From: Liolophura sinensis
Lineage: Eukaryota > Mollusca > Polyplacophora > Chitonida > Chitonidae
Direction: 5' to 3'
Length of the DNA: 64,000 nt
NCBI RefSeq assembly: GCF_032854445.1
Contig: NC_088296.1
Location: forward strand, 25,117,897 to 25,181,896
Each line of letters opens with the position of its first letter. The first letter of the stretch is position 1. The notes beneath the pieces were generated by a model, which did not search any database, had not been told where the DNA came from, and saw only the letters and a list, made by a program, of their open reading frames with translations. Of the stretch, positions 1 to 64,000 are shown piece by piece. Both the position numbers and the translations under genes were made by a program.

Positions 1-461
1 TTGCCAATCCATGTACAGTGGAATAATTCCTTTGTGGTATGGTACATGATGTAAATGGCTACTGCTACAATGAGGGACAAACACGTATTCTTAATTTGGC
101 CACCATTTTAGATGGCTAAATTGGGCTCAAAACACTTTCATTCATTAAGAAAGCTGAAACTAATGCCTTATATATAAAATTGTAGGGCCAAAATTACTAA
201 TAAATGTTTATGGAATGCTTGAAGATAAATTTATCAGGAGATATTCCCCACAGTTTGGGTTTTTTAATATGCAATCTTTCATTTGCCTTTAAAGAGTTCT
301 AATGATTCAGCAGCTAACAGCAACAACCTGTGCAAAAAAATTTCTCGTGGTACCTTTCTGAGACAGTTAAATTGCACACCCTTGCAAACTGAATCGAAAA
401 TGACTAACTAGCAGTTCACCTAATGCAAGTATTTTCCCTTCAGTTCAACCAAGGTACCTAG
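1..461. other. AT-rich DNA downstream of the CARD gene
   Basis: No gene seen. Probably 3' UTR and flank of the minus-strand CARD gene; it contains the ATTAAA noted in the gene span. Confidence 0.4.
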
Positions 462-511
462 TCAGGCTTCATGCTCTTCTGTATCTTGTTCAGTGACGTC
501 AGCCAGCCCCA
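462..511 (-). CDS. Terminal coding exon of the CARD gene
   Basis: Candidate last exon. It follows a pyrimidine-containing acceptor ending GCGCAG and opens in phase 1, which matches the donor of the CARD exon. It encodes an acidic tail, GLADVTEQDTEEHEA, then TGA. The acidic tail would directly follow the very basic KAKRRKRKR segment. The exon is short and was chosen by phase and splice signal, so it is less certain than the CARD exon itself. Confidence 0.4.
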
Positions 512-2422
512 CTGCGCGTAAGCATCCGTGAAAACACAGTGAGCGTTCGGAAGAAGTACTAGTATTATTTTCAGACAAAAATATCCACAATGCTCTTCAA
601 TGAGATAAATTTGTTATATCAGCGTGTTGCATGGGTATATGGCCTGATATATCATCTCGAAGATCAAATTTGCCCTTTGGACTCGTGAAAATATTGATCA
701 TCTCAACGAAATATCAGGCTGTACACCCATGCAGTACGCTGGTGTATTAAAACATATTATTTTACTGAAATCTCAAAAAATTAGACAACAAAAAAATCTG
801 CATGAACCATGAAGGTTTCCTCCCGACACAATGCTGGCTGCTCTTGTATACTGAAATATTGTGAATTATTTTTGAGTACGGTGTAAAACACCAAGAAATA
901 AATGAATGAATGAATACATTATATTCTGTTGCTGGTGACATGGTGGTAAAATATTTATACAAGTACATGCACATGTAGTCACATGGAACCAAAAGTTCTC
1001 AACTTCTGGTAAACGCCTTCATCACTCAATGCATTATTATTGCGTATTAATTTACGGGTTAAACGTGCTTAAAGATGAAAGATTTAAAGGCACTTCATCT
1101 ACCTGAGGTTGCGTTCTTGTTCACGCAAACAGGTGAAATACCAGTACCGTAACTGGAGAAAATAACCCCTTTTAACAGCCAGGTATTCGAAATTCTACCA
1201 GGTACATGTATGATTGATGACCGAGGGGAGCATGGTGCTACCCAACTTAGCGCTTAACAATATTGCACACACTCGGTAACATGAAAGATCGACTTTTCCC
1301 CCCGCCTTAAAACAGCAGTCTACCTTCAGGACTTCCAGCAGAGCAAAGTCATGATAAATTTCATAATGAATCAAGGGAACAAAGGCTGTCCAGCATACCT
1401 GGGAATGCTATACCCTTCAAGCTCTCAGGTAAATCGTTAGTGCTTCAACCAACATGGTCGCCACGGAAATGAGGTCCCATCCAGTCAATACAGACTGCTT
1501 GGGTTAATTTCTTATTTACTAGTCAATCGGCTGCTATTCATATCGCGTGTGGAGCTCTTTTGTGTCTCCATGGCGGGCATTTCAATAGACTACGACTCGT
1601 GAAGTTTCTTTCCGACCTCTGCAGCACTAGTTCTGTGAATTGATTAGCTGGTTAAATGGAGATCAATGAGCAGGGCAATTGAGATGAAGTACTTTGATCA
1701 AATGCAACTCTATATGCTCAATATTAGCTCAGGTGTATACGCACAGTATGTAAATTAGACAACATACCTGCACAGGTACTGATAACGTGGAAGCAAATCC
1801 TGAGCTAATGTTGATTGAAGAGGAACACTGTTCATAAGAAAATAAATGATTCTGTTCACAAAATTTCAGGTTGTTCGAACTACAAAAATCCCCCATAAGT
1901 GACAACACTTTCAGCATCGGCATAGCTGAACCAGTTCAGGCCATTATTTGTGTGGGTATAAACCCAGCAAATCCTCACAAAATGGGTATTCCCCTAGGGA
2001 TTTTTGGTAGAATATCTCCTTTATTCCCCTTTCTTTCTCAATTAATGAAATTTTCCTTAAAATGCTCTTCATTAGCCAAAAAGGATTCCCTACCGACTGA
2101 CCCCATTTTATTTTCTGATAGGCTTGGGTTACCTCCAAGAAAGAATATATCATAAATTTGTTTTTTCCCTTTCTTTCATAGTTTTCATGATTTTGGCTAT
2201 ACATCAATCTACCCGCAAACCTTTACTTAGTTATTATTGTGTGCTTGACTTCTGTTTTTTTTTTAAATTGCAGCGCAAAAGTCTACAGGTCACCTCTTGC
2301 TATAATTAATTTCAGCTTAGAAGATTAGCATGTTTCTCTGCTGAGAAAGTTATTTTTGTTGTGAATTGCACATTTTCTGATAAACTGCAATGATTGTATT
2401 AAAATGTGACATGTCTAAATAA
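512..2422. other. Third intron of the CARD gene, left part
   Basis: Unique AT-rich sequence with one SINE fragment (805-922). The short open frames here have no recognisable domain and no supporting splice signals. Confidence 0.45.
805..922 (+). mobile_element. SINE family A, 3' fragment
   Basis: Diverged 3' half: TTTCCTCCCGACACAATGCT, then TTGAGTACGGTGTAAAACAC and an AATGAATGAATG tail. The tRNA-like head is missing. Confidence 0.7.
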
Positions 2423-3078
2423 ATGTACAAGTGCCACAGACACCTGGAACTGAACGAACAGCTACATGTACAAGTGACACAGACACCTGGAACTGGACGA
2501 ACAACTACATGTACAAGTGCCACAAACACCTGGAACTGGACAAACAAATACATGTACAAGTGCCACAGACACCTGGAACTGGACGAACAGCTACATGTAC
2601 AAGTGCCACAGACACCTGGAACTGGACAAACAAATACATGTACAAGTGCCACAAACGCCTGGAACTGGACAAACAAATACATGTACAAGTGCCACAGACA
2701 CCTGGAACTGGACGAACAACTACATGTACAAGTGCCACAGACACCTGGAACTGGACAAACAACTACATGTACAAGTGCCACAAACACCTGGAACTGGACA
2801 AACAAATACATGTACAAGTGCCACAGACACCTGGAACTGGACGAACAACTACATGTACAAGTGCCACAGACACACGGAACTGGACGAACAGCTACATGTA
2901 CAAGTGCCACAGACACCTGGAACTGGACGAACAGCTACATGTACAAGTGCCACAGACACCTGGAACTGGACAAACAACTACATGTACAAGTGCCACAGAC
3001 ACCTGGAACTGGACAAACAACTACATGTACAAGTGCCACAGACACCTGGAACTGGACAAACAACTACATGTACAAGTA
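2423..3078. repeat. 43-bp minisatellite, about 15 copies
   Basis: Direct repeats of 43 bp containing ACATGTACAAGTGCCACAGA and CACCTGGAACTGGAC, with G/A and C/A variants between units. The unit is not a multiple of 3, so long frames through it cycle through three peptide phases; these are not genes. The array stops 15 bases before the donor of the CARD exon. Confidence 0.95.
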
Positions 3079-3093
3079 TGAGAATAACCTTAC

Positions 3094-3408
3094 CTGATGC
3101 CCTTTTGCGTTTTCGTCTTTTCGCTTTTTGTTTATCCTCCACCAAATCTGCGAGATACCCTTGGAGCGTCTTCCTGAGCGAGCCAACGAACACAGTAAAT
3201 GCTCGGTCTGACCGTCGAATCAGATTATTCAAAAGTTCTTCGTTAATGGCTTCTCGTGTGTTTTTCTCTTTGATTCGGCTGACGTCGGCCGTGGTCAAAA
3301 TTCTGTTTGCGATAAGATCGTTAAAAATGTCCTCTGAGATCATATTCTCCACCAAGGTGTCACGGTATTCCTGGAGTTTCTGTTTGTGGACTGCGCTCAT
3401 CACACGCT
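3094..3408 (-). CDS. CARD-domain exon
   Basis: An exon of 315 bases, phase 1-1, between a strong acceptor (TGATTTCAG) and donor GTAAGG. It encodes 105 residues whose helix pattern fits a caspase recruitment domain: an opening helix HKQKLQEYRDTLVENM, then SEDIFNDLIANRILT, a central helix with SRIKEKNTREAINEELL, and closing helices with DRAFTVFVGSLRKTLQGYL. CARDs pair with other CARDs to build apoptotic or innate-immune signalling complexes. The domain ends in the basic tail KQKAKRRKRKRAS, a possible nuclear localisation signal. An ATG lies three codons into the exon, so a CARD-only product from an internal promoter is possible. Joining to the coiled-coil exon gives the in-frame junction DKRS-E-RVMSAV. 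I am confident of the CARD fold and less so of the partner exons. Confidence 0.75.
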
Positions 3409-3909
3409 CTGAAATCAGACAGGAAAATACTGTGAAGAAATTTCATCTGGAGGCCGACAAAAAAAAAAACAGCCTGGGGGGGCTATCAATACAGTACATA
3501 AAGCCTTCATCTCGTAACTTTTTTTTCAGAGTAACAATCCCCAATTTCCTGGTAACACGCATTTATTGTCATAAAGCGATGTAAATTAGGAGAAAAATCT
3601 CCCAAAATGTTGTGGTTCCAGGAATGTTTTCATCGGAGCCCACTTTCATACATACGTGTAGTCAGGAAATCCTGGCTTTTCACCTGCTATTGTCTATTAA
3701 CACAATCACACATGCCAACATGTACAGATACAGGGAACACAACGTACATCTAACAGCTGATCTACATTTTGAACCCACTGCACATGTACATGTAGTTTTC
3801 AAAATTCAAACCATATTATAAAAAACAAAAAACACTGCCATTCAGTATTAAAAGAATAAATGCACATGATTTCAATGCATGAATTCAAAAATTGAAATAA
3901 GTTTAATTA

Positions 3910-4175
3910 AGAGGGAGCCTCCGTGGCTCAGCTGGTTAACGCAATAGCACAGCGTAATGATCCAGGAGCCTCTCGCTGTGAGTTCAAGTCCAGTTCATGC
4001 TGGCTTCCTCTCTGGCCATACATGGAAGATCTCTCAGCAACCTGTGGATGGTCGTGGGTTTCCTCAGGGCTCTGCTCGGTTTCCCCCCACCATAATGTTG
4101 GCCGCCGTCGTATAAGTGAAATATTCTTGAGTAAGGCGTAAAACACCAATCAAATAAATAAATAAATAAATAGAT
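3910..4175 (+). mobile_element. SINE family A, full-length copy
   Basis: A complete tRNA-derived SINE. The head GCCTCCGTGGCTCAGCTGG carries a pol III A box (TGGCTCAGCTGG), and GAGTTCAAGTCC matches the B box. A body with CTCTGGCCATACATGG follows, then the conserved 3' module GTATAAGTGAAATATTCTTG and TAAAACACCAATCAAATAAA with an AAAT repeat tail. This is the reference copy for the other family A entries. I assign no published family name. Confidence 0.9.
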
Positions 4176-4599
4176 ACAGTTAATCAAGACAAGATGGAAT
4201 GGACAAGTCTTGTGAATGATGTGCCCATTTTCTACATTATTTATACGGTCGGCCAGAGAAATGTTCTCTACTTGTACAACACAGTGTTTAATCTGTTACT
4301 CCTCCTTTGCCCATTCACCTGTCCTATGACCTGATTTACCTGTAATCTAATACAGTAACACATGTTCACTGTATGTGTATCTTCTCTCACAGACAGCCCA
4401 ATCAGTCATAACAACTTGACCTTTCAACTGGTCAAAGTTTCAGGTTGCGACGTCAGTATTAAAGGACAACTATACACTGATATTAAACTTCAAATCCAGT
4501 AACATGTACACCAACATATATGTAAGCACATATATAATACCTGTACTGTACAAGTCTGAGTATACCACCTGAGGGCATCCTTCAAAAATTCCTTTTTTA

Positions 4600-4765
4600 T
4601 TTGATTTGATTTATTTATTTGATTGGTGTTTTATGGCCAACCAAGAATATTTCACTTACACAACGTCGGCCAGCATTATGGCAGGTGGAAACCCGGCAGA
4701 GCCTGGGGGAAACCCATGACCATCCGCAGGTTGCTGACAGACCTTCCCACGTACGACCGGAAATT
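4600..4765 (-). mobile_element. SINE family A, 3' part
   Basis: Reverse-oriented copy starting at the AAATAAAT tail and running through the body to the cleavage of the head; it ends near CCCACGTACGACCGG without the tRNA-like part. Confidence 0.8.
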
Positions 4766-7700
4766 CCTTTTTTCAAATGGCTGTAACCCGATCCTACAGT
4801 ATCAGGGCTTTAGCTATTAAAACTTGCAAGTGAGGTTATTAAATAGGAAAGCTGCCTGCCACTGACCCTTTATACATGTATATACATGGACGCATAAGTT
4901 TAGTCAATAGATTTTACGTTGCAACTAATGTGCCGGTAACTACTGAACTGAATGACTACATGAAGTAAACAATACAAAACCAAAACATGGAGATGTTTTA
5001 ATAATATTAGGAACTAAAAACCAGATACAAACAACTGCTGGAAACTGCCCATTTGTTGCCTGAATAAATCATGAACACAGTAATTGTGAAACATGACAAT
5101 CGATGTCCGCAATTGTTAGCTGGCGTTAATTATGGATGTTCCTTAAACAGGCTGTGAAATGGGCACGCTTCGTCACCTATCTGATCTCATGAATATTTGA
5201 CGAGCTTTTCAAAGGTGTGTGCATTCAGGGACAAAACACAGCCTTCTGAGTATTGAGCATTGCAGGGCTAAAGTGGGCCTGACATCAATTCCATTGTACA
5301 TGTAATTGACAGGAATAACAGTCTCGCAGGGGAGGGGGGGGGGGGGGGTGGTGGTTAAAAAGATACATCTACATGCCTGCATGTGGATATACATTAACTG
5401 TTACATGCACATGTACAAACACATTAGCTCATCAATCTGATCTTAAGACTGTTCAAAGGCTTCAGTTCATGATATGTACATGTACATGTTGTAATTGGTC
5501 CTTTCTTTGCGAGTCTTCGCACTGAAATTGTGCTCTACAATCTGATTCCTAACCAAACTGCTGAGCCTCATCTTATGATGACGGCAGCCAATGTTTCAGG
5601 TTGAAAAGGGTGGGGGGGTGGGGGGTGGGGGGTAACTGAAAAGACTCTGCACTGCCCACCTCAGCTATTGGCAATCAAGGGGGCACAGGTACATGTAGGT
5701 TCAAACATGATAGGTAGACTTCCCCACAAATGGGCATTTGACACTGCTTACCTGCAGGTATGGATTTATCTGGAACTCAATCAAGGTACAGTAGATGTAG
5801 AAAATGTATAGTACAGGGTTCAGGTGCGGCATGTTTTCAAATCATGTCAGGGATCAAAATGTTCAAAACAAAAATCATGACCTCAAATTGAATCCAAATC
5901 ATCCAAAAAATATTCATAATTTCAGACGCATAAATGATGGATCACATTTTATCAAGTTCCCTGTTGTTTCACAAAGACATAAATGGGATGTCATACATAC
6001 ATGTAGCTCACCTTTCAATCATAACGGACGATCTAAATTTATGTCAAGGTCATTACTCTTGTCTGAAGAGCTAGGAATATCAAACACTTTGACCACTGCA
6101 TGTTGGGGAGGGGGAGGGGGAGGGGGGTCTGTGGGGGTAGATGTAGAATGTACAATGGCTAAATGGTGTGTATGTACATGTAAACCATCTGTCCAGCACT
6201 GAGCACATGTAAACCAAACCATCTGGCTTTCTCAGTGAACAAAGCAATACTTAATATTTAACGTGTAGTGTTTGAAATCCCTGTTCATACTGTATTCAAT
6301 GACATGTGATGAACAGAGGTGTAAATTCTTGGCCTTTTATAGATTAATTGCAGCTGACTACGAAACCACAAAATGGACATGGACTACATACCGGTATCAC
6401 TCAGGAAAGAACTGGCTTGTACGTCAATAAGTATACAACTGCAGACAGATGTGCATTGGCGATTCATAAAATGTCTTATAAATATTTGTACAGTCAGTAC
6501 ACTAGAATACACGAAATTTTCCCAAAAATTTGGGTTAAATTTATCAGGCAATCTTCTCCTTAATTTGGGCTATTTTGAGTATATATGTAGTAATTAGGAC
6601 ATGTTGCACATACATTTCTTCTATACCTGTATATACATATATGTACAGCATGTCAAAGTACATGTATGTACAGGTATAATGTATACATGCATAGCAAATG
6701 AGCCTGCTTCAATTCAGATGCGAGTCTTAAATATGATATCATTACAGGTGTAATTCATTATTGGTACACTAATTATATCTGGATGATCAACCTGCAGATC
6801 AAAGGGTTTTGGAAATTAATGAAGTGTGTTAATTCCTTTAACCCAATCACTAATCAATAAGTTTCCATGGCAACTGATTGAAATGCCACACCACTCCAGA
6901 AACATGCCAGTAGCACATGTACATGCCCAGTTTTATATACCTTACAAAAACTTTGCTGTCTCAAGAAATGCTACGGCGCACTGTAAATGTTGGATTAGGG
7001 CAAAAATAATGGTACATCTATTGACTGAAATCAACCCACTTAGCCAACTTGAATGTTTCTGGAAACAGGGCCCAGAATGGATACATTTATAGTGTTATGT
7101 ATATCACCTGAAGTTTAGCAGTTTTCACAAGTGACACATTTTGCTTGATTCTGACCGATTTGTCCACCTTACACATGCTAAAAAGGCCACTAAATAAGAC
7201 TTTTTTGTAGTGTGAGTAATTTCTTATCAGAAAAAAACATAAATTTTAGCATCAAAAGTATCACTTTAAGGCCTTTATGTGCGTCTGAAAGTGCATTTTT
7301 ATTGACCATTGACTTAAGGTTAAATACAGCATTTATATTACTTTGGGTATTTTTAAATGAAAATTTATGAAGCTTTAATTGCATCATCGGTGAAGATTCC
7401 TGTCACAATAGTACACTGTATTACAAACAGGTTCAACCTACAATGTAGTGGTCATTGTTCTACATCTATACATTCCTGCAGAAGTAAATCTACATGTACA
7501 GCTACCAACACCTCTCAATAATGAATAACAGGTGAAATGAGCATCATGACAATAAGCACAGGTGTAACGGAGGGAGGAGTGTCAACAGTCTAGCCAGGAG
7601 GCTGATGCCCACAAGCTGAAAGCTGGCCAATGTCAAGCTATCATGGCTTAACAGAGTCCATTTCTCTTCTACCAACACTTTGCCATCGATGAAACCATCC

Positions 7701-9630
7701 GTAGCTCACTAGCTGCCCACTTGACTGGGTGTTGTATAACCCGTACCGCCATTATTAAAAAAAAATTCTTTGTTGGAGGGTAACCCAACCAGATTAGTAC
7801 AAATAGGATTGGTGGACCGGCAATTTTTATTTTTTCTTATTTTTTTTCTGGGTAGTGATTTAAGAGAATCAACATTTAGGGAAATGTGAAAAAACAAAGA
7901 TCCACCAAACAGCCAATAAAACCTTTGAAGCTGGCCCTCTTCAGAAGGATTAGCCAGGTTACATCCAACAACCATATTTTCTACTCTGCAGGCTGTCCCC
8001 CCCCCCCCCCCAGGCCTGTCCTATGATAAGGCACACACGGGATATGAAATCTCCATCCTGAAGCTACAGGTATTATTGTCAGACCTGTATCAATGGTTGG
8101 TGAACAGCTGAAATCAATCCAAGTATTGTAATACCCCATTGTACATGTATGTCAGCAATATTAATCTAATTTTAAGCGCATGATGGCGCTTTATATGAAA
8201 GCAGATGACGAATCAATCTGACTTTTAGCGTACATTTTACACATAATCCAAAAGTTAGCTGAATATACCTGCAGACAGTAACATTTATAAACAAATGATC
8301 ATTTAAAAAAAATAGCTTCTGCTACATCTGCACATGATGCTACACATACATGTATACAGAACTGTTTCATCTCATTTTCCTTTGTTTTATCCCTTATATG
8401 ATGGCAGTGAGGTTTATAGGCGCAGAAAACCAGATAGACACAGTAACCCTTCTACCACTGGTAAAGTACTGACAAACTTTCCCACTGTTGTACATGTACA
8501 TATACAGATATGTACACCAAACTGCCGTAGGACAGTTGGTCTTGAACGAACACTAGGCTGCGTTCTTAGAGGTAGCCAACTACCTGTCCACCTGTCAAAG
8601 TGGACTTGTGATACAGAAAATTTACCGCAATCTGGATACCCTGTTTTCAGTGTTGTACTTCTAACATGTGAGAAAATGAAATCTGGACACTGCTCAAACG
8701 AAGTCAGCTGAAAACAAGAGGACACCATCTTTCACGTTTACATGTACTTTCTGATGTTCTGCGCTGCCTGTGGCTGCTTGTTGTGACACAGGCATGCGGC
8801 AAAAGCAAGGAAATTATTTACTTCAAGGTTTTTGTATGGTTCCCTTTATTACTGGTGTCGGCCACGGCAACCTACTTCTTTACTATATAGGAAAGTGATT
8901 TTGCATGTCTTTTTTTCAGGTGTTGCAACTCAATATCCCGCAACTGTGATGTCCTGTACCTTCCTTTCTTCCTTGTAATTAGTCACAGGTGAAGATAATT
9001 ACTGGATATGTCAAAAACAATTACCTGAACAAGACTCAATGACAAATCAAAACCACTAGCTTGCTTCCTCTGGCAGTTGGCAGCACGCAAGCCATCAGTT
9101 ATTTCCAGAACCATTTTCAAGCACTTTTTTTCTTTTCAGAGTCGTTCAGTGTTATCATGTATCAAATTTTCTAGCATCAAAAAGGAATGCCTTTGGCAGC
9201 AGTTCGATTCATCATCTTTTGGCAGGGCAGTGGGTAAGAACGGAACTTACATGCATCTAGGATTTGAATAATGTATGTAAAGTCTACTGGCAAACTGGCA
9301 AATGGAAACGACACCTTTAATGGCATACCTATAAAGTGAAAATGTCTGTAACTTTTTTGGCCTCTCACTAAATCCTTCTTGCAATGATTGTCAACGAAAC
9401 AACGAAGTAAAGAGTAAGTTGCTGACATGCGGTATACTGACATCAATTCATTAAAGAGTCTCCTTTTCACAATTAACATCTAGGAAGTGGGTCAAGACAA
9501 ACAAAGGTATCAACCTTGTCTTTACAACTCCCCAACTACTTCAGCAAAGAAAATATTTACTTAAGTTAAGAATAAAGATATCACAATAAATACCTGTAAA
9601 ATTCTTATATGAACATTACTCATAGCTCAC

Positions 9631-10281
9631 CTGAGCGTTTATCTGCATCATCATCCTCAGAATCGCCTTCCGAATCTGGATCACTGTCCTGCTCCTCTGC
9701 TATTTCCGTTTCAACTGGGCGATTTTTAGAAGACTTTGAACGCGTTCGATGATTTTCTACACTTTCAGCTTCAAACTGAGCGGCGTAGGATGCTGGGGAG
9801 TTTTTTCGTCCTTTTCCTTTGCCCCTGCCAGTACCTGGGCTTTTTGAAGGACTTTTCGAAAGAAAATTATTATTTGGTGGTGCACCTTTCAGTGCGGAAA
9901 CTGTTCCTTGAAGTTCTTTAAGTTTTTCCTGTAGAAGATTCCTTTCACTATTACGTTTTTCAAGATCTGCCTTCTCCTTTTCAAGACGTTTGATCTGCTG
10001 CATAATGGAATGACTAGACAATTCATCGCCATGGTCAGAATCCTCGTCTGACTTCTCTGCCATGTTATTTCTGTAATACCCGAAAGAATCAACTGGAGCA
10101 TCTCTGAATATCAGACAGCCCTCTCGAGGAGAAACTCCGCTCCAAAGCCGCCGGTAGCGATCCAAAATTTCGTATTCCTCTCCTGTGGCTGCATACTCAA
10201 GGAGTTTGGAATCCAGTTTGACCTTGTAAAATCTCCCTTTGAAACAAATCTTCTTCGTAGGTAATTTCCACAAGGTGAGTC
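9631..10281 (-). CDS. Coiled-coil and acidic-region exon of the CARD gene
   Basis: A 651-base open exon ending at donor GTGAGC. In order it encodes: about 75 residues that I do not recognise (LWKLPTKKICFKGRFYKVKL, then DRYRRLWSGVSPREG); an acidic patch EKSDEDSDHGDE; a coiled coil of roughly 35 residues with QQIKRLEKEKADLEKRNSER and LLQEKLKELQGTVSALKG; a Ser/Gly/Lys-rich linker (SKSPSKSPGTGRGKGKGRK); and a second acidic run, DSDPDSEGDSEDDDADKRS. The start is the weak point: two overlapping AG acceptors (exon start 10284 or 10281) both open in phase 1 and differ by one codon. The coiled coil would be expected to oligomerise the protein and so bring its CARDs together, as in other CARD/coiled-coil scaffolds. 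That role is inference. Confidence 0.6.
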
Positions 10282-10739
10282 CTCCTCAAAACACAACTTT
10301 CATTCCACCTGTTTTTTCTATGTACAAGCTTCTCTGTTTAAAATCACAAAATGTCTGCATGCAATGCGATAGCAAATTATGCTATGTAGGGGCCTACACT
10401 TTTCAATGTAGACAAGCAATTCAACTTGCTCATAAACTTTTGTATTCAAACTGGAACATTAACACCTGTGTTCAGTATGCAATAACAACAACGACAACAC
10501 TGGAGCAATGCTTAACAATCTTCAAAACTGTCAGTCGTTTAAAACAACAATACGGAGATTCCGTCAGTCGAGGACATCGGCGAGTGGAGCAAGGGATGAG
10601 CTACTGACTTCTACCGGCACGTACGGTATCGATTCAAAACTTTCAACATCCACTCGTCACTCTCACCAGGCAAAAACGTCAGTAACTTGTTAATCAATCC
10701 TTCGTCAACTTACTTACACAGTCCAACGTCCAGGACGAA

Positions 10740-11160
10740 GTGCAGAAAATTTTTACTACCCTCAGTTGTCGTAGTAGAAATCTAAAAATAGACTGCTGTT
10801 TGGTGTCAACTGAATGTAACATGTCCAGACGTGAACTTTCGTGAAGTTTATCCGTTCACGAAATCCGCAGCGTATATTGACTCCAGTCCTTTCGCTGCGG
10901 GGTGCCCCGACAGAATAGTACCTACATAATTATCCATTCGTTCAGCTTACCCCATTGTAACGGAGAAATTAGGTATTGATTACAGCCATCAAAAGAGACC
11001 GCCAAAACATTTGAAACCATCATGGCGGAGCGGCCTCGTTCTGAGATTCGGGTTGGAGCATTTTTACTCTTATTGATAGAAGAGCTCTGCAGCACTCACA
11101 CCAGGGACACGCCCACCTTTTCCACGTGCTTTGTCCCATGCGATAACATATAAATCGATT
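10740..11160. promoter_or_regulatory. Probable promoter and 5' region of the CARD gene
   Basis: Flanks the first coding exon and contains locally GC-richer sequence around the ATGs, unlike the surrounding AT-rich DNA. No TATA box is obvious. Inference from position only. Confidence 0.25.
10951..11023 (-). CDS. First coding exon of the CARD gene
   Basis: Two consecutive ATG codons in a good context (GCCGCTCCGCC before the first ATG) open a frame of 24 residues beginning MMVSNVLAVSFDGCNQYL. It ends after codon position 1 at donor GTAAGC, compatible with the phase-1 start of the coiled-coil exon. The hydrophobic stretch is too short and weak for me to call a signal peptide. The sequence just upstream (about 11024-11060) is the likely 5' UTR. 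An overlapping plus-strand ATG at 11022 opens only 43 codons and is not called. Confidence 0.45.
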
Positions 11161-12170
11161 CGCTTGGATTTATTCAATTATTCTTGATTGACAGGTAAAT
11201 TGCCAGTAAATATATTTGTTCCTGCGTTCCTGTCTGGTGTCAAAGGGGCAACGATATCGATATAACCAGCTTGTGTCTTAGACATTGATTCTCGTCTGCA
11301 CTTGGAAAGTACCGGTACCCCATGTACTGCATATATATAGGTGTACTGACGAAGAAATCGGCTATGAACTGAATTGCTGACACAAGATTGAGCATGTCCA
11401 GGAATCAACTATTCAGGCTGTATTTATCGGTGCATATGTTAACTTCTCATTATGAAAAACATATACCGCACAGGGAAGTTTACAACGAGGTGCCAGGGGT
11501 TGTCATATAGGTAACACATTCACCCTCTTAATTAGTACACTAGTACACTAGTACACATTTGTTATCTCCACCCCCACAAATACAATCCCTCGAACCAGCC
11601 CCCCCCCCCCCCCCACATCCTCCCCCGCACCACACACACAACCCTTGGCACGCCACACGGCTGTAAACATACATACATGCTATATTGTTCCGTCAGTGTA
11701 ATAGGTGCTGTGAACAATGATCTGAGAAGCGTGTCGACAGTAATTCCTACTCGTGAAACGAATGCGTGTATATGTGCGTGGAAGAGGCAATACAAAGTTT
11801 CCAAAAATGTTTTGTATGACAGCGTATGTACAAAAACGAAAATACAGTTAAGTTAACGACACACTGTAGTTTGCATATTATCCAACGTCCCGAGAAGTTG
11901 TATTGTACATGATCGGGCTTAATGTGCCACATTTGCCAGAAATATACTGCTTTGAAGACGCAAATAGGCCTACTCTCCATTATAATAGAGTCAAGCAGCA
12001 CACACTATGGGAAAAATAAACTATAGAAAGTTTTCTGACCTTTAGAGTAAAGCGAAGAAACACTACATATATGTTATAAATTTTTTTTTTTTTTTTTGAC
12101 ATAACATGACAAAATGTAGGTAGTTTTCGACTGCTTTGCAGTGGTCGCGCAATGGCTGTTGGGTTGGAAG
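11160..12170. other. Intergenic DNA
   Basis: No gene, RNA or repeat family recognised. It contains a C run at 11600-11613 and a T run at 12080-12097. Confidence 0.4.
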
Positions 12171-12177
12171 TGGATAT

Positions 12178-12425
12178 TTACATGTATTTATTCATTTGAT
12201 TGGTGTTTTACGCCGAACTCAAGAATATTTCACTTATACGACGCGGCCAAAATTACGGTGGGAGGAAATCGGGTAGAGCCCCGGGGGAAACATACGACCA
12301 TCCGCATCTTGTTGCAGAGCCTACTCACGTGGAAAGAGAGGTAGCCAGTGACCGCATTGATGAGAGGCTTCTGGGTCATTGAACCACGCTGGCACTCTAC
12401 AGGTACCACGGCCACGGAGGCCCCG
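12178..12425 (-). mobile_element. SINE family A, full-length copy
   Basis: Runs from a short AATAAAT tail through the body to a tRNA-like head at the right end (reverse complement begins GGCCTCCGTGGCCGTGGTAC). The B-box region is degraded. Confidence 0.8.
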
Positions 12426-12593
12426 GATGTTGATTAATTGTTCCCAGCTTTCTCTGTCCTGATTTCAGGATTATTATGGATGTAAATGCAGTCTGAAAGT
12501 CTATATTACTCTTAAAGTGAGGATATGCTCTTATCTTCGGCTACTATATTAACACTAGTCTTAATACTATGTTGGACAACTTAAAATTTCGAG

Positions 12594-12835
12594 GGCCTCC
12601 GTGGCCGGGGTGGTTAGCGTGCCAGCGCGGCTCAATGAGCCAAGAGCATCTCCCCCAATGTACCAAGTCCCGCTCATCCTGGCTTCTCCTACCGTACGTG
12701 GGGAGGTCTGGCAGCAACGACGGATAGTCGTGGGTTTCCTCCCACCATAATGCTGGCTGCCATCATATAATATAGTCAAGAAATATTCTTGAGTACGTCA
12801 TAAAACACCAATCAAATAAATCGAACAAATACTAG
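12594..12835 (+). mobile_element. SINE family A, full-length copy
   Basis: Head GGCCTCCGTGGCCGGGGTGG, body with CTACCGTACGTGGGGAGGTC, tail TAAAACACCAATCAAATAAA. The head variant GGCCGGGGTGG differs from the GGCTCAGTTGG type. Confidence 0.85.
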
Positions 12836-12861
12836 GCCTACAAATATGTTGGAAAACATTT

Positions 12862-13025
12862 GAGGGCGTCCGTGGCCGAGGGGTTAGCATGCCAGCGCGG
12901 CGCAATAATCCAGGAGCCTATCAGCAATGTGGTCCCTGTCAGTTCAATTCCAGCTCATGCCGGCTTCCTCTTAGGCCGAACGCGAGAAGGTGTTTCAACA
13001 ACCTGCGGATGGCTGTGGGGTTTGA
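12862..13025 (+). mobile_element. SINE family A, 5' part
   Basis: Has the head (GGCGTCCGTGGCCGAGGGG) and body up to CTGCGGATGGCTGTGGGG, then stops. This is the reverse of the usual 5' truncation, so it is probably a deletion rather than incomplete reverse transcription. Confidence 0.75.
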
Positions 13026-13970
13026 GACGATAAAAATGCAGTTAAACACAGGAACCAATTAGCCAACATGCAGCGTTTGCCATGTTATGTATAATCACAT
13101 TAGTGTATATAACTTGTATCATGTCCATTATAAGTTTAATGCTCAAACGAAGGCTTTGTCACATTTAATGTCACATATACATGTAGCTTTGCTTAACATG
13201 AATGATAAAAATAGTGGCATCCCCTCAGTGATCTGAACAGACGGAAGGGAAGTAAACATGTACTCATCCACAAAAGAGTAACCTGGCTCAAGTTGTCTCC
13301 CTTACTTAATGACGATTCAATGGCTATATCTCTGTTATTTAATTTCTCTTTGTCAGTCGGCCTTTCCTGTCTACTTATAAATTTAGATGAGTAAAACCCC
13401 AAGCATAAATACATACATAGATGTATTCACGTAGAATAAATTCAGTACCTTTTTCAGGATTTTCATCAAACTGTTTTAAATACCTGATTCGCCCCCCCCC
13501 CCCACCCCGACAGTTCAGCTTAAAAGCTTAGCCTATAGTGTCTTCAACGAACAGGACGTCAGGATTGAATTGCTTGACCTTGACCATGGTTGAGAGGAAC
13601 TAAGTTTTTGTTCTGACCTGTTTTCCTTACAGGTTTTTCGGTCATGTTTTTAACTGCGATTACATTGCTATTTTTACTTCTTTTCAAGGTGAAATTCCCA
13701 TCTTTATGAAGAACGTTTAATTCTGCACAGACTAAAAAACCCACAGTTAGCCTCAAAAAGTGCATTTTTATAAAATACTACTTTTGGTACTTAAACTCAT
13801 ATTTTTTCATTTGGTTATCATTTTACCTTCCATGCAAACCTTAAAGCTTCAGAAAACACCTTTCTCAGATGAATAGTCCTGTCATAATGGGGATAAATGA
13901 GCAACTTTATTATGGTTACGGGCGAAAGTTTGGGCATGATATACTTATAGGCGGTATATTGTGCTGAAGG
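13026..13970. other. Intergenic DNA
   Basis: AT-rich sequence with a C run at 13492-13503. No feature seen that I can support. Confidence 0.4.
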
Positions 13971-13973
13971 CAT

Positions 13974-14512
13974 GCCTCAGCACATGTTCTGAAGGCGTAC
14001 CTCAGCACGTGTCCTAAAGGTGTACTTTAGCACGTGTCTGAAGGTGTACCCCAGCACGTGTCCTGAAGGTGTACCTCAGCACGTGTCCTGAAGGTGTACC
14101 TCAGCACGTGTCCTGAAGGCGTACCTCAGCACATGTTCTGAAGGCGTACCTCAGCACGTGTCCTAAAGGTGTACCTTAGCACGTGTCCTGAAGGTGTACC
14201 TTAGCACGTGTCCTGAAGGTGTACCTCAGCACATGTTCTGAAGGCGTACCTCAGCACATGTTCTGAAGGCGTACCTCAGCACGTGTCCTAAAGGTGTACC
14301 TTAGCATGTGTCCTGAAGGTGTACCCCAGCACGTGTCCTGAAGGTGTACCTCAGCACGTGTCCCGAAGGTGTACCTCAGCACGTGTCCTGAAGGTGTACC
14401 TCAGCACGTGTCCTGAAGGCGTACCTCAGCACGTGACCTGAAGGCGTACCCCAGCACGTGTCCTGAAGGCGTACCTCAGCACGTGTCCTGAAGGTGTACG
14501 TCAGCACGTGTC
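13974..14512. repeat. 25-bp minisatellite with an E-box in most units (about 21 copies)
   Basis: Direct 25-bp repeats of the type TCAGCACGTGTCCTGAAGG plus a short GTACC-containing remainder. Most units keep the palindrome CACGTG; some have CACATG or CATGTG. Confidence 0.95.
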
Positions 14513-15289
14513 CAATTCTGTACGAGCACCAACCGTCGTAAACCATTTTCTCACTTAAGAGTGTTATTGAGTGTTTTTGGAAGGGGCGTCGAATATCAAA
14601 TATATGATCAAATAACGAAATGGCTGGCTGGAATTTAACTTGTTTATCTGAAAAAAAAAACAAACGCTTATACATATAGTTTCACCAGTTCTCCCTCCGC
14701 ACCCCGCCCACTTCCAACAACCGAACACACACAGAACTGCAAACAACCGTGCTGAATACTACATGAGGGAATTTGAGAACCGTTATTATCACAAACTCTA
14801 TAGGGATCAATGACACCGTATTGACAATTTCTGTGATTGACAGAAAGTTTAGCAAAATACACGTTCGATCTATATCACAAGAAATATCTAACAATGCTCT
14901 TTTGAAATTTTTATTCAAACATTGTTCTATTCAACGGCAATAAACACAGTCTAGTTCCTAGTGACAATATTTCAGCTATACCTTGGCGATATAAAGTCTA
15001 AATTGAAAACAAAACTTGATATGCATGTAGTACAGAAACTAGATTCTCATGTCATTTATTTTTAAAAAAGCCACGAAACCCAGTGACAGCCGTGACCCTT
15101 TAAAAGCAAAGGTATTGTCAGATACACCGTCTCGTCCCAGACGCTCGCATCGGATTTGAGATTTCTTCCTGGTCTAATACATGTGCTGGGCCTTCGTATT
15201 GGATACAGTGGTCATATTGCATGCGGACGTCGTACTGCACATGGTCTGTGATCCTGTTCCCTGCAGTTTCTGAAACAGACATCAGGAAG

Positions 15290-15628
15290 AGTACCGATAC
15301 GAGAGGCAGCACAGATACCACAGAGACAACACGGACACGAGAGACAGCACAGACATAAGAAACGGCACAGATACGAGAAACTGCACAGACACGAGAAACT
15401 TAACCAGAGTCCAGTGACAGCAGAGATACGAGACACAGCACAGGTACGAGACACAGCACAGGTACGAGACACAGCACAGACACGAGAAACAGCAGTCACG
15501 AGTGACAGCACAGACACGAGAAACAACACAAACACGAGTAACAGCACAGACACGAGAAACAACACAAACACGAGAAACAGCACAGACACGAGAAACAGCA
15601 CAGACACGAGAAACAGCACAGACACTAA
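15290..15628. repeat. 18-bp degenerate minisatellite
   Basis: Degenerate repeats based on CAGCACAGACACGAGAAA. The best-preserved part is 15420-15628. The array runs up to and overlaps the last codons of the adjacent terminal exon (15625-15731). Confidence 0.85.
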
Positions 15629-15731
15629 CTCCTAGTTTTACGTACCGAGAAATACACCACGGTCACAATGATCAAAAAGAAAGCCGATACAGACATCAGG
15701 ACAACACCGGCGATTTGGTTGCCACAAGAGG
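15625..15731 (-). CDS. Terminal TM exon, cluster gene 1
   Basis: Acceptor TTTCATTTCAG, phase-1 start, then a single hydrophobic helix inside SCGNQIAGVVLMSVSAFFLI and IVTVVYFSVRKTRS, stop TAG at 15627-15625. A GTACGT inside the exon could act as an alternative donor. The helix is followed by Arg and Lys residues, suggesting a cytoplasmic C terminus by the positive-inside rule. Confidence 0.6.
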
Positions 15732-15989
15732 CTGAAATGAAACGTATTTAATTAAATTAAATGTTAAACCACTAACAGTTGACAAATAACTGAAAAGCTT
15801 AAGTCATATACGAGTTCACTTTGCATGATTTATTGGTGGCTAACTTTATGTAACCTTAACCTTCTTACATACTTTTGTCTTTGGGAGCTAGTGTTAAACG
15901 TTGTTTTGGAAATAGATCTTGCGATTATCGACTTGGAACGCCCTTTACGGACTACGAATGGGATACGAATGTCGGACATGACGCTCATA

Positions 15990-16150
15990 TTTATTTTCTT
16001 TTTGATCTGTGTTTTTCGCCGTACTCAAGAATATTTCACTTATACGACGAAGGCCAGCACTATGGTGGGAGGAAACCGGACATGGGGGGAAACAGACGAC
16101 CATCCGAAGGTTGCTGCCAAACCTTCCCACGTACAATCACGGGATAAGCT
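15990..16150 (-). mobile_element. SINE family A, 3' part
   Basis: Reverse-oriented body and 3' module (GTACTCAAGAATATTTCACT) in the last intron of cluster gene 1. The AT-rich tail is degraded and the head is absent. Confidence 0.75.
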
Positions 16151-16234
16151 GGGAGGGGGAAAAATTATTTGGCCTTAGAAAAAGTGGAAGATGAGTGGGT
16201 GGAAATAAGTTGGTATGTTTGACGAATGACTTAC

Positions 16235-16330
16235 TTGGCTTAGCAACTATGATCGCGAACTGAATCAGAGAGTTCAATGACAGTACAACACCCGTTATGG
16301 CGAATCCTAGAACACGCCGAAAAGCACAAT
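16235..16330 (-). CDS. TM exon, cluster gene 1 (second TM)
   Basis: Exon of 96 bases, phase 1-1, between acceptor CTTTCAG and donor GTAAGT. It encodes CAFRRVLGFAITGVVLSLNS and LIQFAIIVAKP: one TM helix of about 21 residues preceded by a CxxRR motif. The same start pattern, a Cys followed by basic residues and a helix containing Gly, appears in the first TM exon of cluster gene 2 (CKLQKASEGL). Confidence 0.65.
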
Positions 16331-16456
16331 CTGAAAGACAACAGATGAGGGTAAAAATACTTCATATAACAGGCTTGGTCATAGTGTCACAGTTCATTTT
16401 GAAAGTTATATTAAAAATATGGTTTGAAGATTAATCTGAAAAATTACGTAAAAAAA

Positions 16457-16575
16457 GAGTGAGTGAGTGAGTGAGTGAGTGAGTGAGTGAGTGCTTGGGG
16501 TTTAACGTCGTACTCAACAATTTTTCAGTCATATGACGACGAAGGAATCCTTAGGGCATGCACGTGTAATGTGCC
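16457..16575 (-). mobile_element. SINE family B, 3' fragment
   Basis: Reverse-oriented 3' module of a second SINE family: a GAGT repeat tail (16457-16494), then GCTTGGGGTTTAACGTCGTA and CAGTCATATGACGACGAAGG. The module resembles that of family A only in its TAAAnnCC-like core. Confidence 0.75.
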
Positions 16576-16685
16576 GTAAAAAAAGAAAAGAAAAAAATGA
16601 AGAAAATGAAAGATAAAGAAGAAAAAAAAAAAAAAAGGAAGAAAGAAAGATGAAGAAATATTAATTATTATTAAAGAAAACATTT
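16575..16685. repeat. GA-rich low-complexity tract
   Basis: AAG/AAAG-rich purine tract in an intron of cluster gene 1. Confidence 0.8.
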
Positions 16686-16879
16686 ATTTACTTATTTCAA
16701 CGTTGTTCATTTTTTTTTCACTCATACGATAGCTCTCTGTTTTTCCGGTGTAATACCGGGGTTAAACCACCGACCTGTGGCAAGTTACAAACGAAGAGAA
16801 ATGCACACAACACGGCCGGTAGTCTTAAATTAACGTAAGATTGCTTAAATGACAACACGAGCGTTGTGGACTGCTTATT

Positions 16880-17035
16880 GTCACCAATGCCCAACTAGCG
16901 CTGTTAGCGCGGGGAAATTTACACATTCGCTGCATGCCCAAAGCAGGGATTGAACTCGTGCCCCGCGTTTCTCAGCAATTGAAAGGCAAGCACCTTTGAC
17001 CTCCAGACCACGGTCCTTACAAATGCATTGTAATT
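16880..17035 (-). mobile_element. tRNA-derived SINE head (third family)
   Basis: On the minus strand, GGACCGTGGTCTGGAGG opens a tRNA-like region with B-box-like GAGTTCAATCCCTGC. No intact tRNA cloverleaf was traced, so it is called a SINE fragment and not a tRNA gene. Confidence 0.5.
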
Positions 17036-17461
17036 CTAATTCTAATGCATAGAATACAGTATCTGTACCTGAAATCAACCATACATCTGAGATTATTTGC
17101 TCGGAATGGTTTCTTTCACGGCCAATTCGGCGAATACAATTATAGATCTATAGGTTTACGGACTTTGAAAGATGAAATGTAGAAAACTGTGTGTTAAATG
17201 GCTACACAAACCTGAGGTGACGTCACTGGTCCCAATATGGCCAGATAAGGCCACTTTAGAATCCAATGTTTCAAATGCGTTTTACTAGGCAGAAAAAATA
17301 CAAAAACAAACAAATCGAACTCTTTTTCTGGAATGTGTTTAATTGTCTTCAATCTGACATATAGTTCACATTAGTATTTTCTTTGCCTATCTCTGAAGTT
17401 TATTTAATTTTTTTTCTTTTCTTTTAAGAAAGATGTCGAGTAGGAAGAAGTGCTAACTTAC

Positions 17462-17560
17462 GGCAGCGGTGGTACAGTACCATGATGACGAAATGCACCA
17501 CGTGGGCGACAAATATCAGGCACGTGATGATTAACAAGGATAGGTAACCTTGAGACGTGG
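17462..17560 (-). CDS. TM exon, cluster gene 1 (first TM)
   Basis: Exon of 99 bases, phase 1-1, acceptor CACTTTGCAG and donor GTAAGT. It encodes TSQGYLSLLIITCLIFVAHV and VHFVIMVLYHRC: a long hydrophobic helix ending in a His/Arg/Cys cap. Joined to the next exon it reads YHRC-H-CAFRR, a very short Cys/basic loop between two helices. Confidence 0.65.
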
Positions 17561-17617
17561 CTGCAAAGTGAAATAGGCGATTACAGAATTATCTGGGAAC
17601 GTAATGCTACATGCACT

Positions 17618-17945
17618 CTAAAAAATAATCTGTTAATTTCAATAGAAAATCTGTTGTCTGAGTGAAGCTAGGGAGTAACATATGGCTATTATAACATAGT
17701 GTGTCCTACTGTGTCCTATTCAACATTATAGTCTGTTATAATCCAGTATAATCTTTATGTTGAAAAAAACAAACACAAAACAAAAACAAAAATGAATACA
17801 TTCTACAGATATATCGTCAAGCAGACAACAGAAAAAAATAGAATGTTTGTGCTACATTGTATATTTAACAGAACAATCTGGTGCTATAACAGATTACGTT
17901 CTGTATGACATCAGGCAGACAACAGAATTCCTGTTAAAATTATCC
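17618..17945. mobile_element. Palindromic MITE copy 1
   Basis: Long inverted repeats: the left arm has TCTGTTGTCTGAGTGA, and the reverse complement of the right arm has TTCTGTTGTCTGCCTGATG. The interior is TA-rich with several CTGTTATAA-like blocks. It resembles the copies at 54.9 and 62.4 kb, has no coding capacity, and so is probably a non-autonomous DNA transposon. Confidence 0.65.
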
Positions 17946-18055
17946 GGTGACGTATACAGCCCAGCAACACTACAAAAGCTTGGTACATGTTCGCAATGAT
18001 TTTCTGCTTTATACGATGGAGTAAAATACTGTAATTATAATACAAAGATTAAAGC

Positions 18056-19678
18056 AGAGAGAGTAAAACCAGAACAACGACGAGAGTGTGATAGACGTAC
18101 AGCACAGAGAGTAAAACCAGAACAACGACGAGAGTGTGATAGACGTACAGGACAGAGAGTAAAACCAGAACAACGACGACAGTGTGATAGACGTACAGCA
18201 CAGAGAGTAAAACCAGAACAACGACGACAGTGTGATAGACGTACAGCAGAGAGAGTAAAACCAGAACAACGACGACAGTGTGATAGACGTACAGCACAGA
18301 GAGTAAAACCAGAACAACGACGACAGTATGATAGACGTACAGCACAGAGAGTAAAACCAGAACAACGACGAGAGTGTGATAGACGTACAGCACAGAGAGT
18401 AAAACCAGAACAACGACGACAGTGTGATAGACGTACAGCACAGAGAGTAAAACCAGAACAACGACGACAGTGTGATAGACGTACAGCACAGAGAGTAAAA
18501 CCAGAACAACGACGACAGTGTGATAGACGTACAGCACAGAGAGTAAAACCAGAACAACGACGAGAGTGTGATAGACGTACAGGACAGAGAGTAAAACCAG
18601 AACAACGACGACAGTGTGATAGACGTACAGCACAGAGAGTAAAACCAGAACAACGACAACAGTGTGATAGACGTACAGCACAGAGAGTAAAACCAGAACA
18701 ACGACGACAGTGTGATAGACGTACAGCACAGAGAGTAAAACCAGAACAACGACGACAGTGTGATAGACGTACAGCACAGAGAGTAAAACCAGAACAACGA
18801 CGACAGTATGATAGACGTACAGCACAGAGAGTAAAACCAGAACAACGACGACAGTGTGATAGACGTACAGCACAGAGAGTAAAACCAGAACAACGACGAC
18901 AGTGTGATAGACGTACAGTACAGAGAGTAAAACCAGAACAACGACGACAGTGTGATAGACGTACAGCACAGAGAGTAAAACCAGAACAACGACGAGAGTG
19001 TGATAGACGTACAGCACAGAGAGTAAAACCAGAACAACGACGACAGTGTGATAGACGTACAGCACAGAGAGTAAAACCAGAACAACGACGACAGTGTGAT
19101 AGACGTACAGCACAGAGAGTAAAACCAGAACAACGACGACAGTGTGATAGACGTGCAGCACAGAGAGTAAAACCAGAACAACGACGACAGTGTGATAGAC
19201 GTACAGCACAGAGAGTAAAACCAGAACAACGACGACAGTGTGATAGACGTACAGCACAGAGAGTAAAACCAGAACAACGACGACAGTGTGATAGACGTAC
19301 AGCACAGAGAGTAAAACCAGGACAACGACGACAGTATGATAGACGTACAGCACAGAGAGTAAAACCAGAACAACGACGACAGTGTGATAGACGTACAGCA
19401 CAGAGAGTAAAACCAGAACAACGACGACAGTATGATAGACGTACAGCACAGAGAGTAAAACCAGAACAACGACGACAGTGTGATAGACGTACAGCACAGA
19501 CAGTAAAACCAGAACAACGACGACAGTATGATAGACGTACAGCACAGAGAGTAAAACCAGAACAACGACGACGGTGTGATAGACGCACAGCACAGAGAGT
19601 AAAACCAGAACAACGACGACAGTATGATAGACGTACAACGCAGAGAGTAAAACCAGAACAACGACAACAGTGTGATAG
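18056..19678. repeat. 48-bp minisatellite, about 34 copies
   Basis: Highly uniform 48-bp direct repeat containing AGAGAGTAAAACCAGAACAA and CGACGACAGTGTGATAGAC. Variants (TGTGATAG/TATGATAG, GACGAC/GACGAG) are scattered. The unit is a multiple of 3, so all three minus-strand frames stay open for over 500 codons; these are repeat artefacts. The unit matches the tail of the dispersed repeat described at 21345-21625. Confidence 0.95.
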
Positions 19679-19679
19679 C

Positions 19680-19800
19680 TCTCTGACTTGAGCAGAATTA
19701 TACGTATGTAAAAGTATGCAGTGATGTTAACTTCAATTTATTAGACGTCAGTGGTCTAAAACTACTTAAAATGCTGTGTTGTCATCACATTTCAGTACTT
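19680..19800 (-). repeat. Dispersed repeat D, 5' part joined to the 48-bp array
   Basis: On the minus strand: GTGATGACAACACAGCATTT, then GACGTCTAATAAATTG and AACATCACTGC, as in the other copies, followed after about 45 bases by the first 48-bp unit. The middle of the element is missing. Confidence 0.75.
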
Positions 19801-19912
19801 TACTGAACCCAACCGGATAGGTTTACGCAAATTAAGACATGTACATGGTGTTGATTTACAGACCATCTGATCAGAAGGCAACATTCGTCTTAACAAGGAT
19901 GTATATACTCAC

Positions 19913-19924
19913 TGAAGCAGTCAG
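19913..19924 (-). CDS. Candidate 12-nt microexon, cluster gene 1
   Basis: On the minus strand, CTTTTGTTACAG is followed by CTGACTGCTTCA and then GTGAGT. Phase 1-1, adding A-D-C-F between exon 1 and the first TM exon. Because it is symmetric, skipping it also leaves an open frame. It corresponds in position to the 42-nt linker exon of cluster gene 3. Confidence 0.4.
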
Positions 19925-19974
19925 CTGTAACAAAAGATTGAAAAGAAAATTAAGTATATGAGTTGTAGACTACA

Positions 19975-20830
19975 TAACGAACAAATATGCAATATGGGGT
20001 TTGGAAAAAACACTTTATTGCTACAATAATTTTAAGAAAGAATAAACATTTCCCCATCCAAGGATTTCAGCTGATCACACAAACATATCTGGAACAAAAA
20101 TTTTGAAATGAAAATAACCTGTTAGGATTCTCACAATATTGAAACGCTTTGTACATTCCTAATGAAGTATTACCCCTTTAGGGAGATAATATACGCCCAG
20201 ATTTTTGGTAATGATCCATATGTTCTAATCACATCAAATTTTCTCTATTCACCGAAAGTGTAACTCAAATTATGTTTCCTTTCAGAGAATATTAGCGTAT
20301 TATTTATCGTGTTAAAATGATATAAGGTTTAAAAGATTGAAAAAATGTTGTGAAGCGATTCGTATTATAAATTGTACGACCTTCATTACCCATTTTGTCT
20401 CATAATTTGTGCTAATAATTATTTGGACTGTTCTTTGATTCCCCCCCCCCCCCAAAAAACCCCCTCCATTTATAGCATTTTTAAACAGTATGTGTTCAAA
20501 ACATAACATATAGCGTAAGTGATTATGCATCAAATTCTATTTAGTAGTGCTTATATCACACGTATTAAGTTTGTGAACGCCATTAGCCGTTTTTGAACGT
20601 TTTAACCTAATTATGGATATTTGTCATTCGTACATCACTCAGTCCCTGGTCTGATTTGTACATACGTTATACGCATGCTCAACAACAATTAAATGATGGA
20701 ACGCTCTTCTGAATGACTATGGCAAATGCTGTCTAAAAATACGTCTGCCGATTTTTGAACATTATTTTTTCACCGAGCAAAGTGCCGTTGAATGTTTGAA
20801 TTGTTAAGTGGAAATAATGGACCATATTTA
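19975..20830. other. Intron of cluster gene 1
   Basis: AT-rich DNA with a C run at 20441-20453. No feature recognised. Confidence 0.4.
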
Positions 20831-20834
20831 TTTT

Positions 20835-21003
20835 GGATTTATTTTTTTATTTATTTGATTGGTGTTTTACGCCGTATGCTCAAGAGTATTTCATTTATGC
20901 GACGGCAGCCACCATTATGTTGGGAGAAAATTGGGCTTTCCCCTGGGGAAACACACTACCTTCTCCAAGGTTGTTGGTAGACCTTCCCATGTAGACCGAG
21001 GCC
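20835..21003 (-). mobile_element. SINE family A, 3' part
   Basis: Reverse-oriented copy in intron 1 of cluster gene 1. The TTATTTATTTGATTGGTG tail junction is intact, and the copy is cut off at CTTCCCATGTAGACCG. Confidence 0.8.
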
Positions 21004-21344
21004 ATATTTTTGTCTACTTCTATGCAAAAGCATTTTTCTCCACAAACCAAATTTGTTATAAATTTTATTGTATTACTGATGTTTAATATGCAAGAGAACC
21101 TATAGACCTGTAAATCTGATATTGCGCTGATTGTAGTGAAAAAACATGATACAGTGTAGAAATGTCTGGTATTTCATTGCATATGGCCCATAAAGCCTAC
21201 CTTAGAAAGAAAACCCATACATCCATGTAGTGAGGTTAGAAAAACATTAATACTTCAAATACAATTTTAGTGATCTTTCGGAATATGTTTTCTTCATTGC
21301 TTTGTTTTGTCCCACGGAAAGTTTGCAAAATCATAAAATATAAT

Positions 21345-21625
21345 ACAATACTTATACAGCAGAGAGAATAAAACAGAGCAGTGATGATGGTGTGATAGCT
21401 GGCAAATGGTCACGCCTAACCGGTGAAATACGGTCTCTTGTCTATTTACCTCAGTTAGTGATTTTATTTGACCTGTTTAGGTAAATGCTTAAATGAAAGC
21501 AAACTGCCCTGTTGCGCATGCCTGGCTTGTGTCGAATTAAGTACAACAGATGCAGTGACATAATTGCAACGTCTTAGACGACATAGATCTGTCGTTGTGT
21601 TGTGTTGTCATTACAAATAACCTAC
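21345..21625 (-). repeat. Dispersed repeat D, full copy
   Basis: Minus-strand order of landmarks: AATGACAACACAACAC, CGTCTAAGACGTTGCAATTA, TTAAGCATTTACCTAAACAG, GACCGTATTTCACCGG, CCAGCTATCACACC, ATTCTCTCTGCTGTATA. The same landmarks in the same order occur on the plus strand at 29868-30155 and 52508-52800. About 280 bp. No terminal inverted repeat or coding frame seen, so the class is unknown. Confidence 0.7.
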
Positions 21626-21689
21626 AATGACATGAAAACAGCGCAAACGGCCCTGTATCAGAATAACTCACGAGAAAAATGTTAGTTAC

Positions 21690-21720
21690 CTGTACTTGTT
21701 TCGTTTGATGGGGAACTCAT
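21690..21720 (-). CDS. First coding exon, cluster gene 1
   Basis: ATG opens MSSPSNETST and reaches donor GTAACT in phase 1. NET is an N-glycosylation sequon, which would place the N terminus outside the cell. The ATG is 14 bases after a strong acceptor (TTGTCCTCTGTCCAG), so a non-coding exon probably lies upstream. Alternatively, the exon is internal: from that acceptor it is open in phase 1 (LQLAMSSPSNETST). No signal peptide or Ig exon was found between here and the previous gene. Confidence 0.5.
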
Positions 21721-22220
21721 GGCGAGTTGTAGAGCTGGACAGAGGACAACAGGAAATCTGCTAACAGATAAAAAGAATGTTCAGTATTACGAGACACTTA
21801 TCAAATACTGGCTACAAAAGACTACGGTATTGTATGCAATATATACAATGTTGCCCACAAATCCTGTAAACCATAAACTTTTCGTATTCATAACATTTCC
21901 ACAATGAATACACGGTCGCTTGGCAACGTGATTTACCCACATCGGTATGGTCTAAAACATCCCTACAGTTTACGGAGAGGCTAAGTAAACGCTTAGTAGT
22001 GTACGAGTCAGACAATGCAGACAATATGGTCATACGCCAAGCAATGTCTTGCTCCAGTCGTTTCACGCGAAATAGGATGGTTTAAGGTGAGTGTGATATA
22101 CAAGCGTCTTATCGGGAGCGTTCCGTGTTGTATATCAGGGCAAGTTTGTTATTAACTGAAGTTCTGAATACACACGGTGGGCTATAGTTGTCGGTTTAGC
22201 TGAAAGTCGAGCGCCCAGTG

Positions 22221-22982
22221 CCCCGAACAGAACTATGAGGTTTGTACACAACTGACCCCGGGCAAAACTCTGAGGTTTGTACACAACTGGCCCCAAACAG
22301 AGCTATGAGGTTTGTATACAACTGACCCCAAACAGAACTATGGGGTTTGTAGGCCTACACAACTGACCCCGGCCAAAACTATGAGGTTTGTACACAACTG
22401 GATCCGAACAGAACTATGAGGTTTGTACACAACTGACCCCGGCCAAAACTATGAGGTTTGTACACAACTGGCTCCGAACAGAACAATGAGGTTTGTACAC
22501 AACTGACCCCGGCCAAAACTATGAGGTTTGTACACAACTGGCTCCGAAGAGAACTATGAGGTTTGTACACAACTGACCCCAAACAGAACTATGAGGTTCG
22601 TACACAACTGGCCCCGAGCAGAGCTGAGGTTTGTACACAACTGGCCCCGAACAGAACTATGAGGTTTGTATACAACTGACCCTGGGCAAAACTCTGAGGT
22701 TTGTACACAACTGGCCCCGAACAGAACTATGAGGTTTGTACACAACTGGCCCCGAACAGAACTATGAGGTTTGTACACAACTGGCCCCAGGCAGAACTAT
22801 GAGGTTTGTACACAACTGGCACCGTTCAAAACTATGAGGTTTGTACACAGCTGGCCTCGGGCAAAACTATGAGGTTTGTACACAACTGGCCCCGAACAGA
22901 ACTATGAGGTTTGTACACAACTAGCCCCGAACAGAACTATGAGGTTTGTATACAACTGGCCCCAGGCAGAACTATGCAGTTT
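22221..22982. repeat. 35-bp minisatellite, about 22 copies
   Basis: Direct repeats of about 35 bp: AACTATGAGGTTTGTACACA followed by ACTGGCCCCGAACAG. One unit is longer because of an insertion near 22350. Confidence 0.95.
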
Positions 22983-22999
22983 GTAGTAGTTCTTTAGCT

Positions 23000-23860
23000 A
23001 ATTATGAATAAATAACCAATTTGGAATCTAATCCCTTACAAATATGGTAGCGGTAGCGACCGGTCATCAGCGTCAAAGCTTAATTCTGATTACAAAAGGT
23101 GTCCTCCATATCCACGGCATGGAAATAGTACTCACCACAAGGTGAACTCCGAAAACAACTGGTGTGCACAAATGTATAGTGTATCGCAGGTATATCCTAT
23201 ATGTGTGTGTTTACTGATCACGTCAGGTGTGCCTCCTGTGTGGGCTCACCTGGCACTGTGCTTTATAGCCTGTACGGTATGCGTGTGTACTGAAGCGGAT
23301 CCCTGGTGTGGCACTACCTATACTATACAATCACTAATTGCGCAAAACAGGCATCGCTTTCCAGTAGATTGCGAAAGGGGCTTTGTTCGCTAAAAACACA
23401 AAGTCGCTCTCAAGTTGCTCTGAATTCGTTTCTTGCGCAAGTCAGGAGCTGGCCGTTGGCTAATGTAGGTCGAAACGCTCACCCGTCAATCGATGGGAAT
23501 CAGGCGGGGAAATTTCATAATGCGTCTTGGTGACAGTAAACAGTCAGCGACGTTTGTAAGATAGTATGGAGCTTAGGCCCTAAACATATATCTTGGAGTG
23601 TGTGTGACTGTTCGTGTGTAGCCTAACGTTCGTTGATGACCACTTGTCTTTCACCGCTATTGTGTGCATATCTGTATGATACACGAGTTCGCGTTTTCGG
23701 GTCTGTAGCCTACATTGCTTGACCATTCAGTGAGCAGGGTTTGCTTGGATGAGCATTAGTTTAGCCAGTTCGACTTTTTCCTGTGTTTTCCTTTTTCCAA
23801 AGAGTGACATACTTTACCGTACAAGACGACACTGTAAACTTATGTATTGGTAAATTCGTC
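23000..23860. other. Intergenic DNA between cluster genes 1 and 2
   Basis: No exon with Ig or TM features found. May include the untranslated first exon or promoter of cluster gene 1, but I cannot identify it. Confidence 0.35.
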
Positions 23861-23864
23861 AGTG

Positions 23865-24058
23865 ACTTGCCGAAAGTCAGTTGTTTACAATTTGCGATTC
23901 CCAGTGAAGCAGCACTAGATAAAAGAGCGGTGGAAATCCGTCCCACCAGAAGAAGGCACATTACACGTTTTATGCACTCTAAGAACTCCTTCGTCGTCAT
24001 ATGACTGGAAAATTGCTATACGATGTTAAACCCCAAGCATGGACTCACTCACTTACTG
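23865..24058 (+). mobile_element. SINE family B, 3' part
   Basis: Body with GTGAAGCAGCACTAGATAAA and AGAGCGGTGGAAATCCGTC, then GTCGTCATATGACTGG and a degraded ACTCACTCACT tail. Confidence 0.75.
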
Positions 24059-24059
24059 T

Positions 24060-24262
24060 AGTAAATAATTTCATGCTGGCTTCCTCTCCGGCCATACGTT
24101 GGAAGGTTTGCCTTCCCTAATTTCATAACCGGAAACCACTGCAAAAAATAGCTATAGCTGGAATCGAACTCGTGACCTCTTTGGTCAAGGGCCTGATAGT
24201 GGCGGTAGGCCAGTGGCTTTGCCATGTAAGCCAGAAAGGTCCCCAACACGGAGACCGAAGGC
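24060..24262 (-). mobile_element. tRNA-like SINE head with a family A scrap
   Basis: A short piece of the family A body (CATGCTGGCTTCCTCTCCGG, plus strand) adjoins a minus-strand tRNA-like block that has B box GAGTTCGATTCCAGC. Possibly a nested insertion. Confidence 0.4.
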
Positions 24263-24527
24263 TGTATGACTATGTTACAGACTGGTTCTGTTCGTCGATA
24301 AGATTCACTCATTCTATGGGATCCGAACATATCGAGGAGATTTACATATCCGAAGGTGCTTCAACGATTCATAATAATAAAATAAAATGTCGTTCTTAGT
24401 TACATGTACATGTAAGTCATGGGGATATTCTCATAAAACAGATTTATGTCCTAACCAGAATATACATAACTATTTTTTTTCCTCCAACACATTAGGTTTA
24501 GCTCTTCTTTTTCTCCAGTGCAAGCTG

Positions 24528-24658
24528 ATTTATGTTTCACCCCGTTTTCAAGAATATTTCCATTTTCAGGGGCGGCCGCCAGCATTATGGTGGGAAGAAA
24601 CCGAGAGAGCCTGGTGGAGCAATCCTCTGGCTGCTGGCAGACCTTCCCAAATACGATA
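24528..24658 (-). mobile_element. SINE family A, diverged fragment
   Basis: Old reverse-oriented body (CAGCATTATGGTGGGAAGAA) lacking tail and head. Confidence 0.65.
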
Positions 24659-24709
24659 TTATAACGTACGGAGAGGCATTCGGAAAAACCCCATAAACGA
24701 TGTCACAAA

Positions 24710-24920
24710 TATTTATTTATTTATTTGATTGGTGTTTTACGCCGTACTCAAGAATATTTCACTTATACGACGGTGGCCAGCATTATGGTGGGAGGAAAGC
24801 CGGCAGAGCCCGGGGGGAATCCACGACCATCCGCAGGTTGCTGGAGGCTTTCCCACATACGGCCAGAGAAGAAACCAGCATGAGCTGGACTTGAACTCAC
24901 AGCGACCGCATTGGTGAGAG
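24710..24920 (-). mobile_element. SINE family A, near-complete copy
   Basis: Reverse-oriented. Tail, 3' module, body and B-box region (GAACTCACAGCGACC on the plus strand) are present; the A-box end is missing. Confidence 0.85.
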
Positions 24921-25204
24921 ACCCCTGATGAAAATTGCATCAAAGATAGCAGTGTACTGTACAATCACTTGTATATGTCAATCATGGCCCTTCAATAACC
25001 CCCGCACACATATTTCAATGCCAAAAAAAAAGGAAAATAAAAAACGAGCAGAAGTGATGGTGACGGCATAATGCATACTGTGATTGGACTTAGAACTGTC
25101 ATTATTTCTTCATTTTGTGCTCAGTGCACATAGTCAAGAATAATGCACTAATCAAGTCTAGAATAGTGTACTAATGTGATGGCGATGAAGCTTATGCTTG
25201 TGTA

Positions 25205-26925
25205 TACTGGATGGAGGAAACTAGATAGAGGCAAAGGACAGGTAAGAACCACGTCCTTTGCCGGGTGTATGGATAGAGGAAACTAGACAATGTTTATGGA
25301 GAACCAACGTTTTTGGCCTTGGATGGAGGAAACTGGGGACAGGGTTCTGTAAGTACCACAGGGATCTGTAAGAACCACTTCTTTTGCCAGGTATATAGGA
25401 ATTACATATATGGAATTGTCCGACAGGAACCACCGACTTTTGGTAGGTGTAAGGATAGAGGAAACTAGACAGGTCACGATAGGAACCACTGTTCTCTGTC
25501 AGGTGTAAGGATAGAGGAAACTAGACAGGATACGATAGGACCACTGTCCTCGGTCAGATGTAAGGATACAGGAAACTAGACAGGTCACGATAGGATCCAC
25601 GGTTCTCTGTCAGGTGTAAGGATAGAGTAAACTAGACAGGATACGATAGGAACCACGGTTCTCTGTCAGGTGTAAGGACAGAAGAAACTAGACAGGATAC
25701 GATAGGAAACACTGTCCTCTGTCAGGTGTAAGGATAGAGGAAACTAGACAGGTCACGATAGGACCCACTGTCCTCTGTCAGGGGTAAGGACAGAGGAAAC
25801 TAGACAGGATACGATTTTAACCACCGTCCTCTGTCAGGTGTAAGGATAGAGGAAACTGGACAGGACACGATAGGATCCACCGTCCTCTGTCATATGTAAG
25901 GACAGAGGAAACTAGACAGGACACGACAGGAACCGCCGTCCTCTGTCAGGTGTAAGGATAGAGGAAACTGGACAGGACACGATAGGATCAACTGCCCTCT
26001 GTCAGGTGTAAGGACAGAGAAAACTAGACAGGACACGATAGGAACCGCTGTCCTCTGTCAGGTGTAAGGACAGAGGAACCTAGACAGGACACGATAGGAA
26101 CCGCTGTCCTCTGTCAGGTGTAAGGATAGAGGAAACTAGACAGGTCACGATAGGAACCACTGTCCTCTGTCAGGGGTAAGGACAGAGAAAACTAGACAGG
26201 ATACGATAGGACCACCGTCCTCTCTCAGGTGTAAGGATAGAGCAAACTGGACAGGACACGATAGGATCCACCATCCTCTGTCATATGTAACGACAGAGGA
26301 AACTAGACAGGACACGATAGGAACCGCCGTCCTTTGTCAGGGATAAGGACAGGGGAAACTAATCGGGAAACGATTTTAACCACCGATCTCTGTCAGGTGT
26401 AATGACAGAGGAAACTAGACAGGATACGATAGGACCACCGTCCTCGGTCAGATATAAGGACAAAGGAAACTGGACAGGACACGATAGGATCCACCGTCCT
26501 CTGTCGGGTGTAAGGACAGAGGGAACTAGACAAAACACGATAGGAACCGCCGTCCTTTGTCAGGGATAAGAACAGGGGAAACTAATCGGGAAATGATTTT
26601 AACCATCGATCTCTGTCAGGTGTAATGACAGAGGAAACTAGACAGAACACGATAGGAACCACCGTCCTTTGCCATGTGTAAGGACAAAGGTCAGGACACC
26701 TTTGTACTGAAACCAATGTCCTCTGTCGGGTGTAAGGACATAGGAAACTAAACAGAACACGAAAGGAACCACCGTCCTCGGTCAAGTGTAAGGACAGAGG
26801 AAACTAAACAGGACACGAAAGGAACCACCGTCCTCGGTCAGGTGTAAGGACAGAGGAAACTAAACAGGGCCCGAAAGGAACCATCGTCCTCGGTCAGGTG
26901 TAAGGACAGAGGAAACTAGACCGAG
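25205..26925. repeat. 56-57-bp minisatellite, about 30 copies
   Basis: Direct repeats built from GGTGTAAGGACAGAGGAAAC, TAGACAGGACACGATAGG and AACCACCGTCCTCTGTCA. Units vary considerably. Each unit contains a partly self-complementary GTCCTCTGTC / GACAGAGGA pair that can form a hairpin. Confidence 0.93.
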
Positions 26926-27209
26926 GAAACACCTCCCTTTCTGGGTCCACATCAGACATTTACATGTTACTTGAAGCGTAATGTCACTTTGGCCTAGAAC
27001 TCATTTCAAGTCGTTTTAGAACTTATTTGCCATCAAGTGATTACTCAAAATGAGACATCTAGCTCTGAAATAAAGTCAATAATGAAATAAACCTGAGTTG
27101 CTTCCTTTTGTTTTTAATTAAACTTAAACATTTAAAGTTTTAGAGTTTTCAGTAAGCAAACATTATACATTATCAGTTGAATATCTGGGCTTGTCGAACA
27201 GTCAGTCAG

Positions 27210-28935
27210 TCAATGTTCAGATGATATTAGGCGGATATTCACTTTAACATTTAAACAAAAGTCTCTGTTGCCAGGCAACTTATAAGTCCAAATGTCTTGG
27301 TGGATAGGGAATTGTGCCGGCACATTTGCGCACAACATTATTTCACTCAGGTTCACACAGTCTTGGTGGAGTTGACTGTGCTTGTGGATCGTCACATAAT
27401 TGAGGAGTGGCAGCTGATATCTCACTTGTGGGCACAGGTACGAGGTGTTGTCAGTTTCTCTTTCAGTGGCAACATTGTACGATCGTGGTGTTGCAGCCGT
27501 TCCAATTACTGTGCCTCTACTGTACCTAGAGGAATCACTGGTGAGCCTCACCCCACTTCCGGGATGGAGCGTTGCCAAAGGTCGCCTACTCTGACGTTCG
27601 TTGAAGTCTACCGCCTGCTTTCTCCTCAGGGTGCTCTGCTTTCCATAGAGAGCCTTGTAGTCTGACAGTACAAGCCACAGGCCCCACCACCCTTAATTTT
27701 TCCATAAGCGACAATGTTAACGTTTAGTGCTGTAGCTCAGTCCCAAACATACCGTGGCCAAGAAGTTTTGGTGCATACCTGGCCCAGTCTGTGAGAAAGA
27801 AGCCATAAAAATCTTGACATAGGTTGACCGTCAAAACCTGGACCTTTCTATGCCGTCAGCTGGGAGGCATGCCTACCAACGCTAAGGGGACGTCACTCTC
27901 AGCCTCTGCACTACCTCACACCTTGTGTCCTCTCGCCCTTTCATCAATAAAGCTCATATCTCCTCAAAGTTTAGGCAATTTCCAGCATTTTAATACCAAG
28001 CATGCACCTGTACATCATAAATGGCCACCTGGGAGGCAAAAAAGACTTTATACCCTAAAATACACACAATAACATTCGTCCTCCGCCAAAACGGAAGTTG
28101 GAATGGGGGTGTGTCCACTTGTGGGAATACCTTGCTCATGGTTGTTGGTATCGTTGTACGAAGGCGTTGTCCCATTAAGAGTTCCAGTGGACTATACCCA
28201 TTAGCAAGGGGAGTGGACCCGTACGATACCAACGACAAATATGTATCGCCGGCTTTTTTCAGTAACCACTGTTAAGAGGAACGTTCAGCTTCGCCGTTAC
28301 TTTGGGGAAATTTCGGGCTGCTAGTAAGGTGTTGAAATTCATATAGTGTGGAAAATGTATGGAATTTTGCTGAACTGAAGGGGATGTTGTCAGATCTAAC
28401 AGTTTCTGGGATTCCGTGGCGAGTACAAATTGACTTCATAGGTTCAATGATACAATGACTTGAAAAGTGCAATTTCCACACACCTAGAGAAGTAGTCAAC
28501 AACCAAAAGTTAGCACTTTGAGTGAAACTAAAAATGTCAGTCCCGATCTCCTCCCATGGTCGTTCAGGCATTTCTGTTGTCACCGGTGGTTCGGGTGGTT
28601 TGTGCCTTCTTTACTGCACGATAAATAACTTCGGACTACAGTCTCTATTTGGTTGCTAGTACCTAATCACCAGACAGATTATTTTGCTCGCACTTTGGTT
28701 TTGTTTATGCCGAGATGTCCATCACAAAATTTTCCTAGTACTTTGGTTCTCATACTAACAGGAATGACGTTCCAAAATCCCATAAGTAGTAAGTTTTGCT
28801 GAATGGTAAGATCACCAGATACCTGCCAATAGGGCTTTATGTTATTAGGTACATGGTGTTTATCTGGCCGGCCATAAATCCCGGCAGTGCACCATAACCT
28901 GCTGCAAGATGGCGTCTGTATGTTGCTTGGATTCA
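27210..28935 (-). mobile_element. Ty3/Gypsy-type LTR retrotransposon remnant (3' half of pol)
   Basis: Minus-strand blocks in pol order. Near 28935-28680 is the integrase zinc-binding region (LKPYWQ-like IKPYWQVSGDLT, then GHLGINKTKVRAK). At 28583-28272 is the integrase core, with first Asp in WEEIGTDIF, second in VRSDNIPF and the Glu in SNGEAE. At 28238-27990 is a block with STPLANGYSPLELLMGQRLR, typical of Gypsy integrases. Near 27578-27400 is the C-terminal block TVIGTAATPRSYNVATERE. The blocks lie in different frames with stops between them, so the copy is dead. I found no LTRs, protease, or main reverse-transcriptase motifs. Lies between cluster genes 1 and 2 and in their orientation. 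Confidence 0.8.
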
Positions 28936-28979
28936 ATTTCCTGAAGGCCACTTGACAATGCTGGCAATGAGCAATTCCA

Positions 28980-29412
28980 AAGCTGTAAGTGAGCAGCATC
29001 AACCTGTAGGTGAGCAGCACCAAGCTGTAAGTGAGCAGCACCAAGCCGTAAGTGAACAGCGCCAAGCCGTAAGTGAGCAGCACCCAGTTGTAAGTGAGCA
29101 GCACCAAGCTGTAAGTGACAAGCACCAAGCTGTAATTAGTGAGCAGCGCCAAGCTGTAAGTGAGCAGCGCCAAGCTGTAAGTGAGCAGCACCAAGCTGTA
29201 AGAGAACAGCACCAAGCTGTAAGTGAGCAGCGCCAAGCTGTAAGTGAGCAGCGCCAAGCTGTAAGTGAGCAGCGCCAAGCTGTAAGTGAGCAGCACCCAG
29301 TTGTAAGTGAGCAGCACCAAGCTGTAAGTGAACAGCACCAAGCTGTAATTAGTGAGCAGCACCAAGCTGTAAGTGAACAGCACCAAGGTGTAAGTGAGCA
29401 GCACCAAGCTGT
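28980..29412. repeat. 21-bp minisatellite, about 20 copies
   Basis: Direct repeats of CAAGCTGTAAGTGAGCAGCAC (21 bp; period a multiple of 3, hence open frames on both strands). Begins about 45 bases from the recognisable Gypsy sequence. Confidence 0.95.
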
Positions 29413-29694
29413 AACCTGTTGGTACATGTTCATGCTGTGCAAGCTTATGCCCAGCTTGGTCTCAACATGAGAAAGTTAGCCTTTGTACAGATTCTTATGA
29501 CTACACAACCCATGAAGACTTCCCGTCTTCTTCCATATGAACCTATAAGAAGTATCGGACTTAATAATTCATAGTTTTCTTTTCTCTCATCAGACTCATC
29601 GGTATGAGTGGATTGCAATAGACATCATCTCATCTCTGTCACTTGTCTAATCAGAATTCACAACATCAGTCAATTTTTATATACATAATTTCAG

Positions 29695-29825
29695 AGGTGG
29701 GTATGACAGCGACCTGCGGATGATCCTCGGGCTTTGCCCGGTTTCCCTCCACCATAATGCTACATGTAAGTGAAATATTCTTGAGAACGGCTTAAATCAA
29801 CAACCTAATAAATAAATGAATAGAC
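29695..29825 (+). mobile_element. SINE family A, 3' part
   Basis: ACCTGCGGATGATCCTCGGG through AGTGAAATATTCTTGAGAAC and an AATAAATAAATG tail. About 15 bases around GCTGGCCGCC are deleted. Confidence 0.75.
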
Positions 29826-29867
29826 ATTATCTCATCTCTTTCTTCTTGACAACAATGTGAATGTAGT

Positions 29868-30155
29868 TAAATGTGATGACAACACAGCATTTTGGGTAAT
29901 TCTATATCAGTGACGTCTAATAAATTGCAATTAACATCACTGCATTTTTGTTTTTACCAAATTCTGCATAACCCATGGTGCTAAGGGGCGTGTAAATGGT
30001 TACTATTTATGCATTTACAGGAACGGTTAGAATAAAACCCTGACTGAAGTAAACTGACACGAGGCCGTATTTCACCGATTGCATGACAACATTTGTCAGC
30101 TATCACACTGTCATGGCTGCTGTTGTGTTACTCTCTATGGTGCAAGTCTTTAATT
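29868..30155 (+). repeat. Dispersed repeat D, full copy
   Basis: Plus-strand landmarks: GTGATGACAACACAGCATTT, GACGTCTAATAAATTGCAAT, TATGCATTTACAGGAACGG, GAGGCCGTATTTCACCG and CAGCTATCACACTGTCATGG. Ends about 55 bases from the terminal exon of cluster gene 2, so it may contribute to that gene's 3' UTR in antisense orientation. Confidence 0.7.
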
Positions 30156-30207
30156 ATATTATATCATCTCCTTTATGTGTCTCTTCTCGTCTACATGGTT
30201 TCCACTT

Positions 30208-30332
30208 CTACGTCGCCTGTCCCGGGTTTCTCCAATCAAAACGCCTCCGTGCACGCTCCAGAACAATGGTTACCAAACACACTATAATGGTACCACAAAT
30301 TCCAAAGCCAAGTCCTAAATCATTATACGTCT
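30208..30332 (-). CDS. Terminal TM exon, cluster gene 2
   Basis: Strong acceptor TTTCTTTACTTGCAG, phase-1 start, then TYNDLGLGFGICGTIIVCLV and TIVLERARRRFDWRNPGQAT, stop TAG at 30210-30208. One TM helix followed at once by ERARRRF, a clear cytoplasmic stop-transfer cap. The tail has no ITIM, ITAM or other signalling motif that I can see. Confidence 0.65.
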
Positions 30333-30579
30333 CTGCAAGTAAAGAAATATTGGTAAAGTTTCTGAAGCATTGCCCAAACTATTCTAGACCATCAATTTCT
30401 TCCCCTTTTCGAAACATATACCTCATAGTAAATAATTATCAGTCAGAGATGTTATTTTGCTACACGGCATCCACGGTCACTTCCACCTCCACACCCGCTC
30501 CCTCCCGGCCGGCAACACACACCAGCACTTTGTTTATTTCCTAATCGCAGCAAATATTGTAAGTAATTTGGATACTTAC

Positions 30580-30672
30580 CAATAGTTATCCTTCCAACTT
30601 TGTAGAACGCGGTTCCAAAGAAAAAATTTGCAAATGAGTCAAAAGTATCACTGCCACCTTCACTTGGATCTA
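30580..30672 (-). CDS. Third membrane-region exon, cluster gene 2
   Basis: Exon of 93 bases, phase 1-1, donor GTAAGT. Encodes DPSEGGSDTFDSFANFFFGT then AFYKVGRITI. An acidic, Gly/Ser-rich loop is followed by a short aromatic hydrophobic stretch interrupted by Lys and Arg, so it may be a re-entrant or peripheral segment, not a full TM helix. Confidence 0.55.
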
Positions 30673-30743
30673 CTGTATGTGTTATGTGTGACGTTAGACT
30701 AGAGATAGTTACAATGAAAGAGGCTGAGGTAGCGAATACTTAC

Positions 30744-30839
30744 TAATTCTGTCAGGTGTGGTGCTTGACAAAGTGAGCCCAATAAAAATCAGGCTTAGAG
30801 CTACCAGGATTAGACCCACAAAACCAAAAATCATCGCCA
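30744..30839 (-). CDS. TM exon, cluster gene 2 (second TM)
   Basis: Exon of 96 bases, phase 1-1, acceptor CCATTCACAG, donor GTAAGT. Encodes AMIFGFVGLILVALSLIFIG then LTLSSTTPDRI: one strongly hydrophobic helix. Same length (96 nt) as a TM exon of cluster gene 1. Confidence 0.65.
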
Positions 30840-31285
30840 CTGTGAATGGAAGGGAAACAGTTTCACACAATATAACACAGTGTTCCATTACTTAATGAAG
30901 TTGTGGTTTTTACTGTACGTACAATGTGGTCCTAACTGTTACATATATTACCCAACACCAAAGGTAACGATAATGAAAAGTGTCAGGCCTAAAACTAAAT
31001 CTGGTGAAAACGATGATGATTTCAAGCTTTTTTTATCAAAACTAAACTTTTTATATGTGACTCTAGTTTACATGAAGGAAAATAAAAATTGAAATTTAAC
31101 GATCTGTTTCTTCACCATTTTTGTTTTACAGTAGGCATATGCTACATTCCAGTACGCAGAGTTTTTTCTTCTTTTATTTTTTCTTTTTACGCTTTTTTGA
31201 AAATTACAATTGTTTGTTTTGTATATAAATGTCCCTACATCCTCAGGAATGTGCGTTGATGCTGTTATTTATTTAACATTCTCAC

Positions 31286-31408
31286 CAATGTTTTCCCATG
31301 TACTAGTTATGTCCACTTTGCCGAGAACGAAAGCAAAGATTATTGAAATGGCCCAGTACACTAAAACTGCAGCGATTAGTCCTTCTGATGCCTTCTGAAG
31401 TTTACAAT
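31286..31408 (-). CDS. TM exon, cluster gene 2 (first TM)
   Basis: Exon of 123 bases, phase 1-1, acceptor CTCATTTCAG, donor GTGAGA. Encodes CKLQKASEGLIAAVLVYWAI, SIIFAFVLGKVDITSTWENI. Spliced straight to the Ig exon it reads LFCS-D-CKLQKASEG, placing a Cys-rich stalk next to the membrane. Confidence 0.65.
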
Positions 31409-31524
31409 CTGAAATGAGACAGTAAGTAACGTAAGATGTAACACTATATTTTTTGTCATATCTGAACATTAATACTCATATTAGTGAAGCAGACTGAACT
31501 TTGAAACTGAATTTTCAGTTGCTG

Positions 31525-31577
31525 GTATAAAGGTGGAAGGGGTGGAGGGGGGTGGAGGGGGGTGGAGGGGGGGGGTG
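31525..31577 (+). repeat. G-rich tract, G-quadruplex candidate
   Basis: Repeats of GGTGGAGGGG ending in nine Gs; at least four G-runs of four or more on the plus strand, in an intron of cluster gene 2. Confidence 0.8.
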
Positions 31578-31904
31578 GTAAATTACGAAATTTCAACTTC
31601 ATCAAACATCAGGAAGCCGTAATTTTGGTACGATGCTACTCATTACACATGCTTGTCGCTTCTAGGCGGACTTAACACAAACCGAACGCTTGTACCCTGC
31701 CATTTGCTATGTCACATTCTGTTCGTGTTGGCATGGGATTAGAAGGTGGGATAATCCAGTAGGGACTATACTTGCAAACAAATGCATAAGGTGTTCTTAT
31801 ACATCAATCAGATTTAACTAACCGTCGTTGTGGAAACAACAACATAACCAAATTGAATGGTCGTCAACGTTTCACTTGTCGGATAATGGGTTAATCACTG
31901 GAGA

Positions 31905-34120
31905 GGCGTCGACATGTAAGTTCTCAAATAACTAAATAATCGTTAGTGTAGCGTCAACATGTCAGTTCTCAAATAACTAAATAATCGTTGGTGTAGCGTC
32001 GACATGTCAGTTCTCAAATAACTAAATAATCTTTGGTGAAGCGTCAGATGTCAGTTCTCAAATAGCTAAATAATCTTTGGTGAAGCGTCAACATGTTAGT
32101 TCTCAAATAACTAAATAACCGTTGGTGTAGCGTCGACATGTCAGTTCTCAAATAACTAAATAATCTTTGGTGAAGCGTCAAATGTCAGTTCTCAAATAGC
32201 TAAATAATCGGTGGTGTAGGGTCGACCTTTTACATCTCAAATAGCTGAATAATCGTTGGTGTAGTGTCGACATTTTAGGTTTAAATCAACGAAATATTCG
32301 TTGGTGTATCTTCGACATATCGTTTATGTGACGTCGACATGTCAGTTCTCAAATAACTAAATAATCGTTGGTGTAGCGTCGTCATTTCAGTCCTCAAATA
32401 ACTAAATAATCGTTGGTGTAGCGTCGACATGTCAGTCCTCAAATAATTAAAATAATCGTTGATGTAGCGTCGACATGTCAGTTCTCAAATAACTAAATAA
32501 TTGTTGGTGTAGTGTCGACAGGTGAGTTCTCTAAAATCTAAATAATCGTTGGTGAAGCGACGACCTTTCAAATCTCAAATAACTAAATCGCTGGTGTAGC
32601 GTTGACATGTCAGTTCTCAAATAACTAAATAATCGTTGGTGTATCGTCGACCTTTCAAATCTCAAATAGGTAAATAATCGTTCGCGTAAGGTCAACAATT
32701 TAGGCCTAAATTAACTAAATAATCGTTAATTTAGCGTCGACATGTCAGTTCTCAAAGAGGTAAATAATCGTTGGTGAAGCGTCGACCTTTTACATCTTAA
32801 ATAACTAAATAATCGTTAGTGAAGTGTCGAACTTTTACATCTTAAATAACTCAATAATCTTTGATCTAGCCTTAACATGTCAGTCCTCAAAAAACTAAAT
32901 AATAGTTGGTGTGGCGTCGACGTGTCAGTTCTCAAATAACTAAATACTCTTTGGTGAAGCGTCGACCTTTCAAATCTCAAGTAACTAAATTAAAATTAGT
33001 GTAGGGTGGACAAGTCAGTTCTCAAATAATTAAATGATCGTTGTTGTTGCGTCAACATGTCAGTTCTCAAATAACTAAATAATATTTGATCTATCGTCGA
33101 CATGTCAGTCCCCAAATAACTAAATAATCGTTGGTGTAGCGTCGACATGTCAGTTCTCAAATAACTAAATAATACTTGACCTAACGTCAACATGTCAGTC
33201 CCAAAATAATTAAATAATATTCGATCTAGCGTCGACATGTCAGTCCCCAAATAACTAAATAATCGTTGGTGTAGCGTCGACATGTCAGTTCTCTAATAAC
33301 TAAATAATACTTGATCTAGCGTCAACATGTCAGTTCTGAAATAACTAAATAATACTTGATCTAGCGTCAACATGTCAGTCCCCAAATAACTAAATAATCG
33401 TTGGTGTAGCGTCGACATGTCAGTTCTCAAATAACTAAATAATACTTGACCTAACGTCAACATGTCAGTCCCAAAATAATTAAATAATATTTGATCTATC
33501 GTCGACATGTCAGTCCCCAAAAAACTAAATAATCGTTGGTGTAGCCTCGACATGTCAGTTCTCTAATAACTAAATAATACTTGATCTAGCGTCGACATGT
33601 CAGTACTCAAAAAACTAAATAATACTTGATCTATCGTCGACATGTCAGTCCCCAAATAACTAAATAATCGTTGGTGTAGCTTCGACATGTCAGTTCTCAA
33701 ATAACTAAATAATACTTGACCTAACGTCAACATGTCAGTCCCAAAATAATTAAATAATATTTGATCTAGCGTCGACATGTCAGATTCAAATAACTAAATA
33801 TTTTCAAATAAATAAATAATCGTTGGTGTAGCGTCGACATTTTAGGCCTAAATTAACGAAATAATCCTTGATGCAGCGTTGACCATTCAAATAACTAAAA
33901 AAAATCGTTGGTGTATCGTTGACCTTTAGGTCTAAATTAACTAAATAATCGTCGGTGTAGCGTCGACATATCATGTCTCAAATAACTAAATAATCGTTGG
34001 TGTAGTGTCGACATATCAGTTCTCAAATAACTAAATAATCGTTGGTGTAGCTTCGACATGTCAGTCCTTAAATAACTAAATAATCCCTGATGCGGCGGCA
34101 ACATTGTAGTTCTTTAATAT
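31905..34120. repeat. 45-bp minisatellite, about 48 copies, with higher-order structure
   Basis: Units contain CTCAAATAACTAAATAATCG, TTGGTGTAGCGTCGACATGT and CAGTT; SalI-like GTCGAC occurs in most. Between about 33040 and 33780 the array has a longer period: the variant ACTTGACCTAACGTCAACAT recurs exactly 270 bp apart (ending its AATACTTGAC block at 33180, 33450 and 33720). Confidence 0.95.
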
Positions 34121-34224
34121 CAAGCTGTCCAACTAGTGACGTAGATATTTCACTTATCAACTAAAGCAACTAATCCTTGGTGCGGCATCGACGTGCTCTA
34201 ATGTCGAATGTTGCATGTTCTTAC

Positions 34225-34245
34225 CTTTCATTTTGTCGTCTTTCA
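34225..34245 (-). CDS. Possible 21-nt linker exon, cluster gene 2
   Basis: On the minus strand, ACCAAAATAG is followed by TGAAAGACGACAAAATGAAAG and donor GTAAGA; phase 1-1, adding V-KDDKMK-D before the first TM exon. The acceptor is poor. A longer exon from CTTTCAAG at about 34315 would need phase 0 and does not fit the Ig exon. Tentative. Confidence 0.2.
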
Positions 34246-34349
34246 CTATTTTGGTGGTGGTCTTTTTGTTTGCAAATACAAATTTGACTCTTAAGACGAA
34301 CAGAATTTGATCCTTGAAAGAAGCAAAGCAGCCATTTGGAGCTGAGAGG

Positions 34350-35345
34350 AGAATAGTCAGGTGGAGAAGAACGAAGAACCACCGGAGCAGACTGGAGAGA
34401 AGCCGGAGCAGAGCCGAGAGCAGCCAGGTAAAGTGGAGCTGAGAATGGCTGAAGCAGAGTGGAGAGCAGTCAGATGGAGTAGAGCGGAGAGCAGCCAGTT
34501 GGATGGAAGCGGAGAGGAGCCAGGTGGAGCGGAGAGGAGCCAGGTGGAGCGGAATGGAGAGTGGAGAACGGCTCTGTATAGAGCGAGGAGGAGCCAGGTG
34601 AAACAGAGCTGAGAGCAGCCAGGTGGAGCGCAGCGGAGGACGGCTGGAGCAGAGAGGAGAGCAGCCAAGTGGAACAGAGTGGAGAGCAGCCAGGTGGATG
34701 GAAGCGGAGAGGAGCCAGGTGGAGCGCAGCGGAGGACGGCTGGAGCAGAGCAGAGAGCAGGCAGGTGGAACAGAGCTGAGAGCAACCAGGTGGAGCGCAG
34801 CGGAGGACGGCTGGCGCAGAGCGGAGAGCAGCCAAGTGGAACAGAGCTGAGAGCATCCAGGTGGAGCGCAGCGGAGGACGGCTGGAGCAGAGAGGAGAGC
34901 AGCCAAGTGGAACAGAGTGGAGAGCAGCCAGGTGGATAGAAGCGGAGAGGAGCCAGGTAGAGCGGAGTGGAGAACGGCTGGAGCAAAGCTGAGAGCAGGT
35001 AGGTGGAACAGAGCGGAGAGCAGCCAGGTTAAACATAGCAGAGAGCAACCAAGTGGAGAACGGCTATAGCAGAGTGGAGAGCAGCCAGGTGGAGCAGAAC
35101 GAGGAACAGCCAGGTGGAGGGGAGCGCAGAGCAGCCATGTGGAGCGGAGCGGAGAAGGGCTGGAGCAGAGCGGAGAGCAGGCAGGTGGAACAGAGCGGGG
35201 AGCAGCCAGGTGGAGCGGAGCGGGGAACAGCCAGGTGGAGCGGAGCGGGGAGCAGCCATGTGGAGCGGAGCGGGGATCAGCCAGGTGGAGCGGAGCGGGG
35301 AACAGCCAGGTGGAGCGGAGCGGGGAACAGCCAGGTGGAGCACAA
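34350..35345. repeat. Purine-rich minisatellite (about 25-bp motif)
   Basis: Irregular repeats of GCCAGGTGGAGCGGAGCGG and GGAGAGCAGCC variants, nearly all purine apart from GCC and TGG. It produces open frames on both strands that have no domain content. Confidence 0.9.
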
Positions 35346-35893
35346 CGAAGAACATAAGGAGAAGAGTTTCACACCCTTTAAACTGAATACATAGCACATG
35401 ATAGCTGCCATTTTGCGATCTTTGAATCGCTGTATGTTCTAAACTTATTTTCAAAGATGTGCTATTTTCAGATGAAGGATCAAATAGGGATCTTTGCTTT
35501 CACCAACATTCAAGTTATGGGAGCAGTGGGTGCCTTGGTAGCTTAACCCAGTCGCACGACTGCGTTGGAAGATGTGTTAGCTAGCCTTTTCACTAATCAG
35601 ACTGATACAACGTGATACTGAGTATATAACAAGCTTTTAACATTTCACGACCAAACCACCCCTCTTAGCGAAATGGTTCTGTCCACTGAAGAATTTTCAG
35701 CTTCACATCATGACATTCCAAACAACGCACGATTTTTAGCTTCGGTTGCACTTATTTTGTTCAAAATTCAAAAACAGAGCATCAGGTGACTTAAGACACC
35801 ATTTTAGTGGTGAACTGTGTAAGTAATTAACAGATGTAAAACTTGACTTGATTCAGTTGTCAAAATACCACAGACAGGGCATACCACACTTAC
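35346..35893. other. Intron of cluster gene 2 next to the Ig exon
   Basis: AT-rich sequence with no repeat or exon recognised. Confidence 0.4.
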
Positions 35894-36247
35894 CACTGCA
35901 AAACAGAGTCGCGTTTTCGGCAACAACGATGACCTGGACGTCTTGTGACTTGTCTCCGTCGTCATGTATCGTGATAACAAACGTGCCATTGTCTTTTAAA
36001 CGTGGAGACTTAAGGATCAATGAGCATTTGTCACCCAGGGCAACTAAACCTTTATAATCATTGCCAATTATGACATTTCCTTCAGAATTCTTCTGCAGCA
36101 CTAGAGGACCAATTTCGTTATGGCGTGTCCATAGAAACAACGATACATTTTCTGGGAAGGTGTAATCACAGGGGATCGTAACATTTTCACACGGCAGCTG
36201 GATGACCAAAACGGGACTGGGTAAGACAGGAGTGGACTGACACTGAC
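35894..36247 (-). CDS. Ig V-like domain exon, cluster gene 2
   Basis: Exon of 354 bases, phase 1-1, acceptor GTTATTTCAG, donor GTAAGT. It encodes 118 residues. B strand: ENVTIPCDYT. C strand: SLFLWTRHNEIGPLVLQ with the core Trp. E strand: DKCSLILKSPRLKDNG, containing the D-x-G turn. F strand: TFVITI. The standard F-strand Cys (Y-x-C) is replaced: the motif reads FVI. A Cys in the E strand (KCSL) is shared with cluster gene 3. Four N-glycosylation sequons: NVT, NVS, NGT, NAT. Two extra Cys near the start (QCQS, LPCE) and one at the end (LFCS). The fold assignment is strong; binding function is unknown. Confidence 0.8.
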
Positions 36248-36434
36248 CTGAAATAACAATATAATAATATAGTGTTGGGGCTAAGGCGTCAGTGCTTGTG
36301 TGTGATATGCTATCATGATAAGGTGTCACCATCATGGATTTATCATCATGTACAGCTGTATTAGCAGAAGTCATAATATCACCACTAATGATGATATGAA
36401 AAGCAAGAAGGGGGAAAACTAATGTAATTAATAA

Positions 36435-36720
36435 GTGATGTATTTATTTATTGATTTGACTGGTGTTTTACGCCGTACTCAAGAATATTTCACTTATGCG
36501 ACGGCGGTCAGCATTATGGTAGGGAAAAAATCGGGCAGAGCCCGGGGGAAAACCCACGACCATCCGCAGGTTGCTGGAAGGACTTCCCATGTAGGCCACC
36601 AGAGGGAACCAGCATGAGCTATAGCTGGAATTGCACTCACAGCGACCGCATTGATGAGAGGCTCCTAGGTCATTGCGCCGCCCCTGGCGTGCTAAACACC
36701 TCGGCCACGGAGGTCCGGTA
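36435..36720 (-). mobile_element. SINE family A, full-length copy
   Basis: In the first coding intron of cluster gene 2, same orientation as the gene. Head at the right end (reverse complement GGACCTCCGTGGCCGAGGTG) and B-box region intact. Confidence 0.88.
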
Positions 36721-36881
36721 AGTAATGTAAAAACAAATGTAATCATTATTGCGTTGACAACGATCATGCTAACAACAACACTAACAATTTAGACAACACA
36801 GATAAGAGTATAACGAAAAACATGTCAGAATGTTTCGTCACTGACATAGATACGAGAATAAACACAACTAGATATACCTAC

Positions 36882-36945
36882 CTAGTTCAGGCAAGAGGAG
36901 AAGCAGTAAGGGTAGAAACAGCATGGCGGAATTCGGTATCAACAT
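36882..36945 (-). CDS. Signal-peptide exon, cluster gene 2
   Basis: ATG opens MLIPNSAMLFLPLLLLLLPE then L and a phase-1 donor GTAGGT. A classic signal peptide core of seven Leu/Pro positions. A second ATG seven codons in (MLFLPLLLL) would also give a signal peptide. An acceptor-like CCTGTCTTTAG lies 10 bases before the first ATG, so an upstream untranslated exon is likely. Confidence 0.65.
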
Positions 36946-37117
36946 GTTGCAGAATCTAAAGACAGGAATGAGAAGAAATTGATACCTTCTCCCCTACATG
37001 CAGCAACCAGCAAACTTTCAGCTAGTGAAAGACGTTTGAAAGACGCTTCAATTACAAAAGTTTCACGAAAACGTTCCGAAAATTCCTTATTCCTCAATCA
37101 TGCTTAATGCAATTTGT

Positions 37118-37342
37118 ATATATTTATTTAATTGATTGGTGCTTTACAGCATACTGAAGAATATTTCACTTATACGCCGGCGGCCAGGATTATGGTGGGA
37201 GGAAACCAGCTCGAGCTCGGGAGAAATCCACGCCCTTACGCAGGTTGCGGGCAGGACTTCCCACGCACATGTACCACGGAAGGGGCTTTTGGGTCACCGT
37301 GATGCGCTGGTACGCTAGCCACCAAGCCAAGGAGTCCCCCTC
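37118..37342 (-). mobile_element. SINE family A, full-length copy
   Basis: Reverse-oriented, upstream of cluster gene 2. Head end reads GGACTCCTTGGCTTGGTGG on the minus strand; diverged. Confidence 0.8.
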
Positions 37343-37734
37343 GTTAAAATAAAAGGAAATATATAGAACATTAAGAGGTAATAGCATAAACAATGACAAC
37401 TATATGCATATGCATACGCCATAGAACATATATGTACCTTACCATGTTGTCTGAAGGAATAACTGTAATATTGCTCAAGTGAAGTTATCACACGCATGTA
37501 TGTAGCTCTACAGCACTTATCGACGATTAAAACATTGTCAGTGCGACAGAAACTAAACTGTTATATTTCTAACTACTACTTAAATATTTGGAATGGTCCA
37601 ACAAGAAGCGGATGTTGGTAAGTGTGCCCTTAGTGTAATGTAAATGCCTTATATGCCGCACCTGCTGGGAGACGGTCATACGTGATGTTCAACGTACCTG
37701 CTGGGAGATGGTCATATGTGGCGCTCTATAAGTG

Positions 37735-38060
37735 ACAGATCTGACTTAACGTCACTGTCTACATCTCTCCTGACTTAAAACGTTGCTGTTTACATTACTT
37801 CTGACTTAAAACGTTGCTGTCTACATTACTTCTAGCTTGAAACTTCGCTGTCTACATTACTCCTGACTTAAAACGTTGGTGTCTACATTACTTCTAGCTT
37901 GAAACTTCGCTGTCTACATTACTTCTAGCTTGAAACTTCGCTGTCTACATTACTCCTGACTTAAAACGTTGGTGTCTACATTACTCCTGACTAAAAACGT
38001 TGGTGTCTACATTACTTCGTACTTAAAACGTCGCTGTCTACATTTCTCCTGACTTGCTGT
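37735..38060. repeat. 31-bp minisatellite, about 10 copies
   Basis: Units alternate between CTTAAAACGTTGGTGTCTAC and CTTGAAACTTCGCTGTCTAC types, each followed by ATTACT(C/T)CT. Confidence 0.9.
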
Positions 38061-38690
38061 TGCTGTCCACGTTACATTGACCACTTCAAGACAGTAGAGC
38101 AGGCTGTGCTGACGTACATTTCTAATTTATCGAGGCCCCTTCATAAAGCATCAAGGGTTTGAGTAACTAAATTAAAAGTTAGTTTCACAAATCCTTTCAC
38201 TAAACACATTTACCTATCTTGTGGATTCAATGTCACACCGTTTGATTCAAGTCGAATTACCCTTAGTACAACGACGGAGGCAAATTGACCGCATTCTCAA
38301 AGGCAATGCCCTATATTACTATGTAATAAATGCTCATTAAACGCTAAAGAATCTGTCTTACTAGATGACTTCTGTCATAGCCCGACTTGTGTGTACGTGA
38401 AGAATGGCATGTTCGCCTATGTACCGATTGGGTTTCTTGTATACGGTTGTCGTTGTCGTTTCGCACATACACATTTCTCATTTTCACTTTGGACACTTTT
38501 GTACCTTGACACGGTGCACTTGACACGGTTGATCTCGGTCACACTTACGTCCCTACTATTTTCGCTTTGGACATTCTACCCTGATACGGCGTACTATATA
38601 GAGGACACTTTCTTTATCGGTACTGTGTCGATTGAATATGTTCCTGATTACGAAAAATGATTGTATACAAACCTGTACGTGACCCAGTAT
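38061..38690. other. Intergenic DNA
   Basis: Nothing recognised; short open frames without domains. Confidence 0.35.
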
Positions 38691-38699
38691 TTGTACATG

Positions 38700-39580
38700 A
38701 GTAAGGGCTCTGCTTAGATACGTTCGTACACCATCTACCAGGTACTGCTACACGGACAGACACAGATAGGCTGCACACGTTAGCTTACATGTACGTACAC
38801 CATGTACATGGTTAGGTACTACTACACATATGTACACAAATAGGCTGCACACGTTAGTTTACATGTACGTACACCATGTACCAGGTACTGCTAGACCGAC
38901 AGACACAGATAGGCGGCACACGTTAGCTTAGATGTACGTACACCATGTACATGACAAGGTACTGCTACACGGACAGAAATAGATAGGCTGCACACGTTAG
39001 CTTATATGTAAGTACACCACGTACATGACCAGATACTGCTACACGGACAGACATAGATAGGCTGCACACGTTAGCTTAGATGTACGTACACCATGTACAT
39101 AACAAGGTAGTGCTACACGGACAGACATAGATAGGCTGCATACGTTAGCTTAGATGTACGCACACCATGTACATGACAAGGTAGTGATATACGGACAGGC
39201 ACAGATAGGCTGCACACGTTAGCTTAGATGTACGTACACCATGTACATGACAAGGTAGTGCTACACGGACAGACATAGATAGGCTGCATACGTTAGCTTA
39301 GATGTACGTACACCATGTACATGACAAGGTAGTGCTATACGGACAGGCACAGATAGGCTGCACAAGTTAGCTTAGATGTACGTACACCATGTACATGACA
39401 AGGTAGTGCTATACGGACAGGCACAGATAGGCTGCACAAGTTAGCTTAGATGTACGTACACCATGTACATGACAAGGTAGTGCTACACGGACCGACACAG
39501 ATAGGCTGCACACGTTAGTTTACATGTACGTACACCATGTACATGTGCCAGGTACTGCTACACGGACAGACACAGATAGG
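38700..39580. repeat. 74-bp minisatellite, about 12 copies
   Basis: Units contain GTACGTACACCATGTACATG, TGCTACACGGACAGACA and AGATAGGCTGCACACGTTAG; some units are 69 bp. Confidence 0.93.
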
Positions 39581-40004
39581 TTACTGCGGATTTCGCGTTC
39601 AGCAATTTACCGCGAAAAATAACTCCAGCGAAAAAAATATTCAATATTGTATCATATACTACAGGTAGTAGTAATAATAAAGTGACATTTTTGTCAGAGT
39701 GACGGGAGCTGCGCTTAAAAAGCTCGACGGGCCAGCTAAATTTCTTTAACAGCAGGCAGGGAAAATTATGGTTTAAATATATACAAGCTCTGGTGCTAAG
39801 GCTTGGTGTGTATAGAACAAAGTGGAAGTTTGTTCGTCTTCAGTATAATCAATGCCCGTAAAGTGAAAGAAAGTAGATACCAGCACGTGTTGGCTTCTAA
39901 TGAATGTTGCTCTGATACACGCTACCCCACTGGCTGTGTCTCTCCTGTAGACCAATAAGTGAGCTTCTAACGAACGGTGACTTGTGTATAACAACACAGT
40001 GACC

Positions 40005-40150
40005 GTTTGACAGCTGTTTTTCGTGACGCTGCTGGTGGCGGGCCAAATTATCCCGCCGGAAAAAGTGTCTGGCACACTGCGACTGCTCCCCTTCGGCGTG
40101 CTGCGCTTCTTCATGCCGCAGTGTGTGGTTATAGCGATCGTAGGTAATTA
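40005..40150 (-). pseudogene. Degenerate C2H2 zinc-finger fragment
   Basis: Minus-strand frame: HTLRHEEAQH, the end of one finger, is followed by a second finger CARHFFRRDNLARHQQRH, with 12 residues between Cys and the first His and the H-x3-H ending. The first Cys of that finger is Gln (EQSQC). No exon boundaries fit. Looks like a decayed piece of a zinc-finger gene or of a zinc-finger-carrying mobile element. Confidence 0.5.
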
Positions 40151-40612
40151 GCAATGTTGTTCTAAGGGACATAACTCTTAGGTGTTACACAGGAGGGGAA
40201 TTCCCAACATGTGCGTTGCCGCTGAGTGAAACGATCGTTCTGATTGGTTGATCGGGAGGATGAGACTGGTTGTCCGCCATCGTCCATTAAAAGTTCTGTG
40301 CCATCTAAATAATTTGTCTCGTCTCGTCTCGTCTGTGTTACAGGTAAGATTCAGAAGCCATTTGCCCCTTGGTAACTTGCCATTTAGTTCTTGTTGTGCT
40401 GTAGTTTCTAGCTGATCTATAAAAACTTATATAATGCGGTTAGCTTTAAAGATATTTTTGGAAGAATAGTTCATAACTCTAAAAGTACATATTCGCTTAC
40501 TGTTTATCAAGATGTTGTTGTTATTACAAGCCCAAGAGCGTTAAATCCTTGTTAGAATTAGTCTGAGATATAATGCTACACTAGTATGGCAGAGTTCATA
40601 GTTTTGATGCAT

Positions 40613-40712
40613 TATTTGTTACTTCTCTTTTCTGTCCATGCGACGATTTAAGTGTAAGTAGAACATCGAAAAAAACGAATAAGTACAACCATTCTTCTTA
40701 CTTATGAACATC
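40613..40712 (+). repeat. Dispersed repeat E, copy 1
   Basis: About 100 bp: GTTACTTCTCTTTTCTGTCC then CGACGATTTAAGTGTAAGTA and GAATAAGTACAACCATTCTT. Nearly identical to 47519-47622. Confidence 0.75.
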
Positions 40713-40717
40713 CAACA

Positions 40718-41815
40718 CTGTATGTCCTAGCGTAATATAGTATGTCGTAGCGCAATACTGTATGTCCTAACACAATATAGTATTCCTAGCGCAATACTGT
40801 ATGTAATAACGCAATACTGTATGCCCTAATGTAATACTGTATGTGCGAACGCAATACTGTATGTCCTAATGCAATACTGTATATCCTAATGCAATACTGT
40901 ATGTCCTAATGCAATACTGTATGTCATAACGAAATACTGTTTGTCCTAGCGCAATACTGTATGTCCTAGCATAATATAGTATGTCCTAGCGCAATACCGT
41001 ATGTCCAAATGCAATACTGTTTGTCCTAAAGCAATACTGTATGTACTAATGCAATACTGTATGTCATAACGCAATACTGTTTGTCCTAGCGCAGCACTGT
41101 ATGTCTTAGCGTAGTATAGTATGTCCTAGCGCAATACTGTATGTCCTAATGCAATACTGTTTGTCCTAACGCAATACTGTATGTCCTAATGCAATACTGT
41201 ATGTTCTAACGCAATACTGTATGTCCTAATGCAATGCTGTATGTCATAACGAAATACTGTTTGTCTTAGCGCAGCACTGTATGTCTTAGCGTAATATAGT
41301 ATGTCGTAGCGCAATACTGTATGTCCTAACGCAATACTGTATGTCCTAACGCAATACTGTATGTCCTAATGCAATACTGTATGTCCTAATGCAATACTGT
41401 ATATCCTAATGCAATACTGTATGTCCTAACACAATATAGTATTCCTAGCGCAATACTGTATGTAATAACGCAATACTGTATGTAATAACGCAATACTGTA
41501 TGTCCTAATGCAATACAGTATGTCCTAATGCAATACTGTATGTCATAACGAAATACTGTTTGTCCTAGCGCAGCACTGTATGTCCTAGCGTAATATAGTA
41601 TGTCGTAGCGCAATACTGTATGTCCTAACGCAATACTGTATGTCCTAAAGCAATACTGTATATCCTAATGCAATACTGTATGTCCTAACGCAATACCTTA
41701 TGTCCTAACGCAATACCGTGTGTCCTAAAGCAATAGTGTATGTCCTAACGCAATACCTTATGTCCTAACGCAATACCGTATGTCCTAAAGCAATACTGTA
41801 TGTCCTAGAGCAATT
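40718..41815. repeat. 20-bp minisatellite, about 55 copies
   Basis: TGTCCTAACGCAATACTGTA repeated, with AAT/AAC/AGC variants. Confidence 0.95.
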
Positions 41816-43500
41816 CAAGTCGAGGTAGTTGACCTTGTCAGTAAGTGAAGTGGAATCTCACTTGAGCCAGTATTTCCAACGCTCTTGAGAGCGTAAATAA
41901 TTAATAATATATTAATGTATTATACCATACGGTGAATTATTGTCGTTACAGGGGTTATTTTGGTCAATGCAAAATATGTAAAATAACGAATGTCTTATAG
42001 TTCAACAAAGAAGCTTTATTATCTTCTAACACTTTAAAACTAACCTAACCTGACAAATTGCACATGCCTGTATGCATATATGATCCAGCCTTGTCCTCGC
42101 TCACACAGAACAGTAGGCCTAATCCCTAAGTGTGGCCAAGTACCCAATCTCATCTTACTATATTACATGCGTACATGTTACCCGAGGCCACAACACCTAC
42201 ATGCACTGACGACCAAAGTACAGCGGTAAGTCCTATTATCATTCTGGAGCACCTCATTATCTTTGCAAACCGTAAACCCTGTTACATGACTGGTGTCTCC
42301 AAGTGATCTAATTGCCCGGCGTATAGGTACAGGTATATGTAGGTTTTACATGTAAATACTTTCGTAATTCTTTCGAAGAGATCCCCTCTCTTCCTATTTA
42401 CCTCTTAACCCTTCAGTTTAATTTGTCAATGAATGCATAAAAGTTAAATTAGGCGTATGGCAGAATCGAAATGGTTTTAATTAAATTAACTGAATACACA
42501 CCAAATTCAAAATATAATCAGCATATGTACAATTACTAAATTCCTGGTTACACTACATTTCTCTCCGACACTGAAGCAAGTGTACCTATATTTACCTTAT
42601 GATTGAGCAGCAAAGAGTTCGGAAAACGTCTCAGCAATCCCTGTTAAGACTACCCGATGTCGTCCGCACCTTCTCGGATAAGACGTTTGTGCTGTCACCT
42701 CTAAAGTGACGAGCTTAAAGATCAGCTTTACATTCATAACTACATATACTCCTTCTATTTCTGGGTAGTGATATTACTGTGTAAGGCTATCCGGCATATA
42801 AACTTAACAAGTACAAACATGTACATAGCCAAACGTGAGGGTATTATACATGTCTTACAGTTAGCTACTTTGTTCGTCATGCAAATATATAAGAAAAATT
42901 TTCTTCAGTTTTAAACTATAGGAATTTTCATTTAGTAATAAGAGTCTCATGTCAGTCTTAAGTGACTGCTTTGCTTGAGCAATGAATTGTATACAGATTC
43001 CTGATACTAAAATATGTACACAGGCCTACACAGGTGCCCGCTATAAAAATTTGATTTGAATGTAATCCTTTTGACACTGTAATCCGACACTTGCATATTA
43101 TATCTATAAACGTACAGCCTACGTGCTCCCTTCAAATCGACATTGCATGCATCTGAACATAAAGGATATGCAAAGTGTGTACCGCAGATACGTACAGCAC
43201 GTCATTTTAGATGTGTTACAAAGGACAAAGTACATATGTTAGTACAGAGATTTATGCGAATTCTTGTTACAATACTGTGACATCAAATAGGTGTCAGACA
43301 CGAGACAGTAAGCATAGCATACCTGGAAATGTTTGATATGGGCGAGATAACGCGGCGGTGAGTGAACGTCATCATTTTCATTTATAATATTGTGTTATTT
43401 TTGACAAAGTCGTATGTCTTGTAAATGTCGAAAACGGATTGTGTTAGATTTTTTTTGTTTTGCGTTTGGCAGCTGCAATTAGTGGTTCATTAAAATGAAG
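41816..43500. other. Intergenic DNA
   Basis: About 1.7 kb of AT-rich sequence. No exon, RNA or known repeat recognised on either strand. Confidence 0.35.
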
Positions 43501-43504
43501 GAAG

Positions 43505-43650
43505 AGGGCCTCGGTGGCCGAGTGGTTAGCCAGTGTGTTAGCGCAGAACAATGACCCTTGGCCTCCATGCTGGTTTCCTCCAAGGTTTTTGACAGCAGTG
43601 GTAAAAGTGAAGTATGACGTAAAACACCAATCAAATAAATAAATTAAAAT
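43505..43650 (+). mobile_element. SINE family A, internally deleted copy
   Basis: Head GGGCCTCGGTGGCCGAGTGG and tail TAAAACACCAATCAAATAAA retained, but most of the body between B box and 3' module is lost. Confidence 0.8.
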
Positions 43651-43699
43651 CATGCTTGTGATGCATGGGCTGTGGAATTCTACCTCGCTGAATTATTGT

Positions 43700-44050
43700 G
43701 CGCCAGACATCATATATGACACCACACCCAGTCACTGTATTCTGACACCAGACATGACACCTCACAAAGTCGCTGTGTGCTGACACCATAAATGGCACCA
43801 CACTCAGCCAGTGTATGCAGGCACCACACATGACACCACAACTGGTCACTGTATGCTGCAGCGGGCATAACAAGTCACTGTATGCAACGCCACATGACAC
43901 CACACCCATTCACTGTTTGCAGACACCACACATGACACCACGCCCAGTTACTGTATGCAGACACCACACATGACACCACGCCTATTCACTGTATGCTGAG
44001 ATCACGCACGACATCAGAGATGATACCTGACACCAGATATGGCACCCCAC
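43700..44050. repeat. Irregular minisatellite, about 30-bp period
   Basis: Degenerate units of GACACCACACATGACACCAC and CCAGTCACTGTATGC with variable spacing. Confidence 0.8.
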
Positions 44051-44925
44051 CTAGTCATTTGACGATGATGCCACAGAAGTCGTAAGTCGCACCTCTGACC
44101 CTAAGTTGCATCTTACGACCCTTCCACAAAGCAATACTAGCCTACCCATCCCTGACGATAAAACTGGGTATAAAGACTAATCTCAAAATATAGCACGGAC
44201 ATTTTTAACATCATAACGGTGTGAGTTTCTCTTTGTGGTCCACGTTATTTATTTATTTATCTATTTATTTGAATGATTTGGGGTAGTTCGTCACACAGAC
44301 ACCATGGAACACTTGTATGTTTTTTTACTAAATCTCTTCATTAGCGGTGTTATTAATGTTATTTAAGACTATTCAGTTTTATTTACAAGATAAACATATT
44401 TCAACCCATACATTTCCATGAACTGGCGAATGCTTTCCCTTTACTGTCTCATTGTTGGTATACACTTACAGTACGCGCACATAAATTCAGGAATACCAAC
44501 CTTGTTAACTCAAACTTTCTAAGGCATTAACCCGGTTTAAAGTCTAATGCGTCATTTTAGCTCGGTTAAGGTTCGACGATTCAATTTTTCTTAATAAGTT
44601 AACCTATCATTTGAGGCAAGAGGAAAACTTTTGGCTATTCTAGCTGAAATTTACACCCCAGTAACCATGAAAAGGATAGCCTACATTCAGTTGTGTTTAC
44701 CGTACGTAAACATGTATCAAATCTCTGTATGCGGATTGTTGTCGCCCTGTGTATCGAAGACTACTGCCAGACTGATTACACAAACAACAGCAATCATATC
44801 CACAGTTACATTGCTGAGTCATGTGTACTGTCAGCACTGGTCGGCCATGGTCCAACTTAGCTCTGTTTACAAAGCGAATATCTGTCCTGAGTTTTTTTCG
44901 AGTCTCAAAAGCTTCTAATACTTTC
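44051..44925. other. Intergenic DNA
   Basis: No supported gene. A hydrophobic minus-strand stretch near 44800-44740 was examined and rejected as a cluster-type TM exon. Confidence 0.3.
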
Positions 44926-44929
44926 GGCA

Positions 44930-45170
44930 GATTTATTTATTTATCTATTTATCTGACTGAAGTTTTACAGCGTACTCCAGAATATTTCAACTATACGTAC
45001 GACGTTAAACACCAAGTACTCAATCACTCACTCCGTTTTTCGATCAGCGGGTTATCATTAAAGTAGGTTGAACATGCGAAGGTTGTTGACAGTCTTTTCC
45101 ACACAGGGCTGGAGAAGAAGTCAGTGTGGGTCATTGTGCTGGGCTAGCACGCTAAGCACTAGGTCATGAA
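44930..45170 (-). mobile_element. Chimeric SINE (family A with family B tail)
   Basis: Starts as a family A 3' module (TTTTACAGCGTACTCCAGAA), switches near 45000 to the family B-type tail GACGTTAAACACCAAGTACT and CAATCACTCACTC, then resumes degraded family A body and head. Confidence 0.6.
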
Positions 45171-45257
45171 AACCCCACTTTTCAGCATAGACACTGTATA
45201 CATGTACCTTAATTTACATATTTGTAAGGGGACGTATCTCAATGAATAAAGTTCGCG

Positions 45258-45420
45258 ATTATTTATTTATTTATTTACTTGATTGATGTTTTACGCCATA
45301 TTCAGAAATATTTCACTTATACGAAGGCGACTAGCATTATTGTGGGAGGCAGAGGAGCAGAGCCCGAGGAAAGTCCACTACCATTCGCAGGCTACTTAAA
45401 AAAAACCCTTCGCACGTAAG
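45258..45420 (-). mobile_element. SINE family A, 3' part
   Basis: Tail, 3' module and body, diverged (GCATTATTGTGGGAGGCAGA). Ends where the next open frame starts. Confidence 0.75.
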
Positions 45421-45708
45421 ATGGCGATTACAATACAAGAGGCATACGGGGAGAGTTTTCAGTTCTTCAGTTTTTTCACCCAGTTCGGTGCCTGTTTGTT
45501 TACATCAAGTGTTCAGGAGTTTTCTTATTCCACCAGGCTATATACGACCTATGAAAGTAGGTCAAACGGAGAGAACGGAGAGAGGAGAATTATTGAGAGT
45601 TTGGATGCTTTTGCTGTGTATTACTTTAGTAGGCCTTTTGTGCTGAATTTTGGTGTCTCTATAGCCTCCGGCTTTGTTATATCTCCACCGAGCACTTGTT
45701 CAGTCTGA
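45421..45708 (+). CDS. Unassigned open frame, 95 codons
   Basis: ATG in a good context (GTAAGATGG) opens 95 residues starting MAITIQEAYGESFQFFSF. No domain, signal peptide or TM helix recognised and no splice partner found. It begins exactly at the edge of a SINE. It may be chance; a further open stretch follows to about 45900, and AATAAA-like signals occur near 46015-46020. Confidence 0.15.
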   Translation: MAITIQEAYGESFQFFSFFTQFGACLFTSSVQEFSYSTRLYTTYESRSNGENGERRIIESLDAFAVYYFSRPFVLNFGVSIASGFVISPPSTCSV

Positions 45709-46371
45709 ACTTGTATGTTTAATTTGTGCTCTTGTATACACAGTGCTTATTAGTACACGGACCCTGCCTGTGGAATTTTGTGTATATTTCGTCATACAAT
45801 CAGTTATACTGTGGATTTTCCCTCTTGTGAATTTGCCTCTGAGCATTTATGCCTGTGTGGTATATATTGTGGAATATATGCGTCCGTTTGGACTTGACAC
45901 CGTAAGTACTTTAGTATTTGTATAGATACTGCTATCCTTTCTTGTTAAACTTAAGTACATTAGTATTTGTATAAGTCTTATTATCTGTTCTTGTTAAGCT
46001 AATAAATTGTTGTAAAATAAAATCTGCTGGTTTTGGTTACTTTTTTGTGCGGCTAAACTGTCGTGTATTTCGAACAAGCCATCTCTTTATAATACAGACA
46101 GCTTGGGTCGTAACACGACCAAAACACACAGCGAATCCAGGCCCACATGTACAAAGATGTCGTACATGTTCGATAATCGAACATATTGTACAGTGCTACG
46201 GTAAGAGTGACGTGCAAAATATCGTACGACAAATGTAAGATCAAAAATGCCGTACGTCGCTTTGTGAAACAGGGCAGTTTACCTCACACATGGAGAAAAT
46301 CGTCATTTACCTCGCCATGGAGACATGACGCGAACTTGAATCGTATTAAACATAAAAAAGACATAACACCA

Positions 46372-46990
46372 GTCATAACGTCGTATCCAGTCACACACAA
46401 TGTCGTATGACGGCACACAATGCCGGAATAACCGGTCATAACGTCCCATGCAGTCACACACAATGTCGTATGACGGCATACAATGCCGGAATAACCAGTC
46501 ATAACGTCCCATCCAGTCACACACAATGTCGTATGATGGCATACAATGTCGGAATAACCGGTCATAAAGTCATATCCAGTCACACACAATGTCGTATGAC
46601 GGCACACAATGCCGGAATAACCAGTAATGACGTCCCACCCAGTCACACACAATGTCGTATGACGCCATACAATGTCGGAATAACCAGTCATTACGTCCTA
46701 CCCAGTCAGTCAGAATGCCGTATGACGGCATGCAAAGCCGGAATAACCAGTCATAACGTCCCATCCAGGCACATATAATGTCGTATGACGCCATACAATG
46801 CCGGAATAACCGGTCATAACGTCCTATCCAGTCACACACAATGTCGTATGACGCCATACAATGCCGGAATAACCGATCATAACGTCCTACCCAGTCACAG
46901 AATGCCACATGACGCCATACAATGCCTGAATATCCAGTCATAGCGTCCTATCACAGAGAATGTCGTACGTCGGCATACAGTGGGATTATG
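46372..46990. repeat. 63-bp minisatellite, about 9-10 copies
   Basis: Units contain GTCATAACGTCCCATCCAGT, CACACACAATGTCGTATGAC and GGCATACAATGCCGGAATAA. The period is a multiple of 3, so several frames stay open. Confidence 0.94.
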
Positions 46991-47518
46991 CGTCCCAAAG
47001 TATGAGACATGGCGGCAAGCAATTTTGGGCCGTCCATCTTTTATTTAGAAAACAAAGTGCATGCTAATAAGTATATTATTTTATTTCGATATAAAAATCT
47101 ACATCAAAGTATATAAAAACTACATATCGTTCCCTGTCTTATACTAATACATATACTTACAGCGTGTATTTTCTCCTCCATTAAATAATACGCATGCATG
47201 TAAATACTAACAAACCACATGATATATAAAATTGATGTATGTATTATCACCGACTTCATTTGTCCAAAGTCAAACAAAGTATACTCCACGTAAAGGCAAA
47301 GTCCTTAACATCTAGGCTCTGTCTACCCAAAGCTGAATTCAGGGTGTGACAGATTTATTCTAGCGTGACCAAAGCTGCGGGGTTTAACAATGAAACTCTA
47401 TCTCCACTGTCAGTCAATGAGCGTCGATTCTTTATCGCTATAATGTACAAAAATGTAACTTTGTGGCCACGAATATGTCCATTCACACTTGTTCAAGAAA
47501 GAAAAAAATGAGAAATAT
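46991..47518. other. Intergenic DNA
   Basis: AT-rich; nothing recognised. Confidence 0.35.
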
Positions 47519-47622
47519 GATTTGTTACTTCTCTTTTCTGTCCATGTGACGATTTAAGTGTAAGTACAACATCGGAAATAACGAATAAGTACAACCATTC
47601 TTCCGACTTATGAAAATCCGGA
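47519..47622 (+). repeat. Dispersed repeat E, copy 2
   Basis: Second copy of the 100-bp sequence seen at 40613-40712, same strand. It differs at a handful of sites (CATGTGACG for CATGCGACG). Confidence 0.75.
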
Positions 47623-47709
47623 AGTGCCCAGTGCACATGTCATACTTTGCCTACAAAGTTGTTCGCACTAAAACAGTACATTTCTCCAAAACATGATTCC
47701 TTACCTTAC

Positions 47710-47985
47710 ATGAGGACCTCCGTGGCTCAGTTGGTTAGTGCGCTAGCGCAGCGTAATGACCTAGAAGTCTCTCACCATTGCTGTTGTTGTGAGTTCAAGT
47801 CAATCTCACGCTGGCTTCCTCTCCGGCCGCAAGTGAGAAGGTCTGACAGCAACCTGCGGATGGTCGTGGGTTTCCCCTGGGCTCTGCCCGGTTTCCTCCC
47901 ACCATACTTCTGGCCGCCGTGGTATAAGTGAAATATTCTTGAGTACGGCGTAAAACACCCATCAAATAAATAAACAAATAAATAT
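47710..47985 (+). mobile_element. SINE family A, full-length copy
   Basis: Intact A box (TGGCTCAGTTGG), B box (GAGTTCAAGTC) and 3' module; among the best-preserved copies and so probably among the younger ones. Confidence 0.9.
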
Positions 47986-48639
47986 AATTGAAATAAATAA
48001 GCATATAAATATACCTTATAGAGTTTACATTAAATGATACAATCAATGTCTCCGTGGTTGTGTAGAGTGCTTCACAATTCAATGCCCCAATCCCAACAGG
48101 TCATAGGTCGGCGCTTCCCTTTTTGTAAAATAAATCCAAAGAGCACAGCAACGTGACCTGTGAATCAAAAATTAAATGAAAAGAGGGAGGGCCCAAAGTT
48201 TCACAGTATCTGTAATTAAAAAATGGAGTTGTAATACGTGTTACATATAACTCCAGCTTTAAGTTAGAGGACTCACTGTATGTTTAAATATGTTTTACGT
48301 GTGACGAACAAATAAACACACCATACATTGGTGGAAAACAAGTGGTCCAACTAACGTTAGGCTGCTACAGTGTCGCGTGACTTGTGAAAAATGCTAGGCA
48401 ATCTTCGTTGACATTAACTTAAGGATCAACTCTCTCTCCATATTCCACAGGAACAAATGACACCTGTCTTCATACGTTCGGCTACTTAAGTTTCTCCATT
48501 GGTCGTCTACTCTAAATTACTTTTTGTGAAACTTTTTTCAGACGCCTGTGTTACAGTTAAGGTGACCCTAAAAAGTTGCCTATCAGTTGTGACAGATCAC
48601 ACGATACACCTAGACTTTATATACATTTAGGATCAAAAG

Positions 48640-48992
48640 AGTTCAATAGATCGTCCGCTTCGGGACCGGTAGATCCAGGATCAATCCTTGATCGAGTCAC
48701 ACCTAAGACTTTAAAAGAGGAAGTTGTAACTTTCTCGCTTGGCGTTCAACATGAAGGGGATAGTGCAACGACTGGTTGACCCGTATCAGTATTATGGCTC
48801 GGGCGGAGAGGCTTACTTGCCTTCGGTAAGTCGTCTCAGTGAAGCAGCACTAAATAAAAGAGCGGTGGAAGTCCGTCTTGGAACAAGGAGGCACATTACT
48901 TGTGCATGCACCTAAGGATTCCTTCGTTGTCATATGACTTAAAAATTGTTGAGTACGACGTTAAACCCCAAGCACTCACTCACTCAAAAGAG
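48640..48992 (+). mobile_element. SINE family B, near full-length copy
   Basis: tRNA-like head (CCGCTTCGGGACCGGTAGAT, with GATCAATCCTTGATCGAGTC), body with AGAGCGGTGGAAGTCCGTC, 3' module TTGAGTACGACGTTAAACCC and a CACTCACTCAA tail. It lies just downstream of cluster gene 3. Confidence 0.8.
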
Positions 48993-49070
48993 TTCAAACT
49001 GCAAACTCCCCTATTATCCACAGGAACCGGCAGTTCAAGTGTGTCAGCCCTTTATACCAATGATGGTAAA

Positions 49071-49171
49071 CTATACAGTACCATTACATAAGTACCTGTT
49101 TGCCATTTTACGAGCTATGAAGAAGACAACCAAACTCCCCAATCCAGAGACAAGAGCCGATATTGCATAAC
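49071..49171 (-). CDS. Terminal TM exon, cluster gene 3
   Basis: Acceptor CTTATTCAG, phase-1 start. Encodes YAISALVSGLGSLVVFFIAR then KMANRYLCNGTV and TAG. One TM helix with an R-K stop-transfer pair. An internal GTACTT could act as a donor. Same layout as the terminal exons of genes 1 and 2: acceptor, one helix, basic cap, stop. Confidence 0.55.
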
Positions 49172-49206
49172 CTGAATAAGAAAAGCATAAAAACAACTCA
49201 AACTAC

Positions 49207-49585
49207 ATGCATATACCCTATATCAGCGCATATACCCTATATCAGCACATATACCCTATATCAGCACATATACCCTATATCAGCACATATACCCTCTATC
49301 AGCACATATACCCTATATCCGCACATATACCCTATATCCGCACACATACCCTATATCGGAACATATGCCTTATATGAGCACATATACCTTATATCAGCAC
49401 ATATACCCTATATTAGCACATATACCCTATATCCGCACACATACCCTATATCCGCACATATACCCTATATCCGCACACATACCCTATATCGGCACATATG
49501 CCTTATTTCAGCACATATACCCTATGTCAGCACATATACCCTATATTAGCACATATACCCTATGTCAGCACATATACCCTATATA
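49207..49585. repeat. 19-bp minisatellite, about 20 copies
   Basis: Units of ACCCTATATCAGCACATAT with CAG/CCG/TAG variants. It starts 36 bases from the terminal TM exon of cluster gene 3, inside its last intron. Confidence 0.95.
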
Positions 49586-49724
49586 AAGGGTTTGATCACA
49601 TGGCTTTCATCATCACATATAACCTACGGTAACTCACAGTACTACGGTACTGACAGTATCACAATTCTTACAACCAGCTTACAGTGTAGGTCAAGATTGC
49701 GTAATTCTCATCATATAATGTGTT

Positions 49725-49805
49725 AAACATAAGTTATGTTGTCTAAGTGAAGCTAGAATATATGTTACTGCTGCAGATTATTCTGTTAAAGTGACATGGT
49801 CGCCT
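49725..49805. mobile_element. Palindromic MITE, one-arm fragment
   Basis: GTTGTCTAAGTGAAGCTAGA and GCAGATTATTCTGTTAAAGT match one arm of the MITE at 62.4 kb. The second arm is absent. Confidence 0.5.
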
Positions 49806-49813
49806 AAATATTA

Positions 49814-50032
49814 GGTAGGGGCCTCCGTGGCTCAGTTGGTTAGCGCGCTAGCGCAGCGTAATGACTAAGGAGCCTCTCACCAATGTGAGTTCAAGTCCAG
49901 CTCATGCCGGCTTCCTCTCCGGCCGTATGTGGGAGGGTCTTTCAGCAACCTGCAGATGGTCGTGGGTTTCCGGCGGGTTCTGCCCGGTTTCCTCTCATTA
50001 TAAAACATCAATCAAATAAATAAAATAAATAT
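49814..50032 (+). mobile_element. SINE family A, near full-length copy
   Basis: Intact head and body; the 3' module between CCTCTCATTATA and AAACATCAATCAAATAAA is deleted by about 50 bp. Confidence 0.85.
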
Positions 50033-50799
50033 TAGGTATTTTTGCGTCATTACAGAATGATGTGAGTGTCAGGTATTTTTCTCAAGAAGTAAAAGTTACA
50101 AGTTTTTCCTTAATCCCACCCAGTATTGTACGTAAACAAACATAGCTGATTACATGCGTAAAAGAGGGCCTTACAGCTCGCGCGTGACAGGGTCTGCCAA
50201 AAGGAGGCGAAGAAAGAGACAGATTGACAAGCAAGTCTAGAGTTGTAATTGGTGGTCAGTTTGAACGGCGGAGTACACTGAAGAAAGAAAAGGGTCTCAC
50301 GAAGCACGAAGTTGTCACAGAACTACTATTTCATAGGTGGGGCAAATGTTGTTGTTATTGTGGGCAGAGGGTGTTAAACTTCGACGCGCGTTTCTGTGTC
50401 TTGGTTTTATTCGTAACCTTTTCACAATGCTGTTTAAGATGCTGCACTCTGTAGTGCATCTGTATCTATGTGTATGTCGACTGATCGAAAGTCGGTATCA
50501 TAGGAACTTTCCGAACGCTGCGCATGTGCTTCGGGTCCTTCCGAACTAATAATTCTAACTAATATTAGTCAAAATGGCCCGCCCTCTTTGTGTTGAATCT
50601 GAATAACGGCAGAACTTCTCCTTTTGAGCGACCATGTCACTTTAAATACAGGGCAAATATTCAATTAAACCAGTATAAAGATTATATTAGACTACCATTA
50701 TGGTGAATATGGGTTTTCTGTTATAATATTGGAATACATTCTAACATCTCTGAGATATTTTTAGTGCAAGAATTTTCACCCGTTTGACGAATGCACGTG

Positions 50800-50880
50800 A
50801 AATTTATTTATTTGTTTCTTTCTTTCTTTGACTGGTGTTTAACGTGGTACTTAAGAATATTTCCCTTATACGACGTGAAA
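50800..50880 (-). mobile_element. SINE family A, 3' end only
   Basis: About 80 bp of tail and 3' module (GACTGGTGTTTAACGTGG, AAGAATATTTCCCTTATACG) in an intron of cluster gene 3. Confidence 0.7.
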
Positions 50881-50980
50881 TTAGACATAGCCTATTTATG
50901 GTTAGGCTTGGTCTACACGTTGAGGAAACGTTCGGTCTAACACACGCCCCATCACAAAGTCGTATACACGTGATGCTTAC

Positions 50981-51022
50981 CGGTAATGCACCTTTCACTG
51001 AAGTTAGGATACGAGCATGTCG
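50981..51022 (-). CDS. 42-nt linker exon, cluster gene 3
   Basis: Strong acceptor (TTTTGTTTTATTGCAG) and donor GTAAGC; phase 1-1. It adds A-TCSYPNFSERCIT-G between the Ig domain and the TM helix. Two Cys eight residues apart and one sequon (NFS) suit an extracellular stalk. It occupies the same place as the 12-nt microexon of gene 1. Confidence 0.5.
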
Positions 51023-51232
51023 CTGCAATAAAACAAAATCATCAGGTAAGGTTTCGACGTTCGAACAGTATGATTTACAACAAATAATGACATTTACGGG
51101 AGAGGGCTGTTGATGGTCTTGCACACACCAATTAGCCAGTCAAACACGTGGCACCCTTTGGTAATCCAAAGCATCAACTATCATATTTACACCCAGCATA
51201 TTACGATACAAGGAAACATACATACTTAATAA

Positions 51233-51545
51233 GGGGCCTCCGTGGCTCAGCTGGCTAGCTGGCTTGTTCAGCGTAATGATACAGGAGCTTCTCACCAATG
51301 CGGTCGCTGTGAGTTCAAGTCCAGCTCATGCTAGCTTCCTCTCCGGCTGTACGTGGGGAGGTCTGCCAGCAACCTGCGGATGGTCGTGGGTATAAGAAGT
51401 TGGCTTACTTACCGATAGGTTTCTCGTGGTTTCGTCGTGGTTTTCCCTCCCGCGCTCCTCCTCCCACCACAATGCTGACCGCCTTCGTACAAGTAAAATA
51501 TTCTTGAGCACGGCGTAAAGCACCAATCAAACAAATACATACAAT
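51233..51545 (+). mobile_element. SINE family A, full-length copy with insertion
   Basis: Head and tail intact, but the body is interrupted after GGTCGTGGG by TATAAGAAGTTGGCTTACTT and ACCGATA, followed by a duplicated TTTCGTCGTGGTTTTCCC-like stretch. The same inserted sequence occurs in the copy at 54093-54225. Confidence 0.8.
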
Positions 51546-51744
51546 TCATTGACTCTGAGAATACGAGAATTTCCTCCAGATGACGATTATCATAATCGCC
51601 TAGAGATGAGTTCCATAGTCGTTAAACAAGTGGAATATTTTTGGACTGAAGCTTATTTATATTTAATTTATCCGTTTTTTGCCTACATTAATATGTGTCG
51701 TTCACACTTAACACTAAAGCAAATATAGCCATTGTGTTTGGAAT

Positions 51745-51880
51745 TTATATTCTACTATGGGGCTGTCATTTTTATGACTCGAGGAAACTGACAGGGCCCA
51801 AGGAAAACCACAGCCTTCACCAGGTACCTGATGAACCTCCTCACTTAAGGCCGCGGCAAAACTTATACACGAGCTGAACT
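51745..51880 (-). mobile_element. Old SINE-like fragment
   Basis: GGAAACTGACAGGGCCCAAG and TGATGAACCTCCTCACTTAA recall the family A body in reverse, but more closely match the fragment at 53215-53345. Probably an older related family. Confidence 0.4.
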
Positions 51881-51980
51881 CGATAATGCGAACTCGTGCG
51901 CAAACGCCGGCCGGCGACAGTGCATGAGGGCAACACGGAGATCTCCAAATGCGTATCTGTGCAATTTTATTCAAACTTAC

Positions 51981-52331
51981 CATTAGAACAAATAATGGTT
52001 GTTTCGTTAAAAACGTAAACCTGGACATTTCCTGATTCTTCACTGTTGTGATAAATTAGGTTGACGGTGTATCTACCCCCGTCTTTGAGCGCAGGAGTCT
52101 CCAGAACCAACGTACATCCTTCGCCCAAATGAACTGCAGCATATGGTGTAATGACCCCTATTGAATTTCTGATCAGCACAGAAGGGCCATTCACACCATC
52201 ACGTGTCCAGTGAATCTGTATGTTTTCACCCTTTGGATGGTCTGCTGGCGGGGTGTAATTGCATGGGATAGTTGCATTATGAAACGGCTCCCTTATCACG
52301 AGTGTTTGTGGTACAAACAGACTGGAAAAGG
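51981..52331 (-). CDS. Ig V-like domain exon, cluster gene 3
   Basis: Exon of 351 bases, phase 1-1, acceptor TTGTCATTTTTAG, donor GTAAGT; 117 residues. B strand: HNATIPCNYT, matching the ENVTIPCDYT of gene 2 at six of ten positions. C strand: IQIHWTRDGVNGPSVLIR. E strand: GEGCTLVLETPALKDGG. F strand: RYTVNLIY, where the normal Y-x-C Cys is Val. The E-strand Cys (EGCTL) aligns with KCSL of gene 2. Sequons NAT and NET. The exon ends with TIICSN, equivalent to TLFCSG of gene 2. Confidence 0.8.
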
Positions 52332-52507
52332 CTAAAAATGACAAGGAAATGCAGTTTGACCACAGGTAAGTTTCTACAGTTAATTTTCATCATTTAATGT
52401 TTAATTATGCATGGTGAACACAACAGGTAGCAACGTTTTGGCAGAAAATAAAGCTGTGTGTCATGAAGGAATCTCATAGCACATGTCTATGCTATGAGAT
52501 GAAAAAA

Positions 52508-52800
52508 GAAATGTTAAATGTGATGACAACACAGTATTTTTAGTATGGTAATTTTAGACCACTAACATCTGATAAATTGCAGTCAACATCACTGTATTTT
52601 TGTTTTTACCAAATTCTGCATAGGCCATGGCGCTAAGGGGCGTATAAATTGTTACTATTCATGCATTTACATGTACAGTTCAATAAAACCTTAACTGAGG
52701 TAAACTGACAAGAGGCCGTATTTCATCGGTCACGTGTGACCAATTGCCAGCAATCAGACTGTCCACGCTGCTCGGGATTTACCCTCGATGCTGTACGTCT
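52508..52800 (+). repeat. Dispersed repeat D, full copy
   Basis: Antisense in the first coding intron of cluster gene 3. Landmarks TGTGATGACAACACAGTATT, CCAAATTCTGCATAGGCCAT, GCTAAGGGGCGTATAAATTG and GAGGCCGTATTTCATCGG; the tail near 52735-52790 is more diverged than in the other copies. Confidence 0.7.
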
Positions 52801-52913
52801 ATAACGGTTTTAAGGACACGTTACTGCTGGTTGCCGTTCATAATTTATAGTTATAGTCAACATGTGTATCTGTTAGCTATATACATGTAATTTAAAACAG
52901 GTTAGATAAATAC

Positions 52914-52956
52914 CTAGTTTGCAAACCACAGAAAGCAAGATTACTTGAAATAACAT
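52914..52956 (-). CDS. Signal-peptide exon, cluster gene 3
   Basis: ATG opens MLFQVILLSVVCKL, then phase-1 donor GTATTT (weaker than a GTAAGT type). A short hydrophobic leader. The ATG lies 35 bases after an acceptor-like CTTTCAG, as for genes 1 and 2. Confidence 0.5.
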
Positions 52957-53214
52957 CCTGGTGTAGTGAGTTGTTTCGATCCGCGGTCTGAAAGAAGAAA
53001 AAAATGTGTTTAGTTTTGGCATGAATTCCATTTAATGTTAAGCACAAGACACTGTTGGGGCAAAGTGAAAGCAGTCAAAGAAATGTTTTTTGTTTTGTTT
53101 TTTCATAAATTTTGCCTTCGGGCAAAATTGCAGACTCGTGCAATGAATACAATGAATATCTAGAACAACACATCAATCGCATTTTATCTAATTACTGCCA
53201 CCTTCTGGGCGTTT

Positions 53215-53345
53215 GCACTCCAGAATTTTTGACTTAAACGACGACCGATAAATATATGGGAGCAGGAAACCGGCCATGTCCCGTGGAAAGCCGCCAGCCC
53301 TGTCCCTTTGTTTGATAAACCTCCTGACTTTAGGCCGCATGACTC
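53215..53345 (-). mobile_element. Old SINE-like fragment
   Basis: GCAGGAAACCGGCCATGTCC and AAACCTCCTGACTTTAGGCC in the orientation of family A reverse copies; pairs with 51745-51880. Confidence 0.4.
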
Positions 53346-53980
53346 TGGACGACTATCGATTCGATCGTATGAAAAATAGGCGAGGATTTGTTACCAGGTG
53401 AGTCTCCCTGAATGAAGTTCCGGGTTGTCTACTCTGTCAGGTATTATTACATATAAATGCATGTACATTAAAAGGTGAGTTTGAGTGTATGTGTTGGCAG
53501 TGACGTGACACGCTCACTGTCAACCCAAGCTGGCTGAAGAATACAATGGGCACACCCAACAGGTCATACCACGTTGCACAATTCACGTGTGAGACGACCA
53601 TAGGTAAAATAAAGAAACCCTATCCGTTGACTGAGCGCAACAAAAAAATAATACGGCATACGCTAAGACCCTTTCTAACAAACGTCACTCTTTACCCCCG
53701 ATCTGCTTTGACCGAAAAAGGAGCTGGCAATCTGATTTTTATCCCGATTCGAGTTATTAAAACTTATATTATAACCACTTGGTGATCCCGATAAAGTGAA
53801 TTTCCGGTCAGAATACTACATGTTGCCAAAACCTGATACGTGCCCCATTCACCTCGCTGAAATTCCAGACAAATTAATCAAACCAAATCAGATAAGCTGG
53901 GAAATTTAAGACCGTCAGAATTGTATTATTTTGATCTCACGTAAGAAAATTATTCCCTCGTCGTTGTGACGGATGTGTGT
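53346..53980. other. Intergenic DNA upstream of cluster gene 3
   Basis: Open frame 53546-53785 has no recognisable domain and is not called. Might contain the promoter or untranslated first exon of gene 3. Confidence 0.3.
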
Positions 53981-53984
53981 AGTG

Positions 53985-54065
53985 TGTCGGGATTTTCTTG
54001 GATTCGAACCCGGCTACTTAAAGGTTTCTGTACACGGAGGACCTGAAAACGTGCTAAGCGCATTA
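53985..54065 (-). mobile_element. tRNA-like SINE head fragment
   Basis: Minus strand contains a near-consensus B box, GGGTTCGAATCC, with AATGCGCTTAGCACG upstream. Too short and unpaired to call a tRNA gene. Confidence 0.35.
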
Positions 54066-54092
54066 AGGAAGCTTAAAATAAAAACATTGATA

Positions 54093-54225
54093 TTTGATTG
54101 ATGTTTTACGCCGTACTCAAGAATATTTCCCTTATATGACGGCTGCCAGCATTATGGTGGGTGGAAACTGGGCACAGCCCAGGGAAAAAATATCGGTAAG
54201 TAAGCCAACTTCTTATAACATTCTG
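54093..54225 (-). mobile_element. SINE family A, 3' part with shared insertion
   Basis: Tail-proximal module and part of the body, ending in CGGTAAGTAAGCCAACTTCT, the reverse complement of the insertion found in 51233-51545. Confidence 0.75.
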
Positions 54226-54384
54226 ACACTCAACAATATTCAAAAGTTCTGTGTTCACTGCATTCCTGTCAATTTATTTGGTTGAAATATGTCTATATCC
54301 TCGGCCCTACAGCAACTACATGCACATGTACCATGAGCAGCCATCTTCAAGAAAAGGTACGAGTGAGGTGGCTGTGTTCATGTC

Positions 54385-54525
54385 GAGCTCATGCTGAGGA
54401 AGTCTTGCAGCAACCTGCCAATGGTCGTAGGTTTCCCCCGCCATAATTCTCGCAGCCGTCGTATAAGTGAAATATTCTTAAGTACGGCGCAAAAAAGACA
54501 ATCAAAAAATAAATATATAAATTAA
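54385..54525 (+). mobile_element. SINE family A, 3' part
   Basis: AGCAACCTGCCAATGGTCGT through GTATAAGTGAAATATTCTTA and an AAAAATAAATATAT tail. Confidence 0.75.
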
Positions 54526-54879
54526 GAACAAGGTAACGGATATAGGTAAATAATGCACACTGATGTCATAAAGTAATGTGTAAATTTGACACGTTCTTCA
54601 GTTTTATTCTTGACTGTTAATCTGGCCTAGGTTTAAAACATTATATATAATAAACCATTTTCTAGTATGGTTCAAGTGATTTATCAGTCAGGTAAATGTT
54701 AAAACACAAAGCAATGGAAACACATCATTAATTTAGGGTAGTTCAATGAAAATATATATTTTCATATTCAAACAGCCTAGAGATGGTCAAAATGTGTTGA
54801 AACGTCAGTGATAGTGTTATATTTTCTTCCGCAATTTGTGGAGATTCAGTGAAATAATCTTGAAGATTATGTAGTATAA

Positions 54880-55110
54880 AATCTTACACTCGACAAATTT
54901 ATCCGTTAATTTTAACAGAAAGTATGTTTTCTGAGTAATGGCAGAATGCATTCTGTTTTTATAACACAATATTCTGTCATATTTAGCATAATATCCTGTT
55001 AGTCTATATATAATACAATCGGTACGTGGAATTAACAGAATAAATGTACTATATTTAACAGGACTGTCTGATGCAACCGTAGAATACATTCAACCATGAC
55101 TCAGACAACT
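54880..55110. mobile_element. Palindromic MITE copy 2
   Basis: Arms TTTAACAGAAAGTATGTTTTC and, at the right end, GACTCAGACAACTGAGG; interior with CAGAATGCATTCTG and AACACAATATTCTGTC. Its longest frame translates like that of the 62.4-kb copy because the two are the same element. Confidence 0.65.
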
Positions 55111-55990
55111 GAGGTAAGGGTCTCTTACCTTGGTAAAATAGCTTTTCTATTGAAAAAGCGTGGTCCCAGTTTTGTCACATTGCACGACAGACACGTATAT
55201 AATGCCCAATGCAAAACAACACGGTCATCGCCCGACTACATACACTTGCTTGACTTCATAATTTACCTCATATAATCAGATGGATCAGATGACAACCCGG
55301 GATACCTACCTATACCTGCAGATGTATTAGGTTACATATTCAGCATATACTCTGACATCGTCGGTCTTTATACGTCGGATCTGCGCATTAAATTTTGTCA
55401 GTCTATAAGCTGTTAGGCAGCGTAAAATGGGGTTTCCCCGTTGTGAAATCCGGTAAGCAGTTGGGGTTTTCCGTTTGAGAGCTGTAGAATTAAAGGAAAA
55501 CACTTCTACAAGTAGGCATCACTAAATATACCACTTAACATTTTGCATAAATATACTTTCATTTATATATTTATTTATTTACATTTTTGTAAAAAGAGTT
55601 AAAGTCGTCCAAACATTTGAATTCTATGTCAGGCTTTATGGACCATACTACCAGAGTTTAGGAACTATGACGTCACATGGAGCTTTTCCAATTCTTATCA
55701 CGACACTGAACGTTGTAATAACTGTTTTTACCCATGAGAAAAAGATTACTGAAATAATGTTATCAAAAATTGCTTTCTTCTGGTGAACATCAAAAAAAAG
55801 GTGATCTGATCTCAGAGTTCAGTCAGTATGGCTCATAAGGCTCACCATAGTATTCAAATATTTGAATGCCTTTCAACGCTCTCAAAAAAATCTGTAGAAA
55901 TAAATGAAAGTATTTTTGCGCATAGTTTTCATTTGTCTGTATGTTGAGCCTTACTTCATAGTTTAGCTTTCTTTTACTTTAAAGCAGTAT
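55111..55990. other. Intergenic DNA
   Basis: AT-rich; no gene or repeat family recognised. Confidence 0.35.
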
Positions 55991-55994
55991 GGTT

Positions 55995-56100
55995 TACACG
56001 CTAGTACACATACCGTAAAAGGGTTACACTCTAATACACATACCGTAAAAGGGATACGGTCTAATACACATACCGTAAAGGGGTTACGCTCTAATACACA
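55995..56100. repeat. 30-bp tandem repeat, 3-4 copies
   Basis: CTAATACACATACCGTAAAA followed by GGGTTACGCT-like sequence. It ends at the start of the reverse-transcriptase fragment. Confidence 0.85.
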
Positions 56101-56103
56101 CAC

Positions 56104-56262
56104 CTGCTGGTTTTAAACAATCCGTATATAGCAGAGGCTGTGAAAGATATTTACCCACCTTCGTTGGATTTGAAGGAAACCACAGACTGTACAGACGGTA
56201 CATCTTATCGGGACCTATATTTGTACGAAGACCAAACGATTTCATCCCTCGCAGACTTTACG
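56104..56262 (+). mobile_element. Penelope-like reverse-transcriptase fragment (C-terminal palm side)
   Basis: Frame reads LVLNNPYIAEAVKDIYPPSL then DLKETTDCTDGTSYRDLYLY. The LNNP, IYPPSLDLKETT and SYxDLYL blocks are typical of the region after the catalytic YIDD motif in reverse transcriptases of the Penelope-like type. The upstream palm is missing here. Class assignment is from memory of family style and is moderate. Confidence 0.55.
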
Positions 56263-57340
56263 ACAAGAGTGATAGTTTTAGTTTTGACTCCTTACTTGGA
56301 CAACAATATACGGACGGGGTCGTGCATATGGCATGTACATACATGTATCTCGCCTTATAGCATTTCTTACATCCTGTGTGTTTTTTGGCGATTTCAATCC
56401 ACATCAAAAGTTATGACTGAAAAACTTGAACTTGTGTGATAAAGTTATTCCATTGTGTTAAGGAGTTTCACAATAAGTATAATTCTCTTGTATGTAAATA
56501 TGGACAGAGCGTGAGAATCTCTGGGTCCAGTTCCGTTTAACCCGGGACTAGGGACGGTATGTTCATCGTGTTGGATTATATCGTCACGTTGGGTATATGA
56601 ACAGGTGCAATCAAAGAGCAGCTGGGATACATATTTTGTTATCGACAACTGATATTCTAGCGTGGTACACGATTTGAATACTGATTTCACTCAGTCGCCT
56701 AGAACATACCTTGCGTTTTCCAACATCATTCAAAACTGTTCACTGCTTCTCTTTGCACAATTCCGTTCTTTATATACTTTCTTAGTTCTTTGGTGGTTTG
56801 TGTTAGGCCTATGCTTCGTTTTGGGGAATTGGCCTTGCGATTATTGACCTGGAACGTCCTTGTTGGTTGTCGGCTGGTATACGAATGTCTGTTTCGACGC
56901 ATAGATAGATTACAATGACGACATATACCATAGACAACACTGCAAAGTTATAAAGGTTTACTATATATCGTACGGTTTGTATTTATCTTTAATATCGAAA
57001 GTCCACAAGGGCTGTTCCATGCATAGAAGAGAAACAGGCGCTTAGTTGAAGCTGCATGCCGTGTGTAAAAGGCATAGTCTCCAGTCATAGACTGGTTGTT
57101 ATTGGTGTCTTTACACTTGACTCATTATATTATGTTCTAAGCAACTTAACTGATCTGTCATCACGTGTGCGTTTTTGTTTGCGGCGATCGATATGACGCA
57201 GCAAAATGCTCAGGGCTCGTACTCCCTTAACCGTCTAAGGTATGTTAGTCGACTACCGTACCGTAAGCAAACCACGAAAAAGAAATGACTGTCGTTTGAA
57301 AAAGTAAAACATATAAGGTTTACCATTCATGGCATGTTTC
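56263..57340. other. Repeat-derived intergenic DNA
   Basis: No gene seen. A segment at about 56825-56880 (TTGCGATTATTGACCTGGAA) resembles 15915-15970, so it is dispersed repetitive sequence. Confidence 0.35.
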
Positions 57341-57344
57341 GTTG

Positions 57345-57620
57345 TTCATCGAGTGTTTGATTTGTAACAATTATGTGAAATTTCGAGAAACCATGTATCA
57401 CCCTCTGTTAGCTATTCCGCTGGGTACATATTGTGGCCCCCTTTTGGCTAACCTGTACCTGGCCTCGCATGAATACGACTATGTGCAGAAACCAGTAAAG
57501 TGTAATCCAGGTGCTTTCAATTACACTTAATGGTGTATTGACGATTTGCTAACTTTAAACAATTCGTATATATACCAATGTGCGCGAAGGATATATTAAT
57601 ACTAATACAGTCAGTTTGTT
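57345..57620 (+). mobile_element. Penelope-like reverse-transcriptase fragment (motifs B and C), broken
   Basis: Frame with AIPLGTYCGPLLANLYLASH (motif B type), then FNYT, an in-frame TAA, and WCIDDLLTLNNSYIY (motif C; the usual first residue Tyr is Cys). The LLTLNN block overlaps in content with the fragment at 56.1 kb, so these are two separate remnants. Confidence 0.6.
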
Positions 57621-58025
57621 TCGACGCATAGATTTAGTTGCTTGCGTTGGTCACCGAAGCATACAAGGCTATGACGTCATTAAATGACTAGAACAATGCA
57701 GGTGAAAGTGAGATGGAATCGCAAACAATAAAAATAAAAAAAAACGTGCATGATCAGCCTTAATCCAGACTAACCCCTCGGAAAGAAATCAGCTCCTTAT
57801 CTTATATAGTCTCTCTAAACCAAACCGTCCTAACCTACCGGTTATCGGTCTATTGAAAAAAGTATCACATTCGTATGCAAGTGGACAGTGATTTAATCAG
57901 TGTTAGCCAATGAACGCTCAGTACGAGAAATATGCCTTCGCAGAAGACTACAAATTTTCATTGGTTGAAATAGGGGGTGTGTCTTCATTAATATTCATCA
58001 TCAAGCAAGAACTGGCAGAAGCAAG

Positions 58026-58226
58026 ATGTCGACCGAAGAACACGAATGCGAGGAAATGAGCAGACAAACCGAGGCCCTTGTTTGTCTGAAATTCGGGATA
58101 TAGGAGCTGCACACATATCAGAGACAGTGTCAGCAAGCAATTATAAAGGGAAAAGAGGTTTTTCTGTGCCGGACCACTGGAGCAGGGAAATCAGTATGCT
58201 TCCCAGCGCTGACAACGGAACCTTAA
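58026..58226 (+). pseudogene. RecQ-like helicase fragment, broken
   Basis: Plus-strand frame from ATG: MSTEEHECEEMSRQTEALVC, LKFGI, an in-frame TAG, then ELHTYQRQCQQAIIKGKEV, FLCRTTGAGKSVCFPAL and a TAA at 58224-58226. The Gln of YQRQ fits the first helicase motif, and TTGAGKS is a Walker A loop, in the spacing seen in RecQ-type DNA helicases. No later helicase motifs (DEAH, motif VI) follow. It is a dead fragment unless the TAG is removed by splicing, for which no signal is seen. Confidence 0.6.
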
Positions 58227-58363
58227 TTATACCAACGACAACGTCAACAAAACTCTGAAGACGCCCCTATTGTCTCCCGCTACCCTACTTCGCATGTTGA
58301 TTGGGAAAGTTGCGGGGACAGCACTGTTGGTTATGTTGTTGCTTTTTTTTCGATAAATGAAGA

Positions 58364-58365
<2 letters not shown>

Positions 58366-58404
<39 letters not shown>
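58366..58404. repeat. (ATT)n microsatellite
   Basis: About 13 perfect ATT units. Confidence 0.95.
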
Positions 58405-58405
<1 letters not shown>

Positions 58406-59890
58406 ATATGACCTGCCACAGGGAAATAGTAAGTTTCAGCACCAAAAGTAATGTTATTTGAAATAGCTAATATTCTTGTACTAAAACTCAAGCTATGGCA
58501 TCTTGGTATACATGTGTTGATTTATTACATGTACACTGGAAGAAAATTATTCATCAATCAGGCTTCGTACAATGTACATCAACCTTTTGATATATTAAGA
58601 CTATACATGCATGTGAACAATGTTGTGATGGTGGTAAGGCCTTTTTCCAGATTGAGTAACTTTTAAGCTTCACTAAATTGTCTAGACCATCTAATATTCT
58701 GCAGATACTGTATGCCCATTTACGTGTATGTGTTTTAGTTATTGTCGAAATACGACCAGTATTTATGGTAGTTTAAATTAAATCATAAGCTACACAAATA
58801 TTTTGTGACTTTGTGAACTGATCAGTGGGTAGTAGGTTTATTTTGTTCATTGATCTTTGAACACCATACTCAGAAATTTTCACTTGTACAGTGGCAAGTA
58901 GTCAGTTTTATTATGGTTGGAAAAAACCTGAAATTAACCACTGAACTCAACTACTCTCAGGCTTGTATTCCAAATAGTTGGAAGAGAGATGGTCTTAAGT
59001 GAATATAAAACCAATAACCCTTGAAGCACCACTTGTTGTCACAATGAGAGCAAGAAAATTCCCAACCACTTGAACTGATCCTGCACATCGTGGTCTTGGA
59101 ATTGGGAGTGCAGCTCACAGAGCAATGACCTGTACCCTGCTGTTTAAAATAACTTTAAGGTACATACGGTTGAGTAGATCTACGGCTACGGCTCTGCGTA
59201 AGGAGAGATTTTCTTATACTGGCCTAGCGTCGTTCCATCCAGCAACCCTATAAGAAAAGGAGATGGAGTCTTTCGGGGCTAAATCAAGGCCGTATTTACA
59301 TGTCGATGCCATGAAGCCGGAATGACCAGCCATGGTATGCAACACTCAATCTTCCACATTACGTGCTCAGTACTTGGCATATTCCAATGGCATATATCAG
59401 CACTTGGCATAAAACATCAATCAAGGAAAAACGAAATGATAATTAACAGCAAACAAAACTCTAACGTGAAATGTATGTCAGGTAAAAGACCTTTAAACAT
59501 TGCCTATAGAAAAAGTTCGATTTAATGTTTTTTTCTACTTCCTGGTAAAAGATTTAGCTTCTTATTGACCTTTGGGATCATCCCGGGACCATTGATGTCA
59601 CATCAGTTTTTTTTTCATTTAATATGTTGACTGCAAGCTTATATTATTCAAAATGAATACTCATATAGATCTATGGATGATGGCTAGACCCCCCCCCCCC
59701 CCCCGAAAAAAAAGCAATTATAATAAATAGAACTGTTTTATGATCTTTAACAAGAAATGGCGTACATTTTGATACATGACATTCCTACTCTGACACATGG
59801 CTTAATTATTGAGCTATTTTTAAAAGATTTGCCCCCCCAAAAATGCACATCCTCAATGCTACATGAAAACCACCCATGAAACTGATCGCT
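58405..59890. other. Intergenic DNA
   Basis: AT-rich sequence with a C run at 59690-59704 and one very old SINE-like piece (58840-58935). Nothing else supported. Confidence 0.35.
58840..58935 (-). mobile_element. Very diverged SINE family A 3' fragment
   Basis: ACACCATACTCAGAAATTTT and TTTTATTATGGTTGGAAAAA follow the family A reverse pattern with many changes. Confidence 0.4.
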
Positions 59891-59899
59891 ATCATACAG

Positions 59900-60215
59900 G
59901 AGTGAGTGACTGAGTGCTTGGGGTTTAACGTTGGACAATTTTTCAGTCATATGACGATAAAGGAATCCTTAGAGTGCATGTTATATGCCTCCTTGTTGCA
60001 GGACGGATTTCCACTCCAAGTAAGGCACCCCGCCCGAGCCATTATACTGATATGGGTCAACCAGTCGTTGCAATGTCCCCTTCATGCTGAACGCCAAGCG
60101 ACGAAGTTACAACTTACTCTTTTTCAGGTGTTAGGTGTGACTCCATCCAGGATTGACCCTGGATCTACCGCTCCCGAAGCGGACACTCTACCCACTATGC
60201 TATCGGGGCCGGTAC
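59900..60215 (-). mobile_element. SINE family B, full-length copy
   Basis: Minus strand: tRNA-like head GATAGCATAGTGGGTAGAGT, GTCCGCTTCGGGAGCGGTAG and B-box-like GGGTCAATCC; body; then the GTCATATGACTGAAAAATTG module and an ACTCAGTCACTC tail at the left end. The TTCGGGA loop resembles a tRNA-Pro anticodon loop; tRNA origin is inferred. Confidence 0.8.
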
Positions 60216-60805
60216 AGGAGAAATCTCTGGAGTATATGGCGTTAAGCAACGATAAAATAAATACAGCGAAAGTTGTTTACTTGGCCGAAAGGCCAGGCAG
60301 GCACCCATAGACTTCAATCTCTGTTTACGTACTGGGGTCCATATTGAGAACGCTTCGCACTGCTGTGCCAGTGATATCTTCGGTCAACGAAACCAAATGT
60401 GACCTTGTTGTGGGTGACGTAAATCCTCCCGGATTGCACGAGTTTCCAGTCGTAGTAGATACTGCTTAATGGTATTTATCTTGCGTGTAATTCTTTGGGG
60501 TTTTATCAAGATCTAGCATCCTGCAGAAGAAGAGTTTACAGACCAGGCTGTAACTTTGAATTCAGCAGGATACATTGATCAGTTTTTGCATAAAATTGAA
60601 CAGAGCTAACTCAACGTACTGAGAATTCATACCTGTCGGCCATTATATGTTTGTGTCATCATCAGGAAATGTAGGTACAATATGGAATACATATGGTTAT
60701 ATATCCATGCACATGTACCCGATTAAGACGCCTGCTACTACATGTATGTAAGCCTATGCTTTCTTTATTGTATTTCCTGTTGATGACACAAACATAGTGA
60801 CCAAA
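60216..60805. other. Intergenic DNA
   Basis: Nothing recognised. Confidence 0.35.
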
Positions 60806-60807
60806 AC

Positions 60808-60945
60808 ATTTATTTATTTATTTATATGATTGGTGTTTTATGCCGTACTCAAGCATTATGGTTGAAGGAAACCGGGCAGAGCCCGGGGGGAAACCCACAA
60901 CCATCCGCAGGTTGCTGTCCGACCTTTCCACTTACAGGACAGAAA
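60808..60945 (-). mobile_element. SINE family A, 3' part
   Basis: Tail, then GATTGGTGTTTTATGCCGTA, with about 35 bp of the 3' module deleted between ACTCAAG and CATTATGG; body intact to GGTTGCTGTCC. Confidence 0.8.
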
Positions 60946-62420
60946 TATAGGTTGACAAGTACGACTTCAGTACTTTAAGTTACTTTCCATATGTTTTGTG
61001 CAAAACTGATCCAACGGATCACTGTATAGCATTTACACACAACACAATCAGCTGAAATCCTAACCAGAGTTTGGAGCACCTCTTTTAGCAAAGAGCCAAG
61101 TTGCTAAATCGTTTTTTAAACACATTTCTAACATGTTATGGACTATACAGAGCACCGTAACTGTCATGTTTGAAGCCGGGGCATATTCAGATCAGTTTTC
61201 CTGGAGAGTTTCTGCCTTAAAAGCTTTAATTTCATTTTGTGTGGTAAAATCTTGTTCAAGGCCTATCATTACTGGGTTCACATGTCTATCGTCTCCTCAC
61301 ATGACTACATAGACAGCAGGTGGTTGGCTCAGACCTCAGTTCAAAACTATGCAACCGCAATCCAAGAATAACAGAAACAAAGAACACAACAACAACAACA
61401 GTCGGATGTATAATGTGTGTAGCATTTGTATTTAGGTTAAGTCAGTCGAGTAAATTGTACAGCATCAGGAACCCAGCTTTTCTCCCCGTAAATATATACA
61501 TGTATACACAGCCTCTATCGCCCTGTACAATACAGATGTAGAAAATACACAATACATTAAAGCATATCAAAAGCCGGAGATATAACATGAGGGACTATAT
61601 ATGTACACAATACGATATTATCTACAGTCAGATGTCAAATAACTACAATAGGCTTCTTATAGACCTCTAGAAAAAACATAAAAAGGTTAAGGTGTACATA
61701 AGTGTGTCTCCAGAAATAAATAATGGATCCCAACAAAAACAGTTTGTTCTTGGTTCATCGCCCCACAAAATGACTGGGATTTTAGTGACATCTTCCCTGC
61801 GACCCGAACCCAGAGAAAAGGTCCTCTGTAGTCTTGTGTTCATCCAAAACTCTTTTCATTTTGTCCTTTTGTCCAAGGATTTTCTAATCAACAACATTGC
61901 AACATCCTGTGTGATATATCGAGGCGATCCCAGCTTCACCAGGAAATGTGGAAACGATCGATCTGTGATCGTTTCTTTAAAGAACAAAATGATTAGATTG
62001 GCATTAAAAATGCAATTTTTATGCTATTTGAAACGTTTCCTATTAAAACAGTATCACTTTCAAAATCATGATAAATTATCGTCATAGTGCTTCACATCTA
62101 CTTTATTCTGGGGACCCTGCCTCATTTCATCTAGCCAGAAACTGCGAATTTTGATCGCATTAATATCACTCCGTTTACTACCTTGATCTGCTGGCTACTC
62201 TAAAGTCTTCCTACCAGAACTGGACAGGTCGTTGTCGTCATCTAATCCAATACTTTTTACTTAAGCGCTCAATTTTGCTACCCCAATTCCTCAACCTTTT
62301 CGCATATCAAAGACCAACTTTCAGTGTAGTTTATGCACATTTTTAATTTGATTTTAGAGACAAAGCTACTTTGGCCGGATTGCAGACATGCGCAAAAGGT
62401 TGAAGATTACAGTGCAATAA
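60946..62420. other. Intergenic DNA
   Basis: The longest frame (61692-62087, 131 codons, plus) has no recognisable domain, and its minus strand shows none either. Not called. Confidence 0.3.
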
Positions 62421-62424
62421 AAAA

Positions 62425-62688
62425 AAGTTAATCTGTTGAGTTTAACGGAAAGTCTGTTGTCTGAGTGATGCTACAGTGTATTCTGCTACAGCAGCAGATT
62501 GTTCTGTTAAATATAACACACATATTCTATTAATTCAACATAAAGATTCTGTAAGACTAACAGGATATTATGTTGAATATGACAGAACATTGTGTTATAA
62601 TAACAGAATACATTCTACCATCACTCAGACGACAGATTTTCTGTTAAGATTAACAAATAATTTTTTTGAGTGTAAGGATTTATGCAAA
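62425..62688. mobile_element. Palindromic MITE copy 3 (best preserved)
   Basis: Inverted arms of about 80 bp: left TCTGTTGTCTGAGTGATGCT; reverse complement of the right arm TCTGTCGTCTGAGTGATGGT. Interior has TAACAGGATATTATGTTGAA. About 260 bp, no coding capacity, TA-rich ends. The whole single strand could fold into one long hairpin. Confidence 0.75.
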
Positions 62689-63640
62689 TAAAAAAATGTG
62701 CTGTTGGCATACATAATGAAATCAATTTAACATAAGATGGACTGAGTTGAAGCGATCAAAGGCTCCAAGAGGTATTTTGACATCGGGTCCGTGCCAGCAA
62801 ACCATGCAACAGTCACAGCTGGACTATTACAGGGTGCAGCAAGCGCTTGTTCTCAAATTTTATACGATGCTGTCATTTCGTCTTTGCCGTCCATAAAAAA
62901 ATACTATTTGACTGGAACTGAATTGATCAGCCTGCCAGCAAATAATTGTGGTAAATAGTTGTAAATCTTGGATTGGTCGTCCGCTGAGTCGAGGGAGTAG
63001 GTCTTGGTGAATGTCGATAAACCTGATGATATCGCCAGTGTTGGCATGGCAGATTGAGACATGCACCCCGCTTAGGCCCCTTATATCCATGTATGTGTAC
63101 AATGAGCTTGTCATCCTGGACCCCTTTGTCACCAGGCGCTGGGATCACTAAGCCAGCTTAGACTTAAGTCAGAATTTCAAGTTACTTTAAAATTGTTATT
63201 TCTTACATCCCACGGTCAAAATATTGCTTGACACCGTGTTTTCTAGGTAAGTTATTGTATAACAAATTTCAGGTAAAATAACAGAAAGGAACATACCAAG
63301 TTTAATGATTGAAATTTTGCCAGGTTTGTGTATATGGTTTGTCACCTCTGACCCCTTGCTACCAGTTCCTTACACCTTCGTGCGTGTACTTGACAATTAC
63401 TCTGTACCACTAAAGTCAATGCACTCCTCCCTGTCCCACCAGGATTCTATGTGGCCAGTGTCCACCAACATCACAGAGACGTCTCCACAAGGAAACGCAT
63501 TCCAAATGATACGTGCACATCTACATTGTACATGTACATCAAAATGTACACACAACATTACATTCCAGAAACCCAACACATGGTACCAGTAGGCTATTTA
63601 CACATACACCGGCATCTGCATAAGTGTGAACACGCCAATC
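62689..63640. other. Intergenic DNA
   Basis: Overlapping minus-strand frames around 62860-63150 contain no domain I know. Confidence 0.3.
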
Positions 63641-64000
63641 TACCGGAGTGAAGTCGTTATCAACCTTCGGTTGTACAAGAGTGAAGTCCGTATCAACATT
63701 GAGAGTCAGACAAGTGTAAAGTCTGTATCAACACTGACAGCTGTACAAGATTATAGTCAATAATGACAGTTGTAAAGTCAGTGTCGATATTCAGTGTCAC
63801 TGACAGTTGTATATGAGTGAAGTCAGCATTGATATTTTCTATCAACGACAGTTGTATATGAGTGAAGTCAGCATTGATATTTACTATCAACAACGACAGT
63901 TGTATATGAGTGAAGTCAGCATTGATATTTACTATCAACAACGACAGTTGTATATGAGTGAAGTCAGCATTGATATTTACTATCAACAATGACATTTGTA
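63640..64000. repeat. 48-bp minisatellite running off the window end
   Basis: Right-hand units are 48 bp: GTTGTATATGAGTGAAGTCA, GCATTGATATTTACTATCAA, CAACGACA. Left-hand units (63640-63790) are shorter and diverged, suggesting expansion toward the right. Confidence 0.9.

Follow-up and report, generated by a model that had tools for sequence, protein, structure and literature searches.

The 64,000-nucleotide stretch of Liolophura sinensis DNA analysed here (the window) raises the question of what its minus strand encodes: a cluster of modular membrane genes with interchangeable exons, as a sequence-only reading had proposed, or a pattern that arises by chance. Combining exon coordinates with inspection of the sequence, we could read three minus-strand genes between 52956 and 15625, as described earlier, with the following exons:

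52914..52956, minus strand: gene 3 exon 1, start codon and signal peptide, phase 1 end (sequence reading)
51981..52331, minus strand: gene 3 exon 2, IgV-like, 351 nt, phase 1-1, with B-strand and E-strand Cys and no F-strand Cys
50981..51022, minus strand: gene 3 exon 3, 42-nt linker with two Cys, phase 1-1 (splice reading and comparison with contig C143)
49071..49171, minus strand: gene 3 exon 4, single transmembrane (TM) helix, short basic tail and stop
36882..36945, minus strand: gene 2 exon 1, start codon and signal peptide, phase 1 end
35894..36247, minus strand: gene 2 exon 2, IgV-like, 354 nt, phase 1-1, with B-strand and E-strand Cys
31286..31408, minus strand: gene 2 exon 3, TM1, phase 1-1 (TM scan and paralogue TM1 matches)
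30744..30839, minus strand: gene 2 exon 4, TM2, phase 1-1 (TM scan and reading)
30580..30672, minus strand: gene 2 exon 5, putative TM2-TM3 loop, phase 1-1 (splice signals and phase alone)
30208..30332, minus strand: gene 2 exon 6, TM3, short basic tail lacking tyrosine, and stop
21690..21720, minus strand: gene 1 candidate exon 1, start codon, one N-glycosylation site, phase 1 end (splice signal alone)
19913..19924, minus strand: gene 1 candidate micro-exon, 12 nt, phase 1-1 (weak, splice signals alone)
17462..17560, minus strand: gene 1 TM1 exon, phase 1-1 (no second copy in a genome search)
16235..16330, minus strand: gene 1 TM2 exon, phase 1-1
15625..15731, minus strand: gene 1 TM3 exon, short basic tail and stop

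Nine internal exons could be defined and checked for length, flanks and phase, namely the Ig exon (351 nt) and linker (42 nt) of gene 3, the Ig (354), TM1 (123), TM2 (96) and loop (93) exons of gene 2, and the micro-exon (12), TM1 (99) and TM2 (96) exons of gene 1. All nine have a length divisible by 3, AG/GT borders and phase 1-1, in agreement with the earlier claim, and the first exons of all three genes end in phase 1. Within the window alone, this regularity is not clearly above chance: of the 11 minus-strand candidates that an unconstrained scan for TM exons listed between 15 and 54 kb, 4 were phase 1-1, as were 6/20 in eight other stretches and 1/4 on opposite strands. The decisive evidence is homology. 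Among the family's Ig exons (37 rows, leaving out L039, L040 and L046 as non-family Ig or unmatched, and the truncated L045), the best-scoring acceptor of any phase is a phase 1 site in 32/37. A donor is present in 35 of the exons, and the best one is phase 1 in 27. Both borders are phase 1 in 25/35, compared with about 4 expected under random phases.

The search for further copies that had been suggested was productive. Five Ig-exon queries matched 49 distinct places in the genome at E<=1e-3, 41 of which lie on the window's own 28.4-Mb contig (C2), equal to 4.66% of the genome; on the three large contigs with matches, 41 of 43 places fall on C2. The gene 2 Ig query by itself found 41 places at E<=10, self included. 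The term 'tandem cluster' was therefore right about multiple copies but understated a series of matching places along one contig. The Ig domains of genes 2 and 3 are 40-41% identical (E 3e-21), so these two genes are homologous. Gene 1, with three TMs and no Ig, had been placed in the same family, and this part of the claim found no sequence support: its TM1 exon has no other copy in the genome search, and we rejected its membership for want of position-specific TM similarity to the paralogues. Gene 1 has no demonstrable relative, and at least two of the three window genes belong to a large, fast-changing family located mostly on one chromosome.

The Ig domain is of the Pfam V-set type, an assignment over cut-off in paralogues only, with the window domains below it. 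All four canonical paralogues scanned score 31.9-37.5 bits against a cut-off of 26, gene 2 is sub-threshold at 14.5-17.4 bits, and gene 3, although homologous to gene 2, gave no V-set match in the Pfam scans. The family bears no curated name, in line with its not being recognised at first reading. AlphaFold gave no informative model of the Ig domain in gene 2 (mean pLDDT 37.5).

Genes 2 and 3 belong to a clade in which an E-strand Cys replaces the F-strand Cys, so that the canonical B-F pair is missing; across 38 exons, E-strand and F-strand Cys never occur together. The F-strand Cys is absent from 23/23 exons of this clade (21 loci, plus two unplaced and nearly identical gene 3 copies) and present in 14 others, one exon being truncated; L039, L040 and L046, which matched nothing or are not Ig exons of the family, were left out of the count. 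An Ig tree that keeps the two trait columns places the E-strand Cys as one change (support 95/95). With these columns removed (37 rows) two changes result, and with the long-branch rows L020, L035 and L037 also left out it is again one (96/95); L045 (truncated), L039, L040 and L046 were outside all trees. The same clade evolves faster. The dN/dS values were calculated over the whole domain, with two stop-bearing copies (L026 and L042) among those compared; they span 0.33-1.77 in this clade versus 0.12-0.62 in the canonical clade (20 finite pairs). One subgroup of the fast clade gives 0.42-1.77 (28 pairs), and gene 2 against its nearest Ig relative, L005 (57% identity), gives 0.81. The relocated cysteine and the raised dN/dS are new beyond the first reading.

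Whole-domain values near 1 can reflect relaxed constraint instead of diversifying selection, and the fast clade might accordingly be drifting towards pseudogenes, its high dN/dS recording lost constraint in a decaying expansion and not recognition. In-frame stops at 10/49 Ig places, dN/dS values mostly just under 1 and alternate contigs that lack gene 3's TM exon (not found on C143 or C368) are in line with such decay. Yet 22/23 E-Cys exons carry no in-frame stop (the exception being L026), the B-strand Cys, the C-strand Trp, the E-strand Cys and one Leu are invariant in 12 aligned clade members, and splice sites and phases are mostly retained, so that we regard general decay as unlikely. Over its 42 nt, the gene 3 linker differs from its counterpart on C143 at 2 positions, and both substitutions read as synonymous.

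What follows the Ig domain was compared among the paralogues. Of 18 paralogue stretches, 11 (L054, L056, L057, L058, L060, L061, L064, L067, L068, L069 and L070) carry an Ig exon with three TM exons behind it. L065 has two TMs and L063 one clear TM; L049, L055 and L066 have a single TM each, L050 offers one candidate, and L062 has no TM. One-TM forms comprise gene 3 and two other subgroups. Gene 2 had been credited with three or four TMs; three stand, and the supposed fourth is a non-TM loop exon. A claudin-like interpretation of its TM2-loop-TM3 segment was discarded for lack of Pfam support, and none of the seven TM regions scanned against Pfam gave a match above cut-off. The TM1 and TM3 exons of gene 2 find their best matches in the same-position exons after Ig in L061, L068, L069 and L056 (TM1 with L061, E 0.005, z 8.4, and with L068, E 0.053, z 6.0; TM3 with L061, E 0.023, z 6.9). 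For TM2, the best of 32 comparisons is L061 TM2 (z 3.9, other positions 3.2-3.5). Across the family, TM similarity is greater between same than between different positions (Mann-Whitney p 0.005, the pairs not being independent), and the TM exons of L061 and L068 are under purifying selection (dN/dS 0.32).

Since its TM1 and TM3 best match the same-position paralogue helices, gene 2 is most likely a single Ig+3TM gene. That it is instead an artificial union of two neighbours, one coding for the Ig and stopping short of 35.8 kb, the other coding for the three TMs at 31.4-30.2 kb, might be suspected from the 4.5 kb between its Ig and TM1 exons, from the neighbouring Ig-less gene 1 with three TMs and from the one TM of its nearest Ig relative; the positional matches and the recurrence of Ig plus three TMs in the 11 stretches make this improbable. 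Exon reading and paralogue homology together bear out the description of modular Ig/TM membrane genes with symmetrical exons. As to the modules being exchangeable or skippable, exchange or loss within the family is supported by sequence comparison, because gene 2 carries three TMs where L049, which contains the gene body of L005, has one TM and a tail.

Vertebrate CD47 likewise combines one IgV with several TM helices; it has five TMs, and its TM structure is present in the PDB. That the chiton proteins are invertebrate CD47 relatives, 'do not eat me' markers binding a phagocyte receptor, is very improbable, for although Pfam V-set_CD47 scores 19.1 bits on the L032 Ig (cut-off 21) and matches 1/12 window-clade members (E 0.063), the chiton has three helices and not five, the Pfam CD47 TM model is not among the matches listed for the seven TM regions at E<=10 (HMMER filters dropping most weak ones), its one genome-wide match, on C6, is below cut-off (E 2.32), and no CD47 occurs among 15 PDB sequences matching a TM profile at E<=10. 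CD47 membership, once suggested by TM motifs, was dropped as these scans gave no supported match for the CD47 TM part.

The relocated cysteine recalls the Siglecs, single-pass receptors of which sialoadhesin, CD22 and CD33 may have Cys in strands B and E in place of B and F, the positions that alignment gives for the chiton clade. Literature statements on Siglec bonds give no confirmation of a B-E bond: they describe the sheets as linked by one bond (PMC7765293), place the Siglec-15 bond between sheets (PMC10264397) and give the CD33 bond as Cys41-Cys101, strands unnamed (PMC13220637). A search with the clade profile reaches sialoadhesin at E 1.8e-4, with VSIG4, pIgR, CD80, TIM-3 and CEACAM6 ranking higher, and Pfam Ig_CD22 matches 3/12 members. 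The F-strand sialic-acid arginine occurs in 1/12 sequences only (L009, aligned by eye); Siglec membership was rejected on its absence elsewhere, and the cysteine arrangement is likely convergent. Hydractinia Alr genes resemble the chiton family as a large invertebrate cluster of unusual V-set-like receptors (PMC11999971). Multi-TM exons are not known to be a feature of these genes.

Compared by description, the closest known architecture is that of Botryllus schlosseri fester. Its members (FF1, FF3 and others) share with the chiton proteins a signal peptide, an Ig, three TMs and a short tail devoid of known signalling domains, and the plan of Ig plus three TMs, one per exon, is found in gene 2 and the 11 stretches. 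PMC12065747 and PMC3549757 report that fester exons 8-10 encode one TM each, that 6 of 11 exons splice in all combinations and that fester is a multigene family varying in gene content. Fester carries a sushi domain, whereas the chiton exons scanned have none: 0 of 150 scored genome matches (150 of 239 candidates scored) lie on C2, and a crude cysteine-pattern scan of gene spans gave 0/45 stretches for gene 3, 0/61 for gene 2 and 2/68, one a repeat, for gene 1. Fester is also a tunicate system of known allorecognition function, whereas the chiton family is molluscan. Botryllus as the source of the DNA itself was considered and rejected, because mitochondrial AGR codons translate as Ser where the protein fits and the gene order follows the ancestral mollusc type.

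On balance we consider it probable that the window contains genes of a multigene family which, in this chiton, encodes recognition proteins of the cell surface. The commonest plan read is a signal peptide, one V-set-like Ig, three TM helices on separate phase 1-1 exons and a short tail, and the family along its contig includes pseudogenes, one-TM forms and the fast-changing relocated-cysteine clade. Three TMs would be the ancestral state. We infer a receptor function: the IgV head would face outward and bind a variable ligand, which could come from a pathogen or be a second IgV from within the family. The bundle of three helices would serve as an anchor. Inspection by eye of the tails read found no tyrosine signalling motif, so the bundle may signal by way of a partner, the mechanism proposed for Botryllus fester. 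Symmetrical exons would allow helices to be lost, swapped or skipped with the frame intact. Chitons are solitary animals, so that a role in fusion-type allorecognition would have no obvious use.

More speculatively, and with low probability, fester and the chiton family could be two surviving, independently expanded branches of an ancient class of bilaterian receptors built from an IgV and three TMs, each helix on its own phase 1-1 exon. The chiton would use this class for self/non-self or pathogen discrimination, tuned by exon skipping and helix loss. According to a review, sponge, cnidarian and ascidian allorecognition proteins share no conservation (PMC12065747). A mollusc family on the fester plan opens the question of whether this plan is ancestral or arose twice, and the chiton family offers a natural experiment in which one V-set branch has a conserved cysteine in a new place and changes its amino acids at a higher rate.

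Three gene models, read from splice signals in the window, occupy the minus strand from 52956 to 15625, outer ends that match those of the sequence-only reading to the base:

Gene 3, minus strand: signal peptide, Ig, linker, one transmembrane helix (TM)
Gene 2, minus strand: signal peptide, Ig, TM1, TM2, loop, TM3
Gene 1, minus strand: short start exon, micro-exon, three TMs

Nine exons are internal (351, 42, 354, 123, 96, 93, 12, 99 and 96 nt); all are multiples of three and, by the coordinates read, all are phase 1-1 across genes 1–3, beginning and ending after codon position 1 as had been claimed. Gene 2, previously credited with three or four helices, retains three, and the supposed fourth is a loop exon. 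Between the micro-exon and TM1 exon of gene 1 lies a long in-frame tandem repeat (18000–19700) with several frames open on both strands. Between genes 1 and 2 (27200–28610, minus strand), inspection of the ORF list by eye reveals remnants that look like retroelements, one reading frame among them resembling an integrase.

Scanning for TM-like exons with no phase rule returned phase 1-1 for 4 of 11 minus-strand candidates among the matches listed for 15–54 kb of the window, for 6 of 20 across eight further stretches and for one of four on the opposite strands. By themselves these scans are unconvincing for the phase pattern; the family Ig exons are convincing. When every phase was allowed, 32 of 37 family Ig exons had their top-scoring acceptor in phase 1; among 35, the top donor was phase 1 in 27, and acceptor and donor were both phase 1 in 25. 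Because these exons favour phase 1 unprompted, we accept the pattern as real.

The genome (609,464,459 bases, 632 contigs) holds the further copies that the sequence-only reading had proposed to look for. At E<=10, the gene 2 and gene 3 Ig exons match at least 41 and 23 places, respectively, self included, and the union of five Ig queries at E<=1e-3 gives at least 49 distinct places, 10 of them with in-frame stops. These comprise 41 on C2, the contig carrying the window, and one each on C1 and C6; the remaining six are spread over three small unplaced contigs (four on C347, one on C143 and one on C368). As genome queries, the TM parts of genes 1 and 2 gave self-matches only, save that gene 2 had one further hit, at E 2.75. 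C347 (46 kb) carries four family Ig exons, one with a stop, possibly a gene-content difference between haplotypes. At C2:25806305, the Ig exon of L035 continues into a hydrophobic C-terminus and then a stop, and could represent a GPI-anchored or single-exon form. In contig C99 (108,685 bases), an assembly artefact with seven COX1 matches, the mitochondrial genome recurs at intervals of about 15.5 kb. In mitochondrial COX1, TGA encodes Trp and AGR encodes Ser; the mitochondrial gene order is consistent with the ancestral mollusc type.

Among 18 paralogue stretches (8 to 10 kb downstream of the Ig exon; the gene 3 copies on C143 and C368 excluded), 11 contain three TM exons: L054, L056, L057, L058, L060, L061, L064, L067, L068, L069 and L070. 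These exons are phase 1-1 wherever both ends are readable, and the last may end in a stop. L057 TM2 requires a GC donor, L069 TM1 was listed solely as a stop-ending exon, and the TM2 5′ end is uncertain in L058 and in L070, which has a stop just upstream. Two TMs were found in L065, one clear TM in L063, one each in L049, L055 and L066, one ambiguous candidate in the L050 stretch, and none in the L062 stretch. The TM exons of L061 and L068 differ with dN 0.40 versus dS 1.25 and are therefore very likely coding. In 32 comparisons, the top three for gene 2 TM1 were TM1 of L061, L068 and L069, and the best for TM3 were TM3 of L061, L056 and L068 (tblastn to L061: E 0.005 and 0.023, respectively); TM2 displayed no position specificity in the TM exon comparisons. 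L067 (C1:92858086) sits on a different chromosome, has canonical cysteines as well as three TMs, and is a candidate founding gene; the presence of three TMs in a member off C2 suggests, on an unrooted tree, that this number is ancestral. One-TM forms are gene 3, L049 and L055/L066, and the L049 Ig is the closest to that of gene 2 (57%).

Gene 3 is also found on C143 and C368, two contigs that are 99.6% alike. The C143 copy differs from the window gene 3 Ig by 15 substitutions in 347 bases and in its flanks by 24/563, 31/937 and 39/1264 (94/2764, 3.4%), versus the roughly 1.24% heterozygosity that the assembly paper (PMC11068029) gives for the genome. Neither contig has the TM exon of gene 3; these copies could be either alleles or a duplicate located nearby. 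In their stretches (L053, 4140–4900, and L059), a ~19 bp minisatellite extends through the position of the window's TM exon.

The B-strand Cys is present in all 38 Ig exons. Its putative counterpart is an E-strand Cys without an F-strand Cys in 23, three being gene 3 copies, and an F-strand Cys without an E-strand Cys in 14; one further exon is truncated. The E-Cys exons form one side of a branch in the tree (support 95/95). If both trait columns are left out, the full set of 37 rows requires two changes; once three long branches are dropped as well, a single change suffices (96/95). Profiles of this clade, which includes genes 2 and 3, match sialoadhesin (E 1.8e-4), with VSIG4, pIgR, CD80 and others ranking higher, and Pfam Ig_CD22 matches 3 of 12 members. 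A B–E bond is attributed to sialoadhesin, CD22 and CD33. The published descriptions consulted give no confirmation of this bond, and one describes a Siglec-15 disulfide connecting the two sheets (PMC10264397). As the Siglec arginine is missing from the 12 aligned sequences except L009, we read any Siglec likeness as convergence, and the B–E bond here is putative.

Nei-Gojobori dN/dS across the whole Ig exon is 0.42–1.77 in 28 pairs of one E-Cys subgroup, and 0.94 (L018/L026), 1.03 (L028/L033), 0.81 (gene 2/L005), 0.56 (gene 3/C143) and 0.33 (L006/L008, from 8 changes) in other pairs. In the canonical clade, which keeps the F-strand Cys, it is 0.12–0.62 in 20 finite pairs, the 0.62 reflecting three changes, with two pairs saturated; four canonical pairs at similar dS (0.05–0.25) give 0.29–0.44. 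The L058/L070 TM exons differ by 29 replacement versus 4 silent changes. Judged from whole-exon rates, the fast change in the family appears relaxed or diversifying.

The chiton genes share the plan of fester, a Botryllus schlosseri receptor family with Ig, sushi and three TMs, but lack its sushi domain; none of the 150 scored sushi matches (239 candidates genome-wide) lies on C2. On C6 (70936504–70982254), the sole family Ig exon (minus) and a sushi exon cluster (plus) are no more than about 45 kb apart, these being the two domains combined in fester. A CD47 TM model gave one match genome-wide, on C6 and below the cut-off. No chiton or mollusc Ig plus three-TM family is described among the matches listed in open-licence PMC.

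The signal peptide would bring the Ig head to the cell surface, where three helices, running outside-in, in-out and outside-in, would hold it, with a short basic tail inside. No tyrosine motif resembling an ITIM or ITAM is visible by eye in the tails of genes 1–3, L049 and L061, so that the signal would likely pass through a partner protein, as proposed for fester in a review (PMC12065747). The number of copies, the pseudogenes, the divergence and the one outward IgV domain lead us to infer that the family would serve in recognition.
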